Assembly: GCA_009602725.1 (NCBI GenBank)
Contig: WELB01000007.1
Location: forward strand, 293,116 to 354,803
Length of the DNA stretch: 61,688 nt
Direction of reading: 5' to 3'
Origin: Spirogloea muscicola
Lineage: Eukaryota; Streptophyta; Zygnematophyceae; Spirogloeales; Spirogloeaceae
Shown: positions 1 through 61,688 of the stretch, one piece after another
Layout: every line of letters begins with the position of its first letter
Position numbering within the stretch: the stretch's first letter is position 1
Translations under genes and position numbers: made by a program
Notes under the pieces: generated by a model
The model's database searches: none
Told to the model about the DNA's origin: nothing
What the model saw: the letters and a program-made list of their open reading frames with translations, nothing else

Positions 1-120
1 CCGGCGCCGGCTGGGAATATCCTCGCCGCGGCCTGGCCCCCCCGGCCTCGCCTCCTACTTCGACCGCCCCCCCTCCGGCTCCCAACTCACACCCCACACT
101 CCCCCCCTCCCGTTACCATC

Positions 121-1718
121 ATGGCCGCCCTCAAGCTCGCCGTCCTCCTCGTCCTCGTCGCCGCCGCTTCCACCGCCTCTGGTACGCTCTCCGCTTCACT
201 CTCCGCCCCGCCCTCTCCGCTACTCTAGCCATGACCACCCTCTGTGTGCTCCTGGCTGGCTTTCACAGCCGCTCTTCCAGCACCAGCAGCCGCATTCCTC
301 TGCCCGCTGCTCACCTTCCACTCCGGTGTCACATGTCACTGCACGCCGTCCCGCAACTGCTCACATGCTCCCTGCCTGCTCTCCTGCCCACAGCCCAGCA
401 GTGCCCGCCCGCCAACGGCGTCTGCGCCGCTGGCTCCGGCTGCTATGGCTCCGACTGCAGCAGCTACTGCGGTGAGCACAAGCTACCTGCCCTGGGAACC
501 GCTTGCTAAGTCGGACCAGCGAGCCCGGCCCTCACATCAGGACACCGAGCCCGCTTTCTCAAGGAAGAGCAGAAGCCCTTTGCACCTGCACAAAGTGCCT
601 CCGTAGTACCCACCCTATTGTCTTTGGTAATCCCCTCCACTCACCCACCTTTGCTGCAGCAGAGTGACCTTGGCCATCCTTTTGCCTCCGCACATTGTGG
701 CAACTTAAGTAACTGAGGCAACTGCTGTTTCCTGCCCTGGCAGTGTGCCTGCACGGTTCTACATGCTTCGATGGTCCCACTGGCAATGGTACATGCAACT
801 GCAACAAGACCACCGATCCGGGCCACTTCGCCGGTGGCTTCTGCAGCAACTGTGCGGATAATTACGACTTCAGCACGGGCTGCACCACGGGTGTGCGCGA
901 GCTGTCCACATTCTCTCCTGAACATCAATTGCTTTACATTCCAGTAATTGCTGTGGCCACAGAGCTGCTGCACACTCTTACCTCATGCAAATCATGCTTT
1001 GGTAGGACAAAGTCGAAGAAGACTGCCCTGTGGTCACTCCTGATAATCCTTCTGTCTTTGGCATGCAGTGATCGACCCCTGCCTCGGAACGCCCTACCAG
1101 GCTGCCAAGACCTGCCCCATTCACTCCACCTGCACCTTCCAGAACCCTGGCAATGCCACCTGCGAGTGCGATGCGGGCTATGAGTACAGCACCTTCTTCA
1201 GGACCTGTGTCCGTACGTTCGCCAGCCCTCTACCAACCCAATTGCTTTCCCTTTCTCCCTGCCTAGTATAACTGCAATGCTTGTTTTCACTGTACCTTTG
1301 TCAGCCCACATACATCTCTTCCTGAAGCCTGACGCAATGCTTTCTTTCCTGTAACTCAGCTATCCTGTACTGCTTCAAGTTCCCCCCGGTGTGCCCGATC
1401 TTGTCCTACTGCACCCAGAGCGTCATTGGCGCCTTCAACTGCACCTGCTTCCCGACTCTCCACCCTGTTGGCCCCGACCAGGCCCCCGGCCAGGTCGGGA
1501 GGTGCTGCTTCCAGGGCCAGACCACCTGCAACTACTGTAAGTGTCCAAAAACCTCCCTCTTGCTCCCCCCAGCTGAGGACTGCCTGTGCGCACAGATCCA
1601 AGTTCATCAATCTGTGCATGTGTCAGCTGGCAATATCTCCAGTCTGCTACTCAATACTTCAGGGTTTCATTTGCCTTGCTTCTTGTGTGCTTGTGCAGCT
1701 TACCCGAAGTTCCCATAA
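121..1718 (+). CDS. secreted cysteine-rich EGF-like protein
   Basis: Six exons give a 208-residue protein: 121-181, 394-471, 744-890, 1069-1212, 1360-1536 and 1699-1718, all GT-AG. Exon 1 encodes a signal peptide (MAALKLAVLLVLVAAASTAS), so the product should be secreted or lumenal. The rest is rich in cysteine, glycine and asparagine. Exons 2-5 each carry four to nine Cys with EGF-like spacing, for example C-x-C-N and C-x-C-D-A-G-Y, and each looks like one module. There are several N-x-S/T sites. Every intron is phase 1, the usual pattern for shuffled extracellular modules, and this supports the model. The last exon adds only a short tail ending K-F-P-stop. No enzyme motif or membrane anchor is visible. 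The function is unknown; an extracellular matrix, cell-wall or adhesion role is inference. The gene model is fairly secure, the family assignment only moderate. Confidence 0.72.
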
Positions 1719-2900
1719 ATTTGATAGAGCAATACGCAAGCCATCAACCACCAATAGTGTAGTGGCTCAATTCTTGACAACAGCAATTTTGACATGCAAA
1801 ACGACAGAGCAAATATCTAGTTTGCTCCATACTGAGCTTTTATGGACACTGAACAGTAGCATAGACTCACCTTGGTCTCCATGGGAGGCTTTTCTTTGAA
1901 AGTATACAGGGAAACCCCTTGCCCAAAGTTTCTATCTCTTGTCAATACCACTCCTTGTCTTCGTTTCTTAGGTGTTATCACAGTTTACTATTTAAGCTCT
2001 CAAAAACCTGCGCACACTGCCCTCCCACTCGTGAAATCATAAAAATCGTAAGATTTGGTCTCGCTTTGGTTTTTGGAGCTACAAGAATACATCGAAAGAC
2101 AGATTTGGTATGGGTCTTTGCACACATTGTAAAGAGAAGTGAAGCCGAGAGTATTATCTTCCTATCAGTATCTTCCCCTAGAATGTAATCGTTAAGGCTA
2201 ATAAATCTAGAAATTGTTAAATCACTTGGATATGAAAGTATTGGGATTACAAGAAGGAACACCTAAAACAATCAAACTAATATTACCAAGTATTAAACTC
2301 CCAAGACCAAAACGTGGAAATTATGCCGTCAACAGCACTCTTGTCTGTTTCTTCATTATTGTCACGATGTTCTTCTGAGCTTTCCGCAACCTGCACACAT
2401 AGCCTCAAAATGGTGGAATAATGAAATCGAAGAAAGTTTTCAATCTTTGCAAATAGAAATCTTGCTTTGGTCTGAATTACAAGTAAACATCGATTGGACA
2501 GTGTTGGAAGGAACATTTGTGCACAAGGAGAGGTCAAACAGACTGTACTATCTTCATCAGAATTCTTCCCCTAGAATGTAGGGGGAAGGTCAAAAAATTT
2601 AGAAAGTGTCACACATTTCCTTCAAGTCTTGGGAGTGAATGTAAACCTTGCACCCAACACCAATCTACCAAGAGCATTTACATAAGAATCGTTACACTGC
2701 CACAAAGTGGATCCTGACCTGACATATTCGAAACATACTATACATACTAGGATACCCTCAGTCACTTCTCGATCGACCTTGACTGATTAGTTCCATTTGG
2801 TGGTTTCATTCACAAGCATTAGTATTTGTCCACCTATCTGCTTTCGTTTGCAAGAGGATGCTACATAAGCCCAGCCCTTTCACATAGGGAATGCTCTGGA
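1719..2900. repeat. AT-rich intergenic stretch with a degenerate ~395-bp tandem duplication
   Basis: This stretch is visibly more AT-rich than its surroundings and I see no exon in it. Two diverged copies lie in tandem. The string TCTTCCCCTAGAATGTA occurs at 2171-2187 and again at 2564-2580. It is preceded in both by a similar ACTATCTTC-like string and followed by an AAATCTAGAAA/AAATTTAGAAA string. A second matching block (GAAATC...CTTTGGT) lies near 2033-2070 and 2421-2471. The offset is therefore about 393-401 bp. Confidence 0.6.
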
Positions 2901-2904
2901 AAAA

Positions 2905-2995
2905 CGCTATTGGCCCCTTCGGACCTTTGTCCATTTTATTTGGGCTGGCTGTTCACAGCCCTCGCCCACTGGAAGAGCCACTTCCTTTCTTTCAA
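2905..2995 (+). repeat. non-LTR retroelement 3' tail, solo copy (type D)
   Basis: This is an isolated copy of the dispersed 3' UTR. It has a GGACCTTTGTCCATT-like lead-in, then the hairpin GGGCTG (2942-2947) / CAGCCC (2956-2961), then a GAAGAGCCACTTC block and a TTTC-rich end. From 2996 to the end of prefoldin 1 at 3574 I see nothing coding. Confidence 0.65.
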
Positions 2996-3573
2996 AGCGA
3001 TACACAGCTCAATCAGTACCACACACCAAAATTGGTCTTACTGCCACTTGAATTCTGCAAAAGCAAGCCCAATGAACATGCCTATGTAGAAGAGCACGAT
3101 CTTCTTTCTGGGTTTCCCGCCAGGCTCTAATTTTCATGAATGACACAGCTCTGTTGTCTTGGTATGCTTCAGACAAGGCCTCCCAAGCTACTGGCCTTGT
3201 GTTTTGCCTGCTCAATTGGTAGGCCATCCCCCTCATACGGGCAGGAGTATGCAAGCTCAGTGAGCTGAAACGTAGCTGAATAATCTGTGGATCCCCATGA
3301 TAAGGTGTCTCGACAAGGGTCTCCTGTTGTTGCCATCTCTCACGTGAGCTCGAGCAGCACCTCTTATTGAGAAAGTGGACCTTACCTCCGTTTGCCGGGC
3401 TGGTAAGGTGGCTAACCTCCCCAAACGTTTGCTAATATTTGAACCACATAACAAAGTTACAAGCTGGCCCCCCTTGCCCCTCAACGTGCCTTCAGTCCTT
3501 GGCCCCCTCCTCTGGGCCTCTAGCCCCTTGTTGCTGCGATTGCCAGCGCACCATCCTCTCCAACACAAGCCGC

Positions 3574-5153
3574 TCATAAGGGCGCCATCATTACCTGTGC
3601 CGCCAATGCTGGCAATTGCTCCAGCAGCTCACGCATGCTCGCCTCCAGATCATGCAACGACTTTCTCAAGTGCTCCTGCGCTACCTGCACACATCACCAC
3701 CAATATATTGTTGCTTAGCAGACCTGACAATTGCCCAACCTTGCTGCATGCTGGTGCAACCCCTGCACTAGCAAAGCATGGACAGCAGCTCTTTTTGCAA
3801 CAATGTCCCCTACCCACCTTGGCACTCTCCAGAACGCTATCGCACTCCTCCATCTTCGAGGCCTGCTCCAACTTTATCAGTCCAGCACCTTCCAACACAA
3901 ATCTGCGTATTGCAAGTGGGCAAGTGCCAAGACCACACTATCAAGCGCGTACAGAAAAGCAAAGGCTACGCTTTTGTGTGAGTTGGAAAGACAAGTGTAA
4001 CAGCGCAACAAAGTATCAGAAAGGAACATAACATGGTGTGCCAGCCCAGTCAGTGGTGTGGAGCTTCATCTGGCCTGTCTTGCAGGAATGCATCTGCAAA
4101 GTGTTGTGGTTTTGTGGTAGGTGTCTACTAGCTTGATCCCAGAAATGGAACTCACGCTTTGCCTAAGCAAGCAGACAACCAGTCAGAGGGTCAGGTCGAG
4201 CTGCTTCCTCACACCTCACTTCACTACTCTTTCAGCAGGACAGCTTGGCCTCAGGACTCTGGCCGCAACAGCTCACCCTTGACAGGCTGCGCATTGGCTT
4301 TCACATTTTTTGAGCGATGTCGTACCATTACTAGATAAGCAGTACAGCTTTTGACAGGACATGGGCACGTAGGACCTAATGAATGCAGATGTGACCTGCA
4401 AGCACAGATCTGCAAGCACAGTGATGAAGGGTGATGCCTTCCACCTAACGGCTTGTATGTCCTTGTGTCAGTCGGCAGTAAGTCCAGTTCCTGGAGAGTC
4501 AATGTCGCCCTTTTCTTCTCTGCCGCTTTTGTGGCCATCTGCACTGTCACCTGCGGCTGAGGTGGTGGCAGATTAGTGTAGCCTTTGCTGGTACAGATTA
4601 CTAACGTGCAGCGGATGAACGACTGGCTTGGCGGCCTGTTTAGCAGGTCGTGTACTGCCGTGATCAACACAGACGTGGCCGACTACATAGGGCCGTCTGT
4701 GCCCAAGAACGACTACATTTCCGCCAAGATGGAGAATAGCCTGGAGGGAGGACCTGCTTCAGCTTGGTGCTGGTCTCAACAAGGCGGCCCTGCAGCTCCG
4801 CAAAAGCCTGCAGATCGAGCCTCGACTGCTGTCATGAGGAGGACCGAGTCACGATGATCTGATACAGAGGAATATCCGGCAGAATTTGGCAATGTGGAGC
4901 AGGCACTGGACCGGGTAGGACACAGGAGGGAAGGAGAGAGGGAGGGAGTGAGGGAGGGGGCCAGGGAGGTAGTGTGCAATCCAATCATCTGCAGGCGGGG
5001 TTTGCGTGCGCTGGCTGGAGCGAGAGGAGGGAGGGCAAGGAGCTGCTGTAGGTACTGGCCAGAGAGAGGGAGGGAGGGAGGAAGAGAGGAGAGAGTGCGG
5101 GGCGGGCCGGGCGTGCCTCGCGGCTGGCGGCGTCTGCAGCCATGGCGTGGCGC
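3574..5153 (-). CDS. PFD1: prefoldin subunit 1
   Basis: This is a beta-type subunit of the hexameric prefoldin co-chaperone, which holds nascent actin and tubulin for the cytosolic chaperonin. Resolved exons on the minus strand are 4754-4807, 4438-4550, 3818-3902 and 3574-3684 (stop 3574-3576), with phase kept throughout. The protein shows the family pattern in order: a first coiled coil (A-F-A-E-L-Q-G-R-L-V-E-T-S-T-K-L-K-Q), the T-L-T-L-Q-E-L hairpin strand, T-Y-K-P-L-G-G-R-F-V-L-E, and a second coiled coil ending R-E-L-L-E-Q-L-P. The length of about 125 aa fits the family. The first exon must hold only a few residues. The ATG at 5153 (MAADAA...) is the best candidate but is uncertain, so the upstream boundary is approximate. 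The intron after exon 4438-4550 appears to use a GC donor (AAG|GCATC). A purine-rich tract covers the upstream side. Confidence 0.88.
4920..5100 (+). repeat. polypurine (GGGA/GAGA) tract
   Basis: Long runs of G and A (GAGGGAAGGAGAGAG-like at 4926-4970, GAGAGAGGGAGGGAGGGAGG-like at about 5065-5095) are interrupted by mixed sequence near 4980-5035. The tract lies in the presumed first intron or promoter side of prefoldin 1, where it would read as a polypyrimidine tract. It has no coding function that I can see. Confidence 0.6.
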
Positions 5154-5319
5154 AGGCGACGGGGGGGCTGGGGGCGGGGCCCCGCCGCGGCCCAGCCCTG
5201 GAGATGCCTCTGCCGCCACCACAAAGCTCCCCTTCCCTGCCCAAGTACAAGAAGACAACGGGGCGCCCTAAGGGAAGCAAATGGCGCGCCCTGAGAGAAG
5301 AGGGGCTAGCAAACAGACC

Positions 5320-6530
5320 TTGTCCATTCCTTGGGCTTTAGATGAAGGGCTCGCCCATTGAGGATAGGGGCTGGAAAAAGCCAGCCCAAAGAAGAATGAG
5401 CAAAGGACGAGAAGGGGCCAGGGGAAGTACAAAGCCAGCCCAGAAAGGTATGGACAATGTCCGCAGGCCTCAAAGAAGTGGAGTGGCGAGAGAAGTGGCT
5501 CTCCCAATCGGGGCAAGTGCTATGAAAAGCGGCGAGCAGCGGCGAGCAGCGGCCCGCCGCCACGGGCAGCAGGGCGAGCAGCCTGGCTTCCAGCGGTCCA
5601 TGGCCCACGCCTTGCATCTGCGTGCTGGCCGTGCTCTCGCTGCGGCCTCCGGCTTTCGTCAGGGGGATAGTTTACCGGCAGCTAGTCTGTCGGATGTGAG
5701 GCTCCTCACTCGTAACTACTAAGTGGTCCATCCTCCCCCGTTCTGCCATAGCCTCTTCAGGCCCCGCAGTCGCTGCTTAGCTCGTAATTTGGCCCCTTCG
5801 AACCTTGTCAATTCTTTTCGGGCTGGCTTCTCACAGCCCTTGCCCCCATTGGGAGAGCCACTTCTTCTTTCAATGCAGCCTGGCTTCAACGTCGCCGGGT
5901 CCCTCGCCCAAGTCTTCCGGAAGCGCTTGGCCGTCTCTTTGCGGTCCCTAGCTTTCGCGGTCCACTTGCGCGCAGGCCGCGCTCTGGCGGCGGCCTCCGA
6001 CTTCCGTCAGGGCGACGTCTTTCCGCCTGCTAGCTATTTAGATTTGCATCTACTGACTAGAGGTTACTGAGAGCCCGCTTGCTGCTGTCTCAGTCCTTAG
6101 CACTCCGGCTCCTTCAGACCTTGTCCGTTCCTTTTGGCTGGCCTCTCCCAGCCACCAGTTAATCTGGCCGCACTTGCTGTGAAAAGAAGAAGAAGAAGTG
6201 GCTCTCCCACTGGGGGCAAGGGCTGTGAGAAGCCAGCCCGAAAAGAATTAACGAAGGTTCGAAGGGGCCACAATGACGGAGGGGCCCAAAAATGCTATGG
6301 CAGAACGGGTGGAGGATGGACCACTCAGTAGCTACGAGTGAGGAGCCTCAAATCCGACAGACTAGCTGCCGGAAAACTATCCCGCGACGAAAGCCAGAGG
6401 CTGCAGCGAGAGCACGGCCAGCACGCAGATGCAAGGCGTGGGCCATGGACCGCTGAAGGGAGATTGACAAACGCATGCGATAGACTTGGGCCCACGAGCC
6501 AGCGGCGTTGAAGTCAGCCGGCTCACTTTG
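5320..6530. repeat. stacked non-LTR retroelement 3' ends
   Basis: At least five tail fragments abut here. Minus-strand 3' UTR pieces lie at about 5340-5500. A plus-strand copy has its coding end at 5580-5722 (ends L-L-T-R-N-Y-stop) and a 3' UTR with hairpin GGGCTG/CAGCCC at 5820-5839. A second plus copy joins directly after its TTC-rich end, with coding end 5880-6070 (ends L-L-T-R-G-Y-stop) and hairpin near 6139. A minus-strand copy follows from about 6185 (its TTC repeats) to 6530, and its coding part carries the same L-Q-R-S-M-A-H-A-L-H-L-R-A-G-R-A-L-A-A-A-S-G-like peptide. None is intact. Confidence 0.75.
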
Positions 6531-6599
6531 CCTGCGGGACACAGAGCGCCGCGCAAGCCTGGCCAGCAGGTCGAGCCACTGGGACCCGGGAGCCCTGAG

Positions 6600-7850
6600 C
6601 CTCCAGGAAATGATGTCAGGCCCTTCTGGTTGGCTCTCCAACCACCTACGGGCCTCTTCCAGGTTGGAGGTTCTCCCTGCTCCTCACCACCTGCCGGCAG
6701 CTTGCCAGGGCCGCCATTCGCCCCTGTATCACTGGCGCCCTGCATTGCAGCCACCTGCTGGCCCTCGCTAAGACGACAAGCGGTGTGAGGTCCATCGCAA
6801 TGACGGAGGTCATCATGCGGCTGGTGACCAAGGCCATGTGCAACGAGCTGAAGCCCCAGCTGTCCGGCCAATATTCGCCCCACCAGTCTGGCGCGGGCAT
6901 GTCTTTGCCGGGCAGAGGCCCTCGTCAAACGGCATCAGCTTGACGTGCAGCCCTTGACATCGTCCCCCAATGAATATTCCTCGGGCTAGACTTGAATGTC
7001 TTTGACACAGTGGAGCGCAGCGATATCATTGAGCTGCGCAAGCATTCACTACGCTGGTCCCCTCCCTCCTCATGGCATATGGCCGTCCAGGGCAGCGCGA
7101 CTACTTCTCTGTGGTGGTCACCTCCTTTCTCATGGCCTATGGCTGTCCAGGGCCGCTGCTGTGGCAAGCATGGGAGACATGGAAGACGCTGCGGTCTACG
7201 ACTGGCACATGCTAGGGTGACCCCCTCAGCCCAAGTTTACCCCGGCTTGGTAAATTTGTGGGCACGTAGTACAATTAGAGCTTGCACCTCACCTCCTCTT
7301 TCCCTCCTACGCCAACGACACACAGACATTGTTGGCCCATCCGCAGAGGTCGTGGCTGCCTTCAGTCGTCCACTAATTGGCAACATGGGCCCGCAATTTC
7401 ACCCCTCAATCAGCGTGGCATAGTTCCCAAGCAGTCTTCCCATCCTCCAGCTTCCCCAAGGCTGCCAGAACTCCGGCACTTGGGCTGATTATCCATGAGG
7501 TCCCATTTTCCACACCATTTGGTAGAGGACTTCCGTGAATGCTCACAGAAGCACCTTGCCGCGATTGCTCCCTGCCAGCTGCAGTTGACATCTTTAGTTG
7601 CATAGATCCTCATCTGCATACCAAATTCGGGAATTTTGCCCTTCAAGCATATGCACGACGTGAGGACGTGATTTCAGCTAACATGGGCTTGCTAACAGCA
7701 CTTCGTCGTTCTTACGCAGTCGTGTGTCAGCCTCTTTGCAGCGAGCTCAGGCTCATGCTTTGCACCAGAAAGCTGGACGAGCCTTTATTCGTTGGCACAA
7801 GGCCAGTATCTTCTTTGTGCCGTCTGGTACATGGTCATCGCTGAACGACT
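6600..7850 (+). pseudogene. decayed non-LTR retrotransposon ORF (reverse transcriptase plus C-terminal domain)
   Basis: The plus strand encodes broken pieces of a LINE-type polyprotein. Near 6800-6870 a segment reads G-V-R-S-I-A-M-T-E-V-I-M-R-L-V-T-K-A, which matches the conserved reverse transcriptase block G-V-R-P-I-x-x-x-E-x-x-x-R-L-V-x-K-A. Near 6985-7030 follows L-G-L-D-L-N-V-F-D-T-V-E-R, the expected L-D-x-x-N-A-F-N-x-V block; its first Asp corresponds to a catalytic-site Asp in the family. The F-A-D-D-type block cannot be read, so the copy is dead. Further on (7560-7850) L-P-A-A-V-D-I-F-S-C-I-D-P matches the pre-terminal peptide of a minus-strand copy near 35,850. Frameshifts and stops are frequent. 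This relic ties the many short tails in the window to a reverse transcriptase. Confidence 0.68.
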
Positions 7851-8059
7851 CCTACTTGCTGACCCATTGAGAGCGTCGGCCTAGCAGCAGGTCATGTACA
7901 TCTGCAGATGTGCTTGTCTTTGTACTTGGCCACCCAGGCCTCCCATCACTCAACACGTCTTCCCTATTGGCCGCTCTTGCCTCTAAGCAGCAGGCGGCCT
8001 CCAGCAAAGAATGTAGGTACTTGGCAGCTCTAGCCCTCCCGCAGGAAAGACACTGTTCT

Positions 8060-8600
8060 CTCAAGAGGGCGCGATGGCTTTGAATGGCCAGCCCAACAGA
8101 GGGAATGGCAAGGTCTGCAGGGGCCCGCAAGCGCAAAAACGCACAGCTACGCAAGTTGCTATTCCGACTATTAATCGCTCAGATATCCTGGTCAGCAGCC
8201 GCACGTCAGAGTAGCTTGCAGCCGGAATAGTGTCCCCCCGGCGGAATCTGGAAGCTGCAGCCAGACCGCTGCCCACCAACGCACAGCAACAGCCTGAGGA
8301 CGCTGGACGTGAGACTGACAGGCGCATGGGAACCCCTGAGCGCGCGACCCAGCGGCATTGAAGTGGGGCTGCTCATCTGCTGCCGTCGGCGTCGGGTGAT
8401 CACACGCCAGGCAAGCTGCTATAGAAGATAAGAGAACGCGGCTGCTCATATCAAGGGGCGGGTGTGACAGCCAGTCAACTGCATACAGGAAAATCTGGAG
8501 AGCATCTACACTACACGGAGCTGCAGGAGAAGAAGAAGAGGAGGCGCGTGGTGCGCATGAGATGGAAGGGTGGCCAAACCGAGCCAATATAATTTTCACT
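8060..8600 (-). repeat. retroelement tail fragments
   Basis: On the minus strand 8180-8400 contains F-N-A-A/M-P-L-G-R-like coding remnants, then L-L-T-R near 8190-8210. A 3' UTR-like GGTTGGGCTGGCC string lies around 8085-8100. At about 8545-8580 a diverged copy of the GCGC-x-GCGC motif (GGCGCGTGGTGCGCATGA) occurs in the same orientation as the type F tails described elsewhere. Confidence 0.5.
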
Positions 8601-9532
8601 TGAAGGGAAGGCAAAAGGACAGCAGAGAACGGGGCTCACAACGTGAAGCTCTAGGCTAAGAGGGGTTTCAGGTGCAGGGCGGAGACTAAGCAAGAGGGGA
8701 GCTTTTACTACCCTCGAGTTTGCGCGCACAGATTCAACAGGCCAACTTTGGAAGCCCGAGCACCTCCTCGGAAGCCAGTAGCCTGACGATGATGAGAGCT
8801 GTTTGCGCAAGGGGCGATGGGTGTTCGAGGCCTGCCCATAGGATTGACAAGGACTTCAGGGGCCGGAAAGTGCAGACCTTGCAGCTACGCAAGTGGCTGC
8901 TACGAGCGGATGATCATTCATGCGCACACCTTGCGTTCTCTCTAACACTCGCCACTCTCTCGCAAGGCACGTCAGCCCTCCACTTGGACCAGCACAACAA
9001 GATGACGTTGCCCTACTCCACCTGCCTCAACACCTGCGCTGTAATTGAGAGGCTTGGACAGGAACACGCCCTGCGTAATCCTTCTTCCTCCCCTCCAACC
9101 CACTGTATTTACTTCTTAAGCGAAGCTTGAGCAATGTAAAAGCGCACCTGAAATGTTCTGTGTGAATTTGGCTTGCCTACAGAGCCGCTCATTGACGACA
9201 GTACACTGAAATTTTTCCAAATCCTGCAAATACATGGCACATTATTCTTCTTGCCTGGCTGCTGCGCGTCTAACGCTGCTCCAGGGCTCCAGAAGCACAT
9301 TGCTTTACACAGTGCCATTACCGTCTACGTCGAGGAGTGCCTGTCCAATCACAGGCAGATGACAGTACAATAATGAACACTTGCGCATGTCTCAACTTGA
9401 GCTCATGCTGCTAAGGTCCACGCTCCCGGCTCACACCCGAAGGCTCACATCAGATGGCATCCACTCCATCTTCCGGTTGACAGACTGCTCCTTTGAGCAG
9501 CTTCTAGCCAGGGCTGCACTACGCTGGCTTTG
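8601..9532. other. intergenic stretch, no gene recognised
   Basis: No exon with a recognisable family, tRNA or repeat copy is seen here. The part next to 9533 is probably the 3' UTR and downstream region of the minus-strand acyltransferase gene. Short plus-strand open frames exist but show no family pattern. Confidence 0.5.
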
Positions 9533-12500
9533 CTACAGCTTCAGGTCTGTCCGAGAAGCCCACTCAAAGATTGGGGAGTACACGCGGTCACCAAGTTCCT
9601 TGCCAGGCATGCCGGCAGCAATGCGTATTATGTCCTCCAAGAGGGCAAAGTTGCCCATAATGTCCACGTGACTTCCACTTTGCGTGCCCCTGCCCTCCAG
9701 CAAGCTACTGGGAGGCGAGTGCTCGTACTCTCGCACGTATGTTGCGGCACCTGATGGATTGAACCTGGTCTTGCCTCTCCATCCCTTGGCGCACATGAAG
9801 CCGGCACTGATAACAGGGATGGTCTCATCCCCATCCACGAAATGTGTGCCCTGCTTCAGGCAGGAGATGTGCTCGTACTCGTCCTTGCCATTCTGGGTCG
9901 CATTCTGGGGCTTGGGGAGAGGAGACTCCACCGTTGTGTTGATGCGGAAAGGAATGAAGCAGCGCTCATCAGGAGGTGCCACCTTGTAGACATAGGCGCG
10001 CTCAGTTGGCAAGCCAACGCCATACAGGCAGTAGACCTCCATGTCGGGCGCGTTTGGCAACCTGCAGGACAGGGCAGCATGTAAATCAGCCTTCCTCAGC
10101 CGCTCCTTCAGAGAAGCACTCCGTTTGGCACCACCAAAGTCGAGGCGCCTGTGTCCAGCAGTATCAGTAGGAGAGAACAGACAATGATGACCATTGACGG
10201 CTGAACTGAGAGTCGGACGGTTGATGCATAAGCTCTAGCAGTAAGGACTAGCAGTAAAAGCAGCAGGATGATAGAAGACTGATAAGGTTCAATGCTTTAG
10301 GAGGGCAACCTTGCAAGGAGCCTGACCATGCTTGCCGAGATACTTACGTGCTCTCTAAAGGATTGGTCCAGTACTTTGGTTTGTCATACTCCTTGCTGGA
10401 CAGGTCATCTGCAATGCCAAACCCGTAATTCGCATCTGCCCGCTGCATGAGTCTGGGCGCGACAAGCCTGAGCAGCTCAAGTATACCGCCGTCTCCCTTC
10501 TTGGCTCCAGGGCGCGGGTCCTTGCCAGCTGTGTAAACTCCGTGAGCAGCCACAGCCTGCACAGTCACATCGCTCAGCTCTCTGTACTCTGTCCAGGCAT
10601 CTCCGCAGCTCGCAACCTTCTCCTGCGCCGTCTTTGCATGCTTGTGCTGCACATGGACAAGGTAATGCCCACAGGTGCTAGGAATTAGAGTCACACAAAC
10701 TTAGAGCATGGAAACAACTTAAGAGAAGCTGGTAGTCTCTAACTTGCAGGCAGTTTGCAATGAAATGCTTTAAGACGCCCTCGCTTGTGACGGGTTTGTC
10801 TGCATTGCTTACTGGAAGGGCACGGGCACCAACTGCGGCAGCATGTGCACATGCATAAGATGCTGTGGCACATTGCAAACAGCGCCAAGGGGCGTCAACA
10901 GGGTAACCATGACAAGACAGGCTCAGCCTCACCTCGTGCAGAGCATTCTGATTGGCCTCCTGCAGCTCCAAAACCTTGTCCTTGTGCAGTTGGGCAAAGT
11001 CAGCACCAAACGACAGAAGTCGTCCAAAGTATGCCGGCGTCCTTCTAACTTGCCTTAGCTTCTCCTTTCCAGCATCACCCTCCTTCTTTGCAACGAAGGG
11101 GCCTGTCTTGGCGGTGCGGTTCTTGAAATCGTAGCAGGCATCGCCCTCTTCAGGTGACCAATCAAGCCCACCCCAGATGGTCTCGCCCCCCTTGGGTAGC
11201 ATGGACGCTGACGACTCCCAGGTCCTTGTAAGCTGGAGGAGAGTGGAGCCACAAGCATTAGAAGCTTGTCTGCTGATGCCCAATCTGACGCAAGTCAAAG
11301 GTGAGAATGCAATTAACTACTGTTGGCTACAAGCTGTGGGGGCTTTTCTGTGGAGCGCACGTGCAGTGCGATGTCTCAGCAACAATGCTACTAGCCGCAC
11401 AGCAGAAGCTGCTCCTGCATGACAGAAGGGCTCTGGTCTGCCCCTAAGATGTGGATCTGGTCTGCCACAGGGTTGCCAGCAAGCTTGCATGAGGCGGAGG
11501 CTCGACTATGATGGGGCTCACTTTCATGGCATACTGCAGCATCTGTATGTGGTCAATGACGCCTGGGGCGATGGATCTGCCAAGCGCAGCACAGCATCCT
11601 TCCACATTACAGTCTCTGTGCATCTATGCCGTGGTTGTGACCGAAAGGCAAGCCAGAGTGAAGAGCATGCAGGTGGTGTTGATTAGAACGACATTGTGGA
11701 GAGCCCTGCATATTCACTGGGCATCAGACTGGGTTTCAGCTGGAAGTTGCTCACAGGGCCACTGCAATGTCCTTCGCCTCGCAGGCAAAGACACCGGAGA
11801 AGACTTTGGGAGCTCCCAGGATTGGGCCGGCAATGTTGATGAGCGCGTGGACATGGTCGCTGACCCAGGTGGGGCCCCCTCCTCCTCCAGTCGGGGCAGG
11901 GGCCTCCACCCACTTGAGGAAGAAGGACAGCATCAAGCAGCCCATGGAGTGGGGTACAATGACCACCTTTTGGCCGTTACTCTTCACCATTGCCTCGATG
12001 TTGGCCTTCAGCCTGGTGAGGGTCCCATCCCTCTCCTGCCAAAGGTAAGAGAAGACAAGGTGACGGCCTTGTCGAGCGAGAGCTGAAGAGCTCAACAGAC
12101 ACTCAACTGTTGGACAGCGCTGCAGCAGCAATCCAGCCCCAGGCTTCTTGGAGAAAGGGGAGATCGGCGAGCACAGGATGCAGCTGTTGAAGCACGGGGC
12201 AATGCACAGCTCTAACTGAAGCTGCCTTTGGCTGACCAGCGTGGCAAAAGCGCCAGTCAGCCGTCCACCTCGGTTTTGGAAAAGGACAGGCGCCAGTCGT
12301 AGGACGCCATGTACATGCTGCGCTCGTCGTACCCGATCTTGGCCAGCTGCTCGATGAGCACGGCCCAGACGAAGTAGCCTGGCATGAAGTAGTCGGCGGC
12401 AATGAGGCCGCTGACGGGGCGCACGCGGATGCCGCGCGGATCCAGGCCGGTCTCATTGTCCAGCGCCATGTGATCGAGCCAGCAGAAGGGCCTGCAGAGC

Positions 12501-13140
12501 AGCTGCAGCTGGGGCGTGAGGAGAGCCGCCTGCACCACGACCAGCATGGCTGGGACTGCCGGCAGCTCCACACGGCCAGCTGCAAGGCTAGAAGGAGGCC
12601 ATTCCGATCGGATCGCCCAGGCCCGGTCGGCAGCGACAGAGGAGGGCAGAGGAGCGGGGGCGGTCACCGCTTGTAGGCGTCGCCAAAGGTGCCGCCCCAC
12701 AGGCGCTTGCGGAAGAGGCCGTTGGCGCAGGGGCGGTACTCCCAGAGCTCCAGGCCGCCGGTGACGATGCCGGGCACGAAGACGACGGGGTGGCGCACGG
12801 TGAGGCCCTCGCGGCGGAGGCGGACGCCGGGGGGGTCCGCAGCGGAGCCGGTGATCACCTCCGTCAGCTTCTCGCCGAGCGAGATGAGGTGCACCTCGGG
12901 CAGCAGGCGCACGAGCAGCAGCCCGGCGGTCCACAGCACCGCCACATTGCCCAGCGTCCAGCAGCACGAGTTGTAGCAGCCCCAGGAGCTGGCGCCCGAC
13001 CTCGCTTGGGGGCTGGGCTTGCGGGGCGGGGGTGGCTTGCCGGGCCCGGCGCCGTCGGCGGGGGGCCGGGGGCCGCTGCCGCTGTCGTCGCCGCCGCCGC
13101 CGCCGCTGCCGCCGCCGCGGCGGCGGCGCAGGAACTGCAT
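9533..13140 (-). CDS. PDAT: phospholipid:diacylglycerol acyltransferase (LCAT family)
   Basis: This enzyme moves an acyl group from a phospholipid to diacylglycerol to make triacylglycerol, independently of acyl-CoA, typically in the ER. Seven exons on the minus strand close in phase: 12668-13140, 12269-12491, 11755-12035, 11522-11576, 10933-11232, 10348-10646 and 9533-10061. They give 719 aa, slightly longer than plant PDAT1. The N-terminus is basic and Gly-rich (R-R-R-R-G-G-G), followed by one membrane segment (about residues 56-75, V-A-V-L-W-T-A-G-L-L-L-V). Then come H-P-V-V-F-V-P-G-I-V-T-G-G-L-E-L-W and the family's lid region, R-P-F-C-W-L-D-H. The nucleophile Ser is in P-H-S-M-G (exon 3), the acid Asp in D-G-D-E-T-I-P and the His in S-H-V-D-I-M-G (exon 7). 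All three are present, so the enzyme looks active. Nothing overlaps it, and retroelement debris begins about 110 bp upstream. Confidence 0.95.
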
Positions 13141-13249
13141 GGCGGGTCGGGGGAAAGGAAAAGCGGCTGCTGAAATGAAAGAATCGGCTGTGAAATGCCA
13201 GCCAGATGCATACAGGTGTTCCTGACGGAGCCAAAGGCTAGGCAGACAG

Positions 13250-13370
13250 GGCGCCCTCAATACCCCCGTGTCAGCAGTAGGAAGTCAGATGAGCTGAGGG
13301 GAGGAAGAGCAACCCCGCTGCGCAAGCCAGAGGCTGCTGCAAGGGCGCGACCAGCGCGGCGGTGCAAAGC
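13250..13370 (-). repeat. retroelement coding tail, cut by the assembly gap
   Basis: Minus-strand reading gives A-L-H-R-R-A-G-R-A-L-A-A-A-S-G and then L-L-T-R-G-Y-stop at about 13258, the shared C-terminal peptide. The upstream part is lost in the run of N. Confidence 0.75.
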
Positions 13371-13575
13371 NNNNNNNNNNNNNNNNNNNNNNNNNNNNNN
13401 NNNNNNNNNNNNNNNNNNNNNNNNNNNNNNNNNNNNNNNNNNNNNNNNNNNNNNNNNNNNNNNNNNNNNNNNNNNNNNNNNNNNNNNNNNNNNNNNNNNN
13501 NNNNNNNNNNNNNNNNNNNNNNNNNNNNNNNNNNNNNNNNNNNNNNNNNNNNNNNNNNNNNNNNNNNNNNNNNNN
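13371..13575. other. assembly gap (205 N)
   Basis: This is a run of N. The left flank is a minus-strand copy and the right flank a plus-strand copy of the same retroelement tail, so the gap sits between inverted copies. Confidence 0.97.
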
Positions 13576-13965
13576 CGCATGCGCTTGGCCGTCTCGCTGC
13601 AGAGGTCTATGGCCCGCGCGCTGCACCTGCGTGCAGGCAGAGCCCTCGCTGCTGCCTCTGGCTCTGGCCAGGGGACCCGCTTCCAGGAACGCAGTCTCTC
13701 TGACCTGAGGCTGCTTAGCAGGGGTTACTGAGTGCTTCGTAGCTGCTTCGTTTCTTTTCTGTGCTTGTTGTTCTTCGTACTTCCCCTGGCCCCTTCTCGT
13801 CCTTTGTACATCCTTTTCTGGGCTGGCTTTTTCCAGCCCCTATCCTCAATGGGCGAGCCCTTCTCGCTTTATGGGCGAGCACTTTCTTAGCACTCCGGCT
13901 CCTTCAGTCCTTGTCCATTCCTCTGGGCCTCTCACAGCCACCAGTCAATCTGGCCGCGCTTTCTT
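13576..13965 (+). repeat. retroelement tail with 3' UTR, plus a second UTR fragment
   Basis: The coding end runs from 13576 to the stop at 13731 (R-M-R-L-A-V-S-L-Q-R-S-M-A-R-A-L-H-L-R, ending L-L-S-R-G-Y). The 3' UTR follows with a perfect hairpin GGGCTGG (13820-13826), loop CTTTTT, CCAGCCC (13833-13839), then GGGCGAGCCC at 13851-13860. From about 13885 a type C fragment follows (CCTTCAGTCCTTGTCCATTC ... CCACCAGTCAATCTGGCCGCG). Confidence 0.78.
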
Positions 13966-13994
13966 CTTTCGTTGAGGAATGGAGTGCGTAATGA

Positions 13995-14420
13995 GTAGTG
14001 GAGGGCCTGATTGGCCTAGTGCTAAGGCAAGCACATCGACAGCATGTACATCACCTGCCGTTAAGCTGACCCGCTCAGTAACCACGAGTAAACACGTGGA
14101 GGTCGCCACCTGAAAGAAATGGCTCGCCCATAGGAGACGAGGGGCTAGCAAAGCCAGCCCAGAAAAGAATGGACAATATCTGCAGGCCACAAAGGCCACA
14201 GACCGGTGCCAGAAAAGAAAACACACCAGGACACGTAATGATGCAAGGTGGATGCTCAGTATCCACAAGTGAGCAACAGCAAATCAGAGTAAATCGAAGC
14301 AGGAAAAGCGGCACTCCGCTGAGACCCCGAGGCAGCAGCCTCCTGAAAGAAGGGCTCACCCATTGAGGATAGGGGCTGGAAAAAGCCAGCCCAAAAAAGT
14401 ATGAACCGAAAAGGGAGGCG
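13995..14420 (-). repeat. stacked minus-strand retroelement 3' ends
   Basis: A type B 3' UTR (GGAGGGCCTGATTGGCC ... GTTAAGCTGACCCGCTCAG) lies at 14000-14105. A UTR with CCAGCCCAGAAAAGAATGG is at about 14120-14240, and a type E or A end is at 14265-14410. The last has hairpin GGGCTGG (14373-14379) / CCAGCCC (14386-14392). Between 14420 and 14810 there is only a short GAGAGCCACTTCC-like remnant near 14678-14690 and GC-rich sequence. Confidence 0.65.
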
Positions 14421-14810
14421 AAGCAAGCCCGGACACAGTGCAAGAAGAACAACAGTCTATAGGGTCTCAATAAAGTGCACAAGACGGAAGGAGAGGAGCA
14501 AACCGAGGGAGCGGACCGAGGCGCCTGCTGCCACCCCGCTTGCGCCGCGCCTGTGGCTCACGAGCCGAAGCGGCGGGCTTGCGCGCTTCGCGGATTGGGG
14601 CTTGGCGGCTCGGGGCTCAGGCGAAGGCTCGGGCTTGCTCATCCTGGTCGGGTTGGCCTTGCCCCCGTTCGGAGAGCCACTTCCGCGTTGTCTCGCAGAG
14701 ACCGTCAGCTGGCTGTGGAACGCCAGCCCGAAGTGTATCGGCAGCCCTCGCCCCGTTCGCCAGAGCCGGTCTCCTACTCTCCGGCTCGCGGGCCTCGCCG
14801 TCGGGCCGCC

Positions 14811-15635
14811 ATGGCCGGCCCTGCCGGCGGCGCGCACGGGCAGGCGTACGCCGGGCTGACGCTGCACGCGCCCAAGCGCTGGCACGTCCTCGTCGGGTCC
14901 GGCATGTGCGCCACCATGTGGTGCGCGCCCGCCGCCGCTCATGTGCTTGCCGCTGGGCTTGGCCCCTCGGGGGGCCCTCCTCCATCTCCCAGCACACACT
15001 CCAGCCATGCTGCCGCTCACGCTCCCGCGCGCGCCCGCCTGCCAGGTTCTGGGTGCTGTACCGCGCCAAGCAGGACATGCCCGTGCTGCTGGTGAGCGCC
15101 GCCTGGCCGCCCTCCGCTGCTCTGCCGGCTCCCCTCTCCCCCGGCCCCCGGCGCGCTTCACTCGGCGCCGGCCTTGAGGCCGAGCCTTCGCTGATCGCCC
15201 ATTGTGGAGGTGGTGGACTCCGTGGACCTCGTCCACTCAGCAGGTCACTCGGCAGCACTCTGCAGCTGAGCTTTCGGCTGGCGCCGCTTGCAGGGCTGGA
15301 GGCATCCCTGGGAGGGCCACCATGGGGGCGATCACGGGCACAGCGACCACCACGCCGAGGTTGGTGGCCCTCTTGCCTCCCCTCTCCGCCTGGAACCTCG
15401 GGCTCTTTCTGCTCTCCTTGACAGTCAGCTCCCTGTACTCCTAGTGGGACGTATCTCTTACAGGGGCCACGTGGCTTCCCTTCCTTCCTCGCCGTTCCTC
15501 CAGTCAGGTTCACTGCAGCACCCAGTCATGCATCCCTTGTCTGACGATGACAGCCGGAGGGTGTGTGCAATCTGCAGCACCAAGCTCTGTGCTGCTCCGC
15601 CCTGTGCTCACTCAGTGGCTGTTAGCTCGTGGTAG
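14811..15635 (+). CDS. NDUFB2: mitochondrial complex I subunit NDUFB2-like
   Basis: This is a small accessory subunit of the membrane arm of NADH:ubiquinone oxidoreductase. Exon 1 is 14811-14920, exon 2 is 15046-15091 and exon 3 starts at 15294, all GT-AG with phase kept. The start ATG lies in a GCCATGG context. The protein reads Y-A-G-L-T-L-H-A-P-K-R-W-H, then C-A-T-M-W, then F-W-V-L-Y-R-A-K-Q-D-M-P-V-L-L, then G-W-R-H-P-W-E-G-H and a His/Gly/Asp-rich end. This is the plant NDUFB2 layout. In plants the protein stops soon after the His-rich end. Here the recognisable part ends at 15359 and no in-frame stop comes until 15633-15635. Either a further intron starts at 15360 (GTTGGT) or there is an unusual C-terminal extension. 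The end coordinate is therefore provisional. Confidence 0.85.
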
Positions 15636-15639
15636 TCGA

Positions 15640-16279
15640 CCTTGCGTCAGCTAACTTCATTGGTGCAAGCTGCAGGAGCACTGAGCCCCTCCCAAGGACT
15701 GCAACCAGAGTTAGAGTCCCACGGAGCTGCATCTTGTCCACTCCAATGTCAGCATCTCTTTCTACGAGTTGCAGCAAGTCGCGCTCCACCTCTCCTTGCT
15801 CTTGCAGGCTGACTCTCGGCCCACAGGCAGCTCAGAAGTCGTGCACCTACCCTGCAACATGCTGATGCATTCCTACATCATTACTGCTTGAGTCACATGA
15901 ACCCCGTGGCCATTTTAACCACCCTTGGTGCTGACACAGAAGAGTGGTTCACTCTTGACAAGAGACTCTTAGAGTGAACAGCAATGCTTATAGTGGTCAT
16001 TTCTGGCCCCTGCTGTCTACTCTCTGAAGCTGTCAAAAGGCACTAGCACAAAGTTTAGACATTCGTATGCAGGAGTACAGCAGAAGCCAACAACGGTGTC
16101 TGAAAGGCCGGCACAAGATGCAAGTCCAAGAATGCGTTACATGATCAGCAAACATTGAGAGGATGTACTCTCTAGCTGAGCAATCCAAGTACACACGCAC
16201 ACAATTCAATATTGGATTCCTGATATGCTTTGAATAATGGGTGTTACATATGACTATCTCTCAAAAATGTACATGAGAA
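15640..16279. other. intergenic stretch, nothing recognised
   Basis: No exon, repeat copy or RNA gene is recognised. This probably holds the 3' UTRs of two convergent genes, NDUFB2 (+) and the lipase (-). Confidence 0.5.
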
Positions 16280-19200
16280 TCATGGCCTTCTGAAGACAGA
16301 TGCGGTGCTCGCAAAGATTGCTGCCATTACACCTAAACCAGCTCCTACAGCTGCACCAACGGCAGCTGCTGCAAGAGCTGGCTTGTTGCCCCGCCCCTCC
16401 CTCAACGCCATGTCTGCCTCCACCGCAGTGTGCCTCTCCATGGCTGCCTTGGCCACTCCCTGCGACACATTCCTACACACAACTCCTATCACTGGACTGC
16501 CCATTGAGGGTGCACGATCAGAGGGACTGCCCATTGAGGGTGCACAATCAGCTGACCAATAGCAATTAGCATACCTTCATCTGTATGCCTGTGAAGACCA
16601 AGTGGACTAACACGAACCTGCAAAGCTTCCTCCTCAGCCTCACGAAGCACGTTGTGCACCACGTGCTGAAGCTCCTGCACCCCTTCCACAGGAAGAAGCG
16701 CTTCCCTCCTCCGGAATGGAAGTTGAACTAGATAAGTGGGAGCATGCATCAGCAATGAGGCTGTTCCTTGCAGCCCGTGCACCTGTGCAGTTGCACTGCC
16801 AGCTGTTCCACTCTCCTTGCCTGTTCCGTAAACACTATATGGACAGGAATTGACCACAGCTGCTGACGTCCTCGGGAACCTGTAACAAACAGAAAGGGTC
16901 GCAGAAGCTCATGAGTTGCATGCTTCAGCGAGCTTGTCAGGCAGTTGCACTTTGGATTGACAAGAGATGCTCTGCTCATCATGCTCCTAGGCATCCGACG
17001 AAGCTGTCACTTAGCTTGCGGCCTTACCCATACGTATTCTCAACAGAATTGACTGCTTGTTGTCGTCGGTCTGCGCTTGCAGCAAATTTGTTTGTAATTG
17101 CCAATAGCACTGGCACGCCAGCTGCAGTCACCTCATCTAAAAGCACTGACAGAGCTGGCCTTGACTGGCCTGATTCACTAGCGGGGGGATCGTGAAAACT
17201 CCTATCGGAGGTACGACGAAGCATTGGAACTTTGTGCGCAAGATTGTGCACAAGAACAACAAGGTCCACCCTCTTCCCTAGCATCCCAGCCTTACGCGAC
17301 AGCTCCTGTCGCAAGTGGAAGGCCTCTCCAGCGAGGTCCTGTCATTCCAAGTAGCAAATGCACACTCACCACTTCAGAGAGTGATTGACAAAATCCCTAC
17401 AACTTGCACGAGAACCCTCCAAATGGTTCCTCGAGAGTGCAGCCTGAAGAACACCCACACACAGTGCACCTGGAGGTTGACACCAAAGCCATCCACGTAA
17501 CCAACACCAGCAGAGACACCCTCTCGCCAATCCATATCAGGTAGCACACCGCTATCGATCGAGCTAACAGTGGCTCCCCCTTCCTGCCCCAGCAAAGCAC
17601 AATATAGCGAAGTCTTTCCTGCACCCTAAAAAAGGCATTCAAATGCCTACTTCAGTACTGGCAAACACAACCAGCATTCCACATATCACAGCACACCTGC
17701 ACCAGATTGAATTGCTAGCACAGAACTACTGACCTCCAAGCCCAATAAACGGACCCGGCGAAGGCGCATGGCAACAGCGTGGGAGTCATCTATGAAATCA
17801 GAACTGCAATGTATAATGACTTCAGCAGCAGCTTCGTCATCCCCAAAACCAAGCTGGGCATGCAGTGGCAACTCCGGCTCCTCGGCCCTGTCCACCAGCT
17901 CGCTTGAGGGGGCCGACCCCATTGAAGCCTTGCCGCTGAGCCTAGCAAACAAGTCTCTCCATCTCACCCTTGACACGTGCTGCTGCCCATCATGTTGTCC
18001 TTTCATCGAGGACTTTGGCAAGCTAGGCACATCCAAGGCTTTATTCCGACATAAGTTCCCAGTTCCTTGTCTGGGAGCTGCTCGCAGAAGGTTGAACCAG
18101 CCACGTGCGCCCTCGGTGCTTGAGAGCGAGGGCACGTCAGTTAACATGCCATCCACCACTACCTCCAGCTCACGTTCCTCCTCTGCTTGAGCTGGAGGAG
18201 CACGCCGTAAGGGAGGCCCAATCTGGAGTCGCATTGTCTGCAGAGGCTGAGGATTGTTTGATGGCAGGTCCTGGTGAATGGGTGGCGGACTGGCTGGTAT
18301 GTCCAACATGGTGGAGCACCTGCCAAGGAAACGACATGCAACCTATAAACGGCCGAGGCACGTTGGTAAAGTACCAAGGCAGGCGGACCCATCCAAGCAT
18401 CCAAAGTATAGCTAGGAGACGTGCGGCCTCCGCGCCTCACCAGCGACCATTCACGCATGCCCTGACGAGTGAGCACAAGTGCAGGCCCCTGCCCTGGACG
18501 TCTACTTTGATAGAATTTGATCCATTCTCTGCTGGAACTCCTGTCCAACCAATCGGCACCACTGATGTTGCAGCGCGTATCTTCAACCCCTCTGCCAGCT
18601 GACCAGCTACCACTGGAGGCATGCGTATGCCTGTCATCCATTCGTAGATGCCAGGAAAGTTCTCCTTGATGGCCACCGGCAAAGCCATGCCGTCCTCAGC
18701 CATGTGCATCTCGTACATTCTGGCAGAGGACAGGGTTGGCAACAACTAATGCCTCAAACTAAAGAGGTACTCTAATACAGTACTCCACCTCCAGGATGAA
18801 TGTCAAGGGAGTCCATGTACAGTTGCTCATCTTCCCTCTAGTACATTCTTGGAGGACTTCTGATGAGCCATAAACCACAAGCATACCACTAGCCATAGGT
18901 TGTCACGGGAGCCAATGGCAAGCAATGTAATAAGCACCCTTGCAAATCGGACTTACTTTTGAAAACGAGCACGATAGGAACTCATTGTGTGAGAAGCAAA
19001 GCGCTCCCTCAACTCCGTCAGAAACGATTGCATCTACATGCAAAAGTAATACAGTCATGCCACATACATCAGCAATGACACCGGCTAATCCATGATGTGC
19101 ATAAACAGCTGCCAGGCCACTGCCAACCAGCTCACATGCTGCACTACCGTGTCCTGCTGGCTGACCTGACGAGATCTGTGTCATCATTGTACTAACTACA

Positions 19201-22200
19201 CTTACCGTTGAAAGTCGCGAAAACTCAGTCGCCGATAGGCGTTCAGCGGTCTTTGGGTGGAGGAGATAGAGCTGCAAGTGTCAGGTTAACCCAGGAGCGA
19301 ACAGGAATGGTTAGACCTTGTTGAAATGAAACTTTCACGAAAACATCCAGCAGTCGTGCTTGCCTTTCTGCGCAAGGTCAGCAAATCTCAAAGGTTCTCT
19401 CAAGAGAACGTCTCAGCAGAGTTGCAAAAGCCTATTCTGCCACAAGACGACCGATTAAAGTAGTAGGCGCACCTGTCCAAAGGGTACATAGGATGGAAAG
19501 GAAGGCAGTCGACTCTGCCATGTGTGGCTGAACTGGTTGACATTTCTTGTCTGAGTACTTGCTTCCCCTTCCGCTTGACTCTCAGGCCTCTTGGTTGTAA
19601 CAGGGTCAGCCACATCGAGTGCAGTATCCTGTAGTCCTGCTGGCCTTACTGTTGCCCTCTCTTGATCCTCCTTGATGACCATAGTTGGTGAAACGACAGG
19701 CGGAGACACTGTGCTTGTAAGTGCCATTCCCTTCTCCCCACTGCCTCCACGTGCACCTTTCGGAATCTGGAGCCACTGAAATTGGCCTTGCGCTCTTGCA
19801 AGCGGCACAAGCTTGTGAACTCTCCACAAACTCCTCCGTGACGGCTCAGCTGCATCTCCTGATCTTCGTCTGTCATCATCCCTCCTTTCATCATCTGCGG
19901 TAGCCCTTGACCTGTCCTTGCTCTCGGGAGTCGGCGTCACTAAGTTCACTCCTACTACCAAAGGCGGCTGCTGTTTGGCCAGGGTTACGTTTCCTGCTGG
20001 TTCAGCAGATGGCTGGAGACGGTAATGCTCAAAATAGGCTGGCGAAAGAAGGCGAGGCACAATGTCTTCTGGGATGCAGTATGACCTGAAATATCGCTGC
20101 CAGCCTCTCTTGTGGACGTAGCTGGCCCAAGTCACACAGTACTGCTTGAGTGAGTAGGCCATCTGAAACAGAGGAAGAACAACGAAGGGCATCCCTCCAC
20201 TCCCTCCACATGCACCATCTCAGGCCTGCTTTGTCTTCCAAGCAAAAGTGAAGGCCGTGACTTGGAAAGCTCACTCTCGCAGAGCAGCATTGCCAACAGG
20301 TGGCTGGGAGAAGGTTATGCACTTGATGTCTGGCCGTCGTGACTTGGGCATTGTTGCTGAACTGAGGGCTCTAAGAATGCCCAGAGTTGATAGAACAGCA
20401 ACCTGCAAGACATGCAATCAATATGTCACTGTGGTCTTGCTTGTCTTCCCTGCCCGCCGGACTCTTGTGTTTCAGTCTAGGGTTTATGGTAGAGGGTTAA
20501 GGTCTGGGGTCAAAGATTCAATGCCGACTGCGCTTCAGAGTAGTCAAGCTGTTCTGTGGGATGGCCTGGAGGACAAGCTCACCGCTCCTCCTAGGGAGTG
20601 GCCACAGAGGACAAGATTCTGCTCCCTCTTCTGGGCCAACCTGTACAGCTCCAAGACAGGTATGCTCCTTGCTCTGGCCAGAAAGCCCTGCAGCTCACGC
20701 ACACATCACCTTGGAGTCTCAGCAATCACAGTGCTTTGCTGACAACCAGTTACGCATCCAAACCTGCTGATGAGTTCAATACTTTGCAGAGAGCGGACAG
20801 ACGCAAGGAAGACGAGCCTGTTTGCTTGCCGCAAAAGAGTTTAGACAAGAAGGGAATAGCAGTGAGAAGCATTGAGTCTAGAGCTTGCCAGGGAGACTGC
20901 TGCACATCCTCCACTCACTTCGTCCGCCAATACATGAGACTAGCAATCTCTTGTAGCCTGCGGTGTCATAGGGCCTGACTACAAGAACAATCTTATGCAG
21001 TGCAAGCACTGGCTGTTTGGTACTGAGACATACACGGTGGGCTGCAGGCCGAGGTCCTCTATGATGTCGTCTCCGTGGTACAGAGACCACCTCCTGCCTC
21101 TTGGCAGAGCCTGCGAGAGCGACAGAGTGAGCCAGCTGCCCCTGAGCAGACCCCGGAATGGCCTCGTACTCGTCGCTCTCAAAAGGGAGAGTATCCTGGA
21201 GCACATTTGCATCTGCCATGTAGTCCCTGCACGCCCTCATAAGAGGCTCGACATGAGAGGCGCGCCCAGGTGGTATGCACACAGTCAGGGCTTCAATCCC
21301 AGCGGGAGCAGGTAAACCCAGTGAAGAGGCAGCTCGCCCAGGCAAGCACCTTACAGAATACCGTGTGAGCAGATGCGGAGGGGAAGCCAAGGCCTGCAGT
21401 GCTGCCACTGCTATGTTGGTCCGGTCGATGGACAGGGCTGAATATGTGCTTTGAGAGACTCACCTGTAATGTTTGGTCCCCACGAAGGTGGCAAAGAGAG
21501 TGTCTCCAGCGACCGCCAAGACATACCTGTGACAAGTGCAATCGAGCATCATAATCAGCATGGGAGGCCTGCCTGCGACTGCAATCGCTGCCAGGGGAAG
21601 AGGAGCCTTGCAAGCATGCAGACGAACGCTGGGAAGGCAGAAAAAAGTGCCTGTGCGGAACGTGGTCCAGCGACATCTGCACCCTCTCCAACTTCACCAG
21701 ATCACCCCCAAAGTCCGCCTTGAAGCGATTGAGAGCGCTGAGGAACTCCGCCTGCGGCCTCTGCAGCTCCAATTGCCACATTGCACGCTGTCCTTCGGTC
21801 ATCGAGGCGATGCCCGTGGCAAGGAGCTCTAAATCGAGCTCGTCACCACGTGGCAAGGCCGGGTAGGTGTCCGAGCAGGAGAAGCGCAGAGGGCACCTCG
21901 AAGGCGACCCCCTGCTCTGGCCTCGCCCTGGTGAGGCGTACATCAGCGGCGGGAAGGTGCGCCATGGCCCAGCACGCGGGCGAGCACCGCAAGGTGCAGC
22001 TGCCGCAAGCAGCTGGTCGAGCGCGGGCTCGGCTCGAGGCGGAGCTGCACCTTGTAGACGCACTCGGAGAGGACCATGGCGCCGAGGATGTCCTCCAGGT
22101 CGGAGACGCTGTCGGCCTTGACGGCGTCGCAGAGCGCCCGCAGCCGCTCCCTCTTCTTTGCCTCTGCAGCGAGGGAGCCGGAGGTGCCAAAAAGAGAGTC

Positions 22201-22440
22201 GAGGTTCTTGTCACGCGTCACGACCTCGAGAGGGGCAGGCGTGAAAGGCGGGGCGCTCGCGTCGCGTGCGGGCGACGGCGGAGCGCCGTCTGCGCGGCAG
22301 GAGGCTGGCCGTGGCGGGAAGGGCCCCGAGGCGCGGGGCGGGCTGCCGGGCGCTGATGCCGGGGCCCCCCGGGGCGTCGCGTGGCGGCGGCGCGCCCGGC
22401 AGCCAAGTGGGGAGGCGCATGGCGGCGGCGGCAGGGGCAC
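16280..22440 (-). CDS. class 3 lipase with a C-terminal P-loop (GTPase-like) domain
   Basis: This is a large multi-exon protein matching a plant-specific family (Arabidopsis AT3G07400 type, from memory). The first exon is 22051-22440 and ends in V-L-S-E-C-V-Y-K. Later pieces read F-K-A-D-F-G-G-D-L-V-K-L-E-R-V (about 21,700) and R-D-Y-M-A-D-A-N-V-L-Q (about 21,200). The catalytic core L-V-L-C-G-H-S-L-G-G-A lies at about 20,585-20,620, I-T-F-S-Q-P-P-V-G-N-A-A-L at about 20,270-20,340, and S-Y-C-I-P-E-D-I-V-P-R at about 20,060-20,090. So the lipase Ser and the likely acid Asp are visible. A Ser/Arg-rich linker follows. Then comes a P-loop split by an intron: R-R-V-R-L-L-G-L-E (about 17,750) joins G-A-G-K-T-S-L-Y (about 17,610). 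The C-terminus is a hydrophobic Gly/Ala stretch ending F-R-R-P-stop (16280). The substrate is unknown. Exon boundaries in the middle are not resolved. Confidence 0.85.
16495..16554 (-). repeat. 30-bp tandem duplication carrying a splice-acceptor-like site
   Basis: The unit beginning GACTGCCCATTGAGGGTGCA occurs at 16495 and again at 16525, differing by one base at the position after GTGCAC. It lies at the 5' edge of the lipase gene's last exon. On the minus strand each copy contains CAATGGGCAG, a possible acceptor. Confidence 0.8.
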
Positions 22441-22489
22441 CTGCCTCCGGCAGCGTGGCCGCGATGCCGCACTCCGCTGGTGTCCAGCC

Positions 22490-23520
22490 CCCCTTCTGGT
22501 GCTGTTTGTTCTTCGTACTTCCTCTGGCCCCTTCTCGTCCTTTGTTCACTCTTTCTGGGGCGGGCTTTTTCCAGCCCCTATCCTCAATGGGCGAGCCCTT
22601 CATCCTCTGGAAGCGCTTGCCCAAGCATCAGACAGAGAGGAATGGCGCGCCCTTACAGAAGAGGTGCTGGCCAAGCCAGCCCAATAGCTGGCTTCTAATA
22701 GAGAGGCCAGCCCAAAGAGAAGACAAAGGGGCACGGGCCAGAGTCGTTGCTGCAGGTGAGGATGAGCGTCGCAAGACATCAAGAGAAGTGGCACTCCCCA
22801 ATGAGAAGAGGGGTTGGCAAAGCCAGCCCAAAAAAGAATGGACAATGTCCAAAGCCAAAGAAAGAGGAGCCGGAAAAAGGACTACACTACAAAACACTGC
22901 AGAACACACAAACGATGCAGAGGGCAGCTCAGTACTCACGAGTGAGCAACATCAGGTCTGAGTAGCTCGCTGCAGGGAAAGAGGCACTCCGCCGAGATCC
23001 AGAGGCGGCGGCCACAGCACGGCCTGCTCGCGTGTGGACGGCGTGGGCAAGGGAACGTTGAAGCGATACGGCCAGGCGCATGCGGAAGACTTGTGCAAGC
23101 GAACCGGCGGCGTTGAAGCCGGGCATCGCCCCTGGCAGACCCGGCCGCCGGTCAATGGCCTGGCGGGCAAGCCGCTGAATGAGATCCAGCCAGCGGCTGC
23201 CGAAAGCCCCGTGTACATCCATCGCCAGGGCCGCGTATACGTCACCAACCGGGTGATCAGCATATTTTCGCTCCGTGCCCCGGGCCGCCAGGCCGACCGC
23301 GTGCCCTGCAAACGACGCCGATCGGGTGGGATTGGCTAGAAAGAAGAAGGGCTCGCCCATTGAGGATAGGGGCTGGAAAAAGCCAGCCCAGAAAAGAATG
23401 AACAAAGGACGAGAAGGGGCCAGGGGAAGTACAAAGAACAAGCAGCACAGAAAAGAAACGAAGCAGCTACGAAGCACTCAGTAACCCCTGCTAAGCAGCC
23501 TCAGGTCAGAGAGACTGGGT
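22490..23520. repeat. retroelement tail cluster
   Basis: A plus-strand type A 3' UTR lies at 22490-22605. Minus-strand UTR fragments follow at 22640-22950; one hairpin has an AAA loop and a G-U wobble (GGGTTGGC/GCCAGCCC near 22811-22829). A minus-strand coding tail runs from about 23340 down to the stop near 22960. It includes A-L-A-M-D-V-H-G-A-F, then F-N-A-A-G-S-L-A-Q-V-F-R-M-R-L-A-V-S-L-Q-R, ending L-L-T-R-E-Y. Another minus-strand type A UTR is at 23340-23510. This is the longest readable coding tail of the family in the window. Confidence 0.78.
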
Positions 23521-23574
23521 CACTGGGACTGGGGCTAGAAAGGAGGGGACGAGTTCTCACTGGCCGTCGATGAG

Positions 23575-24600
23575 AGGGCTTTCGGGTCTTCTTCTTCTTA
23601 GCGCTTTAGGCCCCTCCGTCATTTGGGGCCCCTTCGAACCTTTGTCAATTCTTTTCGGGGTGGCTATTCAAAGCCCTTGCCGCCATTGGGAGAGCCACTA
23701 CTTCTTCTTCTTTCGGGTCTCGGTGGCTGTAGACCTGTTGTTGGCCCGGCTTGCGCAGCACGCTGTGTCCCGCATGCGTTTCGTTACTTTCGCTGCTGGC
23801 CTCTGTGCCGGTTACGCCCGTTTCACCTCTCGAGCTGACCAGCGGCGCCGGGAACAGCACTTCCTGGATGCCGGAAAGATGAACTACAGTCTGCCAAGCC
23901 CGTGGCTCCGTCATGAACACCTGTATGCATCTGGCTGGCCTTTTACAGCCGCTCTGTGCATGTCAGCAGCCGCATCCTCTGAGGCGAGGCGAGCAGGTCG
24001 ACTTCAACGCCGCTGACTCGCTAGCCTGTCCATATCACGCCTGCGGGCCATGCCCACACCTTCCATCTGCGTACTGGCCGTGCTCCAGCTGCAGCCTCTG
24101 GCTTTCGTCAAGGAGATCGCTCTCCTGCGGCTAGTGTTTCTGACTTGCGGCTACTAAATAGAGGTTGCTAAGTGACTATCATGAATGGTCATTTACCATT
24201 TATACTTTACAGTGCTTTTCGGCCCTGTTCGGACCTTGTCAACCTTTTTGGGCTGGCTGTTCACAGCCCTTGCCCCATTGAAGAGCCACCTGCTTTTTTT
24301 TCTGAAAAGCAGCATGTGTCCAACGCCTGGAAGAAGACAGGAAGACTGTTCCAGTTGGGGGCGATAGCTTTGATTGGCCAGCCCAGAGAGAGAATGAACA
24401 AATGTTCATCAAATGCCGAGGAACCCTGGAGTGATTTTGCTTATTGATATACCTAAGCGAGTGACCCGGCGCATTGAAGCAACCTACTCGCCCTGCTGTC
24501 CTCGATGCCAGAGTACTGCTGGTTGCGGTAGCCCCTGGAGAGACATGGTTCACAGGGGTCGCAGAGGGCTGTGAAAAGCCAGCCCAGAGAGAACTCCAAA
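23575..24600. repeat. retroelement tail fragments, both strands
   Basis: A plus-strand type D 3' UTR (CCCCTTCGAACCTTTGTCAATTC, then GGAGAGCCACTACTTCTTCTTC) lies at 23625-23715. A more decayed plus-strand coding tail and UTR are at about 23900-24300, with hairpin GGGCTG/CAGCCC near 24249-24269. Minus-strand pieces containing GGCCAGCCCAGAGAGA and GCCAGCCCAGAGAGA are at 24340-24600. Confidence 0.6.
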
Positions 24601-25026
24601 ATGGAAAATGGATCGCACAAGACCCAAGCTGAGCTCGGCCTGGCTACCACAGCTCTGCTGGCCGCAGCCCCCTGGGGCAAGTCTAGCTGCCCCTGGGAGG
24701 CAACGCCTTCACCGGTATGGTCTGCCCCATCGCCTGCAGGCAGATCTCCCCCAGCCACTGCAAGAACCACGCCCTGACGGTTGACCACCTAAGGCAAGTA
24801 CGCGGCACAATACAACTCTGCAACTGTACCTCCCTCAAGAGGGCAAGCACTCTACCTAGTGAATGCATGAAGTACTGGTCTGTGCCCGGACCGCCATTAG
24901 ACTTCATGACTGTATACCAATAACGGGCACACTGTCAGTCATCTATATGCTTACAGCCAGTGCCACCATCTTGACATGTGAGCAATCAGATCATTCTTGT
25001 CCTTCTCATCAGCTGTCTGGGTCAAC
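24601..25026. other. intergenic stretch, nothing recognised
   Basis: No exon or clear repeat copy. It lies downstream of the minus-strand JmjC gene and probably includes its 3' UTR. Confidence 0.45.
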
Positions 25027-28000
25027 TTAAGCTTCTGGGAAGGTGACAATCAGTCCCAAGTATTTATCGAACACTTGCTGCAGTACCTGAGCACACAAGT
25101 TAGAAAACTATGTCAACTGTAACAGTTGCTTACAGGAGCAGGTGAACATTGTCTTCTTACACAAACTTGCTGTCCGACTGATGAACTAATGGCAACAAAT
25201 TGCAACTAGGACGCCTAGCCCTTGCTTGCTTACCGACTTAGCGAATGCTTCCTTCGCCAAAAGTAAGGCTGCCATGACAGCTTCCTTGTCATCAAACACA
25301 GAGTAAAGTCTCTCATAGAACACTGCGGCACAGCCCTCCGTCCCAGGCATGCTCTCCCCGCTCTGCTCATGTGCAACCCTGCTAGCAACAAGCTCCAAGG
25401 CGCGTTGATGGCACAGATTCTTATCCCCTGACTGCTTTTGAAGTCAACCAACATAGAAGAATGTGCACCTGCTTCTAGTACTGCGATTGTCAATACCACT
25501 TGCATAAAAATCGTGGGTGGGCACAAGACCTGGAGTCTCCTTCTTCCAACTTTGTTGTGAGGTACTCAGCAGCACTTGGCTTAAGCCCCTGAAGAATCAA
25601 ATTATGAAGGGTGATAGGGAATGCATCCTGCAGACAATGTCACAGCTGCAGCTTTCATCACAGCGGGCTCAGATGGTCGTCATGCCCGGACATATATATG
25701 TGCAGCATATATCGCAAGTACAACATAGTGGCAAATACAACCTCTCTTCTTCAAAGCACTTACCACCATGGCAAGGAGTACCCGCCGCAGTTCTCGTGGG
25801 TCAAGAGCCGCGAACACTCTTGCAACTGTATCTATCATCGTGTTGCCTCCTGCCGCTGTCTGATCTGCTGGCACTGCATCACTGACCGTCCCACGGGATT
25901 TTTCCACTCCTGCCCCTAGTCTGTGATCCATTTGGATGCCTGAGTTGGAGGAAGGGTCTCCTTTGAATTCCTGGCTGATTCCTGACAGGCCAGCAGTTCC
26001 CATGACAAGGGCCCGAAGCAAGATCTGCTCCTTGCCAGTCAAGGACTGCACAGTTGCACTTCTCTTTCGTCCTAGCCTCTTCTCAACTTGTTGCTCATCC
26101 TTCTTGTCAAGTGAAACTCCTTGCTTGATCGAAGAAGGAACAGACTCGCCATTGACAGCAGTTGTCCGCCGTTTTGGATGTCGTCCACCCTTAGAGCTCA
26201 TCTTATGGTGCCTCCTCTCAGCTGGGACATCTACTTTTCTTGATGTCCCTGATCCTGATTCATCTCCTTCAGCATTCATCAAGCTGGGTGGTTGAAAAGC
26301 ACCATCCTCTAAGTCTCCAGGTGATCTAGGCTGGCCTTGTGAGGCTGACACGTTTGCTGCCTGCAAGCTGCTCGTACTGCTGTCCTGAGGTTCCTTGTCT
26401 TGTGCTTGATGGCAAGCCTCCCCAGAAGGAAAGGGTGCAATGGCTTCCAATGTGCGCTTCTGTTGAGTCACCCAGTTGTCCATGTCACATAATCAGAGGC
26501 CTTAGTATACAGATTCAGAATAATTGAGCACAGTGTGCAGCCTGCAGAGAGGAGGCTCCATCTACGAAACACTCTGCTTGGCATATCGCGTGCAACAAGC
26601 CAACGACACGAGTCCCACCACCTCAGGACATGCTTGCATGATACAATACATGTCCCAGCAGGGCTTGCTGTGACAAGTGAAGCGTAAGCGCGTTGCAGAT
26701 GTACCTTCTCATAGTCCAACAAGCTGTAACAACACCGGGTGGAGAGAAGCAGTTAATTGCCGTGCAAGCATTGCTGTACTGTATATACATGCACAGGCAG
26801 CCTTGGGCACAAGCCTAAGAACACACTGCCGGTTTGGTACCTAATCAGGATTCGGCGAGCATAATACGTGTCCATGTGCGATCCAAATGCCAGGCACACT
26901 TTTGATGGCCACCAGAAATTGACTGCAATAGTCGATCTCTCACTATTGACTTGGTGATACCTGCAAAAAACAGGGAGTACCACGGACTTCTGAATTGCAA
27001 ATTCCAGATATAGGAGCAACTTCTATACAGGCATACAGGCATGCTATCAGGTAGCAAGAGGATAGTCATAAAGCTTTTATTGGGAAAACTCAGTACCAGC
27101 CCTCGGGCAGGAAGAGAGCATCGCCTGAAGCAAGTGTAACAGTTTTGCACAAGGTGCGATAGTTTGCTGCTTGCGGATGCTGCTTATAATCAGGTTGCAA
27201 CAGATTGATAGCACTGCTGGACAACAAGTAAATGTTAGGGCCACCTTCAATAACATCTGCTGCGAGGCCCACGATGCATAAGCCCAACACTGCAATATTG
27301 GTACCGAAACTCAATAGAGCACATGCCTGTGGTTGGAAGATTCTCCAAATAGAGGCATTGGGTACAAACTTCCTGCAGCTGAGGGTGGCCATATGCTGAC
27401 TGCATGCAAGGCAAACATCACTCCTTAGCTTGTGCACCGAAGTTCATCTTCCTACAGCATTGGGCCATGCGAAATTAAGCTGAGTATATTCATGCTGCAT
27501 AGCCAGTGACTTCTTACCTGTCTTTCGTCCACTGACCACACAAAGAAGGTTATGGTAGGGGTCATAGTGTATGCTTGAGATTGAGGCATGAATGCTCATC
27601 CAAAAGTTAATACTTGCAATTTCTTTCTTCTTGAGAATGTCTGGCTGCACTGCAGAAAGATGGGAGTGGAGTGCCTCATTGTGCCGCACTCTGGGCCAGC
27701 ATATACACAAGCTCTCATCCTTGATTGCTCTCTGAACTAGAATCTGCCAAGTGGCTGACCGGCGCAGGTACGAGAGAAGCGGAGAGCGGAACGGAGACGA
27801 AGGGCAGACAGATAGAGGAAAGGCAAAGGGGCCCAAAGTGAATCACAGAAAGGGCCGTTTTGACGACACCAAGGGCACACTTGCTGACCTTCTGGATGTC
27901 CTCCAGCAGTGGAGCAAGGGAGACTCCATTCCGGTCTTCAGCGTCGTACATGGGAGCCTGATATGCAGTCGGGGTACAGACAGGACACACGAGATTTGGA

Positions 28001-29241
28001 TATAGGAGATACACGATGTCCTGAGAATGACTACAGTATCCTCAAGTTTACTGCAAGTAGCTTAGCTACTCAGAATGATCTACACCAGTGGTTTACCAAA
28101 GCAGCTGTGCATAGTCTTGCAAAGTGACAGTTGAGTAGAAGGTGATGACCTGGGCTAAGTAGCAATGCTTCCCTTGAAGCAAATTTAGGCCTTCTGCAGC
28201 TGCACTTGGCAGCGGTCCCGCTGGTTCAAGTACCGACTGCTCTCCCTCACTTGGGTGGCATTGGCTGCTAGCAAGAGGGGCAAGCTGCAGCAAGTCACCT
28301 AGAGTAGCAGCAACCTGACCCAGCCAGGCCAACGGCACAACTGTCAGCAGTAACTCTGGAGCTGCAAGTGTTCTAAACATATGCCTCAGTGCTTGATGCT
28401 TCATATGTTTCTTTGAGCAGAGACTGTACCCTTTCATGGCTGCCGAGGTTGCCATAAAAGATAGGGCCCACAGAAGCCATGGCTTGCACAGTGGCTTTCC
28501 CAGCTAAGGCCTGCCAGATGGACAACCAACTGGTTAGCCTCGCAGCGTCTCCAGGAAATCACCGTCATCAGGGCGTGTAACATTCACAATGACGTCACGG
28601 GTACGTCCTGTGTCCAAGTTCAGCACGCACTGCCAGCATGTGGCTGGTGCAGGCCTCAAGTGCAGGCCTCCTGGGACTGCCGGCACTGTGTTGCTGCAGA
28701 CGTGCCGAGCCAGTTCTGCTCCCAGAAGTCACGCCCATGCATCTGTGTGGGTACCCGGCAGCAGCATGCCAGCAAACGCCTGGCAGGCCCTTGGCGAGCT
28801 TGTCCTGAGGGTTGTCAACCGGGTGTCTAGGCTTCAGGGTCGAGGATTTGGATAGCAGGTCCGCTTGCAGCGCGACGTCGTCGGAAAGCGTCTGGGCTGG
28901 CCAGGGCCGTCGGGCCTCACCCTGAGCCTGCGGAAGGAGCCGCCGTCCGCCGGTGGCCCCCACAGGCGGACAGCCGGCCAGCCGCTCACGAGGCCTCGGA
29001 AGACCTGCCCCGTCGTCAGCGCCCACCAGCCAGCCGAGGCCCACTGTCAGAGGAGCTCGCCGGAGACGCCACTAAGAGGCGGTCGCAGAGGCGCAGGCAT
29101 TTGCTGCTGGCTGTGCGGCAGCGGCCTCCTCACAGCGGGCAGGTTGGGGTCCTCGCAGGAGGCGGCGAAGGCGTCGGGGCCGGCGGCGACGGGCACGTCG
29201 CGGACGCGCCACGCGTGCTCGGCGCCCGCGGCGGCGGCCAT
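25027..29241 (-). CDS. JmjC-domain Fe(II)/2-oxoglutarate oxygenase
   Basis: This is a cupin-fold oxygenase of the JmjC group, similar to plant AT5G19840-type proteins (from memory). Its substrate is not known. The start ATG at 29241 gives MAAAAGAEHAWRVRDVPVAA. The next exon, about 28,920-29,010, reads V-F-R-G-L-V-S-G-W-P-A-V. Then come V-Q-A-M-A-S-V-G-P-I-F-Y-G-N-L (about 28,470) and A-P-M-Y-D-A-E-D (about 27,950). The core is S-I-N-F-W-M, then H-Y-D-P-Y-H-N-L-L-C-V-V-S-G-R-K (about 27,520-27,580), and later G-D-A-L-F-L-P-E-G-W-Y (about 27,100) joined to H-Q-V-N-S-E and A-V-N-F-W-W-P-S (about 26,900). The H-x-D pair and the distal His needed for iron binding are present. A long C-terminal part follows, with a basic Ser-rich linker (25,680-26,483) and a final exon ending T-F-P-E-A-stop (25027). 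Not all exon ends are resolved. Confidence 0.85.
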
Positions 29242-29335
29242 GGCGGCCTGCCGACTCCACGGTTGAGGCCCGTCGGGGAAGCTGCCGTGCTGCCGTGAGG
29301 GAGCCCACGCGGCGACCGTCTGTGGCTCTGTGGAG

Positions 29336-29372
29336 AGAAGGCGCGCGGTGCGCATGAAATCGAAAGGGAGGC
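29336..29372 (-). repeat. type F retroelement tail motif
   Basis: This is a copy of the GGCGCGCGGTGCGCATGAAAT...GGGAGGCCA motif, which recurs at about 8545, 36107, 36815, 42377 and 43752. It can fold as GCGC-x3-GCGC. Confidence 0.6.
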
Positions 29373-29499
29373 CAATGCTGGCCTCACGAAAGTCCTGTTA
29401 CCTGGGTGACGAGCTGGCTAAGGGGGACACCAAACATCCCCGAGTGAGCACATGCACATCTGACAAGCTATACTGAGGCGCCAGAACACTGTCTGCCAT

Positions 29500-29860
29500 G
29501 AACACCTGTATGCATCTGGCTGGCCTCTTACAGCCGCTCATTTAACATCAGCAACCGCATCCTTTCCCGGAGTGTGGCCGGGCAGACTCGTTTCCATGAT
29601 GTCAACTCCTCTCGGGCTGGCTGTTCACAGCCCTAGCCTCCTACGGGGGAGAGCCACTTCCCTGCCTTTCCTTGTCCACTCTTTTGGGCTGGCCTCTCCC
29701 AGCCACCAGTTAATCTGGCCGCGCTTGCTTCATTTCCTCGTTCAGTACTTCAGGCTGGCTGGCTTCTCGCCACCATTGCCTCACAGTGAAAGAGTTGTTT
29801 CTCTTCTGCTGTCCAAATATATACCTGGGCTGGCCTCTAACAGCGCGTTAAAGCGAGCCG
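29500..29860 (+). repeat. head-to-tail retroelement 3' UTR fragments
   Basis: Three plus-strand UTR pieces follow one another. The hairpin GGGCTG/CAGCCC at about 29615-29633 ends in GGGAGAGCCACTTCC. The hairpin GGCTGG (29687-29692) / CCAGCC (29699-29704) is followed by ACCAGTTAATCTGGCCGCGCTTGC. A third, weaker copy follows from about 29750. The 29860-30199 interval holds no gene I can name and may be the 3' UTR of the minus-strand gene. Confidence 0.65.
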
Positions 29861-30199
29861 CTTCTCTCGGAGAGCTTGCCCCCTTTTCTGAGAGCTGCGT
29901 CTTCTTGTGCAGCAGTGCTTGCCATGACGCAACCTTCCAGATCTTGTCGCCACTCTTGCACACAGAGCTTATCATCCGTCTCGTTATGGATCAGGGCAGC
30001 AGCCTTTACTTGTATCACCGGATTGCGAACGAGGACAACACCTGCCAACGTGTCCAGAAGGGCACGTGATGGCGTCACATGAGCACCTCATTGTCTGCTT
30101 GAAAGTGGCCAGCAACATCATGAGCTTGACGCTCCAAAACTCTGTGGACGGGCCAGTCAGACCACTCAAGGAAGTTGGTCCCGCCATTTTGCCTGGCTC

Positions 30200-33100
30200 T
30201 CAAGAACTCAAAGATTCATCTGACAGGGACCTTGCGAATGCTTCCCTCAGCTTGGACCGTAGCTTGGACAGCACAATTTTCAAGCCAGCTGAGCTGCTCT
30301 CGCTGGGTCCAGCTCCGTCTTCCCTCTTCCCGCCCTCCTCTCCCAAGATCACTGCGCAGCTCCTCAATATATCCTGAGCCTTCTCTCCGAAGTGTTGCAC
30401 GACCAATCCGCCCACGTGCTGCAAAGTGGGCAAAACAGCTCCAAAGTTCTCACCCCGTCATCAGGATCAGCGACTTGAGAAGCCTCTGCAGATCCAGAAG
30501 TGCTCACTTGCTTGTATGCACAAGCAAAGGTTAAGCAAGTCCAACATCACTACTTGTGCAATGAGGGCCAAAGGAGAGAGGGAAGAGTAAGCTTGTGTGT
30601 ACCTTCGGTGGGCTTTGAAGAAGATGTAGGGTGGTCTGGCATGTTAGGAGGAAAGCACTCTCGTTGTAGATTAGAGAATTTCTCTCCCCTTCCTCACTTC
30701 CTACCTGTTTCTCGTATCCAGCCTCATTGTAGTAAGGCTTGGCCACAAGAACAAGGCCCTGAATGGAAACAAGGACCTGGTATGACAATATCACGACTGG
30801 TATGAGAGTTGCTGTCACTTTCACTTGTGCTAACCACCAACACCAAAATCTTATCGAGGAGCAATCCGCTCCAGCAAACACATTTATTGACAAGCTAAAT
30901 CTTTGATAACTGCGTACTTTGTGATGCTGCCCTCCACCCTTATTCCTTCACAACGTCAACTGAAGGACCAAATACCAGACAACAAGACAGCTACCTGGAG
31001 TATTGTTGACGATTGGGGGTCCCATACTTCGGACCCTTTGCCAGTCCATGTGTTCAATAGGCTCAAACAAACTTTGCCGTCCTCATATAGATTGGGATTG
31101 ATCCGTAACCCCCGGGAATGATAATAGACAACCTGCAAACAGCAACTAAGACTTCAATCCGCTTGCCTTCACTGAGGGATGTCTGGAGTGCTGGCAAGCT
31201 CAGAAGATGGTCCTACTGATGTTATGAACGAGAAAGCCGTGAGATCCTGTAAAACAGCGCACTCCATCTGATTCTTACATCGTGCATACAATGGAGAAGC
31301 AGTGGACACAGAAGCCAAGACTCACAGGCGGTACAGTTGGATAATCTGGAGGAATGAAAATGTCAAATACAAAGAGGCCGTTGTGATATGGCGTGCCTGG
31401 TGCACCCACAATAATAGCACGCAGGAGATCCATGCGATCCTCATAAGCCCTGACATAGATACTCTCTATAAAGAAAAGGGCACAACAATCAAAGACGGTC
31501 AACCTTGTGCACAAAGGCGTGCACAGAGGTCAATGAGTAAGTATTTATAAGCAAGAACTACAAGTGGTACCAGCCTATATTACTTCGAAAATCACAAACC
31601 ACATGAGAGTGCATGTGCAGACTACTCAGCACTAGGTACCTGGGAGACTGTTTTGCAATGACGCCCACTCTTGCTGCACTTTCTTTGACCATTTGCGACT
31701 TGGGGTAATCTGAGACCAAGTCAAAAGTCACGAGGACCACTCTGCTATTAGAAGTGCACATTCCAAGGTTGCAGGACTGTGTCCAGCATCGAGCTAAAGT
31801 CACGAGGACCACTCTGCTATTAGAAGTGCACATTCCAAGGTTGCAGGACTGTGTCCAGCATCGAGCTCGATGCCCAAGTCACAGTGGTCCACACGTACCA
31901 TTACCATTGTTTCTGGGGGACAATAGAGTGGAATCTGTGCATACCTGCCCAACATTTGATACATAGTGATGATCAGAGGCATCTATCACGATGTCAAAGT
32001 GCTCATAAGTTGAGCCTCCATTGGCCACTTGACCAGCTTCTGCATGCCCTGTGCCAGAAGACTCCGCGCTCATTTCTTGCCCACCACTATTATCTGTATT
32101 GTCATCAATCCCAGCACCGTCTCTTGGCTGTGTTCTTAAGTCCTCCTCCGCAGCTTGTGCACCTGCAAGCTGCTGACTCAGGCCGCCATTCATCCGAGAA
32201 GCTGACACAGCCCCTTCCACCATGTGTTTTGCATCCGGTGCAGATCGATTGACAAGAAGCGAGGGACTCGACTCTGCTTGGCCATTCCCTTCATCAGGCG
32301 TAAGAAGATCCTCCAGTCCATGGCTGGACCTGCGAGGCAGGCTCGCCATTGATCTGGCACCTGGCAGCTGTTCCCCCTTTCTGACCAGCCCAGCCGCAAG
32401 GCCAGCGAGCCTACTAGCCAGCCCCATCGTGGCTTGAGACAAGGGAGTGAAGATCCCCGCTGCACTTGGCTCAGGCTCAAGAGAGCCCTGAGCTTCAAAA
32501 GCTCCTGCAACCCGCTGCTGATTGTCGATCGTGGAATGACCTCCATTTAGCAAGGCCTCCATATCAGCAATCCTGTGGAGTTCCTCCTGAAGACAAGGGT
32601 GAGCCACTTGATCAGTACAAATTTGCGCATCCGTCGGACCTTGGCTGATATACCCTATCAGATGAGTCATATATGGGGTCAGCCTGAGCAGCAACCCCTG
32701 ACCACCCTCTGACACCAGTCAACACCTGCCCAAGAGACGAAGATCACTCCACTTGCTCTTGCCGTCATCTCCAGTTGCAACAGAACAGTACCAGGCTTTC
32801 ACTTGGAGCTAATCCTGGTCATGCAAGTCATCAACCACATCCCTTTGCGCACCCTTTCGTTATCGGCAGGATCAGCCATGGAGTCTGTTGTCTCCCAGCT
32901 CGCGGCATCATCCCCAGCTTCGTTGGGTCCATAGTCATCCTCCCTACTGACAACGTATATTGCTTGAGGTCCGACCTGTGCAACAGATGACGAGGGCATC
33001 CTCAGTCGTCGTGTGTAATCTTCATCAGCCATGACTTGATCATCGGAGATTCAGCTCAAGCTAAGCACCCCATGTACTGGTCATTCCGGCTCATGTTACG

Positions 33101-35051
33101 GGCCTGCAACAGGGAGTGCACTTGGACCGACCTTGGAAACAACACCATCAGCCCATGCAACCAAAATTTCTCCCGCTTCTAGGCCTGCAATTTCGCCAAC
33201 CCAGGAGAGGTCCTTCTCCATCGGTGCAGAGCTCCTCCCATCTTCGTCCACCTTCGGCTCCGTCTGACCGACATCATCAACTTGGGCGGCATTGACTTGG
33301 GCTTGATCTGGTTGGGCTTGATCTGGTTGGCCTTCAGCATCTGATGCAGAACGGAGGCCAATGACGACGTCTCCTAAACGATACGTGTAGTCTGGGTGCT
33401 CAAGGAGCTCATACACAGAGACGAGCTCCCCCTCCTCAAACTCCAACCTCTCATGAGGCTCACTGACCTGCCGAGACGAGGCCGAGGAGGCAGGGCGGTC
33501 AATCACTTACTACTGACTGTAGTGACAATCCTGCTTACAGTGCCGGGCAACAACAGGGCGCATCCGGGCACCTGCTTCATCCATTGCACAACAGCTGTCC
33601 TTTGCTTGAAGTCGACGCTCTTCACCAGGCCAGCTCGGGAAATCAAGCGCTCCTGCTGAGCCTCCTCCCCCACCGTCCGCTGAAGGACGTACTCATCTGG
33701 CCAGAAGTCATGGTCCCCCAGGTGATTGACAGGCACCAAGCTGCTGGCCTCCACCCCCTGAGACTGTTGACCAAGATACGAGCAACGGCCAGGTTCAGGT
33801 CTCTGGCAAGAAGCTCATTTGGTCATGCGGTCAAGGAGAGAATGCAGCAGTAGCAAGTGTGCGACCTGCCTTGCAGAGCACCCAGCAAGCTCTAACACCA
33901 GCTCCTGTTGTGGGCATGCAGTGACTCACCAAGGTGGCATCCTGCCACCGAACATCCACTTTCGTGTGCGTGCCAACAATCAAGAGAGCCTGCTCAGCCT
34001 CTGCCTCCCTCCGGCGTGCCCTCCTTTTTTGCTTCTTGGAGCGGGCCTTGCTCTTCTTCCTCGGGACAGCTGGCTGCGGTGCCGCGGCTTCACCAGCGGC
34101 GTCGTCAGGAGCACCGTCCGAGTCGTCCTCACCCGACCCTTGGCGCGCTTCTGGGGCGGGCTCTGGTATGGGCATGGTGTAGTCGCCGAGGCCCCAGTTG
34201 GTGTGGTAGAAGTACATGAGGGGCACAAGGTCCTCGGCCTGCATCCGCTCGGCCGGCACGTCCGGAGGAGCCTCGTGCCGGTGGGTGCCCTTGGGCCCGC
34301 CAGCTGCCAGCCAGAAGACGGTCACCGTGCCCGCCTCGACTTGAACCACGGTGCCCTGCCTGCGCTGGGGTCTCCAAGCTCCGTGCAGCCACTGAGCGTC
34401 TCGATACAGAGACGACCGGTCGGCCTCCACCCGCTGCCCGGGATAGTAGGGCGACTCCTTCTCGTCGTCGATTGGGCTCTGCTGGACAGGCTCCAGCCGC
34501 TCCTCGTCCACGTCCTGGAGCCGGCAGCGTGCTCCATCGTCAAAGGCCACCGTGACGGTGTCCAGGACGTCCTCGACGCGGCCCAGCCAGGAGCCGTGCA
34601 CGACGTACTGGCCGGGCCACAGCGGCCTGACCGGGCGGAGCAGGCGGCTGTCCACGTCCGGCACGCGGGCGCCACCGGGCCGCTCCAGCTCCACGCGCAG
34701 CTCCACGGCCACGACGGTGCCCATCATGCCGAGCGGATCCTGGGCCCACGCGACGATGTCGCCGTGCAAGAAGGAGCGGTCGAGGACGCGGAGGCTGTCG
34801 CGGGGGACGTGGTCGGCCCAGACGTCGCCGGTGAGCCAGGAGATGCGCACGTGGCCGTCGGGCAGCGGCGTGTCGTCCTCCTCGCCGCCGGCCTCCTCGT
34901 CCTCGCTCTCCTCGCCCTCGCTGTCGCCGAACACCCGCGTCACGATGCCCAGCCGCCGCGGGTGGTCCGGGTGCGCCACCACGTCGTCCGTGAACACCGC
35001 CACGTCCTTGCTGCTGCGCCCCGCCAGGGGCCGGTCCGCGGGGATGGCCAT
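30200..35051 (-). CDS. UBE2O / PHO2 (UBC24)-type ubiquitin-conjugating enzyme
   Basis: This is a giant E2 that carries its own substrate-binding N-terminal half and can act as a hybrid E2/E3. The plant member PHO2/UBC24 controls phosphate transporters, and UBE2O works on ribosomal proteins and others. Exon 1 is 33930-35051 (374 codons; start MAIPADRPLAGRSSKD), exon 2 is 33539-33763, and the next starts at 33467. The N-terminal half shows repeated H-P-D-H-P-R-R-L-G-I-V-T-R, V-V-H-G-S-W-L-G-R-V-like SH3-type blocks. The UBC fold is at the C-terminus: Y-V-R-A-Y-E-D-R-M-D-L-L-R-A-I-I-V-G-A-P-G-T-P-Y (about 31,400), then [22 protein letters not shown] with the active-site Cys (about 31,069). Later come A-K-P-Y-Y-N-E-A-G-Y-E and V-V-Q-H-F. 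The stop is at 30200-30202. The exon between the acidic middle and the UBC domain was not found. Confidence 0.88.
31724..31867. repeat. exact 72-bp tandem duplication
   Basis: Two adjacent identical 72-bp units start AAAGTCACGAGGACCACTCT and end CAGCATCGAGCT. The repeat lies inside the UBE2O-like gene, between the acidic middle region and the UBC exons, most likely in an intron. Confidence 0.9.
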
Positions 35052-35289
35052 GGCCGCCGGCGGAGCGGGAGAGGCGGGGGCCGCCGCCGCAGACGGCGGC
35101 AGGAGCGCCGCCCCCCGAGGAGCGCTGTCCCGAACGGAGCAGCGGCGCAGCGGCGGCGCGCGATGGGGCGGCGGCGGGGCGGTGGGCGCTTGCGAGACGG
35201 CCGCAGGTGCCTGCCAGTGTTGATGGAAGAGTGCGGCTGCTGCCGTTCGAGGGCGAGCGTTCGGTGGGCGAGCCAGCGAGGGGCACGCA

Positions 35290-36060
35290 CATCACAGCTC
35301 TTCCAGTCGTCCTTTTTTGGGTTGTTCATCCTTTTTGGGCTGGCTTCTCCAGCCGCCATCCTCAACGGGCGAGCCCTTCTCTCTTCCAGTCGAGGGCTAT
35401 GGCTTTTGATTGGCCAGCACAGAGAACAGAGTGCATGAAGTGAATGAAGGGGAAAATTTTACGTGTATTTGAAACAAACGAAGGCCACATGGCCAAGTAC
35501 AAAGGCAAGCACATCTTAAGACCTACATAACCTACAGTAAATTGACCCGCTCAGAAACCACGGGTCAAAACATAAAGGTCGCTAACCGATGCCTGGATAC
35601 TAGATGGCAGATACGGAGCCCTTCTGCCACCAACTAGAGCTCGCCCAGCTTTCTGGTGCAAAGCATTAGCCTGAGCACGCTGCAAACAGGCCGAAACTCG
35701 TCGTCGCAACAACGACAGATAAGCAGCTGGTAAGCCCATCTCAGCCGGGAACACATCTGCATGTCGTGTGTAGCCTAGATTGGCTATGTTTGGAAGGAGA
35801 GTAAGGAAACGAGGACCTAAGCAGCCGAAGATGTCGATTGCCGCTGGCAAGAGCTGATCACATCGGGAAATCGGGAATGAAGGGAGACGGGAGAGATGGC
35901 GAGCGGTGCTCATAAGACGCCGAATGCTCAGAGAAGAGGAGCTGGCCAAGCCAGCCCAAAAATAATGGACAAGCGGCCGAATGCCCTTAGAGGAGGGACT
36001 GGCCAAGCCAGCCCAAAAAGAATGGATAATTTCCAAAGCCAGAAAAGGTGCCGCATAGGA
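35290..36060. repeat. retroelement tails flanking the UBE2O-like gene 5' side
   Basis: A plus-strand UTR lies at about 35310-35395 (hairpin GGCTGG/CCAGCC, then GGGCGAGCCCTTC). A minus-strand type B copy runs 35430-36036, with a readable coding tail: L-P-A-A-I-D-I-F-G-C-L-G-P, then R-R-R-V-S-A-C-L-Q-R-A-Q-A-N-A-L, ending L-T-R-G-F-stop at 35551. Minus-strand UTRs with GGCTGGCCAAGCCAGCCC are at 35935-36020. Confidence 0.75.
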
Positions 36061-37480
36061 TCAAAGAGTGACGCATTTCGAGCCAATACACTTGAGAAGA
36101 GAGAAGGCGCGCGGTGCGCATGAAATTGAAAGGGAGGCCAGTTCTAGCCTTACAAATTACTTGAGAAGGGGAGTGAGGGCGCCGTGCAGCCGCGGGCGGC
36201 ACTCGGCCTTCTCACTACCTCGTCTCATCGGCTGGCGACGGCCAGCAGCCTACGCGCCCAAACCCCTCGACCGGAGGCCAGGCCCGCCACGCTGCCCGCC
36301 CACCTTCCCCTCCCCTTCCTCAGCCTGCTCGAGAAGGCGCGGCGCTTTGCCCTCTGCATCGTCTCTATGTTCTGCAGTGTTTTGTGGTGTAGTCCTTTTT
36401 CCGGCTCCTCTTTCTTTGGCTTTGGATATCGTCCATTCTTTTTTGAGCTGGCTTTGCCAGCCCCTCTTCTCTATGGGCGCGCACTTCTGACGAGAGGTTA
36501 CTGAGAGTTCGCTTACTGCTGTCTCAGTCCTTAGCACTCCGACTCCTTCAGACCTTGTCCATTCTTTTGGGCTGGCCTCTCCCAGCCACCAGTTAATCTG
36601 GCCGCGCTTGCTTTCTCATAAGACGCCGAATGCCCTTAGAGAAGAGGGGCTGGCCAAGCCAGCCCAAAAATAATGGACAAGACGCCGAATGCCCTTAGAG
36701 AAGAGGGGCTGGCCAAGCCAGGCCAAAAACAGTGGACAATATCCAGAGCCAGAAAAGGTGCCACATCGGATCAAAGAGTGACTCATTTCGAGCCAATTCA
36801 CTTGAGAAGAGAGAAGGCGCGCGGTGCGCATGAAATTAAAAGGCAGGCCAATGCTAGCCTTACAGATTACTTGAGAAGGGGAGTGAGGGCGCCGGGCAGC
36901 CGCGGGCGGCACGCGGCCTTCGTTCAAGAAGAAGAAGTAGCTCTCCCAATGGGCGCAAGGGCTGTGAGAAAGAAGAAAGAAGTGGCTCTCCCAATGGGGG
37001 CAAGGGCTGTGAGAAGCCAGCCCGAAAAGAATTGACAAGGTTCGAAGGGGCCAAACTACGAGCTAAGCAGCGTTCAAGAAGTGCGCGCCCACAGAGAAGA
37101 GGGGCTGGCAAAGCCAGTCCAAAAAAGAATGGACAATGTCCAAAGCCAAAGAAAGAGGAGCCGGGAAAAAGGACTACATCACAAAATACTGCAGAACACA
37201 GAGACGATGCAGAGGGAAGCTCAGTACCCACGAGTGAGCAACACCTTCGTTCCACCTCGTCTCATCGGCCGGCGACGGCCAGCAGCGCGCCGGGGAACCT
37301 AAGGGCCCAAACCCCTCGACCGGAGGCCAGGCCCGCCACGCTGCTCGCCCACCTTTCCCTCCCTTCCTCAGCCTGCTCGAGAAGGCGCGGCGCTTTGCGC
37401 ACGACATGAAGAGGGCGGCCACATCAAGCCCGTGCACCTCTGTTCAGGCCAAGGAAGCTTGGCGCCGCCTCGACGGGCTT
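36061..37480. repeat. local segmental duplication built of retroelement tails
   Basis: Two diverged copies of a compound block are present. The block TTTCGAGCCAAT-CACTTGAGAAGAGAGAAGGCGCGCGGTGCGC ... GGGGAGTGAGGGCGCC occurs at 36077-36200 and 36783-36905. The block CCTCGTCTCATCGGC-GGCGACGGCCAGCAGC ... GAGAAGGCGCGGCGCTTTG occurs at about 36220-36350 and 37255-37400. Between and beside them lie plus-strand (36390-36610) and minus-strand (36615-36780, 36925-37240) 3' UTRs with GGGCTGGC-AAA/CAA-GCCAGCCC hairpins. Confidence 0.72.
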
Positions 37481-39245
37481 GAAGAAACACCGCGTCCACA
37501 TTGAGAGCAGTGGCTATGAAGGCCAGCCCAAAGGAAGGGACAAGGTCTGAAGAGAGAGAGGTCTGAAAGGGCCGAATGGCGCAAGAAGCAAGATACTAAA
37601 CGCTAAGACGTCAGCAAGTAGGCTCTCAGTAACCTCTAGTCAGTAAATGGAGTCGGAATATCTGCGCGACGCGCGGCCTACCAACGGCCGCAAGAAAGTG
37701 GCTCTTCTAAAGAAGTGGAGCGTATTTTGGGTAATGGAGGGCCTGAGTGGCCAAGTACAAAGGCAAGCACATCGACAGATGCACATCACCTCCTGCTAAG
37801 CTGACCCGCTTAGCGACCACGAGTCAGCTCCTGGAGGTCGCCAACTGATGCCCAAATACAGGACGGCAAATGACAAGCCTTTTTGCCACCAGCTAAAGCA
37901 AAGGGGGCGAGGGCTGTGAAAGGCCAGCCAGGAATAGTGGACAAGGGAAGATCAGGCTCACTTCAGCGGCTTGGGCTTTCCGGCCTCTTCAATTCTCCCG
38001 CTCTCCCGCGCATGTGGTCTTCAGTCTCACTGCAGCGTCCTTTGGCTCACGTCCTGTATCTGCGAGCTGGCCATGCCCTGGCTCTGCTGCCTCCAGCTGT
38101 TGCCAGGGAACTTCTAACTTTGAATTTATTTGCCTGCTAGCATTCGACTTGCGGCTGCTAGTTAGGAAAAACTGAGCGGCTCGAGTATAGCTTGTGGGGT
38201 ACCTTGCTATCCCACTCCTCTGTAAATGTTATTCATCTGTGGGCTGTGCCCCTCGAAGCCCTCGCCGCCTTTCAAAGTTGCTGCTTCATATCCGGCGCGC
38301 ACTGCGCAAGTGATCAAAGGCAGGCCAAAATGAGCCAGCACACTGTTCAGGCGCAATCTAGTGCAAAGAATGGGGCCTCCAAAGAAAGCAAAGCCCTAGG
38401 CTAAGAGTCTGACATGAAGGGCCTTCCAGAATACTTTCCAGAAGGGGAATCCAGCGGCTTTTTAAGACGGGCAAGGGCTGTAGAAAGCCAGCCAACAGTA
38501 GGATGAACAAGGCTGTAGTTCTTCCACAACAAGGGGCAATGGCTGTGAAAGGCCAGCCCAAAATCAAAGAACGGGCAAGGTCCAGAGTTGCCGGAAATAA
38601 GTACACCACACAGCTAGTGCTACTGGGCGCGCAATTTCTTTCTATTATGGGGGCAGATCAACAAACCCTGATCAACGGCCGCAAGTCAGAGTAGCTTGCG
38701 GACGTAAAGGTGTCGAAGATGTAGGAGTCTAAAAGCGTTTAGTACTCAAGGTAGCAAGTGACCACGACGTACGGCAATTCAGTACTTCCTGATTTATAGC
38801 CATTGCCCCCAATAATCTGACAATCGGGCTGACCTTTCACAGCCATCGCCCCCATTTGGAAGACCACCTTCCCTCAAAGAGAGAAGAGAAGGGAAAGGAC
38901 TGGACAAGGCGCCTGTCCAGGCACTTCAGAAGCTCTCTCAGCAGGTAAAAGCGTGGATAGGGAGATGGTGGGCCTGAGAAGCCAAGCATTATGGCAAGTA
39001 CGTCAACAAAAGTACATCACCTGTTGCTAAGCTGACCCGCTCACTGACCGCAGGTCACCAAGTAGAGGTCGCCAAATTTGATGCCCGAGTACTGGACGGC
39101 GACTTGCAGGCCCTTCTGCCTCCAAGCTTGTCCAGCTCTCAATTCCAAAGCCTGAGCTCGCTGCAAAGAGGCTGACACATGACGTTGCAAAGACAATAAG
39201 ATATGCCGCAGGCAAGGCCAATTCAGCAGGAAGCACAGCTTCAGG
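37481..39245. repeat. older retroelement fragments
   Basis: Minus-strand type B tails are at about 37735-37905 and 38965-39240. The latter has the coding remnant V-S-A-S-L-Q-R-A-Q-A-L-E-L-R-A-G. A plus-strand coding tail is at about 38000-38165 (S-L-Q-R-P-L-A-H-V-L-Y-L-R-A-G-H-A-L-like). Minus-strand GGCTGTGAAAGGCCAGCC pieces are at 38465-38560. No host gene is recognised. From 39246 to 39798 there is a plus-strand type E relic (about 39465-39590) and then a CpG-rich promoter-like region. Confidence 0.6.
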
Positions 39246-39798
39246 CGTGCACTATGATTCAACAGCGGCGGTGTTAGCCAGTCGGTTGTGCATGTGCTCA
39301 CTTGTGTGTACTATAACCCACATTCAACTGCGGGGTGCGCTTTTACCTCTGCCTCCCATAGCACTGGGCTTCCGTTCGTGGGACTCATTCGTTTGCACCA
39401 AACTGCACCAGCTTTTGCCTCAATTGGTGTGGTATGGCCTCCCTATCTGCGGCTGCGAATTACTCGCATTTGCTGCTGCTCACCTGTGGGTACTGAGCTT
39501 TCCTTTGCGTCCTCTCGTGTCTAGCTGTGTAACTTTTCTTTGCGGCACCTGTTTTTGGCTCTTTGAATTGTGTCCATTCTTTCTTATCTCATGTCAAGCG
39601 CACCGGCTCGCCTTCTCACGTCATATCCTAGATCAGCCATACGTCGAAGACCGGACAGCTGCCCATGGTTGCCTCCTCCGCCACAAAGGTTTCCGCCAGC
39701 TCCCGCCCTCGCCGCTCTCCCCGCGGGACTCCTCCCGCTCGCCCTCCCTCGCTGCCGCTGCGCCCGCCCCACGGTGCCATGCCCCCATTCCCCGCGAG

Positions 39799-41860
39799 AT
39801 GAAGCCGTCGCTCTTCTTCTCCGGCTCCCTCGACCGCACGCTCCGAGCGCAGCTCGACGCTCTGCCCGACGCTGGCCGCTCGCGCCACTCTCTGCTCTGC
39901 GGCCCACCTCGGAGGTGTGCTCTCCGAAACCCCTGCCCTGGCCTGTCGCCTCACCCAGCACGTCAACTCAGAAAACAGGACTTACTCCCATTGTCGTCCC
40001 ATGGAAAGTGTGGAGCATGCTTGTGCCAGCGTGTACTTCTCGTTGGCTACAGTCCGTGCTTGTCGACCCGGGAACATGCACCACTAGTTGGGAGGGAGGT
40101 CTGCCGAGAAGTAAAAGACCTCACAAGCCACAGGCGAGCAGCACAAGCTCACAAGCATCGTCTGTCATGACTGCAGTGGCAAAACGTCTCTGCTATTCAA
40201 CTTTGCCTGCAACGTCTGCCTGCAGAATGGTGGAGGAACGGCAGTCATTATCTGCAAGCGGCAGAAACTGGAAGCATCCCCCCCCCTCCTCCCGCCAGTA
40301 AGGAGTGCCGGGTCGTCCTAAGATCCTTCGAAGGGTCCTCCTAAGGTCATTTGAAGAAGAGCTCAGTGATCTATGACCATCAAGCATGTGCCACCATTGG
40401 CGACTTTTCCAGACATGTTACAGACACTTATTTAGCTCTTGGCACAGACGCAGCAAAGCTGGAGCTGCTGCACGTGATGCCAGATGGAACAGAGATACCA
40501 GCAGAAAGCAGATGATGACACCGTGGACATCACGCTGAGCTTAAGAGTTGGATATTTGACAGCAATCAGAGGAGCCTACACACGAGCTGCTGATGTGCTT
40601 AAGAAGTCGAATATATAAAAGACTGATTTATGGTGACTTTGTTAACTACACTTGAGCTGCTAATGTGCTCAAGGTCTCGGATACTCATATCAAGCCTGAT
40701 CAGTTGACTCTGTTACCTGCAGGGTGCAGATATTCAATCTGATGCATATGAGAAAGTAGCTCTGAGGTAGACCCTGCACTGGGACTCTTCGTTATTGTGG
40801 CCTACACTCCATGATGGCCACCCTTCAGAACGCTCTCCTGCAATAAGTCAAGGACAGACATTGCGCGTCAATTTTTATGCAGTCTGCTTATCTCCTGCTC
40901 TCCTTGCTCATATTTGCTGCCATGCAGATCCAGAGTGAGACCCGGTCTTGTCGTTTCAGGTACTTGAGCGATGGGCAAGAACTGCGCAAGTACCTAGCTT
41001 GCTTGCACCTTTCCAGTCAGCTGCCCAGTCTCATCATTGTGGATGACTTCTATGAATACTGCAGCGAGTGAGCGCTGTCCTTCAGCTCCTTATCCTTGTA
41101 ACCTCGCTGGGCACATGCCATGACCTCGTCGTCAGCAAGTGCCAGATACTTATCACAGCCATCAAGGTGTGAAGGTCAAGGGCGTAGCTAATATCTCCAC
41201 ATACAATCACCAACAACTCGGTCCAGAGATGTAGAGCATGGGCTTGTAATGCCAAGGGAGATGAGCTTTGCAAAGATGCTGGCGCTGCTCCACGAGACAG
41301 TCAATCAGATCAGGTGCTACTGGTGGTGCTGAATCTGGTCGGCAGGACATGGGCTGCTCTGTATGCAATCTGGATTTGCTTTTGACAACTTGCATTGTCG
41401 AGGTCAAGCTGCCTACACCTGTTCTTAAGCTTCAGCATATAACACTTGCAGGCTTTTTGACAAGCATCGATGAACATGTACTGATCCTGATGTTTTGCGT
41501 GAAAGTGACATGCTAGGATCTCCGAGGTCTTGTGAGCTGCTAATCTCTGATGTGCTCGTTGGAGATGGCCCGCGCTTGTTGTACATATACAAGCGATGGA
41601 TTGCTGTGACCTACACAATTCAAGGTGATGATGAGGTGCATTCACATAAGAAGCATCGGAAGACTCAGTGCTGCCTGCTGGCCGTTACTGGGAATCATAT
41701 GCTTGTGAGAATGGCACCCTTTTGCCCAGCTGTTGACTGCAATGCTTGCCGTGTGCAGAAGCTGGAGAAGGTCTGCACAAGCTGCAGCAGTCCAAAGGCA
41801 CCCTGCAGGAAGGATACTGTCTGTGGGCTGCCATTTTCTCCATGTCTCAAGGATACTTGA
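39799..41860 (+). CDS. RecA-fold P-loop ATPase, SWSAP1-like
   Basis: Exons are 39799-39914, 40177-40297, 40723-40755, 40928-41067, 41227-41313 and from 41527, with phase kept. The N-terminus is M-K-P-S-L-F-F-S-G-S-L-D-R-T-L. The Walker A motif is built across an intron (G-P-P-R-S joined to G-K-T-S-L-L-F). A strand G-G-T-A-V-I-I-C-K-R-Q-K-L-E follows. Walker B is L-P-S-L-I-I-V-D-D-F in exon 4. Exon 5 has M-S-F-A-K-M-L-A-L-L-H-E-T-V and exon 6 has C-E-L-L-I-S-D and L-L-Y-I-Y-K-R-W. The pattern fits RecA/Rad51-paralog-like small ATPases such as SWSAP1, which in animals pairs with the SWIM-domain protein SWS1 in homologous recombination. That role here is inference. The first in-frame stop after exon 6 is at 41858-41860, but a donor at 41625 (GTGATG) could lead to a different end. 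The last part is Cys-rich and unlike the family. Confidence 0.72.
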
Positions 41861-41924
41861 CTTTGCGGGAGGTGCAAACCGCAAGTGGTGCCTGAGTGAG
41901 ACTCGGTCTTACAGAAGGGAGACC

Positions 41925-43440
41925 TGCTCTTGCAGACCTTGTACATTCCTTTGGGCCTCTCACAGCCACTGCCTTACATGGGAAGAGCTATTTCTTTCCT
42001 CCACCGCCTGGCCACCTGGTCGATGCTTGGTGTTGAAGTCGGGCCGGTAGCTTAAAGCATGCTGGCGTTCCCGCAAGCATTGGTTGCTTCTTACACCCCT
42101 TTTCGTTTCTATCCCGGTTCCAAAAGGGCGACGCTTTCCTGCCCTCTAGTCATTGTAATCTGCATTTGCTGACTAGAGGTTATTGAGCGCCCACTCGCAG
42201 AAGTCACAGAGAATAGTGCTGTGCTTTTGGCGCCTCCTGGCTGTTTCAAACCTTGAACAATCCGTCGGGCTGGCCTCTCCCAGCGTTTTGCCTTCCAGTG
42301 GACGAGCTCTTTCCTTCTTCTTATGCTCACTGCGCGATGACTGCCGCAGCCGACTGCGCCGGCAGAGTGGGCGAAGGAGGCGCGCGGTGCGCATGAAAAC
42401 ACTGTTCGAGGGGTGCAGACAGTGGGGCTACATGAAACGAAGCCGTATGCTAGGGTGGCCCTATGCTAAGGTAGTAGCAGTGTGATGTTAGTGCCAACGA
42501 GTGAGCACCTTGGCGCGTAGGAATGGTGAGCGTGCTTGCAACCCAACTCGCACAAAAGCTGGGCTGGCCATTTCCCCCCCAACCTTTGGAGAGAGAGCGC
42601 GGCCAAATTGACTGGTGGCTGTCAGAGGCCAGCCCAAAGGAATGGACAAGGTCTGAAAGGAGCCGGATGGCGTAGAAAGAAGAAGTGGCTCTCCCCATGG
42701 GGGCGAGGGCTGTCAAAAGTGTGTGATGGCGCAGAAAGCAAGGTACTAAGTGCTAAGACGGCAGCAAGGGGACTCTCAGTAACCTCTTTGGAGAGAAGTG
42801 GCTCTCCCAATGGGGGCAAGACGAAAGTGCTCGCCCAGAGAGAAGAGGGGCTGGCAAAGCCAACCCAAAAAGAATGGACGATGTCCAAAGCCAAAGAAAG
42901 AGGTGCCGAAAAAGAACTACTCTACAAACCACGAGACGATGCAGAGGGAAGCTCAATTTCCACGAGTGAGCAACATCAAGTCAGAGTAGCTCGCTGCAGG
43001 GACAGAGGCACTCCGCCGAGACTCGGAGGCAGCAGCCATAGCACGGCCTGCTCGCGTGTGGACGGCGTAGGCAAGGGAGCGTTAGAACGAGACCGCCAGG
43101 CGCATACGTAATACCTGTGAAAAGCCAGCCCGAAAAGTATTGACGAAGGGTCGAATGGGCCACAACGACGGAGGGGCCTGAAAAGAAGAAGTGGCTCTCC
43201 CAATGGGGGCAAGGGCTGTGAGAAGCCAGCCCGAAAATAATTGACAAGGTTCGAAGGGGCCAGACTACGAGCTAAGCAGCGACTGCGGGGCCTGAAGAGG
43301 CTATGGCAGAACGGGGGAGGATGGACCACTCAGAGCTACGAGTGAGGGAGGAAAAGAAGTACGAAGAACAAGCAGCACAGAAAAGAAACGAAGCAGCTAC
43401 GAAGCACTTAGCACTTAGTAACCCCTGCTAAGCAGCCTCT
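41925..43440. repeat. dense retroelement tail array
   Basis: Plus-strand UTRs are at about 41930-42000 and 42240-42320, with a coding end L-T-R-G-Y-stop near 42170-42186. A type F motif is at 42377-42400. Minus-strand copies run from about 42560 to 43440. They include a type E UTR with hairpin GGGCTGGC/GCCAACCC (wobble in the RNA) at 42848-42868, a coding tail down to about 42990, type D UTRs near 43120-43260 ending at TTC repeats, and a type A UTR at 43340-43440. Confidence 0.72.
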
Positions 43441-43625
43441 CCGAAAAAGAGTTCGGAGAGCTCTACTTCTTGGACTACGTGGCCACACAGGCCACGCACT
43501 ACGCCCGCAGGCCCACCTGTAGGGAGGTGGCTGTCGGCTCAACCGACGCTTAGTGTTGTGGTATCGTTCCGGTTACATTGTCTCGGCCCTTGCCGCCAGG
43601 GGCGCCCGGTACCGTAGAATGGAGT
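43441..43625. other. short unassigned segment between repeats
   Basis: This segment does not match the other tails I can see. The plus strand reads L-S-E-K-E-F-G-E-L-Y-F-L-D-Y-V-A-T-Q-A-T-H-Y-A-R-R-P and stops at 43551-43553. It could be a more 5' part of an element or a captured fragment. Confidence 0.35.
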
Positions 43626-43634
43626 GATAGAGAG

Positions 43635-43740
43635 GGTCCTTTTTCCGGCTCCTCTTTCTTTGGCTTTGGACTTTTTTGGATTTAGGGTTTAGGGTTTAGC
43701 GAAAGCCAGCCCCTGTTCTCTATGGGCGCGCACTTCTCTG
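43635..43740 (+). repeat. type E tail interrupted by a telomere-type array
   Basis: The left part (CCTTTTTCCGGCTCCTCTTT ... GGCTTTGGA) and the right part (GCCAGCCCCTGTTCTCTATG ... GCGCGCACTTCTC) match the tail at 36403-36487. Between them, where that copy has its lead-in and the 5' arm of the hairpin, this copy has CTTTTTTGGA followed by TTTAGGGTTTAGGGTTTAG (43681-43699). Confidence 0.8.
43681..43699 (+). repeat. interstitial telomere-type repeat, (TTTAGGG)2TTTAG
   Basis: Two full units and one partial unit of the plant and green-algal telomere heptamer lie in one orientation inside a retroelement 3' UTR. Confidence 0.9.
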
Positions 43741-43800
43741 ATAGAGAGAGAAGGGGCGCGCGGAGCGCATGAAGTGAAAGGGAGGCCAATACATTGTTCA
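43741..43800 (-). repeat. type F tail motif
   Basis: AAGGGGCGCGCGGAGCGCATGAAGTGAAAGGGAGGCCA lies at about 43752-43789 and matches the motif at 29336, 36107 and 36815. It abuts the telomere-bearing type E copy. Confidence 0.6.
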
Positions 43801-44028
43801 GGCTTGGGGTTTGCAAGAACGGCAGAAATTGCTCGCCCATGGAGACTGGGGCTGGGGAATGGGAAGGGAGGCCAACCCAAGGCTTCCTTCTTCGTCACAG
43901 AGCCCTGGTAACGGGGGCCTCTACTGCCCGGACGAGAGGAGGAGGGCAAGGGCCTGTGCCGGCGTGCAGCGCCGCGCCCGCCGCCTGACGCCGCGGGCGC
44001 GCCAGGCGCCGCACCACCCCCCCCCCTN

Positions 44029-44074
44029 GAGATTGCAAGNNNNNNNNNNNNNNNNNNNNNNNNNNNNNNNNNNN
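44029..44074. other. ambiguous base and assembly gap upstream of poly(A) polymerase
   Basis: N at 44029 and a run of 35 N at 44040-44074 lie in a GC-rich 5' region, just before the ATG at 44096. Confidence 0.95.
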
Positions 44075-44095
44075 TGCCGCCGCCGCCGCCGCGCC

Positions 44096-47000
44096 ATGGC
44101 GGCGCCGGGCGCCGGCGCAGCCCCGAGCCTCGGCATCTCGGAGCCCATCTCGCTGGCCGGCCCGCTGGACTTGGACCTGGCGCGCTCCGCGGCGCTCGAG
44201 AAGGTCCGTGCCACGCTGCGGCCCTTTACCCGCGATGGCTTCACGCCCGGCCCTCGCTCCGCTGCAAGGCGGCCTAACGCTTAACCCGTCGCTGCGGCGC
44301 CCGCGAGCCTGTGCGTGCTGCCTACCCATGGCCTTGCATGCTGCTGCCATTGCCCGTCCGCTGTTGCCTTGCTTCGGGCATCGCACCGTCATGGAGCGCA
44401 GCTGACAAAGCCCGGCCGGTCGTCCGTCGGCAGTTCCTCAAGGCTGCGGGCCTGTATGAGAGCGAGGAGGAGGCGGTCCGCCGGGAAGAGGTGCTAGGGC
44501 GTCTTGATCAGGTTGGCTGCACTGGACGCCCTTGCCAGGCTGAGGATGCTCTCGCCAGGATGCTTGCGAGTAAGGGCGCCTCTGCTTCTTTTGCAGCGGC
44601 CTCCTGGCAGTGAGGCCAGACAACTGGCCGATTGGAGCAGCTGCTATCTGTTTTGTCCATTGCGTCGAGCTCTCTGATGACCAGCCCGGGGCCATGCCCT
44701 TGCGCAGATTGTCAAGGTGTGGGTCAAGCAGATCAGCGAGGGGAAGGGCTTCAACGAGCAGCTGGTGGCCGAGGCGAATGCCAAGATCTTCACGTTCGGC
44801 TCCTACAGACTGGGGGTCAGTAGATTTGCCGCTGTGCCCTCACCTCTATGCCTGCTCGTCACTCCCGTATCTGGTGGGCTCTGATTTTGCAGGGCATCAA
44901 TGCAGATTCCTGTCTGTCAGTAAGAGCATCGGACGCTTGTGCAGATGCTGAGTAGATTCTGATGCTGAAGAAGAGCCTTGCATGTTGCTTGTCCACCCTG
45001 TGCCATGCTCTTGAGCAGCACGATGCTCCTTCTGACCCTCTGGCGCCTCTTGGGCACGTGAATGGGGCGACAGGTGCATGGTCCAGGAGCTGATATTGAC
45101 ACTCTCTGCGTTGGACCGCGGCATGCTTCACGAGAGGTACAGTAGCCAATGCGCGCAGCATGCGAGGAGGCGTGCAGTCATTGCTTTATCTGTTAGAGAG
45201 GGGTTGACAGAGAGCAGACATTATGTAGGTGGCCATGTCCAAGTTTGACAAACGGGTGGCATGCAATCTCAGTGTGTCCAGTCCAATCGTCACTTGATGA
45301 TATGCACTTGGTGGATGTTGGCTAAGAAAAGGCATGTGCGCAGGAGGACTTTTTTGGGGAGTTGAGCAGGATGCTGTCGGAGATACCCGAGGTCACTGAG
45401 CTGCATCCTGTACCCGACGCACATGTGCCAGTTCTGAAGTTTAAGTTCAAGGACATCTCCATTGATCTGCTATATGCGCGCTTGGCATTATGGGTCATTC
45501 CTGAGGTCTGTGGTCTGCTCGGTGATTCCAGACCTGGGTTCTGGAGCTTGCTCTGCTCGTTTTGCAGATTATAGTCAGAAGCTCTTCTAGGAAGAGCACT
45601 TGCACACATCCCTTAGATTGCTGCTACTTTACCTTGTAACAGTTGAAGCGGTGCTCGATGGGCTTGTGGATGAGACTGCGAGGCTGTGCATCGAGTGAAG
45701 AACCACAGCTGCATGTGCTTCCTCTCTAGCTCGTCTGAGTGTCAGCTCAAGGTGTGCAAAAGCACAGGCAGGCTAGTCTGCAAGATTCAGAGGAGTCGTC
45801 AGTACCATTAGAGCACTCATAGGAAGCGCTTTGAGTGATTCACACCTTAGTTGGGAACATTGCCAGGATCTGGATCTGTCAGGAGAAGAGATTCTACACA
45901 ACGTAGACGAGCAAAGCGTTCGCAGCCTCAATGGGTGTCGAGTCACAGATCAGATATTACGGCTGGTGCCAAGCATTGAGGTAACAACAGTTGAAGAGGC
46001 ACCGCACTCTTGAAGAACCATACGCATACTTATTTTGGTGCTTCTGGTGATGCCGCTTAGGCACTACAACTGTGTAATGGTTTGTTGATTGCAGAAGGGC
46101 CTACAGCTATCATCTGGATGATTGATGTTTTCCTTCCATCATCGACCATGGTGATAACCCCAAGTAATAAGTCGTTTGTGTGGTGTCCCGCGCAGAATTT
46201 CAGAGTGACATTGAGGTGTATGAAGTACTGGGCCAAAAAGCGCGGCGTTTACTCCAATGTGAGGAAGACATGTGGCCAGGATCAGCAGCATAGGCTTTGG
46301 GAATGTTTTGCAGCTTGTGTTGAGCAACTGACACAGAAGGCTGTTCTGGCGTATAAACAAGCAGGGTAGTGATGCTGGGCTCGCCTGTGCTGATGCTATT
46401 CCTTGTCCAACGTCATCCACGTGTGCAGGTCACTGGATTCTTAGGTGGGGTTAACTGGGCTTTGCTAGTAGGTCGTGTATGCCAGCTCTACCCGAATGCC
46501 AGCCCTAGCATGCTCCTTCTGCGCTTCTTCCGGGTGTTCACAGAGTGGCGTTGGCCCTTGCCAGTCATGTTGTGTTCCATTGAAGAAGGGTCACTCGGGC
46601 TGACAGTGTGGAATGCAAGAGTGAATCCTAGGGACCGTTCACACCTCATGCCCATCATCACACCAGCTTATCCGAGCATGAACTCCAGTTACAATGTGTC
46701 GGAGAGCACCCTCCGCATCATGAAGGAGGAGTTTGCGAGGGGCAAGGAGATATGTGAGAGGCTGGAGGTGACTGGTGAACCCTGGGGGAAATTGTTCGAG
46801 ATGTACCCCTTCTTCGAGACCTACAAAAACTACCTTCAGATTGACATCATGGCTGCTGATGAGGACGACGCTCGCAATTGGAAGGGCTGGGTCGAATCCC
46901 GTCTTCGACAGCTGACTCTGAGGGTTGTTCTTCTGCTACTTCCTCCCTTTGCTTCTGACTTACTGTTCTACTGGCTGTACCTGATATGGCTCTCAGCCTT

Positions 47001-47866
47001 CCAGCTATATTTGGCTTCGATTTGAGATAACGTGGTGAGGGTGTCCTTACAACATGGTGTTCTGGGCTGTCCCTTTCCAGATCGAGAAGCACACATATGG
47101 CATGCTTCAGTGCCATCCCTACCCGTCGGAGTTCACAGACTCCGCCTACCTTGGACATCACACTGCTTTCTTCATGGGACTGCAGCGCAACCCGAACATG
47201 GCGCAGCAGGATGGACAGCAGTTTGACATAAGGGCGACAGTGGAGGAGTTCAAGGCAGCTGTTGTGATGTATCAGTACTGGAAGCCTGGCATGGAGATCT
47301 CTGTCCTCCATGTGAAGCGTAAGCAGATACCATCATACGTTTTCCCAAGTGGCGTGCGCCCTGCACGAGGTGAAGGCGCCAAAGTACCAAAACGATCAAG
47401 GGATGCTGCAGCTTGTCCTGCTCCATTGCCAAAGCGAATGTCCGCTACAGAGGAGACTGCTGCAGAGTTGGAGGAAGACGCTGGTGTTCCTGCACCTCCA
47501 GTCAATGGTCACAATCTGTCAGGAGGCCAGCAGGCTTCGGACATTGTTGTGGTACCACCTTTGGTGAAGTCATCCTCTTTGGGCCTTGGAGAAGAGTGTG
47601 GGGATGGTGTTACGTCTTCCAATGGCTTTGTGGGCACCTATGCCAGTGAAGCGGAGGAGTTCAGCACACTTGTTGGGGATGGAGCAATCTCGGGAACTGT
47701 GGGCAGGGTTGAACCTCTGGATGGCCAGCCAGAAGCCATTTCCAAGCTTCCTCTTGCAGGTGGCAATGGTGCAGGAGGACATAAGGATGTCCAACCTGTG
47801 CCTCTTGCTGCAGGCAGTGTGACGCCTTACGAGACCAAGGAGCTGGAGGTTGCTGTTTCTTGTTGA
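44096..47866 (+). CDS. PAP: nuclear poly(A) polymerase
   Basis: This enzyme adds poly(A) tails to cleaved pre-mRNA in the nucleus. Nine exons give 658 aa: 44096-44203, 44434-44511, 44708-44815, 45074-45136, 45344-45505, 45867-45980, 46196-46258, 46429-46923 and 47081-47866. Every exon length is a multiple of three, so all introns are phase 0. The order of motifs is canonical: [11 protein letters not shown] at the start, F-G-S-Y-R-L-G, then V-H-G-P-G-A-D-I-D with the two catalytic Asp, and [11 protein letters not shown] with the third. Then come N-G-C-R-V-T-D, the [15 protein letters not shown] helix, [13 protein letters not shown], and [16 protein letters not shown]. The RNA-binding domain has [15 protein letters not shown]. 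The C-terminus is low-complexity, with a basic patch near 47390-47440 that could be a nuclear signal. The first donor (GTCCGT) is weak. Confidence 0.96.
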
Positions 47867-49581
47867 TGATTTTGATGCTTGAAATTGGACTTTAACACCT
47901 TGAGTCTCCTGCCCAGCACTTTGTATTGTCCATGAAGTTTGCTCTGCCAGAGACATGGTCACCACTGTGTCACAGACCATGCTTGTGTTACGTTTGGGTC
48001 TGTTGAGGGTGTTTTGGTGCCGTCGTTTCTCTATTCCAAGCTTGTAAATCGCTTGTGATCCCACTTACGTTTGTCTTTTGGCAGCCCCTGCCTGATCTAG
48101 CCCCAGCAAATGTGGCGATCAGAGCAAAGCCTCTACTTCAACAGAAGCCCATGATTAGGTCAGTGCTTTTCCGGCAGAACTTCCTCGCCATTCAGGTATG
48201 AGCAGGTGCAAGCATCAGCCAAATCTCAATTTTGCAGTAGCCTTGATCTTTTCGTTCCGCATGCAAGCAAGCTTCAGCCGCTGAAGGTTTCAGCTGTGGC
48301 TGCCTTTGAGTTTGCAGATTGAATTTTGCTCCGTCTGGACAAAGCAAGAGTAGATCGTGAGAGCTGATGCAGCTCCCACCGGAACGGTGCTCCTAGCTTC
48401 CCAAAGTGGTTCTCGCCTCCACCCAAGCATGGCCAATCCTCTGTCCGTCTGTCTCAGATCTACCTTCTTGTGTGTCATGGAGGGGTTGACAACCATTTCT
48501 GGGGTATTGTGTTGATGACCTTGTGCTGCCACGGATGGCAAGTTCATCAATGCGCACCCTAAAAAGTGCACAGCCAGGTTGTGCGTGGCTGCTCATCATC
48601 CGATCAGGGCTCTCCCAGGTATTGCACTATCTCAGTCGTATTTGCAATGCATATGCATGTCACATACACGGCCAACCAACCTTTGTCGGCCAGCGACTGT
48701 TCTACAACAGCAAGGAGGCGCAGCCAGGCTGGAGTGCAGTTATCTCCTCCAGCCTCTTCTGGACCTCCATATTGCAGGCCAAGTGGTTTCTGACTTTCAG
48801 TGACCTGGTATTGTTACCACAACGTGCATGCATGGGCTGCACAAGGGCATGGACGTTAGTGAGGATAGACAACTCGGCTTCCTTGTATACTGACTGTCGT
48901 CTAAGTGCTCAAGGATAATAGTACTTAGGGACAAACAGAGGACTGTACATTGTACGCGTGGCTGTTGTGAGATCCAAAATTTGTCGGTGAAAATCAGGTG
49001 TCAATTGTGTGTGTATCATGAGGAGCCTGTTTTCCATAGAAGGCCTAGTTGTGCAGATGCTCATCCACGCACGCACCTTGCAAGAAGTGCTTGCAACTTG
49101 AATCTGGTGCTTGCATTTAACATATTGCTACTGCTCTGAAGTCATTTGAGGATGTGAAACATCTTGTTGACTAAGTAACTTCCAAAGACCCATTAGTAGG
49201 TGAGCAGTCCATGGATTGATGTAACTTCAGCACCTGTCATTGTCGCAATCGTCTTTAAATTGGCCAAATCAGTATGTCCAACCTGGCAGAGCCGCCATAC
49301 AGGTGCTGGCCCAAGTCAACACGCCCTAGAGTCACGTCCGTATCCTTACCATTCTCTTGCACGCTGAGGTGATCATGCTCAACACTTTACTCAGCTCCTG
49401 CCGTTCAGCCAATTGAACCAACCCAGTACCCACATCGACCTTGTACAAGCAATGCTGTACAGAAGCACGGCAAGTAACAGCTGGGCAAGTCCTAAAGGGA
49501 TGCAAAATTCTGTCGAGGCACCTAACAGACTGTGTGCACATTGCACATGTCAACACTGCCAAGCTGAACAAGGAGTGATTG
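47867..49581. other. intergenic stretch with one possible extra PAP exon
   Basis: Apart from a possible coding segment at about 48086-48158 (see findings), no exon, repeat tail or RNA gene is recognised. The region lies between convergent genes PAP (+) and PRP38 (-) and probably contains both 3' UTRs. Confidence 0.45.
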
Positions 49582-52500
49582 CTATACACGTAGTGGCTTC
49601 AAGCCAAGGGAGGCTCGCAAGCGGTTGGCCTCAGCAATCTCAGGATTTTTGTGGTCAGTTCCATCAGTCACCTTCTCCTTCTTTTTGGCCTCCTTATTCT
49701 TCTTGCCATCTCCTGCTGCGGAGTCCTGTGGCGGGCTGCGGCTCCTCCCGCGTTTCCTTCTCTCCCCCTCATCAGGCGTTTTGGACCTTCGAACGCCCGC
49801 TCGTCGCCTCTCCTCCGTCCTTTCCGTATCGTCATCCTCGTCTCTGTGTCTAATTCCTTCATGCTGGCGCTCATGATGCTTGTCATTCTTGGTATCATGG
49901 TCCGTGCTGTGATCCCTGCTCCTTTCTGGAGCTCTGTCTCTTCCACCTTCTCGATCGCGAGCATGATGCCCGCTGTCTTTATGCCCATCTTGCCCCTGAT
50001 TATGATCACGGTCACGGTTGCGAGTTCGATCCCTGCTCCGATGATGATCCTCATGCTCCATTTCCCGGTTCTGGTCATGGTCTCGGACCCCATCACGATC
50101 CCGATCGCGGTCCATGCGGCCATTCCTCTCCCTGTGCCTATCGCGATCTGGTTCTTTACCACGCTCCCGATCATAGTCTCGGTCTCGATCTCGGTCTCTA
50201 TCTCTGTCTCTGTCTCGGTCTGGTTCTCTATCTCTACCTCTGGCTCTCTCCCTGTCTCGGTCTCTACCTTGGTCTCTATCACCATCCCCATCTCTGGTTC
50301 TGTCTCTGTATTTGCCTCTGTCTCTGTCCCTGTCTCTCTCCCTCTCCCTCTCCCTCTCCCTGTCCCTGTCTCTGTCTCTGTCTCTGTCTCTGTCTCTGTC
50401 TCTGTCTCTGTCTCTGTCCCTCTCTTTGTCTCTGTCTCTGTCTCTGTTCCTATCTCTGTCCTTCTCGGCGTCCCGCTCTCGGTCCCTGTCCTTCTCCCGC
50501 TCTTTGTCCCTGGTCGGCTCCAAATCCCTGCACCGTAACATCTGATCTACCGTCAAACTGATGCAATTGACTCCACTGCAGCTGTGGCATGGACCAGTCG
50601 CCCATGCTGCTGCCGCCAATTTGTCGTTGCTTGGTGAGGAGGTTACATGCTGGCAATTAAGCACCGATACTACTGTTTGTATTGTCAAGACGGTTGCTAC
50701 ACTAGGACATAATTTCCAGGCTGCCACACCACAGCAATAGACAGCTGCAATTCGTGTTTTCAACAGAAGTTGAGATGTGCAGCCCATCATACTCCCCTCT
50801 GCGAACCACCAGCGCAGAGGAACCTGGCAGGGCTTTGCAAATTATTGCTCTAGGGAGGACAAGGGGACTTTGTGAGGCAAATCGCATCCTCCTCTTCGGG
50901 AGAAAATTTGCTTTGTTGCCAGGGCTGTCGGCACCCAGCATGCTGCCAAGGGTGGCTATGAAGCAGCGTAACCACAAGTCCATCCCAATCTACTGACAAC
51001 ACTGTGGAGGCCAAGGCCAGCTAAGTTGCCAACCCTCATACGGACCTTGCACTCAGTGCTCAATAGGAGGGTGCATAAGGAAGAAGGCTGAGACGACTTG
51101 CCTGTGGCCATTGCGGTGCCGACTGTGATCCTGATCTTGCTCTGCCTGACGTTCAAGCTCTGAGTCTCTTGTTCCTTTCTGATCCTGCGCAGTCAGGACA
51201 CAGCGCAGACAAGATAAGAGCATGCATGCACCTTGCAGATTGGGTTGTACTGAGGGCTATTCATGATGAGGACTTGTGTTAAATAGAATGATTCTGGAGA
51301 TGAAATCTTGCATGGCAGGATGTTGCCTTGAGATACATCAGCATGGTGAAAGCCAAAGGTCCCTCTTAGCACCTTGTCGCCATCAGCAGGAAGCCCATCA
51401 GCTGCCTCCTCCTCTCGCTCCTCTTCTTCCTCAAAGTCATCCTCAAGGGCACTCTTCCGTAGCTCTAATTGTCCAGCATTCTCCAGAGTCCAGCTGATAT
51501 ATGGAGAAGGGGTGCAGGATAAGTGGACTCCAGGCTACAAGAAGCAGACACCATATCATACCAGATACTTTGCCTTCCTAGCTAAGCTGGACCAAGAGGA
51601 CAGATGAGTTGCCTAGCAGTCCCGAAGAGTGCTTACCGCTTAGGGATGCGAGGAAGGGAGATGTCACAGGTGTAGTCCTTCGTGAGTAGCTCATCAATGT
51701 ACTCGTCAACATGGCTCAGGCGAAACACTGACCACCAAACACGACATGCAGCGTAGTCAGCTCACAGTCTCGGTCTTCACTCCAAACTTGTGCAGAATAC
51801 TCTGGCAATGACTGGCAAGTTAGGGTTATATGAAAAGGCAGCTGGGATGCATCAAAGCCATCCTGCAGGCCCCACAGGACTGACTGTAGAATATGCTTAA
51901 CGTGAATGCCAACTAAGAAGCACATGGGCTCCTGCTGATGTAAGCTGCAAGCGCAAGTGCGCTTACGTCCGTCGGCGGTCTTGTGCCTGAGCTTCCTGTA
52001 GTCGTTGTAGAGGGGCTCCAAGTATTGGTACACGTCCATGGGCTTGCCGACCAGACGAAGGTAGAACGCGCCCAGAATCCGGACATATCTGCGAGACAGC
52101 AGCAGAGTGGAATCGCTCAGCTAGCTATGGGCCTGCTGGCTCCACAGAAAGGCAAGCGGAGCCAGGTCCCGAGCACAGGCGCAGTCACGTGCTGGGCCTG
52201 CAGTGCCACGCGCCGTGACAGGAGCTGCTGACAACACAAGAGCAAGAGGATACGGATTGTGTGCCCTTTTGCGGCCTTCATGCAGCTCGGCATCCCACAA
52301 AAGCTGCCGTTGGCTGACACCGCGCCGTCGGCCGCACAGCTTCAAGAGAGGCCGCTGCGCAGCAGGGTAGCAGCAGGCCGATGGCAGCGGGAGCAGCAAG
52401 GCACGCACTTGAATTCCTCGTTCTTGATGAACTCGACGACGATCTCCTTCTCCGGCTGGATCTGCAGCATCTTGAGCGCCAGGCACATGAACGGCGTGGC

Positions 52501-52981
52501 CTTGCGGTTGCCGCCGAAGGTGCCGCCAAAGTGGTCCAGCTCCATGGCCTTGTCCACCAGCGTCTCGGCTGCAGCAGGGCCCGGCAGGCGGCGGGCGCGT
52601 GAGCGGGCGCGCGCAAGGGCAGTGGAGTGTGAGTCGAGTGAAGGAGGGCCTGGTCAGTGGCCAGGTACATAGGCAAGCACATCGACAGATGCACATCACC
52701 TGCTGCTAAGCTGGGCTTGCTCAGTAAGTAAGCACGAGTCGGCACGTGGAGGCCGCTGACCGATGCCCGGAGGCCGGGCGGCAATCGGCAAGCCGTCGTG
52801 CCACCAGCTGAGGCTGGGAGGCGGGCAGCAGGGCGGCGGAGGTGCGCGCACCGGTGAGGCCGAAGCACTGCTCCTTCCAGTACGTGTTCTGGTAGATCTT
52901 GGCGCGCAGGATCTTCTCCACCAGGTTCTGCGGGTTCGTCCCGTGCACGCTGCGCGCCGCCGGGTCCGTGCGGTTCGCCAT
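49582..52981 (-). CDS. PRP38: pre-mRNA-splicing factor PRP38 with a long RD/RE tail
   Basis: PRP38 is a tri-snRNP-associated factor needed for spliceosome activation (yeast Prp38, human PRPF38). Seven exons close in phase: 52852-52981, 52409-52568, 51967-52088, 51637-51727, 51373-51493, 51102-51184 and 49582-50527, giving 550 aa. The conserved domain is complete: [19 protein letters not shown], then I-Y-Q-N-T-Y-W-K-E-Q-C-F-G-L-T, A-E-T-L-V-D-K-A-M-E-L-D-H-F-G-G-T, P-E-K-E-I-V-V-E-F-I-K, Y-V-R-I-L-G-A-F-Y-L-R-L and H-V-D-E-Y-I-D-E-L-L. An acidic segment (E-D-D-F-E-E-E-E-E) follows. The last exon is about 315 residues of R-D/R-E/D-R-D repeats and ends L-R-A-S-L-G-L-K-P-L-R-V. The intron after exon 51102-51184 has a GC donor (CAG|GCAAGT), supported by phase. 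Intron 1 contains a retroelement tail. The ATG overlaps the ATG of the divergent SWC4 gene. Confidence 0.95.
50160..50520 (-). repeat. hexanucleotide microsatellite inside PRP38
   Basis: Nearly pure CTGTCT/CTCTGT-type hexamer repeats, densest at about 50310-50460, encode the Arg-Asp dipeptide tail on the minus strand. Being in codon multiples, length changes would keep the frame. Confidence 0.9.
52646..52815 (-). repeat. type B retroelement tail in PRP38 intron 1
   Basis: GGAGGGCCTGGTCAGTGGCC ... GGCAAGCACATCGACAGATG ... CTGCTAAGCTGGGCTTGCTC and the coding remnant beyond match the copies at about 14000, 35490, 37735 and 38965. The orientation is the same as PRP38. Confidence 0.8.
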
Positions 52982-55900
52982 GGCCCCGCCGCCGGCCGCG
53001 CCCGGCGCCGGCGGCGGNGCCCGGCGCCGGCGCCGGCTGCGGCGGCGGCGGCCCGCCCGGGCTCTCTCCGGGCCTGGCGCAGTTGCTGGCGGGCGACCGG
53101 CGGCACCGGGCCAGCCGCGAGGCCGTCAAGAAGCCCGATGGCGTGCACCGTGAGGTGCGGTCCGGCGCTCCCCGGCTCTGCCTGCGGCGTCGGCCCGCTT
53201 TCTGCCGGACGTCCGTGGTCAACCGCTGGAGACGATCTCGAGGGAGGGACCTCGTCCAATGGCGGTCGTGACGGCCTGCCTGCGCTGCGGCCTGTGCCCC
53301 AGGTGTTTGCGCTTACGGGCGGCGTGGCACCCATCGCGCTCTCCGCGGCCGCGGGAGGCTTCAAGAGCAAGGCCAAGCCCGCGGCTGCTCACAAGGTGGC
53401 CAGCCGCTCCACGATGCTGCAGTCGAGTCCCGGTGGCTGGCCTGTGCGTGTGCTCTGAAAGCAGGCTGGCGAGCTCGCAGTGCATGTTGCGCTGACAGCA
53501 GCACCGCGCATCTACGCCCAGGTCAAGTGGAAGTGGCGTCCCTTTTCCAACTCGGCCCGCAAGGACGGCTTGCAGCTCCACCACTGGGTAGCTCTGCCAG
53601 CCTTTCCCTCTCAACCGGCAATGCTGAGCAGGGCTTCCAGTCGCACATGGGCTGCAGGTCATGACATTGAGGTAGGCTCGGCTGCATATGCATGGGCTAT
53701 GCAGGCCCGAGTCAGTGACGCTGAAGAGCCTCAAGGCGACTACATCTATGCCAAGTACAATAAGGTGAGTACCTTGAGTCCATATATGGAGGTGCTGAGA
53801 GCTGGAAATATGCTGCAGGCCAGCTTCTCTGCTTGCTTTGAAGCCGACTTGATTGAAAAGCTCAATCAAGTCTGCAGGCAGTGGAGATGGTGAGATACAC
53901 AGATGACGAGTACTTGCAACAACTGCACGATCCCGTGGGTTTTCACTATCTCGTGATAAGATTCAAGTGTAGGAGTGCTCGTTACTGATGACATATGTTG
54001 CTGTACTAATTGCCCTTGGGTAACACTGGAAACATCAGTGATAGGAAACATTTGCGCTGAAGAATTCACAAAGTAGAGATCAAGGTTGTACTAGCATCAG
54101 GAGATAGGAAAGTCAGGCCGAAGTGACTTTTGAGTGCTGGTCTTACTGCAGAGGTGGAGCAAGGATGAGACCGACCACCTCTTTGACCTTTGCGCACGTT
54201 TCGATTTGCGCTTTATCGTAATAGCAGACCGATACCAGCAAAAGTGGTCCAACAGGAGTGTCGAGGAGCTCAAGGACCGCTACTACACAAGTAAGGGCGG
54301 TGGCTCTTGGCAAGCTACATTCTGCATAGGACGGACAAGCCACTTTCTGCATAGAACGGGGCTAGGTTCCTGAGCTGTTGTTCAGTCGAGCATGCTATGC
54401 AGCTCACTTCTTGCACCCAAAGACAACGTGCAGACTGGTCATTCTAGATGGAGGGCTTACACGTCTTTCTTACTCACTCAGTTGCCCAGAAAATAGCAGT
54501 GATGAGGGAGGGTACAGCCGAGGAGATCGGCGAGCGATTGCTTCTGAAGGTGCATACTGCTGCTTGGTGCTCCAAAAGTTAGTTACAGAGGAGCTGTCAG
54601 TCATCTTTGATGGCTTTTATTGAAGACGACTGATGCCAAATCTGATGATTGCAAGTCAATAGCCTGTTGCTGCTGTATGCTTTTACTTGTAAGTCTCCTA
54701 CATCTTCTGCCAAGCTCACTCATAGCGCGTAGGTGTGGTCTTCTTCTCTGCGTGGTTTTCAGGAGCCATTCAATCTCCAGCATGAAGTAGAGCGCAAACA
54801 CGCACTCAGCCTGCAGCTTATGTCATCAAGACATCAAGAGCTGGAAGAAGCTGAGGTAGTGAAGGATCAAGCACCGTTGAAAGATGCTGATTGGGCACCT
54901 AGGTCGAAGCACTGAGGATGCGTGCTACTGATACGGCGCACCTCAACAAAGAGCAAATAAGCTGCTCATTTTCTCTGGTGACCCAAATTTGTGTTCTCAT
55001 ATTAGGTCCTTGCAGAGGCGAAGCGGATCATGGAGGAGCGACATCTGGTGCCTGGGGTATACACTGCAACATGCACAAGAAGGCTGCATATCGTGGATGC
55101 TTCTCTTTTCTGTGGCTCTGTGGGAGTGGCCATCCTCTAAAGATGCAAATGGCACGTTGGGCCCTGCTCAGGTGGCATCTGCCCATGGTGATGATGGAGC
55201 TTCCTTGAATGGCATCCTTGGTGATCAGCACCTGCGGAACTTTGCTGTTGATGCCAACCATGCCAGCCCAACTGCTACGCCTTCCTCGCGCCCGGTACGT
55301 ACATACTTCATTCTCGTGCAGAATGTCCGATTTGGTGTTCAATTGGTGGACTTGCTCTGCTAAGAGCTGCTCCTCTCCTCTTCGTACGCGGCTTGCAGAA
55401 TCTGTAGTCCTACTATGAACACATTACCACCTGTATGCCATGCCCTTCTTGCAGCCTCGAGTTTACTTGAGAGGGACGAGATTGCAGCAGTCTGTACAAG
55501 CAGCAGCTACTGCTGCTGGAGCTCGTTCTGCTAAAAGGATAGAACAGATCATGCAGGAGCTTGGCGTGAGTTGGGCCCCTCCTCATCATTGAATCAGTCG
55601 TCTCTGCTATTAAGCTATGCTTTGCAGGCTGCCTACCCACAAGTGCCATGTGACACACAGCAGGATTGCTTGCTATGCTTTCACACCAATAGCTCTCCCT
55701 GTACTTGGCGCAGGTCACCGTCAAGCCCAAAGTACCAACTCGGGCTGTTTGCAGCGAATTTTTGGCATTGAGAAAAGCAGTGCTGTCCTTGCTGGGTCTG
55801 CAGAAGCGAGTATTTTCAGATTGCCTCTCCACTGCGCATGCTTAGTAAGTCACAGTAGTGAAGACACCTGACATCCATCCACATCTCAAACATTTGTAAG

Positions 55901-56547
55901 CCAGTGCAAGTTGTGCCTGACCAAAAATGAATACTGTGGTCCTCTGTCCTGTGGCTGATAGTAAGCCGCATGATGTCATCCTACTGACAGGTCAGCTGGA
56001 AGGAGAACGAGGTTGCCTTACTTCGAGAGAATCCTTATGCAGCCCCCACAAGATTTCGAGATGGCGACAAGCTTGGGAGTCGAGGAGATGGAGAGGGTGA
56101 GGCCTGTGATATATCTGATGATGAGATGTGCTGCTCAGGTCTTGTATATTACCTTGTCCTGCCATAGTCACCAGGGGTATTTATGATTTCCGTGTTGATA
56201 TTAGTCCCTGCTTGCACTTGCAGCTGATCGATCTCTCAAGCGGGACCAGAAGCGCAAGGTAAGCTTTGTGACATTCATCCATATGTGATTGTCAATAAAG
56301 CAAGGGGTTCTTTGTCACTGTGTTGTATCTGCGGTTTCATTTGCAAGATCAGAAAACACATCTGTGCAGGAAAGCTTTTGTATAGGTGCCTCCTGAAGCT
56401 GCCCCTTGAGCACTCCTGCACTCCTGCATGTTTAGTGCCTGACCCTACTGGTTGTTTCCACAGGCACCACACAAGCAGGCTGATGCCCTGCCTACCTTTG
56501 CACAACAACAAAAGCGGGCCAGAAGACTCAAGGTACCCGAAGATTGA
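52980..56547 (+). CDS. SWC4: SWC4 / DMAP1 (SWR1 and NuA4 chromatin complex subunit)
   Basis: This is a SANT/Myb-like-domain protein shared by the SWR1 (H2A.Z exchange) and NuA4 (histone acetyltransferase) complexes. Fifteen exons: 52980-53154, 53303-53395, 53522-53587, 53705-53764, 53878-53934, 54152-54290, 54482-54549, 54763-54855, 55006-55047, 55172-55294, 55455-55565, 55714-55809, 55991-56096, 56224-56258 and 56464-56547. Phase is kept throughout if the ambiguous base N at 53018 is an extra base, giving 448 aa. Key blocks are [43 protein letters not shown] (the SANT region), [25 protein letters not shown] and [10 protein letters not shown]. The C-terminal DMAP1-like part has [11 protein letters not shown]. 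The N-terminal Gly/Pro-rich part is unlike plant homologues, so the start is less sure than the rest. Confidence 0.9.
53018..53018. other. ambiguous base that breaks the SWC4 frame
   Basis: The single N lies in a GGC/GCC-rich run. Counted as a base it makes exon 1 175 nt and puts the ATG out of frame. Dropped, exon 1 is 174 nt and the frame runs through to the splice site. Confidence 0.8.
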
Positions 56548-56645
56548 GAACCAAATTGAATTTGTTGACACTTCACCAGATCCCGGCTCAGATGAACAAG
56601 TTTCTGTAGATACACCACAAGGGGTATTGAAGCAGGTTGTATCGT

Positions 56646-57190
56646 CTAGACTTGCATAGAAGTTGCTTCTGAAGTTGTACAGCCTGGGCTCTCCCAGTAT
56701 AGGGGGTCCACGTATAGTTTAACGAAAATGGACCCAATTTGGTCCATATTACAAGGTAGAAGCTGTCTTACCGGTACATCTTCCTGAACAGTGAGGAGGT
56801 GGTCATATTCTTCCTCCATGGTCAGTGGCCTGTTTGCCTGCGTGTAAAATTGCAATTCGTACATTTCAGTGGGCTTCAGCATTGATCTTGTCAATAATCT
56901 AGAACGGCCCAAAGCTAATCACCTAGGCGGGTTGACGGACAGCTCAAGCACCTTGTGGAAGCCTGCTAACCACTGAGGGGCTCCGAGTAGTGCTTTCATC
57001 ATCTTCACCTGCAGAAGCATATGATAGGGACATTCTATCCTTCTGCAGTTGAGTGGTACCAATGAGTGCCAACTCCATAGAGGTTCTTGGGCACGCATGC
57101 TTCTGCCTTCAATGTGTTTGTTCAGCCTTGCTTGACAACTGCATCTGCCACCCGCTGCTTCCTAGCCTTGGAGGCTGCAACCATCTCCCT
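56646..57190 (-). CDS. unrecognised small gene, at least three exons
   Basis: Three minus-strand segments look coding. About 57130-57190 reads M-V-A-A-S-K-A-R-K-Q-R-V-A-D-A-V-V-K-Q. About 56927-57009 reads V-K-M-M-K-A-L-L-G-A-P-Q-W-L-A-G-F-H-K-V-L-E-L, with a clean acceptor before it and a GT donor near 56924. 56646-56890 reads L-K-P-T-E-M-Y-E-L-Q-F-Y and E-E-E-Y-D-H-L-L-T-V-Q-E-D-V and stops at 56646. The composition is helical and charged, like a small mitochondrial or complex-assembly protein, but I do not recognise a family. The join between the first and second segments does not close in phase with a GT or GC donor, so the start is provisional. It sits between the convergent SWC4 and helicase genes. 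Confidence 0.4.
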
Positions 57191-57298
57191 GTACACGTGA
57201 GTGCGTGATTAGTGATGCATAACTGCACGACTAAATTATGCAGAAGCCTGATGAGGGGCATAACAGGTTGCAATAAGTGCGCTGCCTGCCATGGCAGC

Positions 57299-60200
57299 TC
57301 ACCTCAGCCGCCTTTTCTTGGCTTCCACAAAGGGAGCTGGCGCACCACCTACGTGGCCCCTCCGAACAACCAGCTGATCTCGGGCCTTGTGCCTCTTGCG
57401 TATTTTGGAGAGGCTCATGATCCAAGGCGGAACAATGCCTCCTGAGGCGTGTATGACATTGGCGATTGCCCGCAGATATGGCACGTCCTCCTCAGTGTAC
57501 AGAGTGATGGCTAGCCCAGATCGTCCAGCCCTACCACATCGACCTACATCAATCCAGGGTAATATCATTCTACACTGTAGATAGGGCCCCATCTACTCCA
57601 AAATGCATCCCGAACTTGGATGTGTAAGTACGAGAGGTGATGTACAGCAGCACGACATGGACGATGCACTACACATTCAAGCGAAGTTGCTTCATGCTAC
57701 TCATACCAACTCGGTGAACGTAGGAGGCTGTGCTCTGAGGTATGTCATAATTCACAACACTTGTTATGGCCTTGAAGTCCATCCCGCGACCCATCAGATC
57801 AGTTGCAATAAGAACATTGAGTTCCCCTGACCTGAATCGGTCAACGACAACATCCCTCTGTTTCAAAGGAAAATGGCTGTGATCAGAAGCTGCAAGACTA
57901 CACTTTGGTGTATCGTAGTACGTTGTAGACAACCTCAACCTGCTCAGCCAATGATGCAACATGAAGTGCAACGACGAAGTTGTGAACTCAAAGTTCAAAG
58001 TAACGAAGCTGAAGACAGGTCTTTGGTCTTTCTTTTGACAGTCCACAGTGAGGGCAGGCACGGAGAGTTAAGCAGCAAAGCTAAAGACAAGCAAAGCTAA
58101 AGACAAGTCTTCGGTCTTTGTTTTGACATTCTGCAATGAGTGCAGTCACGGATAAGTGCTCTGATGCTGCACTGGTAAGGAATGCCGTCCAAGTTGTCGC
58201 AGGGAAATTTCAACGGAGTGGCCACGGCCATGAGCTCGACCGCAACGTGTGATGCCCTGCATCGCCACTGACTAGGCGAAAGACAGCCGCGCTGCTGACC
58301 AGGGCCCGGAGATGGACGCAGACCTGTGCCTGTGTGCGGTCAGCGTGAATGGCGTCGACGTTCATCCCTCCAGCAGCAAGCTCCTTGCAGAGATCCCTGG
58401 CCCGGTCTTTGCTCTGGACGAAAACCAGCAATGGGGGAGCCAGACCCTGCAGCATGCGCAACAAGACGCAGGCATCTCAATGTGCGTTCGAAACTATTGC
58501 AAGATCTTAGCTACCTCGACGACCATTGGAATCAGCTTGTCAGAGGTTTTGTATTTCCACATGGAGCGCCTGTGAGAGCGCTTCAGTGTGTAGAATAAGT
58601 ATTACTGATTGCTTCATCATCTTCCAGACACGATCTCTGCCCCAGACAGATTGTGGAGACCATTCTACTCTCCAGGACACGACTGACTCTGTTCACAAAC
58701 GAACTACAGAGGTTGCGCGTACCCCTGTCTAAGTGTGCCTTGCCCAGCAGAAATCTAGGTGGAGTATGTAACAAGTTTGATGCAGCCTTGAGCAAAAGTA
58801 TGAGACCTTTCAGGTACTCTCAAGGAGCAATGCGAGACAATCAACACGGCATCAGTTCTGACCGCCCGTCTCACACTTGTCATCACAAAGGTCCTTCCTC
58901 AGCTCTTCCCCGAGAGCCTCCTGACACAGGACCACTATTCATAATACTGCAAACAGGCCATTACCTCCTGGAAAATTTGGCGGATGGCAAGCAGTTTGCC
59001 CTCCTCACTCCCCACAAATTGAAGCTTCTGCTCGACGTTTTGAGCAGGTAGGTTTCTGCAGTTAACAGATGATTGATGTAATGAGGAAGTGAACCAGCTA
59101 GCCAGCAGTCACACATGAAGCTTGCTCATGACCTGACCTGACCTTCTGAAAACAGTGTGCAAGTCGTCAAGCAATCAGACTAAAGACAGAGGCAAGAACT
59201 GGTGTGCTAGCGACTGTAGGGATGAAAGCAAACAAGCGAGTCAGATTGCTCTAAGTAGCTGATAACTATCAGACCATTTCACTTCTACTATAGGCACATT
59301 GACGAAGGTGACACGTGTGCGCAGTAGCATTTAGCCCTGTGCCCAGTGGGCTTGCCCCTCGCACGGGCTGGTAAGTACTGCTTATGCCCGTGTTGCATCG
59401 TGATTTAACACAGGAGCAACCGATGATGCCTCTGAGCTGGTATTGATGCTGAGCTACAAGCACGTCTGCTGCTGATTGCCCTGGAGGGTGAGCTCGGCCT
59501 ACCTTTCCCCGATGACGACACGGATGGGGTCGGGCATGATGGTGCGAGCCAGCTCCTCCACAGATTCCAGCAGTGTGGCACTGAAGAGGGATCGTGAGAG
59601 CCCGGGATTCGAGCAGGCTGCAATCACTGCATCAATCTGCTCGACAAAGCCCAGCTCAAAGAGCTTGTCCGACTCGTCAAGCACCAAGAACTGCACGCTG
59701 CACAGCTACATGAAGAGGTGTGAATACAAGGTCCTGCAACAACATGTTGCACTCCCTGTATACATGCATACGTGCAGCATGCCTTGTTTCTGTGCCACTG
59801 CTCAGCTGGTGAATTTATACGCATTTCCGCACAGAGGCCAGGCCTCCATCAGAAGTCCAGACATAAATCTTATCGTCATGGCAGTGGCCTAGAGCATATG
59901 CAGGCTTCTGCAGGCAAGGGCTTAGGCTGCGCTCACTTGCTGCTCCTCTGGTAATGTAGAGCGACAAAGAGGGGTAGCTCACCTGTCAAGCTTGATGACC
60001 CCCGCACCCAGCAGGTTGCTCAACCTCAGCGGCGTAGATACGAGGATGTCGCACAGGGTGCTGCCAAAGTCGATGCACTGGGCCGTTGCCTTGGTCATGA
60101 TGCGCACACGGAACCGCCGGCCTGCCCCGAGCTTCTTGGCCTGTTGGAATGTCTGCCGAGCAAGCTCCCGCGTGGGGCTTAGGACCACCGCTCGCACGTG

Positions 60201-61528
60201 CTCGCCTGCTGGAGCCTGCGGCGCACAATCAATGCAAAGAGAACAAGCATTAGCGCCACAAGAGATGGTCCAAGGAGAGCCAAGGGGGCAGACATCTGCT
60301 CATCACGACTCTTCTGGCTGGCTCACGGGACCAGGCATTGCCATTGCCATCAGCCTCGCAGCAGAGGTGCAAGTAGTGGCAGCCAAGAGCACGCACCATC
60401 AGCCTCATGAAGATAGGAATGAGAAAGGCCAGCGTCTTGCCAGTCCCAGTAGGGGCGCATGCGACGCAGTCTCGGCCCTGCCAAGGAGTCAGAGCAGGAA
60501 CACAAGGCCTCACTTCGAATTCACACTTGCAGCACGTGCAAGACTTGCACGTCGTTACTTTAGCTGCTGTCTTACTGCGAGGAGTATGGGGATGGCCTGC
60601 CGCTGGATGGGCGTGGGCTCCTGGTATGCAGCCGCCGCCAGGTTGCGGACGAGGTACAAAGGGCAGCGGTATCTGGCACGAGAGGCAGTGCCACAGATGC
60701 GTCCATTGAGCTCGCCATGTGCTCTCAAAGCCACGTCGGATCGTCGACGCAGTCACAGCCAAGGAGTGCGAGCCATGCTCTGGAAAGCTGGGGACTGCAA
60801 CATATAACACAGTGGGGCTCGTGGCCGTACGCACAGAGTCCTGAGCTCCGAGAACGAGGTCAGCGGGTCCCGGACCCCGCGGCCCGTGACGTGGATGCCG
60901 AAGCGCTTCCTCAGCACATTCACAGCCTGCAACGCCACCGAGTGAAAAAGCAGATGGCTTCAGCTAATACCGGCAGCCTCCAGCTCGGCCGACAGCGTCG
61001 TGCTGTGTGGGAGCACGCAGAGAGCGGCGCTGTGAGCATCGGAGTGAGCCAGGCGGCCCCAGGCGGGCGGGCCGGCGGCTGAATGGATGCGCGGCTTGCT
61101 CTGGGTCCATCTGCATTCACGGAAGCCCACGGGGGCAGGGCTGCAGTGCCAAGGATGAACCCCCCCAGTGCGCCGTGGCGGCGGCGGTCGCCTGCCAGAG
61201 GCAGCAGCTCCTCTGGCGCTTGCTGCTGAACAGGCATCGAAGCTTAGCACCCTGCTCTAACCATAGCCACATGGGAGCGGACCTCGACGCGCTGCGCCTG
61301 CAGCCGGCGGTCCTGGGCTTGGGCCTCCATGGCGCTGGCATCCGCCCTCGACGCCTCGGCCTCGGGCTCGCGCTTCCGCCGCGCGAAGATGGCCACGCCG
61401 TCGTCGCTCCTGCCGCCTGCGTCGCCGCGGCCGAGGCGCCTCGGCCTGTGACTGTCTGACGCAGGCCAGAAGCTGGCAACATGGGCGGCGCCGCAGCCAA
61501 CGCCGGCGCTGCGGCTGCCGGGGCTCAC
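57299..61528 (-). CDS. RH57: DEAD-box RNA helicase, DDX52/ROK1/RH57 type
   Basis: This ATP-dependent RNA helicase belongs to the nucleolar ROK1 group, which acts in 18S rRNA maturation in the small-subunit processome. Motifs appear in order on the minus strand. The N-terminal [18 protein letters not shown] region lies at about 60,850. The Q-motif [11 protein letters not shown] lies at about 60,590-60,620 and motif I, A-P-T-G-T-G-K-T, at about 60,450. Then come Ia P-T-R-E-L-A (about 60,165), II D-E-S-D (about 59,675, the ROK1 variant of DEAD), III S-A-T-L (about 59,580), [15 protein letters not shown] (about 59,000) and L-L-V-F-V-Q-S-K (about 58,400). Motif [12 protein letters not shown], is near 57,790 and R-C-G-R-A-G-R near 57,530. 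The C-terminus ends in a basic K-K-R-R-L-R-stop at 57299. The start at 61528 (MSPGSRSAG...) is the furthest ATG; later starts are possible. Confidence 0.92.
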
Positions 61529-61564
61529 CCTCAGCGGCGCGAGCAGCCCGCGCGCGCTTGCGCT

Positions 61565-61688
<124 letters not shown>

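Follow-up and report, generated by a model that had tools for sequence, protein, structure and literature searches.

A shared 3'UTR hairpin as a probable recognition element in R2-like LINEs of the alga Spirogloea muscicola

Tails of LINE retrotransposons scattered through the Spirogloea muscicola genome share a compact hairpin near their 3' end, and the best explanation, to which we give a probability of about 70%, is that this hairpin is the 3' element recognised by the cognate reverse transcriptase. The original prediction, made from the letters of a single 61,688-base stretch of DNA (the window), had proposed this role. The position of the hairpin in the UTR, its folding, its conservation and its near-constant spacing fit a stringent-type 3' recognition element, while covariation of the stem is nearly absent.

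Tail copies in the window

The shared tail hairpin is real. All seven stems named in the original prediction are present where it placed them, with a lead-in, the hairpin and then a ATGGGCGAGCC or GGGAGAGCCACTTC block visible in the printed sequence around them; the range given as 42848–42868 overshoots its stem by two bases. Two of the seven had been described as wobble forms, and this held for one of them. Both had been taken from the plus strand though the copies lie on the minus strand, so we corrected the pairing: in transcript sense the stem at 42848–42866 reads GGGUUGGC/GCCAGCCC and has a genuine U-G wobble, and the stem at 22811–22829 reads GGGCUGGC/GCCAACCC, with a C-A mismatch. A covariance model built from 20 family tails, three of them from the window, detected 43 tail copies at E≤0.01 and 51 at E≤1 on both strands of the window, the minus strand carrying many of them. 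A loose hairpin pattern occurs 66 times in the window, against a mean of 20.2 and a maximum of 29 in 60 dinucleotide shuffles. Copies also lie beyond the range covered by the original prediction, for example at 243–299 (+; E 1e-4). Rfam at gathering scores found no known RNA within the window, and ARAGORN found no tRNA there.

The first copy with a listed stem, a tail at 2932–2987 (+; model E 2e-11), contains the hairpin GGGCTG-8-CAGCCC at 2942–2961. A family A copy at 5589–5869 (+), placed by sequence and by the model, comprises the C-terminus of the ORF, the stop codon and a 3'UTR with the hairpin at 5820–5839, and has the 3' end CTTCTTCTT; it sits inside a C-family copy and is bounded on either side by the direct repeat GCAGCCTGGCTTC, which lies 5 nt beyond the 3' end. 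Another family A copy, 88% identical, occupies 6190–6595 (–) with C-terminus and tail, its hairpin lying inside 6192–6249, and a short family A tail of 80 nt lies at 23627–23706 (+). The covariance model places family A tails at 36976–37033 (–) and 43185–43242 (–), and an A-like tail copy at 29604–29663 (+). Family B is represented by a copy at 13576–13864 (+), with the ORF C-terminus at 13576–13728, the 3'UTR and the hairpin GGGCTGG-6-CCAGCCC at 13820–13839, and by tails at 5340–5397 (–; model E 5e-16), 14345–14402 (–; model E 5.5e-17), 23342–23399 (–; model E 7e-17) and, from the covariance model, 22548–22605 (+), together with a B-like tail at 35327–35383 (+; covariance model).

Family C tails lie at 6125–6180 (+; model E 1e-4) and, from the covariance model, at 29676–29733 (+; hairpin GGCTGG-6-CCAGCC at 29687–29704), 36559–36616 (+) and 42588–42645 (–). 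The family D copy at 22782–23333 (–) includes the ORF C-terminus (23333–22932), the UTR and the mismatched hairpin (22829–22811). Other family D tails were placed by the covariance model at 36435–36488 (+; hairpin GCTGGC-3-GCCAGC at 36447–36461), 37076–37130 (–) and 42820–42876 (–; the U-G wobble hairpin, 42866–42848), and one at 43668–43737 (+; model E 9e-4) has TTTAGGG repeats replacing the 5' arm. Family E tails lie at 13157–13214 (–; model E 7e-9) and 29507–29564 (+; covariance model), a family F tail at 24240–24295 (+; covariance model), and a family K tail, with the stem GGCTG/TAGCC containing one G-U, at 14113–14170 (–; model E 8e-16).

The elements behind the tails

The tails are 3'UTRs from LINEs that have a single ORF, about 1270–1360 aa in length (1358 aa in one case), and three of the ORFs contain an RVT_1 domain (E 2.3e-13, 7.6e-16 and 9.5e-19). 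Judged from their sequences, the elements appear to be R2-like LINEs, each with a single ORF, that have radiated extensively and whose reverse transcriptase is closest to that of R2. This closeness rests on profile comparison among solved structures (PDB), where the joint ORF profile retrieved R2 proteins first (E 1.2e-12, 2.9e-10 and 3.8e-10), followed by the next chain at 0.0084 and LINE-1 ORF2p at 0.016. Matches to an N-terminal C2H2/C2HC-like finger are weak and all under curated cut-offs; the finger was also matched in the R2 alignment. R2-group LINEs have a C-terminal restriction-like endonuclease (RLE) with catalytic D residues and the motif KX2KY. Here an RLE is a candidate by motif: KX2KY occurs in three of five aligned sequences, with KxxHY and KxxKH in the others and conserved D residues, and the profile of this region gave no R2 match in the PDB. 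The CCHC knuckle spacing CX2-3CX7-8HX4C is given as a criterion for R2-group RLE LINEs (PMC5678591); this spacing is absent here, and C-x-C-x11/12-H-x3-C is found instead in four of the five aligned sequences covering the region. Insertion at the 28S rDNA site, which marks the R2 clade proper, was not seen among these copies, which are dispersed, nested in one another and varied in their flanks. A limited literature search found nothing on RLE LINEs or LINE 3' tails of green algae, nor on covariation in LINE tails, which does not prove that such reports are absent.

The tails are 5'-truncated LINE copies left by ordinary target-primed retroposition. In family A, 46 of 57 copies agree in their 3' end to within 1 nt, whereas the 5' breaks are scattered between 31 and 752 nt from the 3' end (59 matches besides the reference). 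Direct repeats of at least 6 nt flank 21 of the 57 family A copies, against a mean of 3.9 and a maximum of 9 when the flanks were re-dealt 200 times, and copies are nested, inserted in one another. The elements thus combine the marks of non-LTR retrotransposons: a reverse transcriptase domain, no LTR noticed, variable 5' truncation, a fixed 3' end (in family A) and target-site duplications. Target-primed reverse transcription with 5' truncation leaves tails of any LINE. The idea that the hairpin explains why only tails spread is therefore unneeded, since 5' truncation, with its scattered 5' breaks and common 3' end, accounts for the pattern.

Position, folding and pairing of the hairpin

The hairpin lies in the 3'UTR, past the stop codon, of LINEs with long open frames. 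In families A–E the 3'UTR extends about 104–152 nt after the stop and contains one hairpin of 17–18 nt with a GGCUG stem core, located 26–31 nt from a 3' end that is mostly ...CUUCU or ...CUUCUUCU, and the hairpin was matched in 34 of the 35 A–E tails fetched by protein. Some cases count against the recognition reading: the tail of copy L073 has lost the hairpin, copy L070 has one stem mismatch in an otherwise intact element, and family D3 does not pass a stem test in which a single G-U is tolerated. Over 15 families the distance from hairpin to 3' end is 28.3 nt (SD 1.9), for 3' ends that we placed ourselves, relying in several families on very few copies or a single one, with an uncertainty of a few bases; the distance from stop to hairpin is 83.6 nt (SD 18.2). 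Folding points to the same place: the mean z score is –3.06 for 32-nt segments that stop 20 nt short of the 3' end (60 shuffles per segment) and stays close to 0 along most of the UTR, the hairpin being the sole spot well below shuffles. Identity across families is 0.85 in the hairpin and 0.61 in the first 50 nt of the UTR, where shuffled sequences give 0.58. A 3' structure is thus conserved and common to diverged families, as expected of the stringent type. Nested, mutually inserted copies make it conceivable that families swapped 3' ends, whether through conversion or through template switching, and carried along a hairpin without function, but upstream of the hairpin the UTRs of different families are about as unlike as shuffled sequences although the hairpin was kept, and spacing is retained in the G clade despite a different tail sequence, leaving this account very improbable.

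Near-constant spacing in 15 families and the precise 3' end of family A would also follow if the hairpin were a signal for transcript 3'-end formation or stability and the reverse transcriptase simply began there, taking no notice of the hairpin. The hairpin of histone mRNAs is a signal of this kind. Consistent with such processing, the tails inspected have no poly(A) at their 3' end, one family E copy (L051) being followed by an A run. However, the spacing exceeds that of histone hairpins, and different LINE clades of this genome use different stems, a variety that would be unexpected if one host factor processed them all. We consider a 3'-end signal unlikely.

The core stem scarcely varies within A–E. 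In the 20 family rows, which were selected for having the hairpin, each of the 100 core-stem cells is paired, and the absence of a full two-sided compensatory change, already remarked in the original prediction, is right for the five core pairs. The original prediction had looked to covariation for support, and nearly none came: in RNAalifold the covariation term contributes –0.17 of –10.26 kcal/mol, and the covariation score of 0.085, compared with a shuffled mean of 0.054, was reached in 28 of 500 shuffles. RNAalifold and pair counts agree that the hairpin is the only consensus fold, with almost no covariation, because its core pairs hardly vary. A second stem is a possibility suggested by the alignment (A1 columns 32–38 with 44–50), where 84% of cells are paired and the covariation score equals that of shuffles.

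The ligand could instead be the primary sequence UUUUGGGCUGGCU...CAGCC, with incidental pairing: all 20 of the 20 family rows have an identical 5' arm, GGCTGG, and covariation lends negligible support. Several observations argue against this. The 3'-arm changes of families K (UAGCC) and D3 (UGGCC) retain their pairs as G-U and U-G, the G and H clades retain a stem with other letters, and genome-wide a pattern allowing pair-keeping 3'-arm changes has 2871 matches against 2273 for its mirror image with pair-breaking 5'-arm changes, although common descent probably accounts for many of these matches. Taken together, a purely sequence-based ligand seems quite improbable.

Other clades and known systems

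G-clade elements, with open frames of 1267 aa, do not have the A–E hairpin and carry their own GGCC/GGCC hairpin in 12 of 12 tails, the G1 stem having 4 bp only. In the window this clade is represented by a reverse transcriptase remnant with stops at 6671–7471 (+), 31% identical to a D-type ORF, by a tail at 7909–7973 (+) with the hairpin GGCC-ACCCA-GGCC, and by a tail at 35449–35513 (–). An H-family tail at 36092–36197 (–) has the stem AGGCTA/TGGCCT and the 3' end GCGCGCCTTCT. The original prediction had counted against itself both a lack of support for pairing beyond sequence conservation and full-length elements without the hairpin. It is half affected: within-clade covariation is nearly absent, and full-length elements without the A–E hairpin exist, but these bear a different one.

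A model of recognition that accommodates these clades is that the cognate reverse transcriptase would bind the hairpin in the transcript, that the bound hairpin would set the 3' end in the active site at a fixed distance, and that target-primed reverse transcription would thereby begin on the element's own RNA. In clades G and H other stems would serve at roughly that distance, so that each clade would have its RNA labelled by a hairpin of its own. More tentatively, and with considerable doubt, the recognition hairpin may have shifted stepwise between clades of one genome, in step with the reverse transcriptase and with the stem kept at each step, from GGCUG/CAGCC (A–E) through GGCUG/UAGCC (K), GGCUG/UGGCC (D3) and GGCUA/UGGCC (H) to GGCCA/UGGCC (G), at 26–33 nt from the 3' end. 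If true, this would be a readable self-recognition code in R2-like LINEs unbound to one site. Such a pair-keeping series from GGCUG/CAGCC to GGCCA/UGGCC can be drawn, with uncertain register and without significance. We dropped it as proof of compensatory change: in the MAFFT alignment the arms fall out of register, and when letters are re-dealt across the five lineages, pairing is kept throughout 0.6 of the time for any one pair.

How a LINE enzyme chooses its own RNA has been worked out in few animal elements. In the Spirogloea genome there are many young families whose proteins and tails can be matched; their frames are long and open, the hairpin is compact and the spacing near-constant. 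With two or three alternative stems in one genome, tail swaps between families could show which part is read. R2 retrotransposons (R2Bm, R2Tg) are the best PDB matches of the ORF profile and share with these ORFs a weakly matched N-terminal C2H2-like finger. UnaL2 and the ZfL2 elements are L2-type LINEs with another endonuclease type. Their likeness lies in a family-specific stem-loop near the 3' end: UnaL2, ZfL2-1 and ZfL2-2 need it for retrotransposition, and in the two zebrafish LINEs the cognate stem-loop is bound by the tail-binding regions of the protein (PMC4176376). The loop confers specificity in ZfL2, whereas here loops vary within the clade and it is the 5' arm that stays fixed. A core in the 3'UTR is bound by R2 proteins (PMC10499050, PMC12222951), and R2Tg, with its 3' 67 nt, likewise has a structure close to the 3' end from which a further stretch leads to the terminus (PMC12222951). 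In contrast to the Spirogloea elements, which are scattered with flanks that look diverse, R2 is site-specific in rRNA genes; its cores have two helices, plus a pseudoknot in R2Tg, rather than one 17–18-nt hairpin with a weak possible second stem; and an A-rich tract leads to the active site in R2, where here the end is mostly C/T-rich. Monocot L1 elements of the ME1 lineage and a maize SINE resemble our tails in that their last ~45 nt are conserved and form a hairpin while the rest has diverged; the hairpin tail is proposed as stringent recognition and stringent-type tails as possibly ancestral for green-plant L1 (PMC3747384). Those elements belong to the L1 clade and compensatory stem changes are reported for them, unlike the R2-like reverse transcriptase and almost absent within-clade covariation found here. 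Stringent-type tails would then extend from green-plant L1 to R2-like LINEs of a green-lineage host.

R2-like LINEs and the truncation of their copies

The tail lies downstream of a long ORF whose C-terminal residues are ...SDLRLLSRGY* or a like sequence. Protein matches retrieved a ~4.3 kb element with one long ORF at two loci, the proteins of which share 99.9% identity across 1358 residues, and open frames of 1386–1433 aa were present in at least six scored D-type copies. The LINE group with this ORF type is large: genome-wide (153.1 Mb, 471 contigs), first-look candidates numbered 19,278 (D-type C-terminus), 21,824 (A-type), 5,476 (G-type) and 12,254 (E-type), these sets probably overlapping and 150 candidates being scored in each. 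Pfam detected RVT_1 in three ORFs, and when a joint profile of the three was searched against the PDB, proteins of R2 retrotransposons ranked first (1.2e-12, 2.9e-10, and 3.8e-10), ahead of the next chain (0.0084) and LINE-1 ORF2p (0.016). By the motif definitions of PMC5678591, the ORF C-terminus carries a Cys/His knuckle whose spacing is unusual and, in three of five sequences, a KX2KY motif; a PDB search with this C-terminal region found no R2 match. We class the elements as R2-like LINEs with a probable restriction-like endonuclease. A further set of reverse transcriptase matches in the host genome, almost identical to one another and with open frames of 1237 aa, are putative LTR retrotransposons. 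The host itself is probably a green alga or relative: its genome has 68 match sites for chlorophyll a/b-binding proteins, and one exon aligns with chlorophyll a/b-binding (Lhcb-type) chains in the PDB.

The original prediction proposed that recognition of the hairpin would explain why tails alone spread. Among 60 A-family hits reaching the 3' end (one being the reference, and two overlapping loci causing two copies to be counted twice), the 59 non-reference hits had lost their 5' part at points between 31 and 752 nt away from that end, shorter copies being under-sampled since most loci were fetched with a 100-nt tail. The last base was identical in 34 of the 57 copies with both flanks and one base short in 12, and direct repeats of at least 6 nt bordered both edges in 21, versus a mean of 3.9 and a maximum of 9 when flanks were re-dealt 200 times. 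The scattered breaks, fixed 3' end and edge repeats mark A-family tails as ordinary target-primed insertions with 5' truncation, a mechanism that accounts for tail-only copies without invoking the hairpin.

Copies, position and folding of the hairpin

The seven stems that the prediction had quoted are all present where it placed them. A covariance model built from 20 family tails detected 43 tail copies on both strands of the window at E≤0.01 and 51 at E≤1, and a loose hairpin pattern occurred 66 times versus a shuffled mean of 20.2 and maximum of 29 (60 shuffles). The copy at 5589–5869 has a 13-nt repeat at its edges and sits within a C-family element. Among the copies that the model detected is an old E-type tail at 243–299 (+; E 1e-4). 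H-type tails at 29326–29431, 36092–36197, 36802–36907, and 42363–42470, all on the minus strand, end GCGCACCGCGCGCCT(T/C)CT and have another small GC hairpin close to their terminus. At 43668–43737, a TTTAGGG-like run stands in place of the hairpin's 5' arm; short interstitial telomere-like TTTAGGG runs adjoin LINE copies at 43681–43700, in the 5' flank of the fetched locus L113, and at another, L062. At locus L051, the tail of an E-family copy near 1022 (+) stops early and is followed by ~14 A; the other tails seen differ.

Elsewhere in the window, we noted by eye an apparent intron-containing gene at 121–1740 (+) for a putative secreted protein with EGF-like cysteine repeats and, from 44090 onwards (+), a putative poly(A) polymerase-like gene, judged by motif. 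At 50086–50509, 20 repeat copies overlap in an array with spacings of 12, 18, and 36 nt, multiples of 6.

Across 15 families, the hairpin lies 83.6 nt (SD 18.2) from the stop codon and 28.3 nt (SD 1.9) from the 3' end, the latter carrying an error of a few bases because 3' ends were set by hand where copies part and several families rest on one or few copies, family A alone having been tested on 57. When windows of 32 nt were each compared with 60 shuffles, the mean folding z-score was –3.06 for those ending 20 nt before the 3' end and –3.02 for those ending 24 nt before it; means were near 0 across most of the remaining UTR, and the two G tails gave weaker values. A stem of at least five pairs occupied the hairpin position in 14 of 16 tails versus 5–14% of shuffles, the exceptions being D3 (two wobbles) and G1 (four pairs). 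Among 13 non-G families, picked as hairpin carriers, between-family identity was 0.85 in the hairpin (shuffled 0.57), 0.69 after it (shuffled 0.55), and 0.61 in the first 50 nt of the UTR (shuffled 0.58). A possible weak second stem, CU..YYY-N5-GGG..GAG, lies 3' of the hairpin in the tail alignment (columns 32–50; 84% of cells paired), with covariation in those columns not above shuffles.

Conservation and variation of the stem

Proposed as a covariation check, RNAalifold recovered exactly this hairpin as the consensus of 20 family rows picked for having it (–10.26 kcal/mol), but covariation contributed almost none of this energy (–0.17). Across the five core pairs, every one of the 100 cells is paired (three of them by wobble), and three pairs are invariant; the core-stem pattern is conservation, not covariation.

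Genome-wide, a pattern with free transitions at two 3'-arm positions had 2871 matches and its mirror image, with 5'-arm changes, 2273; of the first 100 matches in each list, 34 for the former and 7 for the latter differed from the common form. The excess falls on pair-keeping forms. Because the two arms are reverse complements, a simple mutation bias is an unlikely cause, but most variants probably trace back to a small number of source families and so do not count as independent events. Across clades, the arms can be arranged in a series, GGCUG/CAGCC, GGCUG/UAGCC (K), GGCUG/UGGCC (D3), GGCUA/UGGCC (H), and GGCCA/UGGCC (G), in which neighbours differ by a single pair-keeping step; the register was set by hand and differs from the MAFFT alignment. 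Re-dealing letters among the five lineages left all pairs intact at a frequency of 0.6 for each pair, and we regard the series as a lead.

Clade-specific stems and proposed recognition by the reverse transcriptase

Tails were selected by place from the lists of protein matches, with preference given to long open frames and to a range of identities. A GGCTG that can pair with a downstream partner occurred in 19 of 20 D-type tails (from 150 matches), 8 of 8 A/B/C-type and 7 of 7 E-type (from 150), three E tails being read by eye because the script first matched an upstream GGCTG. The hairpin was lost at L073. Outside this count, the earlier-fetched L069 and L071 (the same copy as L072) carry it, and L070 has one mismatch. 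It was absent from the own tail of all 12 G-type copies fetched (from 150), the single script match (L100) lying beyond the tail; all 12 carry GGCC-loop-GGCC, adjoining 1267-aa open frames at L096–L099. The prediction had named full-length elements without the hairpin as a refutation; such elements exist in the G clade, another branch of this LINE group, with a hairpin of their own. Several of 13 listed H-type tails show AGGCTA/TGGCCT variants, and others are degraded or run into other sequence.

The main rival reading of this conservation is that the hairpin serves host 3'-processing. Recognition by the element's own enzyme fits the near-constant 3'-end distance, the unrelated UTR upstream and the clade-specific stems, and we infer that the conserved hairpin is probably so recognized: the enzyme would hold it and feed the 3' end into its own active site. 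Stringent tails were proposed earlier in green-plant L1 (PMC3747384). Two R2 studies describe an enzyme that acts in this way on its 3'UTR element (PMC10499050, PMC12222951), and a study on zebrafish ZfL2 LINEs describes binding of the cognate stem-loop (PMC4176376), to both of which we liken the arrangement suggested here.
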